From assembly GCA_900319645.1 (NCBI GenBank), contig ONPG01000015.1, positions 1 through 56,451 on the forward strand: a DNA stretch of 56,451 nucleotides. Direction: 5' to 3'. Below, one piece after another: positions 1 to 56,451 of this stretch (the first letter of the stretch is position 1; each line of letters starts with the position of its first letter). The translations under genes were made by a program, and so were the position numbers. Source of the DNA: an uncultured Bacteroidales bacterium. Lineage in GTDB: Bacteria; Bacteroidota; Bacteroidia; Bacteroidales; Paludibacteraceae. The notes below the pieces were generated by a model. The model was not told the origin of the DNA. It saw only the letters and a list, made by a program, of their open reading frames with translations, and searched no databases.

Positions 1-41
1 CTATCCACTATATTCACCCACTTCGCTTTCATTTACTATTT

Positions 42-785
42 CTACTTTTTATGCTTGAAATAGCGTTTCTTCTGCGATTTACTCATATCTTGAGTAATGA
101 TTTCATCTGTCAGTTTCGGAACGACCACTGTTGTCACTTTCTCGTACTGTACATATTGCGTACCATCCCAAATCTGCGGAACAAAATGAGTGTATGGATA
201 TTCTGTTGCCAGTTCTTTCTGTTTAAAATACTGCTCATCCAAATACACGAACCCTACATATACATTCTCTCCCCTAACTAAGCCGATTGGTTGTCCTACT
301 TCCACTGCATCGCCAGGGGTAACCAATGCCTTGAACATATGATAATACACAGCGAATGTCTCGTCCACATGGTTGATTACCACACCTTTCTTATCGCCTG
401 TCAGGCACGCAACTCCTCCACGCATGGCATAAACGGTGTCGTTATTCTCTTTTGCAAACGATATATAATTCTCCGTTCGTTCGCTTTGCTTGAAATGTAT
501 GGTATGCGGATCAATTAAAATTCTCTCTTTCGCCTTAAAAGGAAACGCGTAGATAGCTTGTGGATAGTTCTTTTTCGGGAATGTCCCGCGATAATAGCGA
601 TATTCGGTTGTGGCATAATTTCCTTCCGAAGCCTGTGATTGTACTGGCCTGCTCTCCACTATATTCTCGCCCGGCAGTGCGTTATAATATCTCGCGCCCT
701 TACGAACAACCATGTACTGCAGAAACTCCTGCGCAGAAACCGTCGCCGCAACAATCAGTAGTACTATTGAAATTTTGAAGCGCAT
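42..785 (-). CDS. Secreted M23 (LytM-like) peptidase-fold protein, probably inactive
   Basis: The 247-aa product has a signal peptide (about residues 1-18, ending SAQ). Its central region reads like the beta-barrel of lysostaphin/M23 peptidases: a VVINH strand, YYHM, then PGDAVEVGQPIGLV, which matches the usual 'VKxGQxIGxVG' hairpin. The canonical closing HLHFE motif is absent; NVYVGFVYLDEQ stands in its place. No clear HxxxD first metal motif is seen. I infer a periplasmic or surface protein that keeps the fold and may bind cell wall without hydrolysing it. The C-terminus is lysine-rich. It lies downstream of uxaC in the same direction, separated by a hairpin, so it may be a single transcription unit. 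The family call is moderate; loss of activity is inference. Confidence 0.55.
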   Translation of the reverse strand: MRFKISIVLLIVAATVSAQEFLQYMVVRKGARYYNALPGENIVESRPVQSQASEGNYATTEYRYYRGTFPKKNYPQAIYAFPFKAKERILIDPHTIHFKQSERTENYISFAKENNDTVYAMRGGVACLTGDKKGVVINHVDETFAVYYHMFKALVTPGDAVEVGQPIGLVRGENVYVGFVYLDEQYFKQKELATEYPYTHFVPQIWDGTQYVQYEKVTTVVVPKLTDEIITQDMSKSQKKRYFKHKK

Positions 786-826
786 AGCAAACTATCGGGC
801 ATAGTTTTATTCGACAACAACCACCT

Positions 827-859
827 CCCGCTTACCCCTCGAAAAGAGAGGTAAGCGGG
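827..859 (-). terminator. Perfect 10-bp hairpin after uxaC
   Basis: CCCGCTTACC (827-836) pairs exactly with GGTAAGCGGG (850-859), with a further CTC/GAG pair inside. It sits 15 nt past the uxaC stop and before the M23-like gene. There is no U-tract on the minus strand, so it may be an RNA-stabilising or processing hairpin and not a classical intrinsic terminator. Confidence 0.5.
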
Positions 860-873
860 GTGTGTGAGATGGA

Positions 874-2311
874 TTAGAACTTGAAGTAGTTCTTCGCGTT
901 GTTGTAGCAGATGTCTTCGACCATCTGTTGAACGCGGGCTTTCTCGTAGCCGGTGTACGGGATCATGCCGTTCTCGATGTCGTTGCCGAGGACGTTGCAG
1001 AGCGTACGACGGAAGTACTCGTGGCGAGGATACGAGAGGAAGGAACGGCTGTCGGTCAACATGCCGACCAAGCGAGAGAGAAGACCGAGGTTCGAGAGCG
1101 CCATCATCTGCTTCTCCATGCCGTCTTTCTGATCGAGGAACCACCAGCCGGAACCGAACTGAATCTTACCGGGAACAGAACCATCTTGGAAGTTACCCAA
1201 CATGGTTGCGATTACTTCGTTTGCACACGGATTGAGGTTATAGAGAATGGTCTTAGCCAGATGTCCTTCGCTGTTCATCTCATCGAGGAAATGGCTCATG
1301 GCCTTAGCGGTTGTGAACTCACCGATGGAGTCGAAACCGGTGTCTGCGCCAAGTTGCGCGAACATCTTGGAGTTGTTGTTACGGATCGCGCCGTAGTGGT
1401 ATTGCTGGGTCCAACCCGAAGCGTAGTCCATCTCCGCCTGAGCGTGGAGATATGCGTGTTTGTACTGACGGATTTCGTATGTGGTCAACTCTTTGCCTGC
1501 AAGGGCTTTCTCGAAGATGGCGTTGATCTCTGCGTCGGTGTACGGCTCATCGTAGAACTCCTCGATTCCGTGGTCAGACAGACGGCAACCCATCGACTCA
1601 AAGAAGTCATGGCGTTTCTGGAGGGCATCCACTAAATCGCCAAAATTGGCGATTGCAACACCGCTTACAGCGGAGAGTTTCTCGATATATGCTTTCCAAG
1701 TAGCGGCTTCGATATTCATACCTGCGTCAGGACGCCAAGTCGGCAACATGCGTACCTCAGCGGTCGGATCCTCTTTGACCATCTTGTGCCACTCCAGCGA
1801 GTCAGCAGGATCGTCGGTCGTACAAACGAGCTCTACGTGGTAGTGCTTCATCAGTCCGCGCGGACAGAACTTCGGATCGTTGGCAATCAGGTCGTTACAC
1901 TTGTCATAGATGGCACGTGCGGTCTCGGGATTCAGACGCTCCTCAATACCGAAAGCGGTCTTGAGCTCCAGATGCGTCCAGTGGTACAATGGGTTGCGGA
2001 AGGTATAAGGAACCGTCTCTGCCCATTTCTCAAATTTCTCCCAGTCGGTCGTGTCCTTACCGGTGCAATACTTCTCGTCCACACCGTTCGAACGCATAGC
2101 GCGCCATTTGTAGTGGTCGCCCATGAGCCAGATCTGTGCGATGGATTCGAAACGTTTGTTCTCGGCAACCATCTGCGGAATAAGGTGGCAGTGATAATCG
2201 AAGGTGGCAGTGATAATCGATAATCGGCATTTTAGCCGCATGATTGTGATACAACTCCTGCGCGGTCTCTGTCTGCAACAGGAAATCTTTGTCCATGAAA
2301 GGCTTGATCAT
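874..2311 (-). pseudogene. uxaC: Uronate (glucuronate) isomerase, frameshifted by a 19-bp duplication
   Basis: UxaC converts D-glucuronate/D-galacturonate to the ketohexuronates at the head of hexuronate catabolism in the cytoplasm. The 5' part (2311 down to about 2200) reads [17 protein letters not shown] and reaches the metal-binding DYHCHL motif near residue 33. The rest, from [10 protein letters not shown] to the end at 874, is in another frame and looks fully conserved. A 19-bp unit encoding DYHCHL is present twice in tandem (2182-2219). Removing one copy restores a continuous enzyme of about 470 aa, the normal family length. As given, translation from the natural start would stop at 2057 after 84 aa. 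This is either a recent loss, a reversible slippage allele, or a sequence error. Confidence 0.9.
2182..2219 (-). repeat. 19-bp perfect tandem duplication inside uxaC
   Basis: AAGGTGGCAGTGATAATCG occurs at 2182-2200 and again at 2201-2219 with no mismatch. The unit length is not a multiple of three, so it shifts the uxaC frame exactly at the codons for the catalytic DYHCHL motif. Confidence 0.95.
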
Positions 2312-2382
2312 AATTGTTAGATTTTTATTGTTAAATGAATGTTATTTCAGTTCTATTATGCCTAAGCATAATTTTACGGCTG

Positions 2383-2390
2383 CAAAATTA
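2383..2390 (-). promoter_or_regulatory. uxaC promoter -7 box
   Basis: On the minus strand this reads TAATTTTG (TAnnTTTG), about 72 nt upstream of the uxaC start. A -33 box is weak. It is back-to-back with the plus-strand promoter at 2453-2484. Confidence 0.65.
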
Positions 2391-2452
2391 CTAAAAAAAA
2401 TGCATATTTATGTAGAAAAATTGACACAAAAAATACACATTTCCAAGAAATG

Positions 2453-2484
2453 TTTGTATATATGCAAAAAAAGTAGTATCTTTG
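2453..2484 (+). promoter_or_regulatory. Promoter of the polyprenyl synthetase gene
   Basis: TTTG (2453-2456), a 20-nt spacer, then TATCTTTG (2477-2484) match the Bacteroidota sigma-ABfr consensus. The start codon follows at 2503, which rules out an in-frame TTG start at 2482 that would lie inside the -7 box. Confidence 0.85.
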
Positions 2485-2502
2485 CAGTCGCAAACGATAA
2501 TT

Positions 2503-3513
2503 ATGAGCATTTTATCCGAAATACATCGTCCTATAGAGGATAGTTGGCGCGCGTACGAGCGCCTAATGGAACAGTGTCTGCGTGCGGACAACAAGTTACA
2601 ACAGGAAGTGCTGAGTTATGTTGGTTCGCGTCGCGGCAAACAGTTGCGTCCGCTGATCACGTTGCTCTCGGCGCAGATATGCAATCCCGTGACCGACAAG
2701 ACGCTCCGCACAGCAGCTGCCTTGGAACTGCTGCACACAGCGAGTCTTGTTCACGACGACGTAGTCGATTCGTCGGACACACGCCGTGGAGCAGCTGCCG
2801 TACACGTCAAGTGGAGCAACAAAGTAGCCATCCTCATCGGTGATTACATGTTGGCGAAAGTCATCGGTCTGATAGCCGAAGTGCGTAATATCCGTATTCT
2901 GGAGATCGTTTCCAACCTTGGCAAAAGCCTCAGCAGCGGCGAGATGCTGCAACTGCATGTGGGTCAGAGCATGTGGATAGACGAAGAGCGTTATTATCAG
3001 GTCATTGACCAGAAAACGGCCCAGTTGTTTCAATCCTGCACAGAAGCCGGCGCGGAGTCGTCCGGCTGTACACCACGTCAGCGTGCGGCACTCCGCGAGT
3101 ACGGCCGTTTGCTTGGAATCTGTTTCCAGATCAAGGACGATTTGTTCGACTACAGCGATCTGGAGGACTTGGGCAAACCGACGATGAGCGACCTTCGCGA
3201 CGGCAAAGTGACGCTGCCTCTTATCATCGCTCTCAAGCGTGCAATGCCGGAGGAAGCGGACCATATCCGCGAATTAGGCGAATTGCTTGCCGCTCATAGC
3301 GCAGCCAGCGACCGTGAGCCTTCGGCTGACGACAAACGGATGTTGGAGGAAATCAAGTCGTTTGTTCTCCGCTACCACGGCGACGAGTATGCCGTGCAAC
3401 GCATGAACGAGTACAAAAAGAAAGCCACAGAAGCACTCTCGGTGTTCCGTGACTCAGAGGAGAAGAAGAGCCTCATCCGGCTACTCGACTACGCCATCAA
3501 CAGGGTTCAGTAA
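2503..3513 (+). CDS. Polyprenyl (prenyl diphosphate) synthetase
   Basis: The 336-aa cytosolic enzyme condenses isopentenyl diphosphate onto an allylic diphosphate, for quinone side chains or undecaprenyl-type lipids. It shows the GKQLRP substrate-binding segment (about residues 45-50), the first aspartate-rich motif DDVVD (85-89, in LVHDDVVDSSDTRRG) and the second, KDDLFD, near residue 205. Both Asp motifs are intact, so it should be active. The length fits the long-chain (IspB/octaprenyl) type; chain length cannot be read from the sequence. I chose the ATG at 2503 because it lies just downstream of the promoter. A hairpin-bearing repeat follows the stop. Confidence 0.9.
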   Translation: MSILSEIHRPIEDSWRAYERLMEQCLRADNKLQQEVLSYVGSRRGKQLRPLITLLSAQICNPVTDKTLRTAAALELLHTASLVHDDVVDSSDTRRGAAAVHVKWSNKVAILIGDYMLAKVIGLIAEVRNIRILEIVSNLGKSLSSGEMLQLHVGQSMWIDEERYYQVIDQKTAQLFQSCTEAGAESSGCTPRQRAALREYGRLLGICFQIKDDLFDYSDLEDLGKPTMSDLRDGKVTLPLIIALKRAMPEEADHIRELGELLAAHSAASDREPSADDKRMLEEIKSFVLRYHGDEYAVQRMNEYKKKATEALSVFRDSEEKKSLIRLLDYAINRVQ

Positions 3514-3571
3514 AAGACCGCTTCGCTCAAAGACAAAAGACCGCAGGCTTTGCCTGCTAAAAGAGTAAAGA
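3514..3571. repeat. AAAGAC/GACCG-type quasi-tandem repeat between convergent genes
   Basis: This spacer contains AAGACCGCTTCGCTCAAAGA, then AAAAGACCG followed by the perfect mini-hairpin GCAGGCtttGCCTGC (3543-3557), then AAAGAGTAAAGAC. The words belong to the same family as repeats inside the M28 peptidase gene and upstream of recG. The hairpin could also serve as a terminator for the upstream gene. Confidence 0.7.
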
Positions 3572-4258
3572 CTAAAATGTATCTTCTTCGAAGAACGTTA
3601 AGACGTTAGATTTAATTTTCTCGTCTGAGATTGTTTCCACAATTTCTTTCATAAACGCGTTAACGAGGAGTTGGCGCGCTTTTTGTTTACCTATACCTCG
3701 TTGCTGCATATAGAAGAGTGCGGAGTCATCGAGTTGTCCGGTGGAAGCACCGTGGGTTGCTTTGACGTCATCGGCGTAGATTTCCAACTGGGGCTGGGTG
3801 CGCATCTCTGCATCGTCCGAGAGCAGGAGATTGCGGTTGGTCTGATGTGCTTCGGTCTTCTGTGCGTCCTGTGCAATCTTCAGATCGCCGACAAAACGAC
3901 CACGGGAGTTGTCGGCTAACACAAACTTGATCAGTTGGTTAGACGTTCCTCCTCCGACCGCGTGCGTGACATGCGTCTCGGTGGTCAGTTTTTCTTCGCC
4001 ATGCAGATATGCGAGCGCGTAGATCTCCGTGTAGCAGTTTTCGCCGCGTTGTTCAACGACGATATTATTCTTTGCCTCTGAAGGGCATGATTGTTTCGAT
4101 ATATCGATATTTCGAGTTATCGAGTTATCGAAAGGCATATTCAGCACATGAATCTTCACGCGCGAACCTGCTTCTTGGGTTATATGGAGGTCTATGTTGG
4201 GTTCATTGAGAAAAACTTTCTCAAAAACCTCGCCCTTATGAAGAATCACCTCGTTCAT
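3572..4258 (-). CDS. sufD: SufD-like Fe-S cluster scaffold subunit, short form
   Basis: SufD partners SufB and the ATPase SufC in cytosolic Fe-S cluster assembly. The C-terminal half carries the family signature [20 protein letters not shown] and [15 protein letters not shown]. The product has 228 aa, about half the usual 400-450 aa, and the N-terminal helical region is essentially missing. The ATG at 4258 overlaps the sufC stop by 4 nt, so the two are translationally coupled. No sufB is present in the window. A TATCGAG-type repeat is embedded in frame (residues about 43-54, [11 protein letters not shown]). It may be a genuinely reduced SufD of this lineage. Confidence 0.85.
4095..4133. repeat. 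In-frame TATCGAG-type repeat in sufD
   Basis: TTTCGATATATCGATATTTC followed by GAGTTATCGAGTTATCGAA is a run of 7-9-nt variants of one word. The same word family forms an intergenic block at 12722-12780 and traces at 38785-38806. In sufD it is read without breaking the frame. Confidence 0.7.
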
Positions 4259-5007
4259 AGATTCAGTCCCTCATATCCTTTTTCCTCCAACTCGAGAGCG
4301 AGGGATTTGTCGCCTGTTTTGACGATCTTGCCATCTGCCAGGACATGTACAAAATCCGGGACGATGTAGTCCAAGAGGCGTTGGTAGTGGGTAATGACGA
4401 TGGAAGCGTTCTGCGGGGTTTTGAGGCGGTTGACACCTTCGGCAACTATACGCAAGGCATCGATGTCGAGGCCGGAATCGGTCTCGTCAAGGATAGCCAG
4501 ACAGGGTTCCAACATCGCCATCTGGAAGATCTCGTTTTTCTTCTTCTCACCGCCGGAGAAGCCTTCGTTGACCGAACGGTTGTTGAGTTTGTCGGGCAGT
4601 TCGAGGAGTTTCTTTTTCTCACGCATGAGCGACAGGAACTCTTTTGCCGAGAGCGCGGGTTTGCCTTCGTGCGCCCGTTTCTCGTTGATAGCGGAACGCA
4701 TGAAATTGGTCATGCTCACTCCGGGAATCTCGACAGGATATTGAAAACTAAGGAAGACACCTTCGCGCGCACGCACCTCGGGTTCCATTACCAGCAGATC
4801 TTTGCCACGCAGATAGACCTCGCCGGAAGTCACTTCGTAGGCAGGATTCCCCGTGAGTACCGCAGAGAGCGTCGATTTGCCAGCTCCGTTCGGTCCCATA
4901 ATCGCGTGCACCTCGCCTTCGTTGATGACGAGGTTAACCCCTTTGAGTATCTCTTTGCCGCCTATCGAGGCATGCAAATCTTTTATTTCAAGGATTGGTT
5001 TGTTCAT
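4255..5007 (-). CDS. sufC: Fe-S assembly ATPase SufC
   Basis: This cytosolic ABC-type ATPase drives the SUF scaffold. Visible motifs are Walker [10 protein letters not shown] (about residues 36-44), the Q-loop in FLSFQYP, the signature FSGGEKKK, and Walker [13 protein letters not shown], followed by the H-loop ITHYQR. The length, 250 aa, is normal. The start at 5007 (MNKPILEIK) is chosen over an upstream in-frame ATG because family members begin there. It is followed by sufD with overlap and preceded by an unrelated lipoprotein gene, so the usual sufB-sufC-sufD order is broken here. Confidence 0.95.
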
Positions 5008-5040
5008 TCTTTTTTGTAAAAGCAAAGCAAATGCATTTTC

Positions 5041-5511
5041 TCATCGTATCCGTAGAGAGATAAACGTTCTTAGATCGTTCTCTCCAACCTTGATTGTCTG
5101 AAACATTGTATCATTACTAATAGCATATTTAACCGGCCAATCATAAGGTTCGGTTTCTTGGTAACATGAATCCATCTTTCCTCGCGAAGAATACACAACT
5201 CGCAATACATGTATAAGCAAAGTATCTTCGTTAACTTCATATGTTCCCGTTGCAAGTGCACGTCTCCCAATCAAATTGTGAGGTTCTTGCGCGTTATAAG
5301 TTCCTGACACGCTTGAATAATCACCAGTCGCACTATATGTGACCGTGTCGATTATTAATTCGCTATGATAATTTCGGTCAACTACGCTATATGAGCTACG
5401 CCAAGACCCCACAACTGGATGCTGTGGTTTCTCCAGTTGCTGTGTTTCACATGCTGCAAAGCAGAATAGAACTGAAACGCAAAGGACAATTATTAAATTA
5501 TTATTTCTCAT
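5041..5511 (-). CDS. Small lipoprotein of unknown function (lipocalin-like)
   Basis: The protein has about 156 aa when started at MRNNNLIIVL. The N-terminus is a hydrophobic signal ending in the lipobox FAAC, so it is predicted to be an acylated envelope protein. The mature part (VVGSWRSSYSVV, then alternating beta-strands such as TGTYEVNEDTLLIHVL) resembles the lipocalin-like 'short beta-barrel' proteins common in Bacteroidota; the function is not known. It lies between the M28 peptidase gene and sufC in one direction with gaps of about 33 nt, so it is probably co-transcribed with them. Confidence 0.6.
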   Translation of the reverse strand: MRNNNLIIVLCVSVLFCFAACETQQLEKPQHPVVGSWRSSYSVVDRNYHSELIIDTVTYSATGDYSSVSGTYNAQEPHNLIGRRALATGTYEVNEDTLLIHVLRVVYSSRGKMDSCYQETEPYDWPVKYAISNDTMFQTIKVGENDLRTFISLRIR

Positions 5512-5543
5512 CTTATTATTAAATTGATATTTCCCGTTATACA

Positions 5544-6647
5544 TTATAACTGGCTCATTACGACTTCTCCGACCGCCTGGAGGGTTGATTTGGAGATATT
5601 GTCCATGTCATCGTTGCGTGTGTGCCACCAGTGAGGAAAGCCGGTCGTGTTACGCATATCGTAGTGGATAATATCCACACATGGGATCCCCGCCAATACA
5701 TTCACATAATAGTGGTCGTCCACGATCGGGAAAGCCTGCTGGCTGCTGAAAATCGCTCCGTAGCCGAGTTGTGCGGCCGCACGCCAGATCTGCTGCTGGT
5801 AGTTGTCGGCATACTGCGAGGAATAGAGTTCCATCGGGAAGACTGCGTCCGGAGCGCCGACCATGTCGAGCACGATACCAAAGGTATAGACCGGCTTCGC
5901 CTGAAAGACCGTTTCACTGTTAGACCGCTCTGCTGAAAGACCGGCTTCGCCTGAAAGACTTGCATAGTTGGTAGCCCAGAGTTGTGAGCCGAGGCACCAG
6001 GTATTCTCCCGTTCGGGCCCTGTGTAGAACTGCGGCGTACCCATATCTTCGCAATCGAAGAAGATGATATCGACCGGGGTCGATAGACCGCCCTGCGGGC
6101 TGTTAGACCGCTCCACTGTTAGACCGCTGTCGCTGTTAGACCGTTCGCTTTGCTCACTGTTAGATATTCTCAGACCTATTTGTCGCGCTACTTCAAGGAG
6201 AACACCGACTCCGGAAGCTCCATCATTGGCTCCAGGTACGTTGTAATAACGGTCGGTATATTCCTCTTCCTCGTCACACCAGGGTCGTGTGTCGTAATGG
6301 GCTGCGAGCAGCACACGCGGACGATTCTTTGTCTTGGGGGTATAGAAATGTCCGATGATATTATAGATCTGCTGGTTACGTCCGCTGTAGTCAGGCATTT
6401 CGCCTTTCTGCAGTTCCACTTCAGCTCCGCAGGCGCGTAACTGCTGGATAAGCCACACCGCGCACGCGCTATGCGCGCTACTATTAGGAACACGCGGACC
6501 GAACGCCATCTGACGTGCAATATAGGTATAAGCCGAGTCGGCTGAGAAAGCCGGACGAGCCGGCGCAGATGTTTTTTTGGCTGTACAAGCAGACAAGAGG
6601 CAGGCAATGCCTGCCACTAATCCGAATATGAATACTCTACTTTTCAC
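5544..6647 (-). CDS. M28 family zinc peptidase / glutaminyl cyclase-like lipoprotein
   Basis: This 367-aa envelope protein has the lipobox LSAC (Cys21). Metal and catalytic positions of the M28 fold are visible: AAHYDTR (His117, Asp119), GANDGASG (Asp142), FFDCED (Glu200), VDDHYY, and HWWHTRND near the C-terminus. Proteins of this type are secreted aminopeptidases or glutaminyl-peptide cyclotransferases; I cannot separate the two. Two insertions break the fold's loops in frame: residues about 161-190 and 231-251, both made of SNSxSGLTxERSNS-type repeats also found in two unrelated genes here. The gene lies 24 nt after prs in a minus-strand run. Confidence 0.85.
   Translation of the reverse strand: MKSRVFIFGLVAGIACLLSACTAKKTSAPARPAFSADSAYTYIARQMAFGPRVPNSSAHSACAVWLIQQLRACGAEVELQKGEMPDYSGRNQQIYNIIGHFYTPKTKNRPRVLLAAHYDTRPWCDEEEEYTDRYYNVPGANDGASGVGVLLEVARQIGLRISNSEQSERSNSDSGLTVERSNSPQGGLSTPVDIIFFDCEDMGTPQFYTGPERENTWCLGSQLWATNYASLSGEAGLSAERSNSETVFQAKPVYTFGIVLDMVGAPDAVFPMELYSSQYADNYQQQIWRAAAQLGYGAIFSSQQAFPIVDDHYYVNVLAGIPCVDIIHYDMRNTTGFPHWWHTRNDDMDNISKSTLQAVGEVVMSQL
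5901..5962 (-). repeat. In-frame GACCG repeat, second insertion in the M28 gene
   Basis: Plus-strand words CTGAAAGACCG, CTGTTAGACCG and CTGAAAGACCGGC alternate with short GC words such as GGCTTCGCC. In the gene's frame they encode GEAGLSAERSNSETVFQAK. Confidence 0.75.
6083..6168 (-). repeat. In-frame GACCG repeat, first insertion in the M28 gene
   Basis: Four tandem units of 16-19 bp share CTGTTAGACCG and differ in the word between: CCCTGCGGG, CTCCA, CTGTCG and TTCGCTTTGCTCA. In frame they give SNSEQSERSNSDSGLTVE and onward. The unit has the same orientation and frame relative to the gene as in the amidohydrolase (36770-36805) and CMD-cupin (50705-50783) genes. Confidence 0.85.
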
Positions 6648-6671
6648 TTTTTACCTTTCCTTTTTTCCTCC

Positions 6672-7631
6672 TTAGCGCATATTTGTCTCGCTCACAGAGG
6701 TGTGGCATTGAATAGCGCGGATGGTATATGCAATCGAATGTGCGAGACTTACGATATGCAGTTTGCTGCAGCATTTGGGGTCGATGGGCAGAGAATCTGT
6801 GCAAACCAGTTCCTCCAATACGCTGTTCTCTATTTTCTCGCAAGCGTTACCGCTCAGCACTCCGTGTGTGACCACGGCTCGTACACTTTTCGCACCTCCA
6901 GCCTGCATCACTTCTGCCGCTTTGCAGAGTGTCCCGGCTGTGTCGGCTATGTCATCGAAGAGCACAACGTCCTTGCCATATACGTCTCCCAGCACACGAA
7001 TCTCCGAGACTTTGTTGAAGTCCGGACGGTTTTTGTAGCAGATGACCATCGGCACTTCGTGGTCGGTCATAGCATGGAGTTTCTTGGCGAAGTTAGATGC
7101 ACGTTTTGACCCTCCGACGTCGGGCGAAGCCACAATCAGTTTCTTGAGGTTGAGACTTGCTATATAAGGCGCAAGCACGTTGGAACCATAGATATGATCG
7201 ACGGGTATGTCGAAGAAGCCCTGAATCTGCTCGGCGTGCAGATCGACGGTAATGATACGATCTGCTCCAGCAGCCTGCAGCATGTTCGCCACGAGTTTGG
7301 CGCCGATAGAGACACGGGGTTTGTCCTTGCGGTCCTGACGCGCCCAGCCGAAATACGGGATCACGGCTATCACTTTGTACGCACTCGCACGCTTGGCGGC
7401 ATCAATCATGAGAAGCAACTCCATGAGATTGTCGCTGCTGGGACAGGTGGGTTGGACCAGATAGACAGATTGTCCGCGGACCGATTCCTCAAAATAACTG
7501 CAAAACTCGCCGTCCGAAAAGCGGTCGAGATGGATTTTACCGAGCTGGCATCCCAGTTCCTCACAGATTCCTTTTGCCAGGGCTTCACCTTTCGAGCCGG
7601 CAAAAACTTTAAACTGATTGCACGCTTCCAT
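6672..7631 (-). CDS. prs: Ribose-phosphate pyrophosphokinase (PRPP synthetase)
   Basis: The enzyme makes PRPP from ribose-5-phosphate and ATP for nucleotide, His and Trp synthesis in the cytosol. The 319-aa length is standard. Visible motifs are the ATP-site segment FSDGEFCSYFEESVRGQ, the flexible-loop and metal region YFGWARQDRKDKPRV with ITVDLHAEQIQGFFDIPVD, and the PRPP-binding loop VVLFDDIADTAGTL. It follows a DUF4290 gene with a 9-nt gap and precedes the M28 peptidase gene by 24 nt. A short GTGAAAAAT-type repeat (6640-6672) lies in that gap. Confidence 0.95.
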   Translation of the reverse strand: MEACNQFKVFAGSKGEALAKGICEELGCQLGKIHLDRFSDGEFCSYFEESVRGQSVYLVQPTCPSSDNLMELLLMIDAAKRASAYKVIAVIPYFGWARQDRKDKPRVSIGAKLVANMLQAAGADRIITVDLHAEQIQGFFDIPVDHIYGSNVLAPYIASLNLKKLIVASPDVGGSKRASNFAKKLHAMTDHEVPMVICYKNRPDFNKVSEIRVLGDVYGKDVVLFDDIADTAGTLCKAAEVMQAGGAKSVRAVVTHGVLSGNACEKIENSVLEELVCTDSLPIDPKCCSKLHIVSLAHSIAYTIRAIQCHTSVSETNMR

Positions 7632-7640
7632 TGCCTGTAT

Positions 7641-7958
7641 TTATTTCTTTTTCTTTTTTGGTTGGTTGGTCATTACCATGTTGGGTTGCGCCATCAGACG
7701 TTGGAAATTGTCGGAATCGCATTTCAGTTTGCCCTCCGAGAGGCGAAGTATATCTTCGCGCACGCGGGCCATACCTGCTTCCTGATCACGGTTCCACACC
7801 AGATTTCGTTGCCGCATACATTGGGCGATATACACCTCCAGCGACTCGCGTTCGGCTTGGTTTTCCACCGTGCAAGCGTACCCTATCATGTCCTGTACAA
7901 TGCGTCCGTAGTTACGCATTCGTATCGGACTTGCGTTTCTATTTAACTGTAAAGTCAT
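7641..7958 (-). CDS. DUF4290-like small protein
   Basis: The 105-aa protein has the segment MRNYGRIVQDMIGYACTVEN, matching the start of DUF4290, a cytosolic Bacteroidota family of unknown function. Family members are normally near 200 aa, so this is a reduced form. The C-terminus is a run of five lysines. It sits in the minus-strand operon between the exo/endonuclease gene and prs. A string of ATTTTCTTATTTTCAC words (7958-8000) fills the 33-nt gap upstream of it. Confidence 0.5.
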   Translation of the reverse strand: MTLQLNRNASPIRMRNYGRIVQDMIGYACTVENQAERESLEVYIAQCMRQRNLVWNRDQEAGMARVREDILRLSEGKLKCDSDNFQRLMAQPNMVMTNQPKKKKK

Positions 7959-7991
7959 GTTATTTTCTTATTTTCACATTTTCTTATTTTC

Positions 7992-9074
7992 TCATTTCTG
8001 GCGGATGAGATAAATCATTGTGGGGAAGTGGTCTCCGTATCCGTTCTGCCAAACTCCTCCTTTGTGTGTACGGAGGGGAGCACCTTTGTCCTTGCCTTCC
8101 TGGACGGTCAGGAACGGTTTGTTAAAGACCTGGGATTTCCAATATGCCCATTTGCCACTATCCTTTCGCTCGTTGAGCAGGGGCTCGGAGATGATAATCT
8201 GGTCAAAGAGGTTCCATCCTCCGTTGTAGAAGAGCGTACCTGTTCCGTTCGCCAAGTGGATCCACATGGTATTGTACCATCCTTGGGGCTCCACCTGTTG
8301 CGGTTTCTTGCGTGCTTTAATCACCTCTTTGCAACTATGATTGTCCGGGTCGTCGTTCAAGTCGCCCATGATAATAATCTTCGCTTTCGGTTCTTTTTTG
8401 TAGATCGAGTCGCAGATGTGCATGCAAAGCATAGCCGCTGTGTCACGTCCCGGCCGGCTGGACAGTTCACCTCCGTAACGGCTCGGCCAGTGGTTGGTGA
8501 TCATATGTATTTTCTCCGGCGAACCATCTCCGAGCAGATAGCCCGAGACGAGCAACTGCAAACGAGTCTTGATCTCGCCACCATCCGCATAGTGGGCTTT
8601 CAGTTCATAGCCGGCTATGTGCGAAGGCTTGAAGAGGAGCGTGTCGTAGAGCAAGCCCACATCCACCCCACGACGATCAGGACCCTCCAAGAGAATCGGT
8701 TTCAACCGACGACCGTATTGGCTGTTAGTTACCGCACAGAGGTCATAGAGACAACCGATATTCTCCACCTCGGCAACGCCGATACAGGCAGCTCCGCGGG
8801 GATCGTAGTCTGTTCCCAGTTGGGAAACGGCGTACGCCATCTTTTTCAGTTTGTTCTCGTACTTGAAACTGGTCCATTTCATTCCGCCGTCAGGCAGGTA
8901 CTCGTAATCGTTCTTGCCTTCGTCGTGAATGGTGTCAAACAGGTTCTCCAGGTTGTAGAACGCAATACAGCGGACGTACTGCCCGGTGTGTTCACCTGTT
9001 TCTTGTTTCTGAGCACTTATTGTGCCCACCGTCATCAGCAGCAAGGCTGCCAGCCAAATCGATGTGTGTTTCAT
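7992..9074 (-). CDS. Secreted endonuclease/exonuclease/phosphatase family protein
   Basis: The 360-aa protein has an N-terminal signal peptide (AALLLMTVGTISAQ). The EEP fold is shown by FYNLENLFD near the mature start, IGVAEVEN (metal-binding Glu), TNHWPSRYGG (catalytic His region), MGDLNDDPDN (Asp/Asn) and GYGDHFPTM at the end (terminal His). It is likely a periplasmic or secreted phosphodiesterase or nuclease; the substrate is unknown. It is the first gene after the promoter at 9142-9173, and six further genes follow it with short gaps. Confidence 0.8.
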   Translation of the reverse strand: MKHTSIWLAALLLMTVGTISAQKQETGEHTGQYVRCIAFYNLENLFDTIHDEGKNDYEYLPDGGMKWTSFKYENKLKKMAYAVSQLGTDYDPRGAACIGVAEVENIGCLYDLCAVTNSQYGRRLKPILLEGPDRRGVDVGLLYDTLLFKPSHIAGYELKAHYADGGEIKTRLQLLVSGYLLGDGSPEKIHMITNHWPSRYGGELSSRPGRDTAAMLCMHICDSIYKKEPKAKIIIMGDLNDDPDNHSCKEVIKARKKPQQVEPQGWYNTMWIHLANGTGTLFYNGGWNLFDQIIISEPLLNERKDSGKWAYWKSQVFNKPFLTVQEGKDKGAPLRTHKGGVWQNGYGDHFPTMIYLIRQK

Positions 9075-9141
9075 AGCTTGCTATGGATTCATTAATGTCA
9101 GTTAGGGAAGTGTCTTGTCAGGCACTTTCTCAAATCGGGTG

Positions 9142-9173
9142 CAAAGATACACATTTTTTTTGACATACACAAG
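9142..9173 (-). promoter_or_regulatory. Promoter of the seven-gene minus-strand operon
   Basis: On the minus strand: CTTG (9173-9170), 20-nt spacer, TATCTTTG (9149-9142). No other promoter of this type is seen before sufD, so genes from the EEP protein to sufD probably share it. Confidence 0.75.
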
Positions 9174-9210
9174 AGAGAAATACTTTTTTCTACGAAAATG
9201 CACAAAAAAC

Positions 9211-10485
9211 TCAGCAGGATTTGGATGTCATGATATGGAGTACCATGTCGTCGGTCTTGCACATAGCGTCGGCTCCGATGCTCGTGAGGTTGTGAATACT
9301 GCGGTCCACGCAGTCATCCACAATACCTTCCGCGGAGCTGACACATTTGCCTTCCATCGCCAGAAGCGCAGAAAGGAGAGCCGTAGAGACTCCGGAAGTG
9401 ATCTTGAGCGAGCACGCCGGTTTGGCTCCATCGCAGATCATGCCCGTGAGGTTGGCAATCATGTTCTTGACGGCAAAGCATATATGTTCGTAGTCTCCGC
9501 CCATGAGGTACGTGATTCCACAACTACTGCCAATACTTGCCACGACACATCCGCAGAGCGCGGAGAGTGTTCCGAGAGATTGTTTGATATAGATAGCCGT
9601 GAGGTGGCTGAGCATCAGCGCACGGATCAGTTCCTCCTCGGTATTCTCGTTCTCTTTGGCATAGACACACACGGGGTTGGTTGCGCAAATGCCCTGGTTT
9701 CCGCTGCCACTATTTGACATCACAGGAATCATCGCTCCGCCCATACGGGCATCACAAGCAGAAGCCGTGCGGGAGATGATATGCGAATAGATGCTGTTTC
9801 CGAAGATACCTTTCGAGAGCGGGCGGTCGATGGTCTTGCCGAGGTTGTGTCCGTAGTTGCCTTTGAGCGCCTCGCGCGCGGCATTCATATTGTACGTGCG
9901 GGCATCCAGGATAAAGCGTATCTCGTCGAGCGGAGCGGTCGTAGCGAAGTCATAGACGAGGCGGAGATTCAGGGGAACTTGAAGTGTTTCGGGGTTGGTA
10001 TGAGAGGCGTTTGCATTTTTTTGCGGCGTCTCATCCACGAACCGGGTGTGTCCTCCGGCTATGATAGCAGAAGCACTTTTGCCGCCCGCCGTACAGGTCA
10101 CCTCGGCATAGAGTTTTTCGGTTATTCCTTCTTTCTGGCGGATAGCGATTCGATGCTCGGCGAGGAAGCGTTTGCCTTGTTCGAGGGTTTCCGGCGTAAG
10201 GTCTTTGAGCACTTCGAGCTGGTAGGCGCTTTTTCCGATGAGTGCGCCTAAAGCGATGGCGATAGGAAGGCCGGTCATGCCGGTTCCGGGAATACCGACA
10301 CCCATCGCATTTTTGAGGATATTGGCACTAAGCTGAACCTCTATCTTCTCGGGACGGCAACCTAATTTCTCTGTAGCGCGCGCGGTACATAAAGCAACGC
10401 ACATCGGTTCCGTACAACCTATCGCAGGAACCACTTCCTGACGAACGAGGGATAAGATACGTTCTCTTTGTTCTTTGCTGATCAT
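9211..10485 (-). CDS. L-cysteine desulfidase / UPF0597 family (CyuA-like)
   Basis: The 424-aa cytosolic protein belongs to the family of oxygen-sensitive 4Fe-4S cysteine desulfidases, which turn cysteine into pyruvate, ammonia and sulfide. Family-typical segments are GCTEPMCVAL near residue 24, LSANILKNAMGVGIPGTG, the SGSGNQGI loop, and the cysteine-rich MICDGAKPACSLK. The last is a likely cluster ligand pair together with the early Cys. The start at 10485 is set by MISKEQRERIL, typical for the family, placed 39 nt after a good promoter. The gene stands alone. Confidence 0.8.
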   Translation of the reverse strand: MISKEQRERILSLVRQEVVPAIGCTEPMCVALCTARATEKLGCRPEKIEVQLSANILKNAMGVGIPGTGMTGLPIAIALGALIGKSAYQLEVLKDLTPETLEQGKRFLAEHRIAIRQKEGITEKLYAEVTCTAGGKSASAIIAGGHTRFVDETPQKNANASHTNPETLQVPLNLRLVYDFATTAPLDEIRFILDARTYNMNAAREALKGNYGHNLGKTIDRPLSKGIFGNSIYSHIISRTASACDARMGGAMIPVMSNSGSGNQGICATNPVCVYAKENENTEEELIRALMLSHLTAIYIKQSLGTLSALCGCVVASIGSSCGITYLMGGDYEHICFAVKNMIANLTGMICDGAKPACSLKITSGVSTALLSALLAMEGKCVSSAEGIVDDCVDRSIHNLTSIGADAMCKTDDMVLHIMTSKSC

Positions 10486-10523
10486 GGTTGTGTGTCCAAC
10501 AGGACAAATTGCGTTTGTGAGTG

Positions 10524-10554
10524 CAAAATTACTACAAAAATTGCATATATGCAA
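10524..10554 (-). promoter_or_regulatory. Promoter of the cysteine desulfidase-like gene
   Basis: On the minus strand: TTG-type -33 (10554-10552) and TAATTTTG (10531-10524) about 20 nt apart. Confidence 0.75.
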
Positions 10555-10661
10555 GTAAACAAGCATTTTTTTTGAGAAAAAGAGCGAATTGAGGTTTTTA
10601 TGAGGGGCAAGAAATGGAGTGAGGAAGGGGTTTTGAGCGGGGAGGTGTCATGGTATCGAGC

Positions 10662-10709
10662 CGCTAATCACGCTATAATAACGCTATAATCACGCTATAA
10701 TCACGCTAT
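10662..10709. repeat. Tandem CGCTATAATCA microsatellite
   Basis: The 11-bp word CGCTATAATCA (with a variant TAATAA) is repeated about 4.5 times in the gene-free stretch 10567-11186. Confidence 0.9.
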
Positions 10710-10755
10710 TTTAACCAACAAAAACCCACCCCGGCCATCCGCATAAGGGAGGGAG

Positions 10756-11031
10756 GCCGGATAGTATCCGGCGTAAAAGAAGAAAGACACAATGGGGAGG
10801 GAATGGGAATGGGAGAGGACGCGGGAAGGGAGAGATGGATGGGGACGCGGGATAACATCCCGCATTTATATAAACAGAGGCCAACCCCCATCCTAACGAG
10901 ACGAGGCGGGAAGGGAAGGATGATGAGAAAGACGATGAGAGGCACATGAGAGGGACGCGGGATAACATCCCGCATTTATATAAACAGAGGCCAACCCATC
11001 CTAACGAGACGAGGCGGGAAGGGAAGGATGA
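10756..11031. repeat. Hairpin-bearing direct repeats (about 80 bp, 110-bp period)
   Basis: Two copies (10842-10923 and 10952-11031) share GGGACGCGGGATAACATCCC, a TTTATATAAACAGAGGCCAAC stretch split over the two sides, and an AACGAGACGAGGCGGGAAGG tail. They differ by a 2-nt indel. Each opens with the perfect hairpin GCGGGATaacATCCCGC (10847-10863, 10957-10973). A third hairpin, GCCGGATagtATCCGGC (10756-10772), has the same shape with compensating base changes. Open frames across this stretch are low-complexity and not convincing genes. Confidence 0.9.
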
Positions 11032-11061
11032 ATGAAAACAAATAAATTTTTGCGAATATTC

Positions 11062-11092
11062 TTGCATATGTCAATTTTTTTTTGTACTTTTG
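11062..11092 (+). promoter_or_regulatory. ssb promoter
   Basis: TTG (11062-11064) and TACTTTTG (11085-11092) with 20 nt between. It leaves a 5' leader of about 90 nt before the ssb ATG. Confidence 0.75.
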
Positions 11093-11186
11093 CAGCCGCA
11101 AAAGATTTTAAACAAGAATTCAAACAAAAATCAACAGAAAACAGGAATCGAAATTTTTAACTTATAAATTAAAATTGTAATTTTTT

Positions 11187-11672
11187 ATGGCAAGTGTAAA
11201 CAAAGTTATTCTCATTGGAAACGTAGGAAATGACCCAGAAGTTCGTTATTTGGACCGCGGCGTTGCAATCGCTACCTTCAATTTAGCTACTACCGAACGC
11301 GGTTATGTTATGCAGAACGGCACACAGGTACCCGATGTGACCGAATGGCACTCCATCGTTCTATGGAGGAATCTGGCGGAATGGGCCCAGAACTATGTCC
11401 GCAAAAGCATGAAAGTATATATCGAGGGCAAACTGAAGACCCGTACATGGGAGAAAGACGGTCAGATCCGCCGCAAGACAGAAGTGGTGGCTGAGACCAT
11501 ACAGATCCTTTACAAACCCGAGCAATACCGTAACCTGGGACGTCCGAACACAGCGGACGAGGCCGCAGAGACCAGCGAGCAACTGCCGGAAGCCCCTGTG
11601 ACGGACAATAACGAGGCAGCAGAAGCAACTGAAGCTCCGCAACAGAACGGCTTCTTCGGACTTTTCCGTTAA
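11187..11672 (+). CDS. ssb: Single-stranded DNA-binding protein
   Basis: The 161-aa OB-fold protein coats ssDNA in replication, repair and recombination. The N-terminal 110 residues are typical: SVNKVILIGNVGNDPEVRYL, TEWHSIVLWRNLAE, VYIEGKLKTRTWE. The tail is acidic and glutamine-rich, as expected, but ends NGFFGLFR. The usual DDDIPF-like acidic tip that recruits partner proteins is absent. A FemAB/GNAT-like gene follows 49 nt later in the same direction. It could be an accessory SSB, though nothing nearby suggests a plasmid or phage. Confidence 0.93.
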   Translation: MASVNKVILIGNVGNDPEVRYLDRGVAIATFNLATTERGYVMQNGTQVPDVTEWHSIVLWRNLAEWAQNYVRKSMKVYIEGKLKTRTWEKDGQIRRKTEVVAETIQILYKPEQYRNLGRPNTADEAAETSEQLPEAPVTDNNEAAEATEAPQQNGFFGLFR

Positions 11673-11721
11673 GAGATGACGGAGCGTTCAGACAGACCAA
11701 CGACCAACAATTCACGACCAG

Positions 11722-12681
11722 ATGTCCAATAAAGAGCGATATGCACAATGGGTTGCGGAGCAGGAGTATGTGCCGCTGACGATGCAACCGTGGTGGATGG
11801 ATGCCGTTTGCGCAGGCAAGGAGTGGGATGTGCTCTTTGCAGAAGACGCGGACGGCAAGATATTAGGCGTTATGCCTTATCTCCTGCGCAAGCGCGCGTG
11901 GTACAAATATGTTATTATGCCGCAGATGACGCAAACGGGAGGTATCTGGGTGTCCGCCGAAACGACGGGCGACAAATGGGCGACCGCGGAAGTGTGCCGT
12001 CAGCTCTCGGAGAAATTAGAAGCGCTGAACCTCGCCTATTATTACCAGCAGTTCCGGCCGTACAGTCTCTGCGTGGACGCTATGCGTGGCTTGGGTTTCA
12101 AGACCCGTGAACGCGTCACGTATCAGGTAAACGACCTCGCCGATTTGGACAAGCTCATCGACTCGTTCTCGAAGAACAAGAAACGCCAGTTGCAACGTGC
12201 TCTCAGTTTGCACGCGGAACACGACATGAGCGTGGAGGATTTCTACCGGTTCCACACCAAATGTCTGGCAGCGAGACACCGGCGTCCCTCCTATTCGCGG
12301 GAGTTTCTGTTGGTTTTGGAGCGCAAAGCGAGACGTCTTGGTCAATGTGAGATTCTCTCGATATGCAACGCCGACGGTCAAGCGTACGCAGCCGCATTCC
12401 TTGTATGGGACAAGAAGAACATGTACTACCTCATCCCATGCTACGACACCACCCACGCCGACTCGGGCGCAAGCGCCCTGCTCGTGCTCGAAGCTATGAA
12501 ACGCGCACGCGAGAAACAGGTGGCTTTCGACTTCGAGGGCTCGATGGACAAAGGGATTGCCAACCACTATAAGCAATTCGGCTCCACACCGGTTACATAT
12601 TACAGCGTGGAGAAATGCTACAAGCCTTTCTTCCGAATCGCTCTGTGGATCCAGCATCTGAGGGAAATCGGCATGCATTGA
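11722..12681 (+). CDS. GNAT/FemAB-like acyltransferase
   Basis: The 319-aa cytosolic protein resembles the double-GNAT peptidoglycan aminoacyl/acetyl-transferase type: an N-terminal half with WWMDAVCAGKEWDVLFAE and a C-terminal half with RQLQRA, AAAFLVWDKKNMYYLIP and FDFEGSMDKGIANHYKQFG, the last a FemAB-typical segment. It probably transfers an acyl or aminoacyl group to an envelope precursor. It is downstream of ssb and upstream of a GT4 and an asparagine-synthase-like gene, which supports an envelope or polysaccharide role. Confidence 0.65.
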   Translation: MSNKERYAQWVAEQEYVPLTMQPWWMDAVCAGKEWDVLFAEDADGKILGVMPYLLRKRAWYKYVIMPQMTQTGGIWVSAETTGDKWATAEVCRQLSEKLEALNLAYYYQQFRPYSLCVDAMRGLGFKTRERVTYQVNDLADLDKLIDSFSKNKKRQLQRALSLHAEHDMSVEDFYRFHTKCLAARHRRPSYSREFLLVLERKARRLGQCEILSICNADGQAYAAAFLVWDKKNMYYLIPCYDTTHADSGASALLVLEAMKRAREKQVAFDFEGSMDKGIANHYKQFGSTPVTYYSVEKCYKPFFRIALWIQHLREIGMH

Positions 12682-12721
12682 GTTGGCGGTTGGAAAATCG
12701 GAAATTATCAAAAATCAAGAA

Positions 12722-12780
12722 CAATAATCCGAGATATCGAAATATCGAGATATCGAGTTATCGAGATTTCGAGATAACAA
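12722..12780. repeat. Intergenic TATCGAG-type quasi-tandem repeat
   Basis: The spacer is a run of variants of GATATCGA/GAGTTATCGAG/GATTTCGAGATAAC, each 8-10 nt. It is the same family as the in-frame block in sufD (4095-4133). It directly abuts the start of the glycosyltransferase gene. Confidence 0.85.
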
Positions 12781-12792
12781 ATAAACCATATT

Positions 12793-13875
12793 TTGCGAGT
12801 ACTCTACCTCACACCTTGGTACCCGTCGGAGCGCGACGCGATGGCGGGTCTCTTCGTACAAAAGCACGCGGACGCTGTCCGTGCGCAAGGCGTGGATGTG
12901 CGGGTTATTCATTCGCAAGGTTGGAGAGATTTGTTCAGTCAATGGGAGCAACTCAGGCGCGAAGGATGGACGCCGGATGTTGTGCAAGTCAACGTCATTC
13001 AGAAGCAAGGTCTGCTGGCTCTTTGGCTTAAAAAGCGATACAGGATACCATACTTGATTGTGGAACACTGGAGCGGTTATCTGCCAGAGAACGGACAGTA
13101 TATGCGCCAGAACGGTTTGAAACGGAGACTTTGCAAAGAGGTGGCAGCTCACGCCTCGGTTATTCTTCCCGTAAGCGAATTGTTAGGCGAAGCCATGCGC
13201 AGATGCGGTATTCAGAATGCCAACTGGCAGAAGATCAACAATGTAGTGGATGATTTCTTCTACCAAGAATCCGGAAATCCAGAATTCCAGAAATCCGGAA
13301 ATCCAGAATTCCAGAACTCCGGAATTCCGCAACTCACTCCCTCCAAGTCCCTCCTCCACGTCAGTTGCTTTGACGAGCGATCGAAGAACACGTTTGCGCT
13401 TCTACGCGGGTTCAGCGAGTTGTGCCGACGCAGGAAAGACGTGCGGCTGGTAATGGTGGGAACAGGAACCGACTACCTCTCTTCGCGGAATTTAGCAAAT
13501 GAATTAGCTATTCCGTCGGAGCAGATTGTATGGCCGGGCGAACAGACTCCCGAACAGGTGTGCGAATGGTTTCACAAGGCGGACGCTTTTGTGCTCACGA
13601 GCCGCTATGAGACGGCCGGGATCGTTCTGAGCGAAGCCGCTGCAACCGGCACACCTATTCTCTCGACTCCGGTCGGGATAGCCGGAGAGATTGTCACGCC
13701 GGAGACGGGAATCCTTGTTCCGCAAGAAGACGCCAACACGCCCGGGCGGCTGGCAGACAAGATGGAGCAAGTACTCCAGATTCCAAAATACACGTCGCGA
13801 GCAGAGGAATATACTTTCGAGTCCGTCGGCAAACAATTCAAAGAGATTTACGTACAATGTTTGGTTTCCGAATAA
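12793..13875 (+). CDS. Glycosyltransferase family 4 (GT-B fold)
   Basis: The 360-aa protein opens with MRVLYLTPWYPSERDAMAGL and carries the GT4 donor site: GLFVQKHADAVR in the N-domain, then WPGEQTPEQVCEWFHKADAFVLTSRYETAGIVLSEAAATG-type sequence (the EX7E region) in the C-domain. It likely adds a sugar to a surface polysaccharide or lipid-linked glycan at the membrane. The start is a TTG, since the repeat block lies immediately upstream and no ATG fits. The interdomain segment near residues 157-178 is made of NPEFQKSGNPEFQNSG, a repeat absent from the family. The 3' end overlaps the next gene by 19 nt. Confidence 0.85.
   Translation: MRVLYLTPWYPSERDAMAGLFVQKHADAVRAQGVDVRVIHSQGWRDLFSQWEQLRREGWTPDVVQVNVIQKQGLLALWLKKRYRIPYLIVEHWSGYLPENGQYMRQNGLKRRLCKEVAAHASVILPVSELLGEAMRRCGIQNANWQKINNVVDDFFYQESGNPEFQKSGNPEFQNSGIPQLTPSKSLLHVSCFDERSKNTFALLRGFSELCRRRKDVRLVMVGTGTDYLSSRNLANELAIPSEQIVWPGEQTPEQVCEWFHKADAFVLTSRYETAGIVLSEAAATGTPILSTPVGIAGEIVTPETGILVPQEDANTPGRLADKMEQVLQIPKYTSRAEEYTFESVGKQFKEIYVQCLVSE
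13264..13332 (+). repeat. In-frame GAATTCCAGAAATCCGG repeat in the GT4 gene
   Basis: AATCCGGAAATCCAGAATTC is reiterated about three times with small changes, giving ESGNPEFQKSGNPEFQNSG in the linker between the two Rossmann domains. Confidence 0.85.
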
Positions 13876-15434
13876 GTATAGGGGAAAAGGCCGAATGGCC
13901 GCTCAAAGAAGACAAATCGTCTTTTATCCGTCAATGGGAGAAAGGCGATATTCATTTGTTACAATGGTCGTTGCGCAAGTTTGAGAAAGACAAGCTGTGG
14001 ATAGAAGACGAAAAGCGTTTTCTTGCCGTGGAAGGCGTGCTCTTTAACCGCGAGGAGATTGTCTCGCGGTGGCCGGAAGTGAATGTAGCCGCATGGCGTG
14101 GGTCGTTTGCGGCGGTATTGATAGACAAACAGACCGGGGAAGTGTGCGTGTATAACGACCAAATAGGCAGCCATATGCTTTTCTGGTGTCGTACGGAGCG
14201 CGGTTGGTGTCTGTCCTCCGATTTGTTTGAACTGGCTCATGTTGCCCATTTCAGCACGATGGATACGGAGTTTATGCATCGTATTATAGAGATGGGCTAC
14301 GGCTCGGGCAACACCACGATCGTAAAGGGTATCCAACGCGTCGGAGCAGGACAGATGCTCCGAATCTGCAAGGGAAAGACCGAGGTGGAGCAGTACTATT
14401 CGTTCGACAACACACCGACACATCTCAACGAGGAGGAAGCCATAGCCGAAACCGACAGACTTTTCCGTCAGGCCGTCAAGCGGATAATTGACAAAAACGA
14501 AGAATACGGTTTGAAGCAATTCTATCCGTTGAGCGGAGGCTTGGATTCGCGTATGGTTCAGATGGTAGCCCGACGGCTGACAAACCGGCCGATAACCAAC
14601 TTCACCTATTCGCAGACAGGTCACTACGACCATTTGCTGCCACAAAAAATAGCCGCTTATTTAGGCAACGAATGGACCTTCCTCCCTTTGGACGGAGGCA
14701 ATTATCTCCGGCAGACAGACGCTATCACACGCGCCACACAAGCCTTGGTCAATTATAACGCTCCGTCGGAGATATATTATTGCTCGACTCAATTCGACTG
14801 GAGCGAGGCGGGCGTGGTGGCAACCGGTGTGAACGGGGACAACATCTTTTCGGTAGAGACCGACCACAAGCACGAAATAGAACGGCTCTATTCGCTCAGT
14901 TTTGCAGGAAATGGATTAGGTTCGCCTCTGGTACTCCAGCAATACACGGAGACCTATTCGCCTTTCTGCGACGTGGACGTACTGAACTATGTGCTGCACG
15001 TACCGCTCAAGAAACGATGGAACTATCATTTCTACGACAAGTGGATCTTGCGTTATTACCCGGAAGCCGCCCAATGGGACCACAAAGGCGAAGAAATCGG
15101 CCACAGGAGAATCGTTATGTCGCTCATGGGACGCAATATTCCTTTGCGTGATTTGGTCAAACGAATGGCATTTTATATATTGAAACGTTTGCATTTGTAT
15201 AACGGATACCAGATGAAAGAAGGCATTTCCATGAATCCGTACGATTCGTGGGCAAAGAGCAACCCCGATTTGCGGGAAGCGATAGAAGGCTACTACTCCA
15301 CCCACAAACATTTGCTGGCTTCGTACCCATCCATACAAAAGGAAGCGGAGACAATCATGGGCGAAGGACGTATTTACGACCAGTGTGCCGTGTTGACCAT
15401 CCTAAGCGCCATCCGTCAGGTTCAGGCGTCTTGA
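13857..15434 (+). CDS. Asparagine-synthase-like (AsnB C-domain) protein
   Basis: The 525-aa protein has a degenerate N-terminal glutaminase-like domain without the catalytic Cys2, and an ATP-pyrophosphatase domain with PLSGGLDSRM near residue 225. Relatives in polysaccharide clusters amidate or otherwise activate carboxylated substrates, and some may be inactive in asparagine synthesis. The ATG lies inside the 3' end of the GT4 gene (19-nt overlap), which indicates a coupled operon and a shared pathway. The 3' end runs 13 nt into the convergent flippase gene. Confidence 0.75.
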   Translation: MFGFRISIGEKAEWPLKEDKSSFIRQWEKGDIHLLQWSLRKFEKDKLWIEDEKRFLAVEGVLFNREEIVSRWPEVNVAAWRGSFAAVLIDKQTGEVCVYNDQIGSHMLFWCRTERGWCLSSDLFELAHVAHFSTMDTEFMHRIIEMGYGSGNTTIVKGIQRVGAGQMLRICKGKTEVEQYYSFDNTPTHLNEEEAIAETDRLFRQAVKRIIDKNEEYGLKQFYPLSGGLDSRMVQMVARRLTNRPITNFTYSQTGHYDHLLPQKIAAYLGNEWTFLPLDGGNYLRQTDAITRATQALVNYNAPSEIYYCSTQFDWSEAGVVATGVNGDNIFSVETDHKHEIERLYSLSFAGNGLGSPLVLQQYTETYSPFCDVDVLNYVLHVPLKKRWNYHFYDKWILRYYPEAAQWDHKGEEIGHRRIVMSLMGRNIPLRDLVKRMAFYILKRLHLYNGYQMKEGISMNPYDSWAKSNPDLREAIEGYYSTHKHLLASYPSIQKEAETIMGEGRIYDQCAVLTILSAIRQVQAS

Positions 15435-16708
15435 ACAGAGCGGTCATAGCGTCTGATCAGCCAAGCGTACCACGCCATCTGTCCGCTGATCATCAGCGTA
15501 TTCAGCAGCGAATAGCACAACATAGCCAGCCTGAAATCACGCAAAGCAATGCCGACAGAGAGTGCGCCGATCGTGAGCAACATATACACAATCTCCAGAA
15601 TAAAGCCCACCCTTTGCTGACCGAACACATCCGGAATAAACCCGATAGGCGCCACGGCAGTCATCACCAGCAGCCACGGCAGGAGCAACCGTATATACTC
15701 TCCGCTCACCCGCCAGTCGGAGCCCAACAACACCTCCGTCAGCCACGGCAGAATAAAATAGAGCCCGACGAACAAAGGCAACAAAACCGCGAAGGCGACT
15801 GCAACAAAGCGGAGGAGCAAGTTCCCTATTTTTTTGCGCTCGTTTACCGTTTGTGCGGTACGTTGCAGCAAGACCTGATAAACCGACTGCACAATCATTT
15901 GCAGCGGTCGCATGGCTAAGGTCAACGCCATGCCGAAATAACCCATTTCCGTCAATCCGAAGACAGGCGTCAGCATGAGTATCGGCAGATTCGGGCAAAG
16001 CGTGCTGACCAGAGAACGCGGCATAGAGTAGAGCGGGAAATTACGATAGGCGTGCGCCTCCGCACGGAGAGCGTTTTTGTTTATACGGAAGATACCGGAG
16101 AGAAGTTGCCTGCCTCCGTTGAGGAGACTGACAAGAATGGCCAATACCGGTGCAAGGATAGTGGAAACGATCATTCCCCCGGAGAAAAAGCCACATGCAC
16201 CCAACCCCGTCTTACCTGCTGCGTTCAGGACAGATTGCGACATCTGATAGACAGAGATACGCCGGAAAGCCTTCTCGCGTAGATAGTAATTGCTCAAAAC
16301 CGCCCAGACACTCAGTCCTCCCACATAGAGTGGCATCAGCCACCACCAATTAGCCAGATCAGGCGCGTTGAACAACCGGGCAAGCGGACGTGAAAATGGG
16401 ATAGAGGCAACAAGGAGGAGCAGCATCCCCGCCACGAGGGCAAGGCATAATTGTACGATGGCTCGCGCGCGTGTATTTTCTTTAGGGAGTACTATCGCGT
16501 TCTGGTAATCCGCGGTAGAGATCAGAATCAAAATTCCGCCGATACTCATAAAGAGATTGAGCAATCCGAAATCGTCGGCGGAATACATTCGTGTCAGTAC
16601 GGGATAGACCAAAAGCCCGATAACCTGAGCCACCACATTAGCCGTCAATAACCTCGCAGAATTGCGAACCAACTCGCTTTGAACCCTATTTTTTAGCCTT
16701 AAATGCAT
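15422..16708 (-). CDS. Polysaccharide flippase (Wzx/MATE-like)
   Basis: The 428-aa integral membrane protein has about 12 hydrophobic segments and the family opening SARLLTANVVAQVIGLLVYPVLTRMYSADDFGLLNLF. It is expected to flip lipid-linked sugar units across the inner membrane. It is convergent with the asparagine-synthase-like gene; the two reading frames overlap over 15422-15434. It has its own promoter, which is a mirror image of the tonB promoter. Confidence 0.85.
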   Translation of the reverse strand: MHLRLKNRVQSELVRNSARLLTANVVAQVIGLLVYPVLTRMYSADDFGLLNLFMSIGGILILISTADYQNAIVLPKENTRARAIVQLCLALVAGMLLLLVASIPFSRPLARLFNAPDLANWWWLMPLYVGGLSVWAVLSNYYLREKAFRRISVYQMSQSVLNAAGKTGLGACGFFSGGMIVSTILAPVLAILVSLLNGGRQLLSGIFRINKNALRAEAHAYRNFPLYSMPRSLVSTLCPNLPILMLTPVFGLTEMGYFGMALTLAMRPLQMIVQSVYQVLLQRTAQTVNERKKIGNLLLRFVAVAFAVLLPLFVGLYFILPWLTEVLLGSDWRVSGEYIRLLLPWLLVMTAVAPIGFIPDVFGQQRVGFILEIVYMLLTIGALSVGIALRDFRLAMLCYSLLNTLMISGQMAWYAWLIRRYDRSVQDA

Positions 16709-16712
16709 AAAT

Positions 16713-16772
16713 CGGCTGCAAAATTACAAAAATTCTTGCACATATCAAAAAAAAGTTGTAAATTTGCAGCCG
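16713..16772. promoter_or_regulatory. Overlapping divergent promoters (flippase and tonB) in an inverted repeat
   Basis: CGGCTGCAAAATTAC (16713-16727) is the near-perfect reverse complement of GTAAATTTGCAGCCG (16758-16772). The left arm contains the minus-strand box TAATTTTG (16726-16719). The right arm contains the plus-strand box TAAATTTG (16759-16766). The -33 elements (TTTG at 16749-16746 on minus, CTTG near 16735-16738 on plus) lie between the arms, so the two polymerase sites overlap. Confidence 0.8.
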
Positions 16773-16860
16773 ATTTTGCTGAAGAGTGTTAATTCCCGGC
16801 AAAATTTAACGAAGTGAATGTAAGTTAATGTAAGTCTTACGACCTAAAAAACACAAGTAT

Positions 16861-17541
16861 ATGCAAGAAAAAAAATCACAGCAAGCCAGTCTGGAAGACA
16901 AAAAGATTATCTATGTCTTAATGGGCTTCATCTTTGTGCTCAGCCTTTGCTACGTGGCATTGGAATGGACTGAGAAAGAGGTAACCAAGTATGAGGTGAC
17001 TGACTCCGAGTTCCTTTTTGAAGAGGAAGTGGAGATTCAGCAAACGAGCCAAGAGACTCCTCCCCCTCCCCCACCCCCTGCCGTACAAGAAGTGGAAGTG
17101 CTGAACGTGGTAGAGGATAACGTTGAGACGGAGTCCATTGAGATCAACACGGAGGACGACAAAGAGGCCGAAGTGGTTATCGCGGCTCCCGTAGAGGCAC
17201 CTGTAGAGGAAGAGGAAGAAGAGGTAGTCTTCGTAGTCGTTGAGTCGATGCCGGAGTTCCCGGGCGGAACACAAGCTCTGTTCAAATACCTCAGCGAGAA
17301 CGTGAAATACCCTGTAATCGCTCAAGAGAACGGTATCCAAGGACGTGTAATCTGCCAGTTCGTGGTTAACAAAGACGGTTCGATTGTGGATGTAGAGGTC
17401 GTACGTTCGGGTGGAGATCCCTCGCTGGACAAAGAGGCCGTTCGCGTCATCAAATCGATGCCGAAATGGAAACCGGGTAAACAGCGTGGTAAAGCCGTTC
17501 GCGTGAAATATACCGTGCCTGTTAACTTCAAGTTGCAATAA
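16861..17541 (+). CDS. tonB: TonB-family energy transducer
   Basis: The 226-aa inner-membrane protein links proton motive force to outer-membrane TonB-dependent transporters. It has a short cytoplasmic N-terminus, one TM segment (about residues 17-36), a proline stretch PPPPPPP followed by an acidic EEEEEEVV spacer, and a C-terminal TonB domain (from MPEFPGGTQALFKYL) with the GRVICQFVVNKDGSI and RVIKSMPKWKPGKQRGK signatures. The 90-nt leader contains another short echo repeat (AATGTAAGTTAATGTAAGT). There is no exbB or exbD nearby. Confidence 0.9.
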   Translation: MQEKKSQQASLEDKKIIYVLMGFIFVLSLCYVALEWTEKEVTKYEVTDSEFLFEEEVEIQQTSQETPPPPPPPAVQEVEVLNVVEDNVETESIEINTEDDKEAEVVIAAPVEAPVEEEEEEVVFVVVESMPEFPGGTQALFKYLSENVKYPVIAQENGIQGRVICQFVVNKDGSIVDVEVVRSGGDPSLDKEAVRVIKSMPKWKPGKQRGKAVRVKYTVPVNFKLQ

Positions 17542-17544
17542 TAT

Positions 17545-17636
17545 AGTAGAAAGTCGAAAGACAAAAGTCGAAAGACCGGTCACGTTGTGACCTCAAAGCC
17601 GTATGACGCTTTCTACTTTGAGCGAAGCGGTCTGAT
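17545..17636 (+). repeat. AAAGTCGAAAGAC/GACCG repeat and hairpins upstream of recG
   Basis: GTAGAAAG (17546-17553) can pair with CTTTCTAC (17609-17616), enclosing AAAGTCGAAAGACAAAAGTC and the hairpin GGTCACgttGTGACC (17578-17592). Its words match the GACCG family found in coding genes here. It separates tonB from recG and may terminate tonB transcription. Confidence 0.75.
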
Positions 17637-19778
17637 ATGGAACTATCTCATCGAGACATAACTTATTGTAAGAGTGTCGGCGCGAAACGTGCCGACATTC
17701 TTCGTTCAGAACTTGGTGTAAGAACCGCCATGGATATGTTGCGTCAGTATCCGTACAAATATATCGACCGCAGCAAATTCTATCGCATCGCCGAGCTGGA
17801 GGACGATGAGACGTTTGTTCAGATTATCGGGGAGGTGACCGAATGGCACACGGTTGGAATCGGTAAGACCCAGCGTCTGAGCGCAATGTTCAACGACGGG
17901 ACCCACCAGTGCGAGTTGGTTTGGTTTCAGGGCGGGAAATATGTCAAGTTGCAGCGCGGGGTCAAATATCTTCTGTTCGGCAAGCCCAGCCGATTCGACC
18001 ACCGATTCAATTTCGTTCATCCGGAGTTGACGCCTTGGAGCAAAGTGACGCCAGAGATGACTCAGGGTTTGGAGCCTCACTACAACACAACCGAGAAGAT
18101 GAAACGTACCGGCCTGAATTCCAAGGCCATGCGTACGATTATCGCAGAGCTTATCCCCGAACTCAAGCAGGGTGTTCCGGACACTTTGGGAGCGGATATT
18201 TTGCAGCAATACAAACTCATGAGCCTCACCGAGGCGCTTGTCAACGTCCATTTCCCGCGTGACAGTTTTGCCATGCAGAATGCTCGTGCAAGGCTCAAAT
18301 TTGAGGAGTTGTTCTATATCCAGTTGCAGATTCTGAGGCAGATGAAGCGGCGTGAGCAGAACGTGGGTTATCCGATGCCCACCGTCGGAGCACGTTTTCA
18401 TGCCTTGTACCGCTCTTTGCCATTTCCTCTTACCGAGGCGCAGAAACGTGTTATCCGCGAGATTCACGAAGATATGAAATCCGGTCATCAGATGAACCGG
18501 TTGCTGCAAGGCGATGTCGGTTCCGGTAAGACGCTCGTGGCGTTGCTATGCTGCCTGTTGGCTGTTGACAACAACTACCAGACCTGTATAATGGCTCCGA
18601 CCGAGATCCTCGCCAACCAGCACTACGAGACCCTGAAAGCGTTCCTGGAACCGCTTAATAATGGACAAGGGACAAAGGATTGCCATGTTCATGTAGCTTT
18701 GCTGACGGGTTCGACCACCAAGAAACAGCGTGAGCCGATTCACGAAGGTCTCAGAAACGGGCAGATCCATATTCTTATCGGCACACACGCCTTGATAGAA
18801 GACGAGGTTCAGTGGCGCAATTTAGGTTTGGTGATTGTTGACGAGCAACACCGTTTCGGCGTCGCCCAACGCGCCAAACTCTGGACCAAATCGTCGTCCT
18901 CCGAGTCCGGCTCGACCTCGCTCACTATTCCTCCGCACGTGCTCGTTATGACCGCGACCCCTATTCCGCGCACACTCGCGATGACCGTCTATGGCGATTT
19001 GCATGTTTCGGTCATCGACGAATTGCCGCCAGGACGCAAGCCCGTTCAGACGATTCACTATTCGATTGAACGCCGCGCACAGGTGTATTCGTTTATCCGC
19101 AAGCAGATTCAGCAGGGACGACAGGTTTATTTTGTCTATCCGCTGATCAAAGAGAACGAGAAATTAGATTTGCAAGACCTCCAGAACGGGTTCAATGAGC
19201 TGTGCGAAGCTTTTCCAGAGTATAGGATTTCAATGGTCCACGGTCAGATGAAAGCCGCGGACAAAGACCTGCAGATGCAACGTTTCCAGAGCGGCGAGAC
19301 GCAGATACTCGTTGCCACTACGGTTATCGAAGTGGGTGTCAATGTACCGAATGCGAGCGTCATGGTTATCCAGAACGCCGAGCGCTTTGGTTTGAGCCAG
19401 CTCCATCAGTTGCGCGGTCGTGTGGGCCGAGGAGCCGACCAGAGTTTCTGTCTGCTTCTCACGCGCAACGAGCTGACCAAAGACACCCGTCTCCGTATTG
19501 AGACCATGGTATCCACCAACGACGGTTTCCGAATCGCCGAAGCAGACCTGCAACTCCGCGGTCCGGGCGACCTGGAAGGGACCCAGCAATCCGGTCTTCC
19601 TTTTGACCTCCACATAGCCAGCCTCTCCACCGACGGCCGTCTCCTCGAACTCGCCCGACAAGCCGCCCTCGCCATCCTCGACAAAGACCCGCTTCTGCAG
19701 GACGAATACAACCGGATTTACAAGAACCGGCTGGATATTTTGCGCATCGAAGCCCATAATTGGGGCGAAATCAGCTAA
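17637..19778 (+). CDS. recG: ATP-dependent DNA helicase RecG
   Basis: This 713-aa cytosolic helicase remodels stalled forks and Holliday junctions. It has an N-terminal wedge/OB domain (residues about 60-150, TFVQIIGEVTEW), Walker A GDVGSGKT near residue 292, motif II VDEQHRFG near 400, motif III MTATPIPRTLA, and the C-terminal RGRVGRG and LRGPGDLEGTQQSG segments that are diagnostic of RecG. Length is normal and all motifs are intact. It follows tonB after a repeat-rich 95-nt gap. Confidence 0.97.
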   Translation: MELSHRDITYCKSVGAKRADILRSELGVRTAMDMLRQYPYKYIDRSKFYRIAELEDDETFVQIIGEVTEWHTVGIGKTQRLSAMFNDGTHQCELVWFQGGKYVKLQRGVKYLLFGKPSRFDHRFNFVHPELTPWSKVTPEMTQGLEPHYNTTEKMKRTGLNSKAMRTIIAELIPELKQGVPDTLGADILQQYKLMSLTEALVNVHFPRDSFAMQNARARLKFEELFYIQLQILRQMKRREQNVGYPMPTVGARFHALYRSLPFPLTEAQKRVIREIHEDMKSGHQMNRLLQGDVGSGKTLVALLCCLLAVDNNYQTCIMAPTEILANQHYETLKAFLEPLNNGQGTKDCHVHVALLTGSTTKKQREPIHEGLRNGQIHILIGTHALIEDEVQWRNLGLVIVDEQHRFGVAQRAKLWTKSSSSESGSTSLTIPPHVLVMTATPIPRTLAMTVYGDLHVSVIDELPPGRKPVQTIHYSIERRAQVYSFIRKQIQQGRQVYFVYPLIKENEKLDLQDLQNGFNELCEAFPEYRISMVHGQMKAADKDLQMQRFQSGETQILVATTVIEVGVNVPNASVMVIQNAERFGLSQLHQLRGRVGRGADQSFCLLLTRNELTKDTRLRIETMVSTNDGFRIAEADLQLRGPGDLEGTQQSGLPFDLHIASLSTDGRLLELARQAALAILDKDPLLQDEYNRIYKNRLDILRIEAHNWGEIS

Positions 19779-19802
19779 GTTTCGTTCAAAAACGCATTTT
19801 TT

Positions 19803-19834
19803 TTTGCATATATGCAAAATTTATAGTATCTTTG
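19803..19834 (+). promoter_or_regulatory. tamB promoter
   Basis: TTTG (19803-19806), 20-nt spacer, TATCTTTG (19827-19834). Because the GTG at 19836 would sit at the transcription start, the GTG at 19863 is the better start codon. Confidence 0.85.
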
Positions 19835-19862
19835 CGTGCTAATTGTACGCGAAGTTATTTTT

Positions 19863-22800
19863 GTGAAGCGATTTCTCTACATATTGAGTGTTTTGTTGGC
19901 GAGTATCCTGCTGGTATTGGCTATGCTTCTTGCCGCTCTGACGAGCGACCGAGTGGAGACTTCCGCCGTGCAGTTGGCCACACATGAGTTGGCAAGAGCT
20001 TTGGGGACGCGGGCGCATGTGGGCACCATCGAATACCGTTTCCCGGCGCGTCTTGCTATTCGCGAGCTCTATATCGAGGACCAGCAGCAGGACACGCTCC
20101 TTTATCTGGGCGAGGTCTATGCCCATTTCCGTCCTTTGGCTTTGCGGCGCAACGCAATCCGTTTCTCTCACGTCCGCGTGAGTGACGGTTTTCTGAACGT
20201 CTATCGTCTGCCGGACAGCACGTACAACTACCAGTTTTTGGTAGATGCTTTCCGCACGGAACCCGACGAAGAGGACGACTCACCCTTCCGTTCGCTGGTC
20301 TCTGTCCGTGACGTTCAACTGAGCAATCTGCGTGTACGCTACGACGATATCTACCTGTCTCTGAGCCATACGGAGATGGATCTGCACTGTCTCTCCGCGG
20401 ATCTGTTTGACGCCGAGATAGGCGACATGGCTTTGCAACTCCGCCGTATGGACAAGCCTCAACTGCGGCCTTTGGACGTACAATCGCTGCGTGCACACGC
20501 CATCCTGACCGACTCGATGATTTCTGTCCCCACCCTCACGGGTCGGTTGCCTCACTCGCGTCTGGATATGAGCGGAATAGAAGTGCGTTTCCCCGCCGGC
20601 GACACGCTCTATCTGTCCCGTTCAGCACATGAGATTCTTTTCTCCGTTGAGTTGCACGAGGCGATGCTCGTCCCTTCCGACATCGCCTTGTTCGTACCGC
20701 GCGTTTCCCACATGAACCGTCAGATTTTCCTCACCGGCCAAGTAGGCGGATCGCTTGATTCGCTTTACTGCCAGGACCTGTCGCTCAACTACAACGGGCG
20801 TGACCTGTTTGTCGGCGACGTAACGGCATTGGGTTTGCCCGACTGGGACAGCACTTACCTGCGAGCCAATTTCCAGGACGTGCATATCAACGCGCCGATT
20901 CTACAGGATTTTCTGTCGCAACTATACAACCGTCCGTTCAAGTTGGCGGCTCCTATTCACCGTCTGGGAGACATACACTACCGCGGTTTGGCGGAGGGAC
21001 ATTTGCACGACCTCACGCTCCACGGAGCTTTCCGCACGGGTATAGGTACCGTGAGCACGGACGGTACGTTCCGCAGTGACTCGCTGTTTGAAAACATGGA
21101 TTACGACGCGCGTATCGTGGGACGCAAGCTCAAGCTCGGACGGCTACTCGCCAACCACAAATTCAGTACAGCCACTATCGATATACGCTCCAAAGGAACT
21201 ATCTCGGACGGCGAAGTGCGTGGCGACATCAACGCCAACCTCCGGCAGTTCATCTACAACGGCTATACGTACAATGACCTCAAGATCAAAGGCCATTATC
21301 AGCCTCAGCGATTCACGGGTCATTTCGATATCGACGACCCGCATCTGAGTATGACCTTCGACGGCGTAGTGGATATGCACGACACGAACCCGGAAGCCAA
21401 TTTCAACCTCATCTGCCGCCATTTCGACTCCTCGCCTCTTGGCATCAAACTTATTGGCAGTCAGCTCAATACACGTTTCAGCATGGCAGTCGATCTAACA
21501 GGCGATACGCCGGATGAGATGAGCGGTTATCTGGTGATCGATTCGCTCTTTGTCTCCACGGCTCGCGACTCGATTCTCATGCAACAACTGAGTCTGCTTG
21601 TCTCAGCAGATGCCCATTCAGGCAAAGCGTTCACGCTGCGCAGCGACTACCTCACCGCGCAAGCAGATGGTGTGTTCCGTTATAGCGACCTCGTGCCCTC
21701 CGCGCAGGCTTTGCTCCACTATTACCTGCCTTCCGCTATTCCTGCCCCGTCGCAACCGCGTCAGGCGTTGCAGTTGTCGCTCCGTGCAGATGGTCATCGC
21801 CTGAGAGATATCCAGCGTCTTTTCGTGGCACCTTTCGTGCTGAGCGACCACCCCACTATGCGTGCCAGCGTCGAGATTCCTCAATGGGGCAGCCCATACG
21901 TGGATATGCGTTTCTTCGCTCCGGGCGTGCGTGCAGGCAACACTCCGGTGCACGACCTCACAATCACGATGAACACCCTCGACTCGCTCCGCCATAACAA
22001 CGGCAAAGGCTCGGGGCTGGCCCTATCGGTCTCGGCAGAAGCGATGAAAATGCACACCGTGCTCTCGAACCTCGCTTTCCGCGACACGTTGCTGACTCAC
22101 CTGACCTTGCGTCAGGAGGCAGACCTTGACGACGAGTTGCCCGAAGGTTGGCGCGAGTTGTCTCCCCGTGAGCTTCAACGCGCCCTCACCCACCTCAATA
22201 ACCACGACCGTCAGCAAGCTCTGCTGACCGCCCAACGCGCAGGAACGTACGGAGGTGACATCCGATTGACCACGATCTTCAACCGCTATAACAAACAGCC
22301 GCTTATTGAGTTCCACATGCAGCCCTCGACGCTGCTGCTACGCGATTCGGTTTATACCATCGGCGAGAGCCGTACGACCTATTGTGCCGCCGACTCGATG
22401 GTGACAATCGATCATTTCCTGTTTGAGGGAGGCGGTCAACACCTGATTGCGCACGGCGTAGCTTCACCACGGTCAACCGACACGATGGAGATCGACCTCA
22501 AGCGTATCAACGCTGCCTATGTGGTCCCCTTTGTGCTTCCGGTACAAACGATCATGTTCGAAGGTCTCCTCACCGGAACCGCCCAGATAGCCAATGCCTT
22601 CCATCAACCTGTGGTGGACGCACAAATCCATGTGGACTCAATGGGTCTGAACAACTGCTGGTTCGGCGATGCCGAAGTGGCGCTCAACATGTACCCTGAG
22701 CGCACACACCACGATACCGTAGTGCCGCCTCAACTCGTTTTCCACGCGGATGTGGACCGCTATGCCCGCCGCATGGTTGAACTGGACGGGCAAACCATTT

Positions 22801-24488
22801 TTGACGGCAGTGGCAGTTGGCGGCTTGACATCCGCCCCGACTCGGTTCCTCTGACATTTGTCAACCACTGGACCTCCACCGTGCTCACCGACATGGACGG
22901 AAGTGCCACGGGACGCGTCATCGTCGGAGGCAAGAAAAACATGACATATGTCCTGCTTCGGGCAGCGGCGAAAAACGCCTCATTCACCCTGCCGTGGACA
23001 GGCGCACGCTACACGATTCCCGAAGACACCATCGTCATGGACACCACTGCGATCCTTTTCCCGGAGGTTCATCTGACCGACAAAGAGGGCAATCAGGTTC
23101 TCGTCAACGGAGGTGTTTATCACGATCAGTTCCGCGATTTCGCACTCGACCTGCATGTAGATGTTTATGATGCCTTAGCGTTCGACATGCCGGACCGCGA
23201 GGGCGAGATGCTTCAGGGCAAGGTCTATGCCTCCGGGCATGTGGATGTAACCGGCAGCGAGGACAATATCCTCGTCAACGCAAACGCTGTCACAACCGGC
23301 AAGTCCCGTTTCCGGCTGAGTCTTGACAATGCCGCTTCTGCCAATGAATCCAATTTCATCCGCTTCATCGAGCACCCGAAGCAACAGAACGACTCCGTGG
23401 TGGAGACCGACCTGGACAATATCGACATCCTCTTCACACGAACGGACTCCACGCTCTATCAGCGTGCCGGACGCTGTATGCTGACCCTCAACCTGGAGGT
23501 GAATCCTCGTCTGCTCTTCCAACTCGTTTTAGGCGTACGCAACGGCGATATGATTCAGGCCCGAGGCAGCGGCGCACTCCAACTCACCTATAACACCGAG
23601 ACAGGCGATGTGCGCCTACTCGGCACTTACGACATCGAGCGTGGAACACTATCCTATACCGTCGGAAATGTGATTCGCCGTGAGTTCACGATAGGCGATG
23701 GCTCGACGATAGCTTTTTCCGGCGATCCCTCCAACCCGAATCTTGACGTCACCGCCAAACACCGTGTAACAGCCAACCTAAAAGATCTTTTCGGAGACGA
23801 GATAGACCAACTCTCCACCTCGCGCACGAGTATCCCCGTGCTGACCTGTCTTCACATGAACGGGCCACTCAACAACCCGATACTCAGTTTCGCACTGGAG
23901 TTCCCGTCCAGCGACCAGGCTATCCAGCAACAAGTGCGGCAGATCATCAACACCGACGAAATGCTGATGCGCCAGGTCATCTACCTCCTCGTTTTCGGAC
24001 GATTCTTCACGCCGGAATACATGAGCAATGCCCAATACGCGACGCTCAACTCCACCTATTCGCTGCTATCCTCGACCGTCACGGGTCAGATCAATGCATG
24101 GCTGTCCAAACTGACCAACGTCCTGACCCTTGGTGTGGCGATACGGTCGGATGGCACCGGCTCCAATGCGAGCCAGGAGTATGAGGCGCAATTCCACCTG
24201 CAACCGGTGGACAGGCTCATCATCAATGGAAATGTGGGTTACCGCTACAACGATGTCAGCAACCGGCCATTCTTCGGCGACCTCGATGTGGAGGTGCTAC
24301 TTACCGAGGATGGTCAGTGGCGCCTCAAAGGATACACGCACACCGTGGATAAATACTCTCTGCGCCAGGCAACCACGATAGAAGGTGTCGGTTTTATGTG
24401 GAAGAAAGACTTCAACTGGCCGACCAAAGAACAGATACGCGCACGCCGCGAAGAGCGCAAAGCCAAACGCAAAGCCAAAAAGAAATAA
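19863..24488 (+). CDS. tamB: Translocation and assembly module protein TamB
   Basis: The protein of about 1541 aa has one N-terminal TM anchor (VKRFLYILSVLLASILLVLAMLLAAL, split between residues 1 and 26) and then a long series of beta-rich AsmA/TamB-type repeats that form a periplasm-spanning groove for lipid or OMP traffic. The C-terminal DUF490 domain is clear: GDVRLLGTYDIERGTLSY, FSGDPSNPNLDVTA and LVFGRFF, ending with a lysine-rich tail. No tamA/BamA-like gene is adjacent. The start is set by the promoter at 19803-19834. Codon use and length look normal for the phylum. Confidence 0.93.
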   Translation: MKRFLYILSVLLASILLVLAMLLAALTSDRVETSAVQLATHELARALGTRAHVGTIEYRFPARLAIRELYIEDQQQDTLLYLGEVYAHFRPLALRRNAIRFSHVRVSDGFLNVYRLPDSTYNYQFLVDAFRTEPDEEDDSPFRSLVSVRDVQLSNLRVRYDDIYLSLSHTEMDLHCLSADLFDAEIGDMALQLRRMDKPQLRPLDVQSLRAHAILTDSMISVPTLTGRLPHSRLDMSGIEVRFPAGDTLYLSRSAHEILFSVELHEAMLVPSDIALFVPRVSHMNRQIFLTGQVGGSLDSLYCQDLSLNYNGRDLFVGDVTALGLPDWDSTYLRANFQDVHINAPILQDFLSQLYNRPFKLAAPIHRLGDIHYRGLAEGHLHDLTLHGAFRTGIGTVSTDGTFRSDSLFENMDYDARIVGRKLKLGRLLANHKFSTATIDIRSKGTISDGEVRGDINANLRQFIYNGYTYNDLKIKGHYQPQRFTGHFDIDDPHLSMTFDGVVDMHDTNPEANFNLICRHFDSSPLGIKLIGSQLNTRFSMAVDLTGDTPDEMSGYLVIDSLFVSTARDSILMQQLSLLVSADAHSGKAFTLRSDYLTAQADGVFRYSDLVPSAQALLHYYLPSAIPAPSQPRQALQLSLRADGHRLRDIQRLFVAPFVLSDHPTMRASVEIPQWGSPYVDMRFFAPGVRAGNTPVHDLTITMNTLDSLRHNNGKGSGLALSVSAEAMKMHTVLSNLAFRDTLLTHLTLRQEADLDDELPEGWRELSPRELQRALTHLNNHDRQQALLTAQRAGTYGGDIRLTTIFNRYNKQPLIEFHMQPSTLLLRDSVYTIGESRTTYCAADSMVTIDHFLFEGGGQHLIAHGVASPRSTDTMEIDLKRINAAYVVPFVLPVQTIMFEGLLTGTAQIANAFHQPVVDAQIHVDSMGLNNCWFGDAEVALNMYPERTHHDTVVPPQLVFHADVDRYARRMVELDGQTIFDGSGSWRLDIRPDSVPLTFVNHWTSTVLTDMDGSATGRVIVGGKKNMTYVLLRAAAKNASFTLPWTGARYTIPEDTIVMDTTAILFPEVHLTDKEGNQVLVNGGVYHDQFRDFALDLHVDVYDALAFDMPDREGEMLQGKVYASGHVDVTGSEDNILVNANAVTTGKSRFRLSLDNAASANESNFIRFIEHPKQQNDSVVETDLDNIDILFTRTDSTLYQRAGRCMLTLNLEVNPRLLFQLVLGVRNGDMIQARGSGALQLTYNTETGDVRLLGTYDIERGTLSYTVGNVIRREFTIGDGSTIAFSGDPSNPNLDVTAKHRVTANLKDLFGDEIDQLSTSRTSIPVLTCLHMNGPLNNPILSFALEFPSSDQAIQQQVRQIINTDEMLMRQVIYLLVFGRFFTPEYMSNAQYATLNSTYSLLSSTVTGQINAWLSKLTNVLTLGVAIRSDGTGSNASQEYEAQFHLQPVDRLIINGNVGYRYNDVSNRPFFGDLDVEVLLTEDGQWRLKGYTHTVDKYSLRQATTIEGVGFMWKKDFNWPTKEQIRARREERKAKRKAKKK

Positions 24489-24489
24489 A

Positions 24490-25395
24490 TCAAGACGCGT
24501 GACCACGCATGTACTCACCCGGAGTGATACCGGTTTTGTTCTTGAACATGCGCGTGAAATGATGTGGGTAATCGAAGCCTAACATGTATGCCGTTTCGCT
24601 GATGCTACGGCCGCTCATGAGGATATTCTTTGCGATTCGGATGATGTACGACTGGATATATTCCTTGGCGGAAGAACCTGTTGTCTGTTTGACTAAATCG
24701 CCGAAATAACCCGCTGAATACGCCATCTCCGATGCGCAATACGCTACTGTCGGCAAGCCTTTTTCGGCTTGCCGACCTTCGTAGTAATACTTGTCCAGCA
24801 AAGCGTGAAAACGCTTCAGCACATCCGGTTCCGAAGCAGTAATCCGGGCATTCTGCCGCCAATAAGCACGCTGGCAGTAGTCCAAGATCAGCCGCAGATA
24901 ACCGACCACTATATTCCGCAACGCCGAACTATCTTTGTGCGCCTTTAGTTCCTCTCTCAGAGCACTTATAAGCATCTCGATGGCATCCCATTCCTTCGGT
25001 TCCAACGGAAGTGAGTCCGTAAAGAAATAGGAGAAGAAATTATACTCCGCGATGTGCGCCTCGAGATCCGTTTTGCTCATCAACTCCGGCGACCAAAGTA
25101 CCGCCCATCCGTTCAGAAAAAGCGGATGACCGTCATCCTCTTTGCCGCCTATCTGTCCGGGCGCGACGGCGATAACTGACCATTCGCTTACCTGCACAGG
25201 TCGCACGCCGTAAGACAAGTTCTGCGGAAACTCCCGTTGGATAAACAACCCATAGACGCCGTAACTATTCATACTCGTCCGCACGCCTTTTGCTAATTCA
25301 TCGAAATGAACCACACTAATCAGCGGGTGTAGAACCTCCGCCTCCAAATGCCGCGCATACACATTCGGCTCACGTATATTCAGGACTTTTTTCAT
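24490..25395 (-). CDS. AraC-family transcriptional regulator
   Basis: The 301-aa protein has a C-terminal double helix-turn-helix (about residues 195-300): YSAGYFGDLVKQTTGSSAKEY and SISETAYMLGFDYPHHFTRMFKNKTGITPGEYM, with the usual AraC core. The N-terminal 180 residues form a ligand-sensing cupin-like domain without a recognisable specificity. The stop lies 2 nt from the convergent tamB stop. Targets cannot be read from the sequence. Confidence 0.9.
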   Translation of the reverse strand: MKKVLNIREPNVYARHLEAEVLHPLISVVHFDELAKGVRTSMNSYGVYGLFIQREFPQNLSYGVRPVQVSEWSVIAVAPGQIGGKEDDGHPLFLNGWAVLWSPELMSKTDLEAHIAEYNFFSYFFTDSLPLEPKEWDAIEMLISALREELKAHKDSSALRNIVVGYLRLILDYCQRAYWRQNARITASEPDVLKRFHALLDKYYYEGRQAEKGLPTVAYCASEMAYSAGYFGDLVKQTTGSSAKEYIQSYIIRIAKNILMSGRSISETAYMLGFDYPHHFTRMFKNKTGITPGEYMRGHAS

Positions 25396-25414
25396 AACGG
25401 CTGTAATTTACCTG

Positions 25415-25446
25415 CAAAGGTACAACAAATATTGCACATACACAAG
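25415..25446 (-). promoter_or_regulatory. AraC regulator promoter
   Basis: Minus strand: CTTG (25446-25443), spacer 20, TACCTTTG (25422-25415). Confidence 0.8.
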
Positions 25447-25519
25447 CATTCGGGCATTTTTTTGCCAAAAAGAATAAGATTCTTTCTGTTTCGCGCGGGT
25501 AAATAGCGGCTATGCTTGC

Positions 25520-25668
25520 ATAAGACGATATTTATCGGCACAAAACAGAAAAGCCGTGAGGCTTGGCAAAAAAATGTCCGCCGTTGTGTATGTCCGGCAG
25601 GACGCGAACGTACTTTCGAAGGGGTCCCCATTTATGGGGGAGGAGGTCGAAGATACAAAAAATCTTCG
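25520..25668 (-). other. Promoter-plus-hairpin element, copy 1 (possible small RNA)
   Basis: On the minus strand TTTG, 20 nt, TATCTTCG forms a promoter-like pair, followed by a stem TTCGA/TCGAA (25615-25619 with 25647-25651) enclosing CCCCAT/ATGGGG (25626-25639). Further on it reads TCGAAAGTACGTTCGC and TGTTTTGTGCCG. A related order of words occurs at 42465-42585 (TCGAAATTACATTCGC and TTTGTGCCGCAAAG-type). No ORF of note is present. Confidence 0.4.
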
Positions 25669-25718
25669 GAATATGCAAATAAAAGTGCAATAAAAAATAC
25701 CATTTTTGCAGAATTTAC

Positions 25719-25801
25719 TTAACCTCTGCGCAACATCAGCGCAAGGTCTGCTGATTTGAAATGACTTTAAAACGAAGTTGAAAGGTATACAATTGTTAAG
25801 A
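25719..25801 (+). repeat. Dispersed element 'GTTGAAAGGTATAC', copy 1 (partial)
   Basis: The segment begins TTAACCTCTGCGCAACATCA and ends with GTTGAAAGGTATACAATTGT. It matches the 3' half of longer copies at 38593-38746 (plus) and 49647-49798 (minus). The rest of 25396-25853 holds the AraC promoter and the element at 25520-25668 and no gene. Confidence 0.8.
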
Positions 25802-25853
25802 TTCCACTTTATTCTCTCTCCTTCTAAATATATAGTCAAAAAAGAGGCGAAAT

Positions 25854-26063
25854 CTATTTTTTCTTAATGTAACGTACAATTAACCAAATAGGTATTCCAG
25901 CAATAATAATGATTATTAATACGGAAAGGAACCATACGCCGCCATCAAACTCAATATCACAAACATAGCAGAACATACTTCCTAAAAATCCGGCTCCCAA
26001 TATAATTACGACAAGAGCCCATAATAACTCAATAAGTTCAAACATAATATTTCCTTTTGACAT
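25854..26063 (-). CDS. Small two-TM membrane protein coupled to the restriction helicase gene
   Basis: The 69-aa protein has two hydrophobic helices (about residues 8-35 and 43-63) and a basic RYIKKK C-terminus; the loop contains CYVCDIEFDGG. Its ATG overlaps the stop of the upstream helicase gene as TAATG (26065-26061), the classic arrangement for termination-reinitiation, so it belongs to the restriction operon. An internal ATG at 26045 is an alternative start. I do not recognise a family. The location suggests a membrane role, for example a membrane-acting toxin, inhibitor or anchor, but this is inference only. Confidence 0.6.
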   Translation of the reverse strand: MSKGNIMFELIELLWALVVIILGAGFLGSMFCYVCDIEFDGGVWFLSVLIIIIIAGIPIWLIVRYIKKK

Positions 26064-28798
26064 TAGATGAAATACCCTTTTTCAAAACAATCCGGATAGA
26101 TGAATTTCTTCTCTCGATTAAAATCGAAACGACAAACCAAATAATGACCATCGAATGAGACCACAACGCCATCTCCAAAAGTCTTGTGCTTGAGTTTGTC
26201 GCCGATGTTGATGGAGGTTGCAGGTTCTTGACGCTGAATGTTATCCGACAAAATGGACGAAGCTTTTTCTTTATGTTGATGAGACTCAGAAGTGGATTTT
26301 TGTTTTTCCGGCTTGGTATAAATAACCGTATCGTACAAACCGATGGCAGTCAAGTCGCTGGCTTGGATGCCGATATAACTGAGACTGCTGTCTTCATAGC
26401 GTTTGAACTTATATACGGCATCGTTCATAAGTGCCGCATTAAAGACATTGAAACTGATGAGTAGTTCGAAATCCGGGATCGTAAGACCTGTTACATTGCG
26501 GAACAGATCCGGTTCCAACTGAGTAATCACGTCTCGCAAACAGTACTCGCGGAAATCGGTCAAGTACATAAAGACCGGAATACGCGTAGCAAACTTAATG
26601 AGTTTCTCTTGGATTTGTTTGCGGAGCGATTTGGTTTTCTTCTCTTCTTCGGTCAGTTCTTTTTTCTGCTTATCGGTCAGTTTCTCTTTTTGTTGCTTTG
26701 CTTTTTTGATTTGTTCGGACTTATTGATGATCGTTTCTATGTCTTGCCGTAACGCACGGAAACCCTCTATATTCTGTAGTGCGCGCATCGCATCCACATT
26801 CCCCATCAGTTTGAGTAAGGTAGCATTATCCACATTAACCAGCAAGGCGCTTTCCCATCTGCGCGCCAACAAGGTAGATGTCGTACCGCTCATCGCCATG
26901 TCCAAGATACCTGCGGCATCAATCTCTTTCATGGAGTTTCCGTCGTACGCAAGAATAGGCAGGAACTTGATAAAATCGCCCACTTTCGTTTCGGGATTCG
27001 CTTCGTTGATATTGAGCCGGCAACTATAATCGGCTACTTGTTTGAGTGCTCTATCCGGCGCAAAATCAAAGACATAGCATACCGGTTTGAGTACTTGCTC
27101 TTTGCCGTACTCGTCTTGGGTTGTCCAAGGCGATTGTACACGGAAAGCCGCTTGGAAATAAGTCTCCGGCGAAGAAGAGTTACGCAGCATGAAAATACCA
27201 CTCCACGGACGAACCGTAACACCTGTTGTCAGTTTGCCGCAAGAAAGGGTGATGGTCTTTGTTTCCTGCGGATTATCCATTGCGTCGTAAACAGGATCCA
27301 AGGCGTCCGCTCCCATGCCTGCCTCATTACCCGCTGCCATGATAATCCGATAGTCGTGGTAATAACTGTTCGCGCGGCTTTGTAAGAGCCGTTTCATCGC
27401 CTTGCATGCTGCAACAGAGGGCAAGAACCAGAAAGTATGTTGCAGGTAACTCTTGAGCCGGAAATCACTATAGGGAACAGGCGGTTTCTCTTTTTGCAGT
27501 TTGAGATCAGCCACAATCTGTTCGGAGAAACTGCCGCGTATCCATTCCAGCCAATGCTGCACATATTCCTCATGCACAAACCGTTCGCCCTCTGCACGGA
27601 AGAACTCATTGAGGTCAAACTCATTAAACTCTCCCTGCAAAGCAATCTCGCGGATACTATCCGGCAGTTGGTACGTCATCATTACCATCCGAGGCAAGGC
27701 TGCGTAAGGGTTGAAACCATCTTTTGTCCATAGGGCTTTGGCTTCTTGTTCGTCCGAATACGTCCAGTTGAAAATCTGCTCTTCGATGAACTCACCCGAA
27801 GCGATAGCTCGGAAAGGCGTGCCGGATAGATAGAGGTACGCACGCGTGGTAAGCGGCATGAGTTGTTCGTCATAATCCTCGATGGCTTCGCGCTCTTTCT
27901 TCTCGCTGTCCTCGAACAGGATTCCCTGCCGTTCGTCAATCTCTTGGTTCGCGATGTCCTGTTTGTCGTAGAACTCTTTTGCCCGCTTACCCCATGCGCC
28001 AAAATGATATTCGTCCAGCACAATACAATCCCAGTCCACATCTTGCAACCATTCGTTGGTAGCTTTGATGCCGCCGTTTTCGTTTTTGCCCAGCACATCT
28101 TGGAAAGAGGCAAAGCAGATAAACGGTTTGCGTTCGTCCACACGCGAGAAATTGCGGTCATCTTTCTTCTCACAGAATTGCCAGCCTGCAAAATCCGTAT
28201 GGGTTAGCAGATCTTCTTTCCATGCCGAGCGGACTGCCGGTTTGAAAGTCAAAACCAACACACGCCGCCAGTGCATCCGCAAAGCGAGTTGGTATGTTGT
28301 AAAGGTCTTGCCGAAACGCATCTTGGCGTTCCAGAGGAAGTGAGGTGTCAGCCCGTGGTTATGCGGGTCGCTATAGAAACGGAAGAAATACTCCGAGGTC
28401 TTGCGCACGGCTTCTTCCTGCTCATGCCGCATCGGGAAAGTGCGGTCACGGCGAAGAATAGTGTTTGCTCCTCTTTTGACAGCAAGGATAGCACGCTCTA
28501 CTTGTGCAGGGCTGCATTGATACCATTCGCCTTTGAGTTGGCGGATATTGCTGTTGCGCAGCACTTCATGCACGGCGTGGTCATCAAAGGTTGTACCATC
28601 ATTGCGCATTGCCGGACGCACTAACTTTACTTCCCATGATTGTCCGGGCACTACGGTGGGATAGTGCTCGTGCATGCGTGTCTGTACATCGCGCGTAGTA
28701 AAGCCCACTTTGAGCGCACTCGGATAGCGCGTGTCGATATAGGCATAGATAATGGGCGTCGTTTCCACCCGTGGTTGTAATAGATCTGTTGCTGCCAT
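26063..28798 (-). CDS. GIY-YIG nuclease-DEAD/DEAH helicase restriction protein
   Basis: The 911-aa protein has three parts. The N-terminus (about residues 15-60, YAYIDTRYPSALKVGFTTRD) is a T5orf172/GIY-YIG-type nuclease module. The centre is an SF2 helicase with AKMRFGKT (Walker A, near 160), VLDEYHFGAWG (motif II) and YLSGTPFRA. The C-terminus has a lysine/glutamate coiled stretch and a PcrA-type Tudor-like domain (GDKLKHKTFGDGVVVSFDGH). Such proteins are the cutting and translocating subunit of three-gene restriction-modification systems; the two methylase genes lie just upstream (12-nt gap). It should degrade unmodified foreign DNA in the cytosol. Confidence 0.8.
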   Translation of the reverse strand: MAATDLLQPRVETTPIIYAYIDTRYPSALKVGFTTRDVQTRMHEHYPTVVPGQSWEVKLVRPAMRNDGTTFDDHAVHEVLRNSNIRQLKGEWYQCSPAQVERAILAVKRGANTILRRDRTFPMRHEQEEAVRKTSEYFFRFYSDPHNHGLTPHFLWNAKMRFGKTFTTYQLALRMHWRRVLVLTFKPAVRSAWKEDLLTHTDFAGWQFCEKKDDRNFSRVDERKPFICFASFQDVLGKNENGGIKATNEWLQDVDWDCIVLDEYHFGAWGKRAKEFYDKQDIANQEIDERQGILFEDSEKKEREAIEDYDEQLMPLTTRAYLYLSGTPFRAIASGEFIEEQIFNWTYSDEQEAKALWTKDGFNPYAALPRMVMMTYQLPDSIREIALQGEFNEFDLNEFFRAEGERFVHEEYVQHWLEWIRGSFSEQIVADLKLQKEKPPVPYSDFRLKSYLQHTFWFLPSVAACKAMKRLLQSRANSYYHDYRIIMAAGNEAGMGADALDPVYDAMDNPQETKTITLSCGKLTTGVTVRPWSGIFMLRNSSSPETYFQAAFRVQSPWTTQDEYGKEQVLKPVCYVFDFAPDRALKQVADYSCRLNINEANPETKVGDFIKFLPILAYDGNSMKEIDAAGILDMAMSGTTSTLLARRWESALLVNVDNATLLKLMGNVDAMRALQNIEGFRALRQDIETIINKSEQIKKAKQQKEKLTDKQKKELTEEEKKTKSLRKQIQEKLIKFATRIPVFMYLTDFREYCLRDVITQLEPDLFRNVTGLTIPDFELLISFNVFNAALMNDAVYKFKRYEDSSLSYIGIQASDLTAIGLYDTVIYTKPEKQKSTSESHQHKEKASSILSDNIQRQEPATSINIGDKLKHKTFGDGVVVSFDGHYLVCRFDFNREKKFIYPDCFEKGYFI

Positions 28799-28810
28799 AA
28801 CGATACAATA

Positions 28811-30319
28811 TTATTCCATTGGACGAATCATGCTTTCGATAAAGGCGATTTCTTCTTCCGAGAGATTGTATTTCTTGTATAATTTCTTATCTGTCCACGG
28901 CTCCGAGAAATCTTGAAGAGGGACACACCCAAAGACATAACTCATATTATCTTGAGAGTTTTTTTTCAGCATAACCATGAAACGGAAGAATTTTGTTGAA
29001 ATATATGAAATTACATTATCACAAGTATTTTTGTCTTCAAAAGGACCTATCATTAAATATGTTTGCGAACAACACGAATTTGGTTCTCCATAAAAAGGTT
29101 TCCCTAAAAACAAATAAGGGTAATCTCCTCTTTCACCATATGCTTTAGAAATATATACCTTATGAGGTTTAATCCATTGCTTGTTTTTGGTGACTTGTGA
29201 TATAGAGACATATCCAACGTAGCCATATGTATAATATTTGACAGATTCTTTGAATGGTTTGTCTGCAAAATCCCTAAATGAACTAACAAAACCAAATGGT
29301 GTTTGCGGACTAACTAAAGACTCAAAAGTAAGTTCATTGCTCAATTGTACTTTTCTTAATATTGTGATAGATCTATTGTGCCTAATAAAAGAGGTTAATT
29401 TTTGCTCTAATAAAGGTCTCTTCATTTCTGACATCAAAGAATTTCCAGAGTATGATTTAACCGTAATTTCTTGAGTATCTTTATTTGCGTCCCTCATAAA
29501 AATACACACTCCTCCAGCCAAATCAACTGTTGGAAAACAATCTGTGGAGTTAGGATAATCAATAATAGTGTCAATATGGTTATCATGAAGCATCTCATCC
29601 CTAAATTCATCAAGTCCCCTTCCTCCTGCATACCAACGCGCGGGAATAATCATGCATAAATAATGCGGGTTTAATTTCTTTGCTTGTTGAACAAATTTGT
29701 GATAAATAGCAATGGCGTAGTTCTCTTTTTCTACGCCAACATTCAACTGATACGGAGGGTTGCCTATAATTACATCAAAAGTCATATTTGGAAAGAATTT
29801 TTCAGGGTTGTTGGTATGAATAAAATTGTATGCGTATGTCTCGGCGGCATCGCCACGATCGAAGACCTCTTTGGATGCACCGCAGTATTGGCATCGTCCG
29901 TTCTGCCATGAGTGTTGCATAGGCGTATAGAGGATGTAACCCTCTTTGGTTTTGAATCGTCCTATGCTATGTTCGCTGTTGGCATACTTGCTGCAATAAA
30001 CCGACCGACGCGCTAATAACGAAGTCAGTTCCGTGAGAGCGATACCGAAAATCTGGTTGTGCATGATATGCAGAATGCGCTCTTGGCGGTCGGGAATAAT
30101 GCTCGCCAAACCGACATCTAAGCGTTTTACTATCTCCCGCAGAAAGACACCACTCTTGGTAAACGGATCAAGAAAGCGTGCTTTGGGGTTGCTGAATAGT
30201 TCTTGCGGCAACAAATCCAGCATTTCATTCACTAACTGCGGAGGAGTAAACACCTCATCGTTGCTCAGATTAGCAATGCAGTTCAGCACATCGGGGTTGT
30301 AATCTTTATTATTCTCCAT
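28811..30319 (-). CDS. Eco57I-type N6-adenine DNA methyltransferase
   Basis: The 502-aa protein has SAM-binding motif I FLDPFTKSGVFLREIV (about residues 47-62), a possible Zn-binding CQYCG knuckle, the catalytic NPPY motif (FDVIIGNPPYQLN near residue 190), and a C-terminal target-recognition region. It probably protects host DNA from the adjacent helicase-nuclease. The start at 30319 (MENNKDYNPD) overlaps the upstream methylase-like gene; an in-frame ATG 12 nt earlier is possible. Confidence 0.85.
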   Translation of the reverse strand: MENNKDYNPDVLNCIANLSNDEVFTPPQLVNEMLDLLPQELFSNPKARFLDPFTKSGVFLREIVKRLDVGLASIIPDRQERILHIMHNQIFGIALTELTSLLARRSVYCSKYANSEHSIGRFKTKEGYILYTPMQHSWQNGRCQYCGASKEVFDRGDAAETYAYNFIHTNNPEKFFPNMTFDVIIGNPPYQLNVGVEKENYAIAIYHKFVQQAKKLNPHYLCMIIPARWYAGGRGLDEFRDEMLHDNHIDTIIDYPNSTDCFPTVDLAGGVCIFMRDANKDTQEITVKSYSGNSLMSEMKRPLLEQKLTSFIRHNRSITILRKVQLSNELTFESLVSPQTPFGFVSSFRDFADKPFKESVKYYTYGYVGYVSISQVTKNKQWIKPHKVYISKAYGERGDYPYLFLGKPFYGEPNSCCSQTYLMIGPFEDKNTCDNVISYISTKFFRFMVMLKKNSQDNMSYVFGCVPLQDFSEPWTDKKLYKKYNLSEEEIAFIESMIRPME

Positions 30320-30959
30320 ACGCTTGGGCATTTAGATTCAGAAAAGGTTGTGGCGCAAAAGTCTGGCAAGGAAGATCCGAAAACAAATCATCCGCACTAC
30401 TGTCTCCCACCAGATACGAAAACTCATAATCACGCCTATTCATCATTCCGCTTGGTAACATACTCCATTCGCTGATAATGATCCACTCTTGCGGATTGTC
30501 TATTCGGCGGTATGTGAGCGCATCTCCTAAGATGATGTTTTTGGACAATAGAAACTCCGCCGAAGTGAGGCACTCCGGCTTACAAGATTTAGGAAATAAT
30601 GATTGATATTGTTCTTTGAAAATCTCCAAGAGCCGCACGCGGCACTCTTGCGCATTGTCCGGCAGAATATCTATGCCGTAGATACTACTGATGGCGAGAA
30701 TAGCATCTTTCTCATATTGCAACTGCGATTGATGTTTCTGGTAATTGCTGCTTGCTACCGCCAACTTGCGGCGCAGTATCTCTACCAAGAAATTACCGTC
30801 TCCGCACGCAGGTTCCAAGAAACGCGAATCCAACCGCTCGGTCTCGTTCTTCACAAGGTCGAGCATGGCGTTTACTTCGCGCGGAGCAGTGAACACCTCG
30901 CCGTGCTTCTGCACTCGTTCCCGCGATTTGACTTGTTTCGGCTGATTTTCGTCTGCCAT
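30309..30959 (-). CDS. Partial DNA methylase subunit (motif I only)
   Basis: The 216-aa protein has EVFTAPREVNAMLDLV and SAM motif I FLEPACGDGNFLVEIL (about residues 47-62), then YGIDILPDNAQECRVRL and IILGDALTY, but it ends before any NPPY motif. It looks like the SAM-binding half of an N6-adenine methylase, working with or duplicating the following NPPY-containing gene; they overlap by 11 nt. It is either a specialised partner subunit or a truncated paralogue kept in the operon. It is the first gene of the restriction operon; no standard promoter box is visible in the structured spacer upstream. Confidence 0.75.
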   Translation of the reverse strand: MADENQPKQVKSRERVQKHGEVFTAPREVNAMLDLVKNETERLDSRFLEPACGDGNFLVEILRRKLAVASSNYQKHQSQLQYEKDAILAISSIYGIDILPDNAQECRVRLLEIFKEQYQSLFPKSCKPECLTSAEFLLSKNIILGDALTYRRIDNPQEWIIISEWSMLPSGMMNRRDYEFSYLVGDSSADDLFSDLPCQTFAPQPFLNLNAQAYGE

Positions 30960-30960
30960 G

Positions 30961-31229
30961 GATTGATAGTTTGTTTGCGCATACTATCAATCACCAAACA
31001 GATAAGAAAAGTGAACTCACTTATCCGTTCGACAGGTGTCTACCAAACCCCTACTCCTGATAAATGAGCCCACCAATGGTGAGCGCATACTATCATTTTA
31101 GGAGTAGAGATGTAGATACACCTCAACTATTATTATTTCGGTAGTTCAATTTGTTTGGTAGACTTCGTCGAACGATGAAATAATAGTATACTTAGTTATT
31201 TGTGTTATTTAGTGTGCAACGCTTTGCAC
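30961..31229. other. Highly structured spacer between the restriction and SIR2-HerA operons
   Basis: Several inverted repeats lie in 270 nt. (1) GATTGATAGT (30961-30970) with ACTATCAATC (30983-30992). (2) GATAAG..GTGA with TCACTTATC (31001-31025). (3) GTTCGAC and GTCTACCAAAC (31027-31048) with GTTTGGTAGAC and GTCGAAC (31153-31173). Nested inside (3) are (4) CTACTCCT/AGGAGTAG (31051-31058 with 31100-31107), AATGA/TCATT, and CACCaatGGTG. (5) GTGCAA/TTGCAC lies at 31214-31229. GCGCATACTATCA is also repeated directly (30978, 31084). No ORF explains it. It may be a structured RNA, a recombination site or a folded leader. Confidence 0.6.
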
Positions 31230-31239
31230 TGTATATGTG

Positions 31240-32985
31240 TTATTCTTTTCTTTTAAGTTTTGGTGTGCCCGAATTGGGTTTATTAATAGGTTCTTCTATT
31301 TTTAATGTTATTGGCATTGGAAAATCAACACCAACCAATAATGCTTCTCCTTCTCCAAGTACAGGTAAATAAGATAAGCAATTCCTGTTTGCAGCAGATG
31401 CTGCACTTTCTACAGCTTTTTTATCTTGTTCATTTATTAGACGATGAACAATAAAAGTTCCCATCTGGCTCAATGTACCTAAAGGAATATCACGGGGCAT
31501 TTGAGTTGCAATACATAAAAATAAACCATATTTCCGTGCTTCTTTGGATATCTGTTCAAACGCGTCTAATGGTTTTGCAGCAAAATATTCATCAGAGATA
31601 CTCTTATTCAAAAATTGATGTGCTTCATCAATAAATACAATAACTGGCGACGATATAAAATCTTTATTTCTCGCTCTATTTAGTAAGTATTTTCCTATAG
31701 CGTTTACTAAAATTTCTCGAACTTGGTAATCAAAACTTACTTCAGAAAAATCTATTCGAAGAATAGGCTTCTCATTGCTTTTTTGCAAATGTGCATCTAT
31801 TACAGTTCTAATGTCTTCTTGATGTATATTTGTGTTCTTTTTGAAAGCAAATATATTGTTATATTCGGAAGTGTTAATTATATTGTTGATACGGGAAATT
31901 AGACTTACACAATTTGCCACATCTGCTTCAACTCGACCACCCCAGGTATTTGTATTTCCTTGTTGAGTATCCCAAATACATTCATTTGTAATTTGGTGTG
32001 CAAGATACTGGAATTCAAAATTACAATGATTATCTTCTATTAAGCCTAAATGTTTGTAGTAAAATGTTTGGTATGTTCGTTTCTCTTTTGATGCTTTTTG
32101 TAAATTAAATTTTTCAATCTGTCCTGTTTGTTGATTTGTAGAATAATATACACTAAGTTCGTTATTATTATCAATCTTTATCATCTTTAATGAGCGAATA
32201 GCTTCCATTAATTTGGGTGCCTGTACTTTTGCCGAAGGACGTAGTAAATAAAAAATATCATCAATCGTTAGATTGTTATAGTTAAAAACATATTCGCCCG
32301 TGCCTAATTTAATGCTATCAACAATTTCAGGATCAAGAGAGCTGTATTCACCTGTCGCATCTATAAGAATACATTTATTAATAGTATTTTTGGAAACAAG
32401 TTCTATTAGTTTTGCCACAGTCCAGCTTTTTCCGCCACCAGTTGTACCCAAAACTGCACAATGCCGTCCAAATAGGGAATTGAGAGAAATACTGCATGGA
32501 GCTTTATTCGTTGTTAGCACCCCTATTTTTGCGATTGGAGAGAGTGCTTTATCCTCATCAGATTTCATACCAAATGAGGAAATATAACTAGTCATTTGTT
32601 CATTAGAACATGAATATACTTTTGCTCCAATATTAGGACTAAGAGAAACGGTTTTAGTTATTATTGTTGGTTGGTAAATGCTAAAAGCCCCAAGAATTTC
32701 AACTTTTGCTATAGGATGAAATGCCGAATCTTCATAATGGATATCTTTATCTGTAATTTCTTGTCTTTCCCCTTGTGGTAAATTCATCTCATAAAGATGT
32801 CCCAAGAATCCATACTCCGGTCCTTCCACCGTGACATAGCACCCAACAGTACCTCCATAATAAATTTGTCCATTCAAATAAAATGAATGTAACAATTTAG
32901 CTGATGGGAGTTGTACTTTAATGTATTGAGGAGTTACCTCGCATACATAGCCTATAAACTTGTTATGGTCAAAGGCATGCTGCAT
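31240..32985 (-). CDS. herA: HerA-like hexameric ATPase (SIR2-HerA defence)
   Basis: The 581-aa protein has an N-terminal HAS-barrel (residues about 1-75), a FtsK/HerA P-loop VLGTTGGGKSWTVAKLIELV (near 175-195), and Walker B VIVFIDEAHQFL (near 447), with CIATQMPRDIPLGTLSQMGTF as the sensor region. In SIR2-HerA systems the ATPase ring assembles with SIR2 and controls its NADase activity on infection. The length matches that family. Its ATG overlaps the SIR2 gene by 17 nt, so the two are co-translated. It is the last gene of the five-gene minus-strand operon. Confidence 0.9.
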   Translation of the reverse strand: MQHAFDHNKFIGYVCEVTPQYIKVQLPSAKLLHSFYLNGQIYYGGTVGCYVTVEGPEYGFLGHLYEMNLPQGERQEITDKDIHYEDSAFHPIAKVEILGAFSIYQPTIITKTVSLSPNIGAKVYSCSNEQMTSYISSFGMKSDEDKALSPIAKIGVLTTNKAPCSISLNSLFGRHCAVLGTTGGGKSWTVAKLIELVSKNTINKCILIDATGEYSSLDPEIVDSIKLGTGEYVFNYNNLTIDDIFYLLRPSAKVQAPKLMEAIRSLKMIKIDNNNELSVYYSTNQQTGQIEKFNLQKASKEKRTYQTFYYKHLGLIEDNHCNFEFQYLAHQITNECIWDTQQGNTNTWGGRVEADVANCVSLISRINNIINTSEYNNIFAFKKNTNIHQEDIRTVIDAHLQKSNEKPILRIDFSEVSFDYQVREILVNAIGKYLLNRARNKDFISSPVIVFIDEAHQFLNKSISDEYFAAKPLDAFEQISKEARKYGLFLCIATQMPRDIPLGTLSQMGTFIVHRLINEQDKKAVESAASAANRNCLSYLPVLGEGEALLVGVDFPMPITLKIEEPINKPNSGTPKLKRKE

Positions 32986-34201
32986 GATCTTGAGTGTTAT
33001 CTGTATTATATGATTGATTCAATGGGTAATTCTCAACAAAATCCTTAAATGTGGAATGGAGAATAGAGACATTATTGTATATCACCTTTATTTTCCCCTC
33101 TTTTTCATCTTGTTTTAAAAAGTCAGGAAGAAGTTCTTTTGTAATGCCCTTTCCCTTTTCGTAGCAGACTATTAACAAATGAAAATTGGGATTTTGCGTG
33201 ACGGCTTCTTTGATTACATTTTGTATATGCTTGTCTTTAAAGCCAAAACCTACTACAATCAACAACGTACCTTCTTTGCGAAGTGTTTGCTGAAAGTGAG
33301 CCATCATCTCGAAATATGGTTGCTCATAAGAACTTTCATATTTGTCGCTAGCGGGATATATTATACAAGGTTTCTCTGTATGCTCATTTTGGATAATAGA
33401 TCCTTTTTCATCTTTTTCCCAATCTATACTACCATGCAGTTTGTATAACTGAAAAACATTAGGCACAAAACTTTCTTCATTCTTTACTCGTGTGCGTTCA
33501 CGATAAACAATATCTTTCTCAAAATTGTTACCAGAAAACCGGCGCGGCAATGTAAAAGAAAAGCCATCTATGATTGTCGCACCGATGTTTTGCGCAGCTT
33601 GTTCAAATAATTTATCATAATTAGTAGTATATAACTGAACACGCGGATCACTATTTTTGCGTGCCAGTAACTTTTGCAAAAACAATTCATGGTGATGATT
33701 GTTCTCATCTAGTTGTAATGTACATGCTGAAGCAATTTGTTTTTCTAGTTTCTCTTTTAGCAAGTGTCCTTCAAAATCCCGTAATTCTCGACTAGATATT
33801 TTTTCGAATAATATGACAAACGAGAGAAACGACTCTATATCATGATTAGAGGTTATTGAACTGAGATTTTCTTGGCTAATAGAAGACTCACTGCGTAGTT
33901 GAGTTACGATTTCATTTATAGTTGTTTCACATTCTGTCCATAGACCATCGCGCGTTTTTCCTGAGTGAGTACCATTGTCCATAGATGTCCCGGCAGCTGT
34001 CAAGATAGCAATGTTCTTAAAATGGCTAATATATTTGCTTATCTCTTCAGAAAATATTTTATATGCTGCTTCTGCCGCTTTTTCTGCAATATTTACACTC
34101 TCCTCATGTTTTTGTAATGTATTAGCCACGTAGTACTCCTGTTTGCTACTATTATAATATACAGAAGTTGAATTGTTTATATATAGATACGTATTTTCCA
34201 T
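32969..34201 (-). CDS. SIR2-family NADase (SIR2-HerA defence)
   Basis: The 410-aa protein shows the sirtuin-like NAD-binding fold of defence NADases: NIAILTAAGTSMDNGTHSG (GAGxS-like loop, here AAGTS), VQLYTTNYDKLFEQA near residue 195, FQLYKLHGSIDW, and TLLIVVGFGFKDKHI. In known SIR2-HerA and related systems this protein depletes NAD+ upon phage infection, stopping phage spread. It has no deacetylase zinc cysteines. Overlap with herA supports one complex. Confidence 0.9.
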   Translation of the reverse strand: MENTYLYINNSTSVYYNSSKQEYYVANTLQKHEESVNIAEKAAEAAYKIFSEEISKYISHFKNIAILTAAGTSMDNGTHSGKTRDGLWTECETTINEIVTQLRSESSISQENLSSITSNHDIESFLSFVILFEKISSRELRDFEGHLLKEKLEKQIASACTLQLDENNHHHELFLQKLLARKNSDPRVQLYTTNYDKLFEQAAQNIGATIIDGFSFTLPRRFSGNNFEKDIVYRERTRVKNEESFVPNVFQLYKLHGSIDWEKDEKGSIIQNEHTEKPCIIYPASDKYESSYEQPYFEMMAHFQQTLRKEGTLLIVVGFGFKDKHIQNVIKEAVTQNPNFHLLIVCYEKGKGITKELLPDFLKQDEKEGKIKVIYNNVSILHSTFKDFVENYPLNQSYNTDNTQDHAACL

Positions 34202-34241
34202 GTTTTGATATTTTATAATTTATTTGCCATCAGTTGCTTAA

Positions 34242-34949
34242 TTAATAACGATGGATTTCCTCTATAGCGTAAACTATGCTTTGCGCTCCATGTGTCACGA
34301 CCTTAAAAGCATCTTCAAATCTGGCATATCTTGCGTGGTCTCTTTCTGTTCTTGCCCAGTTGAGTAATTGCGTCTCATATGGGGTCAGTTGGCGGTGCAT
34401 CACTATCTGTTCACTTTCAAACTTCGTAACTATTTCATTATAGAAATTATATGTGTATTGCGCAGATATGAACGTTCCTGTATGTAAAATAGCCGATGCC
34501 GCATGTTCTACTATCTTCTCGGTATTATTCTGTTGTTTCTGTTCCGCATTGCTTTTAGGTGGTGTTGGGATTGAAACCTCATGACGGCATGTCGGCAATT
34601 CATGGGAAGGTATAGTGTTTCCTTGCATTAACAATTCTTTGACTTGAAGAAGAACATAACTCGCCTCCGTTTGGGTCCAACTATAACCAAAGATAGAATT
34701 TTCAGTCTGCTTACTTTGAAGTATTTTCTCTTTCCATTTCTCTACGCGATAGAGTTCTTTAGCAAATGCAGTATCTAAAAAGTGCAGCACATCAATGATA
34801 AACAGCAACCGTTGTTGGGCATCATACTCCGTGTTGCCACTTGGATACTTGACTTTCTTGGATTCTATCATTTGGATATTCGATAGCATCTCTTGTTTAT
34901 CCATTGTGGTAACAAATATTCCCGATATGCTCTTTATCAAATAATACAT
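34242..34949 (-). CDS. Unrecognised 235-aa protein in the SIR2-HerA/HipA operon
   Basis: I do not recognise this protein. It is probably cytosolic and mostly helical, with a central low-complexity linker (PTPPKSNAEQKQQNN) dividing an N-terminal part (FGYSWTQTEASYVLLQVKELL) from a C-terminal part (YETQLLNWARTERDHARYARFEDA). A start at 34904 (MDKQEML) is an alternative. It lies 10 nt after DUF3037 and 40 nt before SIR2, all on the minus strand. Position suggests it is an adaptor or sensor between the kinase pair and the NADase pair; this is inference from order only. Confidence 0.65.
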   Translation of the reverse strand: MYYLIKSISGIFVTTMDKQEMLSNIQMIESKKVKYPSGNTEYDAQQRLLFIIDVLHFLDTAFAKELYRVEKWKEKILQSKQTENSIFGYSWTQTEASYVLLQVKELLMQGNTIPSHELPTCRHEVSIPTPPKSNAEQKQQNNTEKIVEHAASAILHTGTFISAQYTYNFYNEIVTKFESEQIVMHRQLTPYETQLLNWARTERDHARYARFEDAFKVVTHGAQSIVYAIEEIHRY

Positions 34950-34959
34950 ACTCTACTAT

Positions 34960-35313
34960 TTAGGCCGTTGCTGCGTTATAGACGTAATTCTTGTATAACC
35001 ACTCGCCGTTGATGTTCGCTTGCGTTTTGTCTATGCTCTGTATCGGTGAAAAAGATATTAGATTATTTGAGTAACGCGTCAAATACTTAAGCACTTCTAC
35101 CGATGCTAACTCACGCAACTCCTTGCGAACGATAGCCGAAATAGCTTTATATTCTTTTTCCGTATAAAGCATTTTAACAATTTCTAATTTCTTTTGGGAA
35201 TAGTAAACCTTTACTCTATCCTGGTCAATTGTCAATATCCCCAAACTCAATCGCTCTGTTATCTCAGGGCGAATGTCCGCGTATATTATACTATACTGAA
35301 TATTATTTTTCAT
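34960..35313 (-). CDS. DUF3037-like partner of the HipA-like kinase
   Basis: The 117-aa protein has the DUF3037-like opening IQYSIIYADIRPEITERLSLGILTID and short strands with VKVYYSQKKLEIVKML. Proteins of this family typically lie next to HipA-like kinase genes and have no assigned activity. It overlaps the kinase gene by 11 nt (35303-35313), so the two are coupled. A C-terminal GEWLYKNYVYN segment is also visible. Confidence 0.6.
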   Translation of the reverse strand: MKNNIQYSIIYADIRPEITERLSLGILTIDQDRVKVYYSQKKLEIVKMLYTEKEYKAISAIVRKELRELASVEVLKYLTRYSNNLISFSPIQSIDKTQANINGEWLYKNYVYNAATA

Positions 35314-36109
35314 AATTGCTATAGGATTTCAAACATTCTACAAAATTCTCCCATGTGTCACTTAACCATTTTTGAGAGAATAGTTCTTCTAATTTGTTTT
35401 CGATTTTTACAGCCGGCACAGCCCACTCTTGGGGCATTTCAGTTAATAAACGTGATTGCTGCTTGCTACGATTTATACATTGCAAATAATCTTTTTCTAA
35501 TCGTTCGACCGCTTCGGTTAGTTGATTGGATGAAACAGATTTTATAATATGTGCAAAAATATCCGCGCCAAGAATACTATCCGTTTCTGTCATCTGTAAC
35601 AAGGGGAAATCAAAGGTTACATTGTTAAGAATTCCTCCGTAATCAATGGAAATCAAACGTGCTTTCTCTATATCATATAGTAGATTTGCATTGTTGTATG
35701 TGCGATCTTCGTTGGCAATCCAAAAATCAAAAAGAGCAATTTTAAGCAGTTGGTATAATGTATCTCTATTCACTTCTACCCGTCGGAATGAGGTAGGCGT
35801 TATGTCTATTACACCTTCTATTTTCCGAAAGCCGGCGGCAGGAGCCGACAAACTATGTGATAGCGAAACAGATGCCCAATGTTCCGGCATGATTTTTATC
35901 AAAGCAAATGGTGGAGTGTTGATTTTCCATGCATCAGCAAAAACAGCCCCAATAAATTCACATGCTAACTTATATGAAATAGTAGCATTTGGGCGCATGT
36001 ATTTGCAAATGTACTGCTGCTTGTCGGAGCATAATACCAAAACTGGCAACTCGCCAGTAGGGTAATGCATAGATATTTCCTGAATACTATGTAAATGCTG
36101 TATTTCCAT
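35303..36109 (-). CDS. HipA-like protein kinase
   Basis: The 268-aa cytosolic protein has the HipA-family kinase core: the catalytic region LFDFWIANEDRTYNNANLLYD (given here as three contiguous pieces around EDRTYNN) and the metal-binding ISIDYGG near residue 165. It starts at MEIQHLHSIQ (36109), 22 nt after a good -7 box; the longer upstream frame crosses the promoter and is rejected. HipA-type kinases phosphorylate translation factors or tRNA synthetases and can cause dormancy. No HipB-like antitoxin is present; a DUF3037 protein follows instead. It opens the five-gene operon that ends in herA. Confidence 0.75.
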   Translation of the reverse strand: MEIQHLHSIQEISMHYPTGELPVLVLCSDKQQYICKYMRPNATISYKLACEFIGAVFADAWKINTPPFALIKIMPEHWASVSLSHSLSAPAAGFRKIEGVIDITPTSFRRVEVNRDTLYQLLKIALFDFWIANEDRTYNNANLLYDIEKARLISIDYGGILNNVTFDFPLLQMTETDSILGADIFAHIIKSVSSNQLTEAVERLEKDYLQCINRSKQQSRLLTEMPQEWAVPAVKIENKLEELFSQKWLSDTWENFVECLKSYSNYEK

Positions 36110-36130
36110 CGTCTTTGCTACTTTGCGCTG

Positions 36131-36162
36131 CAAAATTACTAAAAATAAATGAATTATGCAAA
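36131..36162 (-). promoter_or_regulatory. Promoter of the HipA/DUF3037/SIR2/HerA operon
   Basis: Minus strand: TTTG (36162-36159), 20-nt spacer, TAATTTTG (36138-36131). The following four genes have gaps of 40 nt or less or overlap, so this one promoter may drive all five. Confidence 0.85.
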
Positions 36163-36276
36163 TATTTTTGACGATTTTCCTAAATTCCCTGCGATTTATT
36201 TTCTCAAACAACATAATTCCCGCGCGATTTTTAAATAAGTAATGATAATGTAGATTTTAGCTTTTTCTGCGTTTTT

Positions 36277-36463
36277 GGTAGTTATTCGGCAAATTTATGT
36301 TATTCTATATCCGCAAAAAGCAGTAATTTTGTCGTCGGAATTGGAGATCAATGACTGCGTTACTATGTAACTTGTATAATTGTCTCAATTCCTCCTCTCC
36401 CCACAGATTGAAATTTGCGGGGACCCCAATTAACACAATATTAACCATTTAAAAAACGTACAT
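36277..36463 (+). promoter_or_regulatory. Promoter and structured leader of the amidohydrolase gene
   Basis: The -7 box TAATTTTG lies at 36325-36332, preceded by the upstream block GGTAGTTATTCGGCAAATTT shared with other promoters here. The leader of about 125 nt can form AATTGGAGA/TTGTCTCAATT (36340-36391), enclosing GTTACtatGTAAC, and a CCCC..GGGG stem at about 36398-36424. It may be a regulatory leader. Confidence 0.5.
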
Positions 36464-37420
36464 ATGCGGCAAACGATTGTATCAACTCTGCTTGTTCTCT
36501 CTTCCATGGCGGCGGCACAAGTGACGGACTACCACGCGCACGCAATTCCTGATTCGTACCGCGAGCTGGTGGCGAAGCACAACATGCTTCTGGACGAAGG
36601 TTTTCCCTTGCCGCAGTGGAGTGCGGAGGCACATCTGCAGATGATGAGCGAGGTGGGTATCGATAGAACTATTCTGACGATTCCTGCTCCGCATCCTTTT
36701 TTCGGCGACCAAACGGAGTGCAATACCGCGTGTCGTCAGTTAAATAAAGAGTTGGCGGCCCTGTGTCTAACTTCTAACAGCGCCAGCGGTCTAACGTCTA
36801 ACTTCCAATTTGCCGCGATCCTTCCTCTGCCGGATGTGAATGCAGCGATCGAGGAAGCCAAGTACGCGTTAGACACTTTAGGAGCTGTGGGCGTCAAGTT
36901 AGCCACGAACGTCTATGGGCAATACCTCGGTGACAGCGTCTTAGACCCGCTGATGGAATTTCTCTCCGAGCGCCAAGCCTTAGTTATCCTTCATCCGCAC
37001 AAACCCTCGCCGGTGAACGAGAAGGTGATGCATCAAACGCCTTTAGCGATGCAGGAATACCTCTCCGAAACCACGCGCACGGTCTGCAACATGATCAGCC
37101 GCAACGTGTTAGCGCGCTATCCGGGAATGCGTGTCGTTGTACCGCACGGAGGAGCCTATCTGCCGATTGCTATCCCGCGAATGCGGTCGCTCTATCCGGT
37201 GATGCGGCAGAACGGCTTGGTGGGCGAGATTGATTTCGAAGCCAACCTCAACAGCCTCTATTTTGACTTGGCGGGTTCGCCTTCGGACGAGACCATCCGC
37301 GCACTCCTGCCCCTCACCACGCCTGACCGTCTCCTCTACGGAACCGACTACCCGTACGTCGCACCTAAAGTCATTAAAGCCAACATCGAACGTATCAAAC
37401 AACATCTTCCAAACAAATAA
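36464..37420 (+). CDS. Secreted amidohydrolase (ACMSD-like, amidohydrolase_2)
   Basis: The 318-aa metal-dependent hydrolase/decarboxylase has a signal peptide (about residues 1-18, ending AAAQ), which is unusual for this mainly cytosolic family. Motifs are DYHAHAIP (His24, His26), VILHPHKP, VVPHGG and LLYGTDYPY (metal Asp). Residues 101-114 (CLTSNSASGLTSNF) are an in-frame repeat insertion shared with the M28 and CMD-cupin genes. A secreted flavodoxin gene follows 5 nt later, so the two form an operon; the substrate is unknown. Confidence 0.8.
   Translation: MRQTIVSTLLVLSSMAAAQVTDYHAHAIPDSYRELVAKHNMLLDEGFPLPQWSAEAHLQMMSEVGIDRTILTIPAPHPFFGDQTECNTACRQLNKELAALCLTSNSASGLTSNFQFAAILPLPDVNAAIEEAKYALDTLGAVGVKLATNVYGQYLGDSVLDPLMEFLSERQALVILHPHKPSPVNEKVMHQTPLAMQEYLSETTRTVCNMISRNVLARYPGMRVVVPHGGAYLPIAIPRMRSLYPVMRQNGLVGEIDFEANLNSLYFDLAGSPSDETIRALLPLTTPDRLLYGTDYPYVAPKVIKANIERIKQHLPNK
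36768..36805 (+). repeat. In-frame SNSxSGLT repeat in the amidohydrolase gene
   Basis: TCTAACTTCTAACAGCGCCA, then GCGGTCTAACGTCTAAC, encodes LTSNSASGLTSN. Codons TCT-AAC-AGC-(GCC)-AGC-GGT-CTA-AC are the same, in the same frame, as in the CMD-cupin gene. Confidence 0.85.
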
Positions 37421-37425
37421 ATCCT

Positions 37426-38490
37426 ATGAAACGCATTTTTACCCTTTTTGCAGCTATGAGCTTGATTCTCAGCACGTCTTCCGCCAAAACGCTGGTGGTT
37501 TATTACAGTTACACTGGTAACTGCGAGAGTATCGTTACTGAACTGACGAACCGGATCTCAGCCGATGTCGTGGAGATCGAACCGGCAGAGAAAGGACTTC
37601 ACTACGAAGCCAACAACTACGCGCTGGGCACGCAACTGCTCAATGCCATCAAAGCGAACCCGAACGATGCCGCTTCGTATCCGGAGATAGATCCGGTAAG
37701 TGTGTCCGTGGCGGATTATTCCACCGTCATCATCGTCACGCCGCTCTGGTGGAGCCAGATGGCAGCAATCATGCAGAGTTACCTCTTCCAAGTCGGCGCA
37801 CAACTATCCGGCAAACAAGTGGGACTCATCGTCTCCTCTGCTTCCAGCAGCATCAGCGGCGTCGTGGCTGATTGTCACCGCCTTGTGCCCGATGCCGATT
37901 ACCTGCCTGAGAACCTCTGGATCAATAATTCTAACCGTTCGAACCTCTCCACGCTCATTGCCAATTGGGTAGAGACCTGCGGCTTGAACCAAACAGCCAA
38001 TGCCGCCAAACAAATCAACGTAGTCATCGGTTCAAAGACCTTTACTGCTACGCTCGCTGATTCTGAAACCGGCGAAGCCTTTGCTGCCCTTTTGCCCCTT
38101 TCCGTCACGATGAACGAACTGAACGGCAATGAGAAATACCATTACCTGTCCTCCTCTCTCCCCACCGCCGCATACCGCCCCGGCACAATTCATGCCGGCG
38201 ATCTGATGCTCTACGGCAACAACTGCGTCGTCCTCTTCTACGAGACTTTCAACACCTCGTATTCTTATACCCGTATGGGCGCAATAGACAACCCTTCCGG
38301 CCTTGCTTCCGCTCTCGGTTCCGGCGATGTCTCCGTCCGTTTTGAGAAAGGAAGTGTCACCGAAAACCTCACCCCGAATGTACAAAGTGACGATGTACAA
38401 AGTACAAAGGTCATTGAGAATGGCGTTCTCTACATAAAGCATAATGGGAAAATATACAATGTACAAGGAGTAAAGGTAAATGCCGAATAA
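37426..38490 (+). CDS. Secreted flavodoxin fused to a cyclophilin-like domain
   Basis: The 354-aa protein has a signal peptide (to about residue 20), a flavodoxin domain (residues about 21-180: TLVVYYSYTGNCESIV FMN loop, IIVTPLWWSQMAA), a cyclophilin-like beta domain (about 200-310: TFTATLADSETGEAFAALLP), and a short C-terminal tail GVLYIKHNGKIYNVQGVKV of the kind seen on many exported Bacteroidales proteins. A flavodoxin outside the cytoplasm is unusual and suggests periplasmic electron transfer. Residues about 320-330 (VQSDDVQSTK) are an in-frame repeat also found in the ABM lipoprotein gene. It follows the amidohydrolase gene by 5 nt. Confidence 0.75.
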   Translation: MKRIFTLFAAMSLILSTSSAKTLVVYYSYTGNCESIVTELTNRISADVVEIEPAEKGLHYEANNYALGTQLLNAIKANPNDAASYPEIDPVSVSVADYSTVIIVTPLWWSQMAAIMQSYLFQVGAQLSGKQVGLIVSSASSSISGVVADCHRLVPDADYLPENLWINNSNRSNLSTLIANWVETCGLNQTANAAKQINVVIGSKTFTATLADSETGEAFAALLPLSVTMNELNGNEKYHYLSSSLPTAAYRPGTIHAGDLMLYGNNCVVLFYETFNTSYSYTRMGAIDNPSGLASALGSGDVSVRFEKGSVTENLTPNVQSDDVQSTKVIENGVLYIKHNGKIYNVQGVKVNAE

Positions 38491-38592
38491 CAATCGGAGG
38501 AATGCAAAGAAGAAAAGATAGCTTATTCTTATGATTTCTGTCGATAGCACTTCGTTTATGCGAGGTGCTATCGTTCCGTATCCGAGTCGTAT

Positions 38593-38746
38593 GTCTCCCG
38601 TACGCGGCAGGTAAGGGCAAAAGTTTACGATTATTAAGATTTGGACATTATACCAAAATCCGTCTAACCTCTGCGCAGGGTCAGCGTAACCTCTGCTATT
38701 TGGAAGGTTTTTATAAGGTAGCTGAAAGGTATATGATTGTTAAGAA
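38593..38746 (+). repeat. Dispersed element 'GTTGAAAGGTATAC', copy 2
   Basis: It begins GTCTCCCGTACGCGGCAGGT and ends GGTTTTTATAAGGTAGCTGA then AAGGTATATGATTGTTAAGA. It is about 154 nt and closely matches the copy at 49647-49798. The rest of the 359-nt gap 38491-38849 holds a trace of the TATCGAG repeat (38785-38806) and no gene. Confidence 0.85.
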
Positions 38747-38849
38747 AGAGCCAGCCTGCTTGGTGGTCAAGCAGGCTGGAGTCCGATAGATCGAGTTATC
38801 GGGGAATTGAGAGAGCGAATCTTGATCGCCCATGTATGGTCGATGCATT

Positions 38850-39668
38850 TTACTTTTCTGGCTTCTTATGCTTTGACGAAAAGTATATTTTGGCGCAAAT
38901 TAGTACCACTAAATAAATGCCTAATACAATAAAGAACATTTCCCATATCGTGATAGCAGGTTCCTTAGGAGGAGTTTGAGTAGCTGACTTTTTCTTATTG
39001 GTATTACCTTTATCCACATTACTTGTCTCATTGCCACTTGTTGAATTGATAGTATCATTTCCCGTCCATGCATCAGTTACAACACTTATCGCTTCATCTG
39101 TTTGGTATAAATGGTAATCCATCATCTCTGCTTTAGGCTGTGTAGCAAAGAGGATACCCCATACAACGAACGCCAAGAAATAAGCCCAGTAGCGAGAAAA
39201 ATGCTTTTTCGCGTTATTGTAGCGAACCATAGGCAAATCATAATAATACGACCAAATGGGAGAGTTTTCTTCTTTAATCCTTATCGCATTATCAATAGCT
39301 CCTTGTACTTCTTGTCCCCTGCGACTTTGTTGGTTTAATTTACCATCAGCTCTTTTTCTCAAGCCTTCGTCTTTAATTATTCTGTCACACTCTTCTAACT
39401 TATCTTTTGCCCACTTGTATTTTTGCCATGCATCAACGTATTCCTCCTTTTCCGCATTGGACAATTGGAAATTATTTTTTACATGAGGAAGGTCTTTACG
39501 TCTATACTTTACCCAATAAACTAGCGCACAGATTAAAAACACCGGTGGTAATACTATGGGAATTAGTTGTACAGCAATGATAGCGATGATTGCTACCACC
39601 GTTACTACGATTGCGACTAGTGCGCATCCCATGTTTTTTGCATCTTCTTTTGAAATTTTCTTTGCCAT
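38850..39668 (-). CDS. Membrane protein of unknown function
   Basis: The 272-aa protein has two adjacent TM helices near the N-terminus (residues about 13-50), a long soluble coiled helical part (LSNAEKEEYVDAWQKYKWAK), a third TM (about 160-176), a Ser/Thr/Asn-rich loop, and a fourth TM near the C-terminus. No known domain is recognised. It is the last gene of a three-gene minus-strand group with a DUF4236 protein (12-nt gap) and a UDG-like protein. Confidence 0.6.
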   Translation of the reverse strand: MAKKISKEDAKNMGCALVAIVVTVVAIIAIIAVQLIPIVLPPVFLICALVYWVKYRRKDLPHVKNNFQLSNAEKEEYVDAWQKYKWAKDKLEECDRIIKDEGLRKRADGKLNQQSRRGQEVQGAIDNAIRIKEENSPIWSYYYDLPMVRYNNAKKHFSRYWAYFLAFVVWGILFATQPKAEMMDYHLYQTDEAISVVTDAWTGNDTINSTSGNETSNVDKGNTNKKKSATQTPPKEPAITIWEMFFIVLGIYLVVLICAKIYFSSKHKKPEK

Positions 39669-39680
39669 AGTAATAAATAT

Positions 39681-39866
39681 TTAAGAGTTTAACAATTCTG
39701 TAAATGACAGACCTGTCCCGCGCAAACCTGTTGTAAAACGAAGACCATTCTTGCCCAATGTAACTTTTATCGGGCGACCTTTATATGTCAGCGAAACACC
39801 TCGCTTGCTTATATTCAAGAACAGATTTCCTTTGATACGGAAACTGCGCCATAATCTCCAATACAT
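39681..39866 (-). CDS. DUF4236 small protein
   Basis: The 61-aa protein fits DUF4236: SFRIKGNLFLNISKRGVSLT, then TLGKNGLRFTTGLRGTGLSFTE, i.e. the Ser-Lys-x-Gly...Gly-Thr-Gly-Leu-Ser pattern. The family has no assigned function and often accompanies membrane proteins. Here it lies 2 nt after the UDG-like gene and 12 nt before a membrane protein gene. Confidence 0.7.
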   Translation of the reverse strand: MYWRLWRSFRIKGNLFLNISKRGVSLTYKGRPIKVTLGKNGLRFTTGLRGTGLSFTELLNS

Positions 39867-39868
39867 TG

Positions 39869-40645
39869 TTATAAGAATTTAGGGTGGTCAGATAGTAAAT
39901 ACGCACGGAAATGGTCCATGACGCCTTCATATACATTTACATTCCAAGCACTCGGATGGAATGAACATAAAATTATTTTCTTATTTCTTAAATCTATACG
40001 GATACTATTATGATCTTTTATTTGCTCAAACTCATTGCCATACATATTTTGTACAAAATTATAGATATGAGGATTCGTACAAACAATGATATTTGGGGCT
40101 AACAGTTCAATCTCCTCACGTAGCAAATCTCCATATTTGTTAAGGTATTGTAATAATGTCAGGTCAGAAATACTTGTGCTGCCACCTTGCTTCTTACACT
40201 CAACATACGCAAAGGGATGTCTGTTAAAACACTCTTTAACCTGTTCAAAAGAGGTGCGCAGTTGTTCGCTTGTGCAAAGATTGTTAGGCGTTGCATTCCA
40301 CAAGCCCCAAAACATATCTGCGATATTATGCAGGAAACGAGATTTGAGAACTCGGTTATTTTCTTTGTTATGCCTGTTCTGATCGGTTTCTCCCGCTATG
40401 TCTCTCAACCAAAGACGGCTATCGTCACACCACTCGGAGGGCTGATCTTTGACAAGAAATAATATCCGGCGTTGGGCTTTCTGCCATGCTTCAGAGATAT
40501 TGATACCTACATCATTCTTTTCCATGAGTCCGTCCTTGGTAAAAATGATGCGACCGTAGCCTTCTTCGCGAGGCTCATTGTTTTGCTCGCTACGTTCTAT
40601 CCAACGAGCGAACAATTCTTCCAGTTGCATGTTGTAGTCAATCAT
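39869..40645 (-). CDS. Uracil-DNA-glycosylase-superfamily-like protein
   Basis: The 258-aa cytosolic protein has features reminiscent of the UDG superfamily: ILFLVKDQPSEWCDD near the front, FAYVECKKQGG in the middle, LLAPNIIVCTNPHIYN (the central strand) and ILCSFHPSAWNV (the HPS-type loop near the C-terminus). The first catalytic motif (GxDPG) is not evident, so activity is uncertain. It is the first gene of the group with DUF4236 and the membrane protein. A 132-nt nested hairpin lies 58 nt upstream. Confidence 0.45.
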   Translation of the reverse strand: MIDYNMQLEELFARWIERSEQNNEPREEGYGRIIFTKDGLMEKNDVGINISEAWQKAQRRILFLVKDQPSEWCDDSRLWLRDIAGETDQNRHNKENNRVLKSRFLHNIADMFWGLWNATPNNLCTSEQLRTSFEQVKECFNRHPFAYVECKKQGGSTSISDLTLLQYLNKYGDLLREEIELLAPNIIVCTNPHIYNFVQNMYGNEFEQIKDHNSIRIDLRNKKIILCSFHPSAWNVNVYEGVMDHFRAYLLSDHPKFL

Positions 40646-40702
40646 AATATATTGTTTTAGGGTATAAGCATGAAAAAAGCGCGGTACTTTATCGCTATAT
40701 AA

Positions 40703-40834
40703 TTGACTTCTTAGGATTTACCGGACTACCTCATCAACCAATTCTATATGAACAAAGCCCACGCTTTCACGTGAGCATTTCGGCTTTGTTCTCTTGGTTG
40801 ATTTCTCGTAAGTGTCCGGCTTTTAAGAAGTCAA
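40703..40834. other. 132-nt nested hairpin (candidate structured RNA or mobile palindrome)
   Basis: Four helices nest in order: TTGACTTCTTA/TAAGAAGTCAA (40703-40713 with 40824-40834), CCGGAC/GTCCGG (40721-40726 with 40814-40819), ATCAACCAA/TTGGTTGAT (40733-40741 with 40794-40802) and GAACAAAGCC/GGCTTTGTTC (40750-40759 with 40782-40791). The tip contains CACGTG. That is 36 perfect base pairs with internal loops. It contains no ORF, lacks a classical promoter on either side, and stands between the UDG-like operon and the AlbA-type gene in the gap 40646-40977. Confidence 0.75.
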
Positions 40835-40977
40835 GATATAAAGCAAAATGCTAATTCTTCATGTATGTTGTTTGTCTGTTGTTTTATGCCATAGGCGAGT
40901 GTTGATTGATTTTTTTATCGGTCAAGATTGGCCGATACATTATTTATATATTTTACGTCTCGGAGAGGGACGATGTT

Positions 40978-42384
40978 TTATTTCTCAGTTATCTCCCAAT
41001 GACCGCCTTTGTCAGGTCCGACACGACGGATGATGCCTTCTGCTTGCATCTCACGCAATATTTTTTTGATAGTGGTGTGACCTATTTGCAACCGTTCTTC
41101 TAATTGTTGAATAGACACGTTTTTATTACGCAAAATAGCCTCTATTATCTGTTGTGCCTTTTCTGGCCACTTTTCTGGCCACTTTTCTGGCCACTTTTGG
41201 GTGTTCTGGCCACTTTTCTGGTCATTTCCTGGAATATTCGTGCTTTCTGTAGTTACTTGTCCGCCTTGCACCTTCTGAAACACCTCACGTTGGATGGTAG
41301 CCATGAAGCCGCCACGGACTTGTTCAAAAGTCGGCACTTGCAAGTGAGCTTGCTCGAAAGAATCACGGATTTTCTCATAGCCGCGTCCCCAGTTTTCTAC
41401 GAATCCGAGCAAATAGAAGACCTTAGCAATCAGCGGATTACGAGGTTGGGATTCGTGCTCTTCCATTAGTTTCTCTATCGTCATGGTCGGAGGCAGAATT
41501 CCCTCATTCCATAGTTGAATACGGTCTGCCCACACACGCATGTGAATAAAGGTGCCCATATAATCACGGTGCATGATTGCGTTACAGATAATCTCTCGCA
41601 AGCCTTCTTCCGGCATCTCCAAGGTCTCCTTGCGGTACAAGCCTTCGTAACCGACCGTAGAAACGAGATATTTAGTACGCAAGGTGTCTATAACTGCGTC
41701 CGGCATCAATACTAACGGGCAAACAATGTTATCATGAATGATCAAATCTGCCTGATTAACTCCGAAACGACCGATACGGAAAGCCGAGAGCGGACTCCAC
41801 CGTTCAATGTCCTTTCCAAACAACATCAATGCCGCGTTGGTCAGTTCACCCTTCTCGGTCATCAGATTTAGCTTTCGCAAAACGGTCTCTTGGCTTTCGG
41901 TCTTGGCGCTCTTGTTCAGACGCTTATTCTCCAATGCGGTAGAGATAAAGAAATCCCATGCTTCTTCGTCCAGATCACACAGTTTGGCTTCCGGACGAGG
42001 CAGCGAATCCCAGTGGATTTTTGCCTTCCTCATGAGGAACGATGCCAACTCCGGTCCGCGTAATTCCTGAACCGTACTGCCGCTTCGCACATAGTATTTG
42101 CCATCGTACGAAATGCCGTCTTCCTGTGACTTGACAGAAATAGCGATATATTCCTTACCTTCTTCGGTTTGAAGGTTGACATCTGCCAAGAAGCCCAGGC
42201 TATTCTTAATCTTGTTCGGCATGTCTTGAAGCAAGGACTTGGCATCTTTCACTCCAACAATCGTACCATCGTCTTCCACGCCGATATAGAGTGTGCCGCC
42301 TTGACTATTTGCGAACGCACTCAACTCGCGGAAGAACTCATCTTTCCACAAGCGTTTGAACTCGGTATGTTGGTCTTCTTTCAT
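40978..42384 (-). CDS. Schlafen/AlbA_2 domain ATP-binding regulator
   Basis: The 468-aa protein has an N-terminal AlbA_2 (Schlafen-like) domain (HTEFKRLWKDEFFRELSAFANSQGGTLYIGV, split at FFRE), a middle HATPase_c_4-type domain (GLREIICNAIMHRDY), and a C-terminal winged helix (VSIQQLEERLQIGHTTIKKIL). It likely acts as a transcriptional regulator or nucleic-acid sensor. The start at 42384 (MKEDQHTEF) sits 21 nt after its promoter; the longer frame crosses the promoter. KWPEKWPEKWPEK in the hinge before the HTH comes from a 12-bp tandem repeat. Confidence 0.85.
   Translation of the reverse strand: MKEDQHTEFKRLWKDEFFRELSAFANSQGGTLYIGVEDDGTIVGVKDAKSLLQDMPNKIKNSLGFLADVNLQTEEGKEYIAISVKSQEDGISYDGKYYVRSGSTVQELRGPELASFLMRKAKIHWDSLPRPEAKLCDLDEEAWDFFISTALENKRLNKSAKTESQETVLRKLNLMTEKGELTNAALMLFGKDIERWSPLSAFRIGRFGVNQADLIIHDNIVCPLVLMPDAVIDTLRTKYLVSTVGYEGLYRKETLEMPEEGLREIICNAIMHRDYMGTFIHMRVWADRIQLWNEGILPPTMTIEKLMEEHESQPRNPLIAKVFYLLGFVENWGRGYEKIRDSFEQAHLQVPTFEQVRGGFMATIQREVFQKVQGGQVTTESTNIPGNDQKSGQNTQKWPEKWPEKWPEKAQQIIEAILRNKNVSIQQLEERLQIGHTTIKKILREMQAEGIIRRVGPDKGGHWEITEK
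41157..41224 (-). repeat. 12-bp tandem repeat encoding KWPE
   Basis: TTTTCTGGCCAC is repeated three times, then a GGGTGTT interruption, then once more with a variant. It encodes KWPE units between the ATPase and HTH domains; the unit is a multiple of three so copy changes would keep frame. Confidence 0.9.
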
Positions 42385-42404
42385 CCTTGCTCCAATTTCG
42401 GTTG

Positions 42405-42436
42405 CAAAGATACAACAAATATTTGAAATATACAAG
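42405..42436 (-). promoter_or_regulatory. Promoter of the AlbA/Schlafen-type gene
   Basis: Minus strand: CTTG (42436-42433), spacer 20, TATCTTTG (42412-42405). A decayed copy of the same box (TACCTTCG) lies 150 nt upstream at about 42551-42558. Confidence 0.8.
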
Positions 42437-42464
42437 GATTTCAGCAAGAAAATGCAAATATATT

Positions 42465-42585
42465 TGTGTTTTGTGCCGCAAAGCCTTGTTATTTGCACAA
42501 ATGTGCGAATGTAATTTCGAGGTGGGACGGCTGAGCCGTGTCGGTGTCCTCGAAGGTACAAAAATATTTGAAATATACAGGAGAA
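42465..42585 (-). other. Promoter-plus-hairpin element, copy 2 (possible small RNA)
   Basis: On the minus strand a TATATTTCAAATATTTTTG run and TACCTTCG are followed by the stem TTCGAGG/CCTCGAA (42516-42522 with 42548-42554) enclosing ACGGCtgaGCCGT (42527-42539). Downstream words resemble copy 1 at 25520-25668. The gap 42385-42726 holds no gene. Confidence 0.4.
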
Positions 42586-42617
42586 AAGTGCGTTTTGATG
42601 CTCATTTATGCAAAAAT

Positions 42618-42672
42618 GGTAGATATTCGGCTAATTTATGTTTGCGTATCTCAAAAAAAAGTAGTACCTTTG
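42618..42672 (+). promoter_or_regulatory. Extended promoter of the alcohol dehydrogenase gene
   Basis: TTTG (42641-42644), 20 nt, TACCTTTG (42665-42672), with the conserved upstream block GGTAGATATTCGGCTAATTT (42618-42637) also present at 36277 and 49910. Confidence 0.85.
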
Positions 42673-42726
42673 CGCCGAAATTCAAATAATAAATTCATTA
42701 ACGCAAATAAATAATACAAAATAGCT

Positions 42727-43914
42727 ATGCAAAACTTTGATTATCAGACACCGACACGCCTTATTTTTGGTGAAGGCGTAGTAGAGAAACTGCAGAAAGT
42801 GATGAGCAGTTTCGGCAAGAAAATACTCCTGACTTACGGAGGAGGCAGTATTAAGAAAATTCCTGCTTTCAGAGGTAAAGCAGGCAGCCTTTATGATTAT
42901 GTCCGCGAGACGCTGAAGGATTTTGAGGTAGTGGAACTGAGCGGTATTCAGCCGAATCCGAAATATGATCCTTCGGTATTGGAAGGTGTGCGGTTATGCA
43001 AGGAACATAAGATAGATGTGATCCTTTCGGTCGGCGGCGGAAGTGTGTTGGATTGCTCGAAAGCGATTGCTGCGGGCGCTTGTTATGAAGGCGATCCGTG
43101 GGATCTGATTTCGTACAAAGTGAAAGCGCAGGCAGCTCTGCCGATAGTGGATATTATCACGTTGGCGGCTACGGGAAGTGAGTACGACTGCGGCGGAGTG
43201 ATTTCCAGAACGGAGACGAATGACAAGATCGGTTATTTGGATCGGCACTTGTTCCCTGCCGTTTCGTTCCTGGACCCGACTTACACGTTCTCGGTTAGCA
43301 AGAAACAGACTGCGGCGGGCATTGCGGATGCGATGAACCACACTATGGAGCAGTATTTTGTGGAGGACGCGACGCTGCTGAATGACGGTTTCTGCGAGTC
43401 GATGTTGCGAAGTCTTATGACGAACGGACGTAAGTGTATTGAGAACCCGGAGGATTACAAAGCCCGTGCAGAGATGATGCTCGCTTGTACGTATGGCTGT
43501 AACGGTATTTTGGCTTTGGGTAATAGCGAGAGCGGATGGCCTTGTCACGGAATTGAGCACGCTTTGAGCGCTTATTACGATATTACGCACGGCGAAGGAT
43601 TGGCGATTATTACGCCGAGGTGGATGAAGCATATTCTGAACGAGCGCACTTTGCCGCGGTTCGTTAAGTACGGCGTGAATGTGTTCGGTATTGACGCTTC
43701 GCTGGACGAGTGGACGATTGCGAACAAGGCGATTGAGGCGACATATGCTTTCTTTGAGTCGATCGGCATTCCGATGCACCTGCGCGAAGTGGGAATTGAC
43801 GACAGCCGCCTCGACGAAATGGCACATCATATCGCTGTGAATGAGGGACTTGAGAATGCTTATGCGGCTCTGACCGAGAAGGACATCAAAGAGATTTTGG
43901 TGGCAAGTTTGTAA
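42727..43914 (+). CDS. Iron-containing alcohol dehydrogenase (BDH/YqhD type)
   Basis: The 395-aa cytosolic oxidoreductase reduces aldehydes with NAD(P)H, as in fermentative butanol dehydrogenases. Visible are the cofactor site GGGSVLDCSK (about residues 99-108), AATGSEYDCGG, the metal-ligand region IADAMNHTMEQYF (Asp, His), and CHGIEHALSAYYDITHGEGLAI (two further His). Length is standard. It is followed 1 nt later by an ABM lipoprotein gene and then a flavodoxin-like gene, so a three-gene redox operon is likely. Confidence 0.93.
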   Translation: MQNFDYQTPTRLIFGEGVVEKLQKVMSSFGKKILLTYGGGSIKKIPAFRGKAGSLYDYVRETLKDFEVVELSGIQPNPKYDPSVLEGVRLCKEHKIDVILSVGGGSVLDCSKAIAAGACYEGDPWDLISYKVKAQAALPIVDIITLAATGSEYDCGGVISRTETNDKIGYLDRHLFPAVSFLDPTYTFSVSKKQTAAGIADAMNHTMEQYFVEDATLLNDGFCESMLRSLMTNGRKCIENPEDYKARAEMMLACTYGCNGILALGNSESGWPCHGIEHALSAYYDITHGEGLAIITPRWMKHILNERTLPRFVKYGVNVFGIDASLDEWTIANKAIEATYAFFESIGIPMHLREVGIDDSRLDEMAHHIAVNEGLENAYAALTEKDIKEILVASL

Positions 43915-43915
43915 A

Positions 43916-44335
43916 ATGAGAAAGTTTTTAATCTTTGCCTTTGCGGCGGTTATGTTGGCGGCGTGCAAAAATCCTATAAAAGTACAAAGTGACCAAGTAC
44001 AAAGTACAAAGGCGATGTTGGTTCGCATCGCGGAGATCGAAGTGAATGAGGGATATTTGGAGGAGTATCTCGCGGCGGCACATAATGTGGGCACGAAGTC
44101 TGTGGAGGTGGAGCCGGGTGTGATTTGTATCTTCCCGATGCAGGTTAAGGACTCGCCGAACACCATCCGCATCTTGGAGATTTACCGCAATGAGGAGGCT
44201 TATCAGGCACATTTGCAGACACCGCATTTCCTGGAATACAAACAAGGCACGCTGCACATGGTTAAGTCGCTTCAACTGGTGGCTATGGAGCCGCTGGCAC
44301 CGGAGGCTATGCCGCTGATTTTTAAGAAATATTAA
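43916..44335 (+). CDS. ABM-domain (quinol monooxygenase-like) lipoprotein
   Basis: The 139-aa protein has a signal with lipobox LAAC (Cys17) and an antibiotic-biosynthesis-monooxygenase fold: MLVRIAEIEVNEGYLEEYLAAA, EVEPGVICIFP, ILEIYRNEEAYQAHLQTPHF. It is an envelope-anchored member of the family that oxidises quinol-type substrates without cofactor. Just after the lipobox, KVQSDQVQSTK is an in-frame repeat also seen in the secreted flavodoxin gene. It is coupled to the upstream dehydrogenase gene. Confidence 0.8.
   Translation: MRKFLIFAFAAVMLAACKNPIKVQSDQVQSTKAMLVRIAEIEVNEGYLEEYLAAAHNVGTKSVEVEPGVICIFPMQVKDSPNTIRILEIYRNEEAYQAHLQTPHFLEYKQGTLHMVKSLQLVAMEPLAPEAMPLIFKKY
43979..44012 (+). repeat. 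In-frame TACAAAGT repeat in the ABM gene
   Basis: GTACAAAGTGACCAAGTACA followed by AAGTACAAAGG encodes VQSDQVQSTK. The counterpart at 38388-38413 in the flavodoxin gene encodes VQSDDVQSTK in the same frame and differs at two bases in the core. Confidence 0.85.
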
Positions 44336-44353
44336 CATCAAACAGAATACATT

Positions 44354-44869
44354 ATGAACGTATTGATTCTTCAGGCTTCGCCGAGAGCCCATGGTAACAC
44401 CGCTTGGATGGCGAAGGAGTACAAGAACGCAGCCGAGGCTGCTGGTCATAACGTGACGCTCGTCAATGTGGCGCACAAACATATCGCAGGCTGTCTGGCG
44501 TGCGAGTACTGCCACGGGAAAGGCAACGGCGCATGCATCCAGAAAGACGACATGCAGGAACTCTATCCGCTGATGGCAGAGGCGGAAGTGCTGGTTTTGG
44601 CTGCTCCGATCTATTATTTCACGCTCTGCGCGCAGATCCAGGCGCCTATTCAGCGAATGTACTGCGTTAACGCGCCGGCTAAAGTGAAGAAAATGGCGTT
44701 GCTCTGTTCATCTTATTCGCCGGGTGTCTATGATGGCGCGACGGCTGAGTTCCGCGACATCTGCAACTACTGGCATGCCGAGAATATGGGCGTTGTAACC
44801 GCCAAAATCGACGAGCAGAAAACCGAGGCTACGAAGCAAAAGATCGTTGAGTTGGTAGCGAAACTGTAA
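44354..44869 (+). CDS. Flavodoxin-like NADPH-dependent FMN reductase
   Basis: The 171-aa cytosolic protein has the FMN loop VLILQASPRAHGNT, a cysteine cluster CLACEYCHGKGNGAC (as in Fe-S flavoproteins or disulfide-forming WrbA-like reductases), and APIYYFTLCAQIQAPIQR. It likely transfers electrons from NAD(P)H to quinones or other acceptors. A relic with the same C-terminus lies at 47521-47622. It ends with a strong terminator. Confidence 0.85.
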   Translation: MNVLILQASPRAHGNTAWMAKEYKNAAEAAGHNVTLVNVAHKHIAGCLACEYCHGKGNGACIQKDDMQELYPLMAEAEVLVLAAPIYYFTLCAQIQAPIQRMYCVNAPAKVKKMALLCSSYSPGVYDGATAEFRDICNYWHAENMGVVTAKIDEQKTEATKQKIVELVAKL

Positions 44870-44881
44870 GAGAAATCATTA

Positions 44882-44911
44882 AAATCTGCATTCCAAGTGC
44901 AGATTTTTTTG
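44882..44911 (+). terminator. Intrinsic terminator fused to the next promoter
   Basis: AAATCTGCA (44882-44890) pairs with TGCAGATTT (44898-44906) and runs into a T-tract. The end of the T-tract plus G forms the -33 TTTG (44908-44911) of the MBOAT promoter. Confidence 0.9.
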
Positions 44912-44939
44912 TATAACTCAAAAAAAAGTAGTACCTTTG
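44908..44939 (+). promoter_or_regulatory. Promoter of the MBOAT operon
   Basis: TTTG (44908-44911), 20-nt spacer, TACCTTTG (44932-44939). Confidence 0.85.
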
Positions 44940-44947
44940 CAGCAGTT

Positions 44948-45024
44948 TTTAATCGAGTGCTACTAAGCACGAGAAAAACGGCTAAATTAGCCGAAAGTTG
45001 CAAAGGTTTTTACTTTGTGCAACT
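44948..45024 (+). promoter_or_regulatory. Leader with three hairpins before MBOAT
   Basis: GTGCTactaAGCAC, CGGCTaaattAGCCG, and AGTTGCA...TGCAACT (44996-45024, also with AAAG/CTTT) lie in order between promoter and start codon. The last is copied exactly at 47736-47764 before fic. Confidence 0.6.
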
Positions 45025-45048
45025 ACCATAGGTAAATCACGATTATTT

Positions 45049-46587
45049 ATGCTATTTAATAGTTTAGAATTTGCATTTTTTCTGCCAATAGTGTTTCTGC
45101 TCTATTGGTTTTTAACGCCTTCCGGTGCAAACGGTCCGCGGTATTCGCTTTTCCATTATTGGCGGGTCAGCGAACAGAGGGCCTTGAATATTCAAAACGC
45201 TTTTGTTCTTATCGCCAGTTACGTTTTTTACGGCCGGTGGGACTGGAGGTTTCTATTGCTCATCGCGTTCACGAGTTTCTGTTCATGGGGAAGCGGGCTA
45301 TTAATTGGAAACGCTTCCTCGCAAAACAACGCTAAGTTCTGGATGATAGCCAACTTAGTTTTGAATCTCGGCATTCTGGCGGTATTCAAGTATTACGATT
45401 TCTTTGTTCGCGAGTTCGGACAACTATTCGGCATCAGCACAGATAGTTTACTGTTGCGTATTATTCTGCCTGTGGGTATTTCATTCTACACGTTTCAGGC
45501 ACTATCTTATTCCATTGATGTCTATCGCCAAAAGATAGAGCCGACCAAGAATATTGTTGCGTTCTTTGCGTTTATCTCTTTCTTTCCGCAACTGGTTGCA
45601 GGTCCTATTGAGCGCGCAACCAATCTTCTGCCGCAGTTCCTCAACAAGCGCACCTTTTCGTATAACCAAGCCGTGGACGGAATGCGCCAGATCTTGTGGG
45701 GTTTGTTCAAAAAGATTGTTATTGCCGATAACTGCGCTACTTACGTAGATCAAGTTTGGTCCACTTATGACAGCCAAAGCGGCTCGACACTTTTGCTGGC
45801 GGCTGTGTTTTTTACGTTCCAGATCTACGGCGATTTTTCGGGCTATTCGGACATCGCCATCGGAACCGCTAAGTTGTTTGGAATCAAGCTCATGCGCAAC
45901 TTCAACAATCCATATTTCTCGCGTGACATAGCGGAGTTCTGGCGTCGTTGGCACATTTCCCTGACTACGTGGTTTCGCGATTATGTTTATATTCCGTTAG
46001 GCGGTTCGCGTCCCGAAATCCCGGCTGGTATCAAACATCCGGATCAGTACAAGAAATGGATTATTGTGCGGAATACCTTTGTTATTTTCCTTCTTTCCGG
46101 TTTTTGGCATGGCGCCAATTGGACTTTTATCGTCTGGGGTGCGTATCATGCCATCTTATTTCTTCCGCTCATTCTGCTTGGTCAAAACCGCAAATACACC
46201 AATCAGGTCGCAGAAGGACGTTTATTGCCCACATGGAAAGAATGCGGACAAATACTACTGACATTTATGCTCGCTGTATTTGGCTGGATTATTTTCAGAG
46301 CGGAAACAATCGGTCAAACTTGGGATATTATGACGCATATTTTTAGCGGCTCTTTGTTTTCCGCGGCGTGGCTAAAAGATGACCTGTTCAATATTACGCT
46401 ATTTTCAAGTTTGGCGATATTGCTGTTTGTTGAGTGGTGTAACAGAAACGAAGCACATGCCTTTGCTGTACTGCCAAGAAATAAATTCCTGAGAGTAAGC
46501 ATTTATCTCATTATTACTTGTTTGTGCTTGTTTAACATATATGCCTTAAAAACGGTATCACACCCATTTATTTATTTCCAGTTCTAA
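45049..46587 (+). CDS. MBOAT O-acyltransferase (AlgI/DltB-like)
   Basis: The 512-aa polytopic membrane protein moves acyl groups across the inner membrane onto envelope polymers. It has the MBOAT features FFPQLVAGPIERATNLLPQF, a DFSGYSDIAIG segment and the catalytic-histidine motif GFWHGANWTFIVWGAYHA near residue 350. The start at 45049 (MLFNSLEF) is where family members start. The SGNH-like partner follows after 3 nt. The gene pair is flanked by direct copies of a flavodoxin 3' end, terminator and leader, as if inserted. Confidence 0.92.
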   Translation: MLFNSLEFAFFLPIVFLLYWFLTPSGANGPRYSLFHYWRVSEQRALNIQNAFVLIASYVFYGRWDWRFLLLIAFTSFCSWGSGLLIGNASSQNNAKFWMIANLVLNLGILAVFKYYDFFVREFGQLFGISTDSLLLRIILPVGISFYTFQALSYSIDVYRQKIEPTKNIVAFFAFISFFPQLVAGPIERATNLLPQFLNKRTFSYNQAVDGMRQILWGLFKKIVIADNCATYVDQVWSTYDSQSGSTLLLAAVFFTFQIYGDFSGYSDIAIGTAKLFGIKLMRNFNNPYFSRDIAEFWRRWHISLTTWFRDYVYIPLGGSRPEIPAGIKHPDQYKKWIIVRNTFVIFLLSGFWHGANWTFIVWGAYHAILFLPLILLGQNRKYTNQVAEGRLLPTWKECGQILLTFMLAVFGWIIFRAETIGQTWDIMTHIFSGSLFSAAWLKDDLFNITLFSSLAILLFVEWCNRNEAHAFAVLPRNKFLRVSIYLIITCLCLFNIYALKTVSHPFIYFQF

Positions 46588-46590
46588 GTT

Positions 46591-47520
46591 ATGAAACGAT
46601 TTTTACAAAAAATAATCGAATATAGCCTGTATTTATTAGGTGTGGTGATCGTTATTTTCTTTCTGATATATGATCCGTATTCCAGATCTTCTCACGAAGT
46701 GAACGTTCGGCTTGCTTCGGAAAGGCTCAACGCGATAGATGAGCAAAAAATGATGATTATTGGAGGTAGCGGCTGTCAGTTTGGATTCAATTCGCAACTG
46801 TTACATGATCATTACGGACTTCCGATAGTAAACACGGCAACTCATGCCTGCATAGGACTTCAGATGCAAATCAATTTGTATAAAAGTTTTATTCGTCCGG
46901 GAGATATTGTGCTGCTTATACCGGAATACGAACAGTATTTTTCGTCTGAGTTATACAATGGATGTTTGGACGAAAGCCTGCTTCGTATTCTATTGAGCAA
47001 CTATCCGAAAGGACTGACTAAGCTAACATTAGCACAATGGAAAACAACTATTCCATGGATTCCGCAGTATATTACCAAAGCTATGACTCATCGGTCCATC
47101 GGGTCATACGACCCTTATTCCGCAACTGGGATCAATGAGTATGGAGATGTAACGAATTGGGAATATAAAAAGGCGGTTTATCAGGAGCACCCGGAAACCT
47201 CTTTGTTTCCGATATATGTTAACATGGAAGCATTGGAATTTCTGGCAAATTTCAAGACCTATTGCGAAGAGCAAAATGCAAAATTATTTCTTTTTCCGCC
47301 GACGATTGCCATGTCAAAAGCCATGCCGAATACCGGTTTTTGCACAAATTTAGAGCAGGCACTAATCAATAATAATACTCCTTATTGTGTGTCTCCTCAG
47401 CGGTATTTTTTGCCCGACAGTATGTTTTTTGACACCTATTATCACATGGTTAAGAACGGAGCTGAATGCCGTACGAATATGATCATACACGATTTAGACA
47501 GCTTGTTGACACAGCAGTAA
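46591..47520 (+). CDS. SGNH/AlgJ-like partner of MBOAT
   Basis: The 309-aa protein has one N-terminal TM (about residues 10-28) and a periplasmic domain with MMIIGGSGCQFGFNS as the block-I serine motif and YYHMVKNGAECRT as the likely His-bearing final block. This is the usual partner that takes the acyl group from MBOAT and transfers it to a glycan. Its stop at 47518 is immediately followed by the flavodoxin relic. Confidence 0.7.
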   Translation: MKRFLQKIIEYSLYLLGVVIVIFFLIYDPYSRSSHEVNVRLASERLNAIDEQKMMIIGGSGCQFGFNSQLLHDHYGLPIVNTATHACIGLQMQINLYKSFIRPGDIVLLIPEYEQYFSSELYNGCLDESLLRILLSNYPKGLTKLTLAQWKTTIPWIPQYITKAMTHRSIGSYDPYSATGINEYGDVTNWEYKKAVYQEHPETSLFPIYVNMEALEFLANFKTYCEEQNAKLFLFPPTIAMSKAMPNTGFCTNLEQALINNNTPYCVSPQRYFLPDSMFFDTYYHMVKNGAECRTNMIIHDLDSLLTQQ

Positions 47521-47622
47521 CTATTGGCAGGCAGAGGATATGGGCGTTGTAACCGCCAAAATCGACGAGCAAAAGACAGACGCTACGAAACAGAAAATCG
47601 TGGATTTAGTAGTGAAACTGTA
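47521..47622 (+). pseudogene. 3' relic of a flavodoxin-like gene
   Basis: The translated relic reads YWQAEDMGVVTAKIDEQKTD and on to a KL stop, nearly the same as the last 33 residues of the gene at 44354-44869. The relic's 5' end coincides with the stop of the preceding gene. The following terminator is also duplicated. Confidence 0.85.
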
Positions 47623-47635
47623 AGCGAAATCATTA

Positions 47636-47693
47636 AAATCTGCATTCCAAGTGCAGATTTTTTTGTATATATCAATTATTTTTCGTAACTTTG
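47636..47693 (+). promoter_or_regulatory. Terminator fused to fic promoter
   Basis: AAATCTGCA (47636-47644) with TGCAGATTT (47652-47660), T-tract, -33 TTTG (47662-47665), 20-nt spacer, TAACTTTG (47686-47693). It is a diverged copy of 44882-44939. Confidence 0.85.
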
Positions 47694-47735
47694 CAGCCGA
47701 AAAATGCAATTAATCGTGCCCTTTAGGGCTAAGAA

Positions 47736-47764
47736 AGTTGCAAAGGTTTTTACTTTGTGCAACT
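47736..47764 (+). promoter_or_regulatory. Conserved leader hairpin before fic
   Basis: AGTTGCA...TGCAACT, identical over 29 nt to 44996-45024. Confidence 0.7.
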
Positions 47765-47776
47765 GCCCAATTGGAA

Positions 47777-48550
47777 ATGGAACCGTTACAGATCATACAT
47801 AGTGAGTTATTTGCCGACTACCAAGCGCAGCAGCTAATAACGATTGAGAAGCGTGTCAAAAGACTTGCTTCCAAACCGCTCACGCCGCAGAACTTCCGGT
47901 TCTACTTGCTCAGTTCGTCTTGTAACTCCAGCCTTATTGAAGGCTCGTCCATGACGGAAGATGATTATTTGAAACTCAAAGAAGCCAAGATCATCAGCCG
48001 CGATGTACAAGAGATAGACGATATGATTGCTGCTTATGAGTTTGCCTCAAAGAACGCAATTCGGACGGACACTTTTTTGGAGGCGCACAGGCTTATTTCT
48101 AATTGTTCCGGCATAGCGGACAAGTATAAAGGTGCGTATAGGGACATGCCGGTGGGTGTTTTCGGCGGCGGAGTGAAAGTCTATACCGGCGCTTCACCGG
48201 AGATAGTAGCCGAGGAAATGACTAAACTCATGCACGATATAGATGTGCTTGTGAATCAGGATTTATCGTACGACGAGGTTTTCTATTATGCTGCTATGAT
48301 TCATCTTGTGTGCGTGAGCATTCATCCTTTTGCCGATGGTAATGGTCGTACTTCGCGTTTGTTAGAGAAATGGTTCCTTGCTCAGAAACTCGGACAGGTC
48401 GCGTGGGCTATTCCCTCCGAGAAACTCTATTTTAAACGCAAAAAATCCTATTACGAGAACTTGCATTTTCGGGATAACTACAATGCTATCGATTACAGCC
48501 GTTCAATTCCTTTCCTCTGCATGTTACCGATGGCTTTGAACATAAAATAA
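47777..48550 (+). CDS. Fic-domain protein (AMPylase), class II
   Basis: The 257-aa protein has the Fic motif HPFADGNGRTSRLLEKWFL near residue 182, with the catalytic His and phosphate-anchor residues, and an N-terminal inhibitory helix SSLIEG of the (S/T)xxxE(G/N) type. It would transfer AMP (or another nucleotide) to a target protein; the inhibitory helix implies self-control. The start at 47777 follows the leader hairpin. Confidence 0.88.
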   Translation: MEPLQIIHSELFADYQAQQLITIEKRVKRLASKPLTPQNFRFYLLSSSCNSSLIEGSSMTEDDYLKLKEAKIISRDVQEIDDMIAAYEFASKNAIRTDTFLEAHRLISNCSGIADKYKGAYRDMPVGVFGGGVKVYTGASPEIVAEEMTKLMHDIDVLVNQDLSYDEVFYYAAMIHLVCVSIHPFADGNGRTSRLLEKWFLAQKLGQVAWAIPSEKLYFKRKKSYYENLHFRDNYNAIDYSRSIPFLCMLPMALNIK

Positions 48551-48628
48551 ATACACGTCCGAAAAAGCGACCATTCTCATTCCGTATAATTGTGGAATCT
48601 GTTATTAATCACAAACTTGTTTTATTGT

Positions 48629-49396
48629 ATGATCATTCAGTTAATTTCATTTCCGTGGTATGAGGGGAATCTTTCTGCACAGGAAGAAAATTTACGCATA
48701 AAAACCATATGCGATTTCCTAAATGACACAAGTGCGGACTTTGTTATGTTTAGCGAGCATGTAATCGGAAATATAAACTCATTAGATATCATCAATAAAA
48801 GCGTGCAGGACAAAGGAATTTGTTCTCTTTTTGAAATAAATGATAGATCGCGAATAGGTTTGGCAAGAAACAGACTTTTCTTATTGAAAGATAACAATAT
48901 TATAAATCTTCAAACCAGACAAGTTTTCTCCGAAGCAGAAGATGCGGACGAAGAACGGGTCGAGAGATTAATTGAAGAATTAGAGTACCATCGGCATTTT
49001 GAGATAAATAAGAAAAAGTTCTTGATCCTGCAATGCGGAGAAAATAACATATTGAAAAGTATTAGAGGAACGCAAGAAGCAGAGTTTAGGCTTCAAAATC
49101 GTCCGGATCTAAAGAAAAGATTTCAAAACGTGATAGAAAACGCAGATGTAGTTCTTAATCCCGTTCATACAAGATGGGGAAGATATGGAGATTTCTTATG
49201 CCGTATAAGAACATTCAGCAAAAAGAAACGGTATTGTTTCTCTTGTTCGCAGATTGAAGAATATCAGTTAGAAAGAGCCAAAGTCAATCCTGCAAAAAAC
49301 ACCACACAGATAGCCATGTGCAGCAAGAAACTTGTTGCTCCTATTCTCTCTATAGACAAAAATGGTTGTTTAATACAATCTTATGATATTAGATAA
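48629..49396 (+). CDS. Nitrilase-superfamily-like protein (tentative)
   Basis: The 255-aa protein resembles the nitrilase fold: SADFVMFSEHVIG (Glu), FEINKKKFLILQCGENN (possible catalytic Cys) and NADVVLNPVHTRWGRYG, typical of a strand after the Cys. The catalytic Lys cannot be placed with certainty. It lacks the conserved RFP-type context, so the family call is weak. It is located between fic and a small secreted protein. Confidence 0.4.
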   Translation: MIIQLISFPWYEGNLSAQEENLRIKTICDFLNDTSADFVMFSEHVIGNINSLDIINKSVQDKGICSLFEINDRSRIGLARNRLFLLKDNNIINLQTRQVFSEAEDADEERVERLIEELEYHRHFEINKKKFLILQCGENNILKSIRGTQEAEFRLQNRPDLKKRFQNVIENADVVLNPVHTRWGRYGDFLCRIRTFSKKKRYCFSCSQIEEYQLERAKVNPAKNTTQIAMCSKKLVAPILSIDKNGCLIQSYDIR

Positions 49397-49597
49397 ATGA
49401 AACGCTTTTTCTCCATATTAATTTGTTCATTTTTTGTTACTTTCGCAGTCGCTTCTGATGTCAAGATAGACAAAGAAAACTGCACGATTACCAAAGACGG
49501 CAAGATCTACAATTTGTACGGAAAGGTAAAGATTGTGGATTCGTTTGAGGATATAAAAATCAAGATAGTTGATGCTTTCGAAGGAGTAAAGAAATAA
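49397..49597 (+). CDS. Small secreted protein with VDSFED/VDAFEG repeats
   Basis: The 66-aa protein has a signal peptide (MKRFFSILICSFFVTFAVAS) and a mature part GKVKIVDSFEDIKIKIVDAF, with two copies of (K)IVDxFEx. It resembles the opening of VDSFPD-repeat (septoil-knot-type) proteins but stops after two repeats. It starts right after the upstream stop. The function is unknown. Confidence 0.55.
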   Translation: MKRFFSILICSFFVTFAVASDVKIDKENCTITKDGKIYNLYGKVKIVDSFEDIKIKIVDAFEGVKK

Positions 49598-49646
49598 GTA
49601 TCCGCTATTCGGTTCAATACTTTCATTGAGAGGGGGTAATGCCTTA

Positions 49647-49798
49647 TTCTTAACAATCGTATACCTTTCAACTACCTTATAAAAACCTGCCAAACAGCAT
49701 ATCTCGCGCCACTCTCGCGCCACAATTAGGGGAATGTGGATATAACGTGCAAATCTTAATAATCGTCACTTTCTCCCCTTACCTGCCGCGTACGAGAC
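49647..49798 (-). repeat. Dispersed element 'GTTGAAAGGTATAC', copy 3
   Basis: On the minus strand this reads from GTCTCGTACGCGGCAGGTAA to GTTGAAAGGTATACGATTGT. It is the full-length counterpart of 38593-38746. Confidence 0.85.
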
Positions 49799-49865
49799 AC
49801 ATACGGGAAAGATACCCGACGATAGACCAACAGGATTTCGACGAGATACCGTAACCTAATCTTAA

Positions 49866-49894
49866 AAATCGTACATTTCTTGTGCGATTTTTTT
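49866..49894 (+). terminator. Intrinsic terminator
   Basis: AAATCGTAC (49866-49874) pairs with GTGCGATTT (49882-49890), followed by T's. It lies before the CMD-cupin promoter. Confidence 0.75.
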
Positions 49895-49909
49895 CATTTC
49901 TGCGAAAAT

Positions 49910-49964
49910 GGTAGATATTTAGCGAATTTATGTTTGTGTATATCAAGAAAATGTAGTACCTTTG
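49910..49964 (+). promoter_or_regulatory. Extended promoter of the CMD-cupin gene
   Basis: Upstream block GGTAGATATTTAGCGAATTT (49910-49929), TTTG (49933-49936), 20 nt, TACCTTTG (49957-49964). Confidence 0.85.
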
Positions 49965-49991
49965 CAGCAGATTTCTGATAAGAGAGAAAAT

Positions 49992-51146
49992 ATGAGAAAG
50001 TTTTTACCCCTTATGCTTGCAGCCCTTACCTTTGCTGCTTGCACAAATTCAAATGAACAAATAGTAAATGACAAAATGGTAAATGAGAAGATGGAGCTCA
50101 GTTTTACGAATGAGCAGGCAGTGTGGATGAGTGTCATCGCTTGCGATGAGGCAAAGGGAGACCTGGTAGCTCTGGAGTCGGCTATTCATAATGGTCTGGA
50201 GGCTGAGTTGACGGTTAGTCAGATCAAGGAAGCACTCTCGCAGTTGTATGCATACACGGGTTTTCCGAGAAGCCTGAATGCGCTGGGCGTGTTGCAGCGT
50301 GTTATCGGAGATCGTCAGGCGAAAGGCGTGAAAGTTATTATGGGCGAGGATGCAAGTCCGCTCAGCGATGACTACGATGCACTTAAAGAAGGTACGCGCG
50401 TGCAGACGCAACTGGTCGGCAAGGCTTTTGAGTATGAGTTTGCGGAGGCGACGGATTATTACCTGAAAGCGCATTTGTTCGGGGATATTTTTGCTCGCGA
50501 TAACTTGACTTATGCCGACCGTGAGTTGGTGACCGTTTCGGCCTTGAGCGGTTTGGAAGGCGTAGAACCGCAACTCAAAGCCCACATCGCCGGCGCACGC
50601 AATATGGGTGTGACCGAAGAGCAGTTGCAAGGCATTGTGGTTGCTCTCGCGGCGAATGGTCTTCTGAACGAAGCAGGACGTTTGGCGAAAGCTTATGATG
50701 AGTTATCTAACAGCGATAGCGGTCTAACAGAGGAACGGTCTAACAGCGTAAGCGGTCCAACAACGAAGTGGTCTGTTGGCTCTCCCAACTCCGCTTATGC
50801 GCAGTATTTTGTGGGTCAGAGTTTTCTGCAGCCGTATTTCGGCGGTGTGGCGAATGTGACATTCGAGCCGCGATGCCGCAATAACTGGCATATTCACCAC
50901 AAAGCCGTGCAAGTGCTGATCTGCGTGAGTGGAAAGGGTTGGTATCAGGAGTGGAACAAACCCACTGTTCCGCTTACTCCGGGAACCGTGATTGCTATTC
51001 CCGAAGGCGTCAAACACTGGCATGGAGCCGCGGCTGACTCGTGGATGCAGCATTTGGCGATTCACACCCAAGAGCAACCGGGCGCTACGAACGAATGGCT
51101 CGAACCGGTTAGTGAGGAACAATATAAAAAAATATACAATGAGTAA
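49992..51146 (+). CDS. Carboxymuconolactone decarboxylase-cupin lipoprotein
   Basis: The 384-aa lipoprotein (lipobox FAAC, Cys17) has two AhpD/CMD-type helical repeats (about residues 40-115 and 140-235: SQLYAYTGFPRSLNAL; GVTEEQLQGIVVALAANGL) and a C-terminal cupin (about 275-375: NNWHIHHKAVQVLICVSGKGWYQ, GVKHWHGAA). Such fusions occur with flavodoxin-type genes in Bacteroidota and are thought to handle reactive carbonyl or quinone-type compounds; this is inference. The linker 238-262 and residues 21-34 consist of in-frame repeats (SNSDSGLTEERSNSVSG; VNDKMVNEKM). Confidence 0.88.
   Translation: MRKFLPLMLAALTFAACTNSNEQIVNDKMVNEKMELSFTNEQAVWMSVIACDEAKGDLVALESAIHNGLEAELTVSQIKEALSQLYAYTGFPRSLNALGVLQRVIGDRQAKGVKVIMGEDASPLSDDYDALKEGTRVQTQLVGKAFEYEFAEATDYYLKAHLFGDIFARDNLTYADRELVTVSALSGLEGVEPQLKAHIAGARNMGVTEEQLQGIVVALAANGLLNEAGRLAKAYDELSNSDSGLTEERSNSVSGPTTKWSVGSPNSAYAQYFVGQSFLQPYFGGVANVTFEPRCRNNWHIHHKAVQVLICVSGKGWYQEWNKPTVPLTPGTVIAIPEGVKHWHGAAADSWMQHLAIHTQEQPGATNEWLEPVSEEQYKKIYNE
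50705..50783 (+). repeat. In-frame SNSxSGLT repeat in the CMD-cupin gene
   Basis: Four to five units of CGGTCTAACAGCGATAG type (variants AGAGGAA, AGCGTAAG, AACGAAG) encode SNSDSGLTEERSNSVSGPTT in the CMD-cupin linker. Confidence 0.85.
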
Positions 51147-51272
51147 AGTAGTTATTATCTCTACCTCTCTCCGTGCGGGATCGAACAGCCACGCGCTGGC
51201 GTGAATGATCCGCACGAGATTTCCGGCAACGACAAGCTCCAAGAAGCGTACGAATTGGGCAAAAATATCTAA
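51139..51272 (+). pseudogene. Flavodoxin-like gene with a large internal deletion
   Basis: The ATG overlaps the CMD-cupin stop and gives MSKVVIISTSLRAGSNSHAL, the FMN-binding N-terminus of a flavodoxin. It reaches TGA at once, while another frame continues NDPHEISGNDKLQEAYELGK to a normal flavodoxin C-terminus. About 400 bp of the middle is missing. Confidence 0.85.
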
Positions 51273-51294
51273 TCAAACTGCCCAGTTAAAGCAA

Positions 51295-51340
51295 AAATCC
51301 GACATACATTTGCGTATGTGGGATTTTTTTTGTACCTTTG
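51295..51340 (+). promoter_or_regulatory. Terminator hairpin carrying the next promoter's -33 box
   Basis: AAATCC-g-ACATAC (51295-51307) pairs with GTATGT-g-GGATTT (51314-51326). The loop carries TTTG (51309-51312), which is 20 nt from TACCTTTG (51333-51340). Confidence 0.85.
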
Positions 51341-51365
51341 CGCTCGAAATAACAAAGTCGCATTT

Positions 51366-51710
51366 ATGAATGTCGAGGAAATTCGCGATTACTGCCTTTC
51401 TTTAGGCTCGGACGTAGAAGAGAAACTGCCTTTTGTCCGATTCAAGAACGGCGAGGGAGTGCTGGTCTTTTATGTCTGCGGACATATGTTTTGTTTCTTT
51501 GATTTGAATGATTTTCAGGTCATTTCGCTCAAGTGTCAGCCCGAGCGGATCGACGAACTGAAAGCCCGATACGATTGTATCGGCAACCCGTACAACGAGT
51601 CGCCCAAACACTGGATAGGTCTTGACCCGCACACTTCGCCGGCCGCGCTCGCCAAAGACCTCATCCGCAATTCATACGAGATTGTCAAAGCCAAATACAC
51701 CAAGAAATGA
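51366..51710 (+). CDS. MmcQ/YjbR-family protein
   Basis: The 114-aa cytosolic protein has the YjbR-like features MNVEEIRDYCLSLGSDVEEKLPF, FCFFDLNDFQVISLKC and SPKHWIGLDPHTSPAALAKDL. The family has a CyaY-like fold and is often annotated as DNA-binding. It overlaps the next gene by 4 nt. Confidence 0.85.
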   Translation: MNVEEIRDYCLSLGSDVEEKLPFVRFKNGEGVLVFYVCGHMFCFFDLNDFQVISLKCQPERIDELKARYDCIGNPYNESPKHWIGLDPHTSPAALAKDLIRNSYEIVKAKYTKK

Positions 51711-53410
51711 ATATACAATCCTTGAAACAACGTCTGTCGCTGCGAAACATCAGTGAGACGCTTCTACGCGTAATAAAACGCTTTCCTGTAACGACCGGAT
51801 TACTGGTTGCCCTGACCGCGGTACTTTCTTATCTGCTTGCTACAGAGACCGACCCCGGCCGCAAACTATTGTGCCTTCTTGCCTTTATGTCTGCCGGCAT
51901 CGTCATCAGCCTTGCCACCTCGTTATGGGGAGAAGAACAACGTGACCAACGGCGTAGATGGATAGTAGAAAGCGTGTCGCTTGCCCTTTGCGCGGTCTAT
52001 TGCGTTCTGCTTTTTCTGACGGACGTGATACCTAACCGCGGACTGCCTGCGTTCATTATCGGCAACGCAGCATGGATAGCACTTGTCGTACTGCTCATCC
52101 CGTTCGGCTCTTTCTTGCGCGAAAAAGACGACCTCAAAGTCTGGCATTTCATTCTGTCGCTTTGCGGAGTTTTGCTCATCAGCGGTGTGGTAGCATGGGT
52201 GATGACTGGCGGTCTGGAAGGACTTCTCTACGGAACGGCGGCACTCTTTGATTTCGAACCCGGTAAGAAATTGCCCGCGATTATTATGATTGTGTGCTCG
52301 ATATTGCTCTTTGGGATGGTGTTTCTGGCACTTATCCCCCAGGCAGAACGCAAACACAACGATTCGGCGTCAATGCCCTCGTCCCTCACGAAAATCGTCT
52401 CATGGTTGTTATTGCCGTTGCTCGGCTGTTACATCTTGGTGCTCTATGCTTATGGCATCAATATCCTGATTCATTGGGAACTGCCCAAAGGTATGATTTC
52501 GGGGCTGGTTTCGGCTGTAATGGCAGTTTATGTCCTATGTTATGTACTCCTGTATCCGCAGGTGACGCACAAAGAATCATGGCAAAGCAAAGCCCTGACA
52601 CGCTGGCTTCCGATAGCTATCCTGCCGATGTTAGTGCTGATGTCTGTGGGCGTTGTGCGACGGTTTGTGGACTATGGTGTCACTCCTCCACGGCTTTACC
52701 TTCTGACCTTGCTGCTGTGGTTCTATGCCATCTGTATCGTCATGCTCGTAGTGCCGCGCAAACGCTTCCATTGGATTGCATTCTCCTTCGCGGCTCTGTT
52801 TATCATCTCATCCGGACATCCGCTCAATTATTACCGTCTCTGCAGGCCCTATTTGTCTGCGAAAATAGACCGGATGATTGCCCAGAAAGGGCTGCAAGTG
52901 CCGTTCAAATGGTATTCCCTGTATCAAGAATCGTCGGAGAACGATGAATTGGACAAACTGGATAAAGAAATAACCTATATGAAAAGTTGTTACGGAAAGG
53001 AATACGTCAGTCGTTGGGTGGGCGATAGCGAGCGGTATGTTTCCGGGGAAAGCGAATCAGGAGCAACGCGTGTACAAATCCGGAATATATTCTATACCCG
53101 ACAGGCTTCCGGAAACCTTTGTCCGCAGGGATATGCTACTTTCCGATGGGTGGACACCAGCTCCGATGAGTTAGCTGCCAAACTGACGGAAGACAGTATA
53201 GTGAACGGTGTATTGCACGTGCCGTATAAGGATGCTATTCTTTTGTTTGACACCGTTGCTATCCGGCAGGCAAACCAAGACAAAGGACATCTTGTTATTC
53301 CTTCCTTGAACGGCAAAGTGGCATGTTCGGCACAATATATTTCTATTTCCACGTATTCGGACAGCACGATTGAAATCCGGTATAGTGGCTATATGTTTAC
53401 AAAAGAATGA
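51707..53410 (+). CDS. DUF4153 membrane protein
   Basis: The 567-aa protein has about 11-12 TM helices in residues 25-375 (for example VTTGLLVALTAVLSYLLA, FALLFIISS region) and a long soluble C-terminal domain. It fits the DUF4153 family of unknown function. The frame starts at 51707, overlapping mmcQ-like gene by 4 nt, and its end overlaps the acetyltransferase gene by 4 nt. Confidence 0.75.
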   Translation: MNIQSLKQRLSLRNISETLLRVIKRFPVTTGLLVALTAVLSYLLATETDPGRKLLCLLAFMSAGIVISLATSLWGEEQRDQRRRWIVESVSLALCAVYCVLLFLTDVIPNRGLPAFIIGNAAWIALVVLLIPFGSFLREKDDLKVWHFILSLCGVLLISGVVAWVMTGGLEGLLYGTAALFDFEPGKKLPAIIMIVCSILLFGMVFLALIPQAERKHNDSASMPSSLTKIVSWLLLPLLGCYILVLYAYGINILIHWELPKGMISGLVSAVMAVYVLCYVLLYPQVTHKESWQSKALTRWLPIAILPMLVLMSVGVVRRFVDYGVTPPRLYLLTLLLWFYAICIVMLVVPRKRFHWIAFSFAALFIISSGHPLNYYRLCRPYLSAKIDRMIAQKGLQVPFKWYSLYQESSENDELDKLDKEITYMKSCYGKEYVSRWVGDSERYVSGESESGATRVQIRNIFYTRQASGNLCPQGYATFRWVDTSSDELAAKLTEDSIVNGVLHVPYKDAILLFDTVAIRQANQDKGHLVIPSLNGKVACSAQYISISTYSDSTIEIRYSGYMFTKE

Positions 53411-53964
53411 GGACAGAACGAGAGAAAATGTTGTCAGGCGAAGTGTATGACGCCTGTGACGCGGAGTTGTTGGAAGACCTCAACCGCGTGAAAGTGCTTT
53501 GCCAGCAGTACAACAACCTGCTGCCGACGGATTTTGCGGGACGAAACAAGATGATCCGTGAGATCTTGGGTCAGGCGGATGAAGACACGTTCATCAATCA
53601 GCCTTTCTATTGCGACTACGGCAAGCACATCCGCGTCGGCAAACGGTTCTTTGCTAACTTCGGTTTTACCGTCTTGGACGAGGCGTATGTGACCATCGGC
53701 GATGATTGTTTCTTAGGACCGGGCGTGCATATCTACTGCGCGTGCCATAGTACCGATCCGCGTGAACGCAGGACCCGTCAGGAGTGGGCAAAACCCGTGA
53801 CCATCGGCAATGATGTGTGGATAGGCGGCAACGTAACTATCCTGCCCGGCATCACCATCGGCGATAACTGTACGATAGGAGCCGGATCGGTCATCACGCA
53901 CGACATTCCCGCTAACTCCATCGCCGCCGGCAATCCGGCGAAAGTGATTAAAACGATTCAATAA
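53407..53964 (+). CDS. maa: Maltose/galactoside-type O-acetyltransferase
   Basis: The 185-aa left-handed beta-helix (hexapeptide) enzyme transfers acetyl from CoA to sugars. It has the N-terminal maltose-acetyltransferase motif MLSGEVYDACDAELLEDL, hexapeptide turns (IGDDCFLGPGVHIYCACHS with catalytic His) and NVTILPGITIGDNCTIGAGS. The ATG overlaps the DUF4153 stop, and a flavodoxin gene follows by 8 nt. Confidence 0.9.
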   Translation: MRTEREKMLSGEVYDACDAELLEDLNRVKVLCQQYNNLLPTDFAGRNKMIREILGQADEDTFINQPFYCDYGKHIRVGKRFFANFGFTVLDEAYVTIGDDCFLGPGVHIYCACHSTDPRERRTRQEWAKPVTIGNDVWIGGNVTILPGITIGDNCTIGAGSVITHDIPANSIAAGNPAKVIKTIQ

Positions 53965-53972
53965 GAAATACT

Positions 53973-54626
53973 ATGAAAGCGATCTTTATCAACGGATCTC
54001 CGCGGAAGAACAAAAACACCGCGCAGATGTTGGAAGCCGCCATGAAAGGCGCGCAGGAAGCCGGAGCGGAAGTGGAGCTGATTCATCTCTACGGCCTCAA
54101 TTACAAAGGTTGTATGAGTTGTTTCCTTTGCAAACGCAAGGGCAATACGGCGAATGGTCTGTGCGGTTTCAAGGACGAGTTGCAGCCCGTCCTGGAGAAG
54201 GCTATCAATGCTGACGTGCTGGTTATCGGTTCGCCTGTCTATGACTCGTTCCCGACAGGCATGGCGCGTGCGTTCATCGAGCGGCTGGTATTCCCTGCGG
54301 TCAATTACAACGACTACTCCCAACCGCTCATCCGCAAGCCGCTCCAGTGTGCGACCATCTATACGATGAACGCGCCGGAAAACCTGATGCAACCGCTGCA
54401 CTACGACATCATCTTAGGCGAGAGCAACCGCGTGCTGGGTATCTTCGGCGGTCAGCCGGAAATGCTTTGTTCGCACGAGACCTACCAGTTCAACGACTAC
54501 TCCAAATACGAGACCGCTGTGGATGAACCTACGCGTGCGCACATCCGCGAGACCCGTTTCCCGCAGGACTTACAGAAAGCGTACGACCTCGGCAAACGCC
54601 TTGTAGAGAAAGCGAAAGCACTATAA
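53973..54626 (+). CDS. Flavodoxin family NAD(P)H-dependent oxidoreductase
   Basis: The 217-aa protein has the FMN loop KAIFINGSPRKNKNTAQML, a CMSCFLCKRKG cysteine motif, and VIGSPVYDSFPTGMARAFIERL. It probably reduces quinones or nitro compounds. It is the last gene of the mmcQ-DUF4153-maa group and the longest of the flavodoxins in the region. Confidence 0.88.
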   Translation: MKAIFINGSPRKNKNTAQMLEAAMKGAQEAGAEVELIHLYGLNYKGCMSCFLCKRKGNTANGLCGFKDELQPVLEKAINADVLVIGSPVYDSFPTGMARAFIERLVFPAVNYNDYSQPLIRKPLQCATIYTMNAPENLMQPLHYDIILGESNRVLGIFGGQPEMLCSHETYQFNDYSKYETAVDEPTRAHIRETRFPQDLQKAYDLGKRLVEKAKAL

Positions 54627-54703
54627 GCACATCGGCGTTGGCCGTTGGCTTGATATTTCAAGATCACGAGGTTACGATATCTCACAAAAAAACGCCGTTT
54701 GCT

Positions 54704-54734
54704 CTTGTGTAATTCAAAAAAAGCAGTACCTTTG
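54704..54734 (+). promoter_or_regulatory. Promoter of the truncated WYL copy
   Basis: CTTG (54704-54707), 19 nt, TACCTTTG (54727-54734). It is duplicated with the gene start at 55243-55274. Confidence 0.8.
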
Positions 54735-54756
54735 CAGGTCATTTGATAAATACGCT

Positions 54757-55050
54757 ATGCCGGTAACGAAACAAAAACTCATACGACACTATGCCATGGA
54801 CCGATGTTTGAGAAATCAGACACGGAGGTACTATATTGAGGATTTGTTGGCAGAATGCAATAAAGCGCTGGAAGCAAACTTGTCAGTCGCAACGGACGAA
54901 TCACAATCGACAATTACGATTGTCGCATCGTCTAAAGATTCGACAATTACGATTGCCGAATGTTCGTCCGCAAAATCGGCAGTCGTAACTGCCGAATTAC
55001 AAACCATTGATTGGAGCAACGCCGTTGCCCCAATTAGAGAATCAAGGTAA
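54757..55050 (+). pseudogene. Truncated 5' copy of the WYL regulator gene
   Basis: The first 41 codons (MPVTKQKLIRHYAMDRCLRN onward to LAECNKALEA) match the WYL gene at 55297 with about four base changes in 120. After TGTCAG the sequence changes into a palindrome-rich stretch (54893-55095), and the frame ends at 55050. It has its own promoter. Confidence 0.8.
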
Positions 55051-55095
55051 ACAAACTGATTCTAAACAAGTTGCGAATTGTGGCAACGGCGTTGC
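54893..55095. other. Palindrome-rich segment with several hairpins
   Basis: An outer stem CGGACGAA/TTCGTCCG (54893-54900 with 54963-54970) encloses CGACAATtacgATTGTCG (54908-54925) and ATTCG.CAATtacgATTG.CGAAT (54938-54961). It is followed by CGGCAGTcgtaACTGCCG (54977-54994) and GCAACGccGTTGC-type palindromes at 55016-55028 and 55083-55095. CAATTAGAGAATCAAGG occurs twice. No known RNA family is recognised. The remaining stretch to 55242 has no gene. Confidence 0.65.
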
Positions 55096-55242
55096 TACAA
55101 TTAGAGAATCAAGGCGAATTTCTCACAAACATACAAGATTTATATAGGCAGAGTTTCGGGAACAAGGCTCTGTTTTTTGTGCCTGCTTTCCGGCTTGCAG
55201 ATATATCAAAATTTGTAAAAATCAAAAATACTACCTTATATA

Positions 55243-55274
55243 TTTGTGTAATTCAAAAAAAAGCAGTACCTTTG
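55243..55274 (+). promoter_or_regulatory. WYL regulator promoter
   Basis: TTTG (55243-55246), 20 nt, TACCTTTG (55267-55274). Confidence 0.85.
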
Positions 55275-55296
55275 CAAGCCATTAGAAAAATACGCT

Positions 55297-56286
55297 ATGC
55301 CGGTAACGAAACAAAAACTCATACGACACTATGCCTTGGATCGATGTTTGAGAAATCAGACACGGCGATACTATATTGAGGATTTGTTGGCAGAATGCAA
55401 TAAAGCGCTGGAAGCAAAAGATTGTCAGCCTATTAGTCTTCGGACTGTTAAATATGACTTGAATGAGTTTGAGACTCTTTATAACACAATTATTGCGCAC
55501 ATTCCAGATAGTCACGGTCGTATCTACTACCGCTATGAAGATCCGAAATTCAGCTTGCAACAATCGGTTCTGTCAGACGATGAGGTAGCCAAATTGAAAG
55601 ATACGCTTCTGATGCTTAGTCGTTTCAAAGGTCTTCCGCAATTCGAGTGGATGACCGAGCTGGTCACTAAGATTGAAGCCAAACTGAATCTCGATGCGCA
55701 TACCGAATCGGTTATCGGTTTTGAAGCGAACGAGTATCTGCAAGGATTGGAATATCTCGAACCGCTATTTGATTATATCAGCAATCAGCAGACAATAGAT
55801 ATTACTTATCATCCGTACGACAAACCTGCTTTCGTTTGCACGATTCATCCGTATTATATCAAGCAGCACAACTCGCGGTGGTTCTTGCTCGCCATGAATA
55901 ACCAAACGCAGAAGATCATGCTTTTGGCGTTAGACCGCATACAAGACTTGCACCTTTCTACTATCGCATATGTGCCCGCGGAAATAGATTTCGCAGAGTA
56001 TTTTGATGATGTAATAGGCGTGACTATTCCGCAGGATGCAGAACCGGAACATATATTCCTGCGTTTCTCTCAACATCGTTTGCCATATGTGCTCTCAAAG
56101 CCTTTGCATCACTCCCAGAAGATTAAAGACAAAGAGCAAGGCATTATTGAGATAACCGTTATTCCAAACCGCGAATTGGAAGCGCAACTCCTTTGGTTCG
56201 GAGATGATGTCGAAGTGCTGCAACCGGAAACACTCCGCCAGCAAATAGCCGAAAAGATTGCAAAAATGCACGATTTATACAAATAA
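55297..56286 (+). CDS. WYL-domain transcriptional regulator
   Basis: The 329-aa protein has an N-terminal helix-turn-helix (about residues 1-70, CLRNQTRRYYIEDLLAECN; ISLRTVKYDLNEFE), a WYL ligand-sensing domain (about 150-235, IDITYHPYDKP; HPYYIKQHNSRWFLLA) and a C-terminal WCX-type extension. Such regulators often control defence operons by sensing nucleic acids or nucleotides. A YhcG/DUF1016 gene starts 28 nt downstream, consistent with that. Confidence 0.9.
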   Translation: MPVTKQKLIRHYALDRCLRNQTRRYYIEDLLAECNKALEAKDCQPISLRTVKYDLNEFETLYNTIIAHIPDSHGRIYYRYEDPKFSLQQSVLSDDEVAKLKDTLLMLSRFKGLPQFEWMTELVTKIEAKLNLDAHTESVIGFEANEYLQGLEYLEPLFDYISNQQTIDITYHPYDKPAFVCTIHPYYIKQHNSRWFLLAMNNQTQKIMLLALDRIQDLHLSTIAYVPAEIDFAEYFDDVIGVTIPQDAEPEHIFLRFSQHRLPYVLSKPLHHSQKIKDKEQGIIEITVIPNRELEAQLLWFGDDVEVLQPETLRQQIAEKIAKMHDLYK

Positions 56287-56313
56287 TAAGTACCTTAAAA
56301 TATCCATAATTAT

Positions 56314-56451
56314 ATGGCAGATATAGAGAAAATATCATCTTCTTTCCTTCCACAGGAATATCCTCATTGGCGTGACGAAATCATTTCGCTAATTGAGCGT
56401 TCAAAACTGCAAGCCGTACTTAATGTCAATAAAGAGATGCTTGCGCTCTAT
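56314..56451 (+). CDS. YhcG/DUF1016 nuclease, 5' end only
   Basis: Only the first 46 codons are inside the window: MADIEKISSSFLPQEYPHWR, then ISLIERSKLQAVLNVNKEML. The latter matches the N-terminal helical DUF1016_N domain of PDDEXK nucleases of the YhcG type, which often occur with restriction systems. The rest is beyond the window. Confidence 0.6.
   Translation, partial: MADIEKISSSFLPQEYPHWRDEIISLIERSKLQAVLNVNKEMLALY

Follow-up and report, generated by a model that had tools for sequence, protein, structure and literature searches.

Heptanucleotide direct repeats are found in several bacteria, the cyanobacterial STRR being one of them. Rickettsia palindromic elements (RPE) are palindromic DNA that lies in frame in many unrelated proteins and varies between species (as the excerpted text of PMC10969869 has it). 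REPs of the GTAG and CGTC super-families are short clustered hairpins located downstream of genes, with intragenic copies that include replication and repair genes, and the CGTC class has no dedicated transposase (excerpts of PMC3733652). Repeats of the heptanucleotide TAACTGA occur in Beggiatoaceae, Cyanobacteria and some Bacteroidetes, and polymerase slippage was proposed for heptamers (excerpts of PMC4679880). In oligonucleotides, a GNA or GNNA loop closed by two or more G-C pairs yields an extraordinarily stable DNA mini-hairpin, with a Tm of 78 °C for GCGAAGC (excerpts of PMC4686876). Finally, the title and opening abstract lines of PMC2996958 describe a palindromic amphipathic repeat coding sequence of Mollicutes and others, with intragenic palindromic tandem repeats and a wide, patchy distribution; as far as those lines go, the arrays reported here resemble it in both respects. 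Among the open-licence PMC matches listed, three of our unit strings found no match, and no title or abstract opening described such an element.

In the window, that is, the whole analysed stretch of 56,451 nucleotides, repeat units lie in three genes and in two intergenic gaps (Table 1). The preliminary description had reported them in an M28 peptidase, an amidohydrolase and a CMD-cupin gene. They are real and located there, in one common orientation, with GGTCT on the coding strand of each gene. Allowing at most one mismatch, AGCGGTCTAAC has 10 matches in the window versus 0.65 expected (maximum 3 in 100 shuffles), and AGCGGTCTAACAG has 19 in the whole genome versus 7 for the reversed word. 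A looser cluster search listed 37 clusters, many of them chance; the amidohydrolase and cupin arrays escape our more stringent array detector, so its counts, used below, are lower bounds. Rfam gave no match within the window at gathering scores. The first intergenic array takes up all the sequence from the stop codon of a forward gene (ending at 3513) to that of a reverse gene (3572-4258), and four (partly decayed) hairpins stand between the heptamers of the cupin array.

Table 1. Repeat arrays and their host genes, in window positions; for intragenic arrays, the strand that reads AGACC is given.
Feature	Position	Strand	Details
Intergenic composite array	3514..3571	+	AAAGACN-type heptamers and mini-hairpins GC-ttc-GC and GCAGGC-ttt-GCCTGC; AGACC on +
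Host gene, lipoprotein-like M28 / glutamine cyclotransferase homologue	5544..6647	-	
Four-unit array, second loop of M28/glutaminyl-cyclase-like gene	5888..5959	+ (AGACC)	coding strand is the GGTCT strand
Four-unit array, first loop of M28/glutaminyl-cyclase-like gene	6085..6164	+ (AGACC)	
Intergenic heptamer array	17545..17636	.	(GTCGAAA)n, hairpin GGTCAC-gtt-GTGACC on +; inverted second unit opposite, AGACCGCTTCGCTCAAAG on -
Host gene, exported Amidohydro_2 protein	36464..37420	+	
Array in amidohydrolase gene	36765..36802	- (AGACC)	GTTAGAC, GTTAGAC, hairpin GC-TGGC-GC, GTTAGAA, GTTAGAC
Host gene, CMD + cupin lipoprotein-like protein	49962..51146	+	
Array in CMD-cupin gene, inter-domain linker	50705..50777	- (AGACC)	on +: ATCTAAC, GTCTAAC, GTCTAAC, GTCCAAC, GTCTGTT

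Scanning named genomes yielded at least 120 stretches, 100 of which form the main set and 15 a set from other taxa; loci L168 and L177 are in neither. The main-set records are assigned to Paludibacteraceae or just to Bacteroidales or Bacteroidia, plus one Porphyromonadaceae and one Candidatus Colicola, and we infer that the 100 stretches come from one family. Similar arrays were found outside this group in Saprospiraceae, Flavobacteriales and Lentisphaera, and such sporadic occurrence over distant phyla recalls the heptanucleotide repeats. In the 15 other-taxa loci, 51 of 54 triloops have the form T-N-Y and 12 of 67 spacers lack a stem. Loci from Rufibacter, Edaphobacter and Blautia (L152, L166, L172) were rejected, each looking like an isolated match within coding sequence that arose by chance. 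Carriage by phages was likewise discarded: the pattern occurs once in each of two viral contigs, in neither as a longer array.

In each unit, C-[mini-hairpin]-T comes after a degenerate heptamer, GNNAGAN. The arrays share tandem 7-mers in a 7-base register with the known heptanucleotide repeats: once the hairpins are removed, the spacing is 7 in 366 of the 404 gaps listed, and in hairpin-free gaps heptamers are spaced by 7 in 50/190 cases versus 13/436 in control regions. Uninterrupted identical heptamers are not the pattern; the heptamers are degenerate and hairpins stand between them. In TAACTGA-type repeats, which are mostly intergenic, the excerpted source mentions no hairpins between heptamers (PMC4679880), whereas the arrays described here are degenerate, studded with covarying hairpins and intragenic in 83 of 146 cases. 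They also differ from RPEs, which are roughly 150 bp long and each conserve their sequence and peptide: here, tandem units of ~16-20 bp with mostly 2-bp stems of no fixed sequence follow a heptamer register, comprise 82 distinct hairpins among 260 units and are read in three phases.

The hairpins are conserved in shape. With no stem required, the second pair was paired in 95.0% of the 260 units (mean 48.9% and maximum 59.2% after shuffling), and this covariation is present inside protein-coding arrays too, for example in the RadA and M28 genes. Of the 246 units whose stem has 2 bp or more, 197 have exactly 2 bp, unlike REPs (5-13 bp in GTAG, 8-9 bp in CGTC). REPs have an unpaired tag, GTAG or CGTC, at the hairpin foot; the hairpins of these head-to-tail tandem arrays are preceded by AGACC and followed by TGNN-AGA or TGNN-GGA (100 and 28 of the 146 arrays). 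Triloops, present in 209 of the 246 units, read T-N-Y on the AGACC strand in 200 cases, which is R-N-A on the other strand; 160 of them are T-N-C, or GNA on the GGTCT strand. Correspondingly, 22 of 33 tetraloops are T-NN-C (GNNA on the GGTCT strand), and 21 of 24 2x2 internal mismatches are TC/TC (tandem G-A on the GGTCT strand). This loop rule resembles the GNA/GNNA rule of the d(GCGAAGC) mini-hairpins, and the commonest hairpin reads GCTTCGC on the AGACC strand and GCGAAGC on the complementary one. But while those hairpins are oligonucleotides and aptamer parts, here they belong to a genome-wide repeat grammar, and the second pair is T-A in 71 of 260 units (about a quarter), outside the G-C recipe. 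Related mini-hairpins had been noted between genes; they are part of the same system, yet not restricted to intergenic sites, since intragenic units have them as well. Nearest-neighbour energies separate neither the two strands nor real from random loops, be it as DNA (means -0.86 and -0.69 kcal/mol, random loops -0.87) or as RNA (-1.43 and -1.32 kcal/mol, random loops -1.37). The case for a DNA-level structure thus draws on the published measurements of GNA hairpins.

Heptamers are genome-specific and hairpins are not. The two variable heptamer bases are identical in 317 of 500 comparisons within arrays (63%), in 842 of 2041 between arrays of one genome (41%) and in 15302 of 90124 between genomes (17%; maximum over 300 permutations 26%). 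For hairpins, the values at the same three levels are 12.8, 5.4 and 4.7%. Several orthologous RadA arrays contain mixed heptamers and no clean dialect switch. Hairpin sharing between arrays of one genome does not exceed chance, the observed value being reached in 54 of 300 permutations, which weakens simple copy-and-paste of whole arrays; consecutive hairpin pairs (7/889 shared versus 127/39652) hint at a few copies.

In the loci listed, 71 of the 83 intragenic arrays are antisense and 12 sense. They occupy 61 host families, among them UvrB, RadA, MutS2, RecF and MurC, so that replication and repair genes host copies as they do for REPs. Because arrays across related species are not independent, we also counted by host family: 51 are antisense-only, 7 sense-only and 3 both. 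Avoidance of stop codons predicts an antisense fraction of 0.56-0.66, which the 71:12 excess surpasses (p = 7e-5 versus 0.66). Something beyond tolerance may therefore be at work. The units had also been thought to share one selected frame. They do so loosely at best: with a spacing of 16 or 17 bp between units, a single array switches from one open phase to another (SNS..., GLT...), and the 71 antisense arrays within genes use every one of the three phases, with 101, 69 and 50 units (orientation and phase counts required at least two AGA[CT]C[GA] words per array, which excluded that of L019, for instance). A link to exported proteins proved to be a sampling accident, as a crude home-made predictor scored a signal-like N-terminus in 14 of 69 scorable hosts versus 208 of 623 genes of the same loci.

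Comparison of hosts with orthologues revealed many aligned orthologues without the insert, and arrays that have eroded or are missing from one orthologue to another. The inserts lie in frame in variable loops and linkers of the aligned proteins; this, and their absence from orthologues of otherwise unrelated coding sequences, they have in common with RPEs. When the UvrB host is aligned to its best solved counterpart, a 20-residue gap spans the array, and both M28 arrays lie within gaps of the two alignments to solved structures. The multi-unit form at 6085..6164 exists in this genome only (among 30 aligned sequences), and an amidohydrolase orthologue of 92% identity (L252) has no insert. Between species, arrays are gained, lost and changed in copy number by whole units: the CMD-cupin array is common to L222 and L223, the L224 copy is exactly 33 bp shorter, and nine other loci have a short linker instead. 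The comparison is one between species: it caught no insertion event as such, and its empty sites are too diverged for duplications to be recognised. An era fragment (L165) shifts frame past its array and again further on; this may be a sequence error and was left out as evidence. Taken together, the preliminary interpretation is supported in part: the repeat is dispersed, variable between species and missing from many orthologues, but neither one frame nor exported hosts characterise it.

We explain the arrays, at a probability of roughly one half, as neutral or selfish hairpin-studded heptamer repeats that would arise by slippage and template switching and be tolerated in loops. The rules would be those of single-stranded DNA rather than RNA: when single-stranded, on the lagging strand or in a repair gap, the GGTCT strand could form one compact and very stable mini-hairpin after another. 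With these folded out, host polymerases might slip between heptamers or jump to those of another array, which would alter unit number and homogenise the heptamers. Each hairpin would be inherited on its own, its closure maintained either through selection for folding or through templated correction within the strand. Inside genes, arrays would persist where they yield an open loop at the protein surface, in most cases with GGTCT on the coding strand; elsewhere they would persist between genes. One tension is plain: genome-wide heptamer dialects need copying between loci, but hairpins show no clear sharing within genomes. More tentatively, the arrays may represent a class of repeat defined by single-stranded DNA shape instead of sequence, in which heptamers carry extrahelical GNA mini-hairpins, the heptamers being homogenised genome-wide and the hairpins individual and covarying, and which spreads free of an enzyme of its own, making new loops in housekeeping proteins across a genus and turning up here and there in distant phyla.

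The first alternative is a non-autonomous mobile element that depends on a dedicated single-strand transposase (HUH/Y1 or similar) recognising hairpin shape and heptamer, as RAYTs do with REPs. Strict-pattern matches range from 0 to 77 per genome within one genus (61 genomes; none in 23, at least 10 in 18), the structural rule is confined to one strand, the boundary after the hairpin is conserved, and the heptamers are genome-specific as if co-evolving with an enzyme. However, of the enzyme families tested, neither follows copy number. Y1_Tnp occurs in 9 of the 18 genomes with at least 10 matches versus 8 of the 23 with none (p = 0.36) and was not found in the many-match drafts G002, G024, G041 and G046. 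RVT_1 occurs in 14 of the 61 genomes (3 of 18 and 4 of 23, respectively), is present in G002 and G041, and is absent from G024, G007, G046 and the genome studied here. Both REP/RAYT-like mobilisation and copying by a reverse transcriptase are weakened by this; as hairpins are not common to a genome's arrays beyond chance either, we consider a mobile element unlikely. Slightly less probable still is that the arrays are functional sites for a structure- and sequence-specific DNA protein, for instance in chromosome organisation, replication restart or repair, with dialects that follow the protein. Such a role would fit the per-genome heptamers, hairpins conserved in shape only and the orientation rules, but not the 23 genomes of the genus that have no strict match, nor the erosion and loss of arrays between orthologues.

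A role in RNA, with transcript hairpins acting in 3' end formation, stability or translation pausing, is doubtful. Sense arrays adjoin a preceding stop codon (within -5..+10) in 17 of 33 cases and antisense arrays in 3 of 22; in other taxa the figures are 8 of 11 and 0 of 9. This abutment, which neither neutrality nor slippage predicts, is in favour of such a role, and REPs are described as lying mostly downstream of coding regions and as plausible RNA elements (excerpts of PMC3733652). Against it stand the prevailing 2-bp stems, the missing Rfam match in the window, and strandedness: transcripts through arrays within genes would mostly be of the GGTCT strand and those at 3' ends of the opposite one, although loci of both kinds follow one loop rule. 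All other-taxa arrays classified (15/15 in 13 loci, L145 and L147 being counted in the main set there) are intergenic, and 8 begin at a same-strand stop, so that a transcript would carry the other strand there, with the loop rule unchanged. Selection for S/N/G-rich linkers at the protein level, with the DNA likeness a side effect of simple sequences expanding in loops that evolve fast, is very improbable: different repeats (NDQMVN, heptamers) do occupy the same loops in other species, and the best periodicity is 7 in 13 of 30 RadA linkers, but identical units and grammar between genes already disfavour it, the encoded peptide differs between the three phases and between the two strands, and no peptide needs covarying stems.

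In one group of gut bacteria, then, hairpin arrays within genes, including DNA-repair genes, are read through as extra protein loops, and they look like a spreading repeat governed by DNA shape rather than by a fixed sequence. Mini-hairpins with G-A pairs are familiar mainly from oligonucleotide chemistry; if our reading is true, this would be a case in which such DNA-level structure visibly moulds coding sequence. The 30 RadA linkers compared, filled with different repeats or with none, would be natural experiments on the origin of protein loops, and how a repeat spreads without an evident transposase becomes a testable question. Many loop inserts in these metagenome-derived proteins would be repeat-derived, which bears on their annotation and structure prediction.

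The arrays are a real, unusual repeat, in which heptamer repeats are combined with DNA mini-hairpins. Repeat units had been placed by the preliminary description in three genes of the window (contig C25 of a 2.64 Mb draft genome), and a re-examination of positions and word counts confirmed them. Using a detector that demands AGA[CT]C and then a short hairpin with perfect pairing, two times within 30 bases, we found 15 arrays in 452 kb (the window plus 20 stretches), one of which, in locus L019, is chance-like. The reversed sequence yielded 1 array and eight control words 3 in total. A larger set, drawn from the genome sample and the 100 Bacteroidales loci listed, comprised 146 arrays, which were placed relative to genes called with a home-made gene caller. 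Pattern matches in public records suggest rumen and gut Paludibacteraceae as kin of the window's genome.

Coordinates of host genes and neighbouring features
Feature	Location	Strand	Observation
M28/glutaminyl-cyclase-like gene	window 5544-6647	-	
Amidohydrolase gene	window 36464..37420	+	array heptamers GTTAGAC, GTTAGAA either side of one hairpin
Inverted repeat between genes	window 38750-38790		CCAGCCTGCTTG...CAAGCAGGCTGG, terminator-like
CMD-cupin gene	window 49962..51146	+	
Protein with array within	L163:2186-3409		single frame matches GGGP-family synthase (residues 5-230) and TadA tRNA deaminase (263-407)
era-like gene	L165:424-900		frame shifts just past its array and again farther downstream; sequence error or decay

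On one strand an array reads AGACC-hairpin-TGNN-AGACC and onwards. Covariation was analysed without demanding a stem: in the 260 spacers found between units, Watson-Crick pairing at pairs 1-4 was 98, 95, 93 and 83% (n=260, 260, 56 and 35), versus shuffled means of 93, 49, 68 and 51%. Among the 246 units whose stem has 2 bp or more, stems measured 2 bp in 197 and loops 3 bases in 209. On the AGACC strand, 200 of these 209 triloops are T-N-Y and 22 of 33 tetraloops T-NN-C, so that the opposite strand carries R-N-A and G-NN-A; the triloop rule also applies in other taxa (51 of 54 triloops, 15 loci). Where hairpins contain a 2x2 internal mismatch, TC faces TC in 21 of 24 cases, so the GGTCT strand has tandem G-A there. 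Sheared G-A pairs in tandem add stability to DNA.

Downstream of the last hairpin, TGNN or a variant is followed by AGA in 100 of the 146 arrays (AGA in the background, 1.6%) or by GGA in 28. Where no hairpin separates two AGA words, the commonest gap is 7 (50 of 190, versus 13 of 436 in control regions). Once the hairpin and its two flanking bases are removed, 366 of 404 of the gaps listed equal 7; the detector fixes the base either side of the hairpin, not the position of the following AGA. Corresponding values for other taxa were 18 of 41 and, among the gaps listed, 45 of 55. Because gaps of 7 occur both without a hairpin and after its removal, the array is an interrupted repeat, that is, a degenerate heptamer repeat broken up by C-hairpin-T.

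Very stable DNA mini-hairpins consist, according to a published account, of a GNA or GNNA loop on at least 2 G-C pairs, GCGAAGC melting at 78 °C (PMC4686876). GCTTCGC, the complement of GCGAAGC, is the commonest unit (35 of 260). All 15 classified arrays of other taxa (13 loci) are intergenic, and 8 other-taxa arrays begin at a same-strand stop codon, so a transcript there would carry the other strand. We infer that the hairpin rules are those of DNA, not RNA; energy models did not separate the two strands of the units.

Comparison of the M28 gene in 30 of the 76 genomes with a match revealed a multi-unit array in loop 1 of the window's genome only, with one unit-like remnant in L183. Loop 2 holds arrays in the window's genome, L182 and L200, single units in L183 and L203, and repeats of a different kind in several other genomes. 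Its second hairpin reads GTTTCAC in L181 and L182 versus GCTTCGC in L200, a compensatory change within coding sequence. The best solved match of the window gene is the bacterial glutamine cyclotransferase 6qro (E 1.7e-74), and this 'M28 peptidase' is likely a glutaminyl cyclase. The cupin array is common to L222 and L223 and 33 bp shorter in L224; remnants of one unit persist in L229 and perhaps L227, and the linker is short and array-free in L225, L226, L228 and L233-L238. From the L252 amidohydrolase (identity 92%) the array is missing. Against the best solved homologues, the array is covered by a 20-residue gap in UvrB (L110), and in chorismate synthase (L149, residues 94-113) it lies mostly in the unaligned residues 52-107; for MurC and RadA the alignment runs through the array region with small gaps. 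Among RadA linkers of 30 of 76 matching genomes, inspection by eye identified hairpin arrays in 6 and sense composite arrays in 3, with periodicity 7 best in 13; these sets overlap. Other tandem repeats, with TTGACAG, CTGACGG and GAAAGGC-like heptamers, occupy, in other species, the same M28 loops (L189, L190, L198, L206) and RadA linkers (L276, L283, L284, L295); the L189 loop has a 15-bp repeat encoding NDQMV.

Across 145 arrays from 59 genomes, identity at the two variable heptamer positions is 63% for pairs from one array, 41% for pairs from different arrays of a genome and 17% for pairs from different genomes (the highest of 300 permutations gave 26%). For whole hairpins the figures are 12.8, 5.4 and 4.7%, respectively, the value between arrays of one genome being no higher than chance. 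The RadA arrays of L065, L080 and L102 retain hairpin order and differ in heptamer bases (AC in L065 and L080; AA and TA in L102); other RadA arrays have mixed heptamers. These dialects suggest that heptamers may be homogenised while hairpins stay folded out of the slipped duplex. Polymerase theta can start the synthesis of stem-loops from two base pairs (PMC11292364), which shows for another system that a pairing this short is enough to prime.

The strict pattern was present in 38 of 61 genomes of the window's genus (0 to 77 matches per genome), with zero matches in 394 other Bacteroidota genomes. Named records added at least 15 loci beyond the main set, from Saprospiraceae, Crocinitomix, Kordia, Flavobacterium, another Flavobacteriales and Lentisphaera marina. 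The taxonomic spread is sporadic, as is that described for TAACTGA heptamers in PMC4679880. Two other families of the order (L040 of genome G070, L039 of G077) contain a different recurring unit, AGACCGG...CCGGTCAGACCG, in several contigs among the matches listed; it is possibly a palindromic repeat unrelated to the arrays.

Inside called genes lie 83 of the 146 arrays (71 antisense, 12 sense), and 45 are intergenic. Of the others, 16 are located at a 3' end, 15 of them sense, and 2 at a 5' end. The antisense share of intragenic arrays is 86%, versus 56-66% predicted by stop avoidance alone. The 78 host genes fall into 61 families, of which 60 were compared with NCBIfam using one member each (E up to 1e-10) and the 61st, the window's M28 gene, was assigned with Pfam. 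Best matches, some below NCBI's cut-offs, include MutS2, RadA, PcrA/UvrD, Mfd, UvrB, RecF, MurC, chorismate synthase, LeuRS, DusB, MiaB, TtcA and RsgA; 13 of the 60 had no NCBIfam match at that threshold. Among these matches, repair and RNA-modification genes recur, a likeness to intragenic REPs, for which PMC3733652 reports such hosts. Membership of the arrays in RPEs or REPs was rejected by the features tested.

Sense arrays start within -5 to +10 bases of the preceding stop codon in 17 of 33 cases (other taxa, 8 of 11), antisense arrays in 3 of 22 (other taxa, 0 of 9). Examples that start close to an upstream stop, at most a few bases away, are the intergenic arrays of L085, L101, L109 and L125 and that at window 3514. 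Such a start is predicted by neither neutrality nor slippage. In their behaviour, the arrays are like tolerated in-frame palindromic elements.
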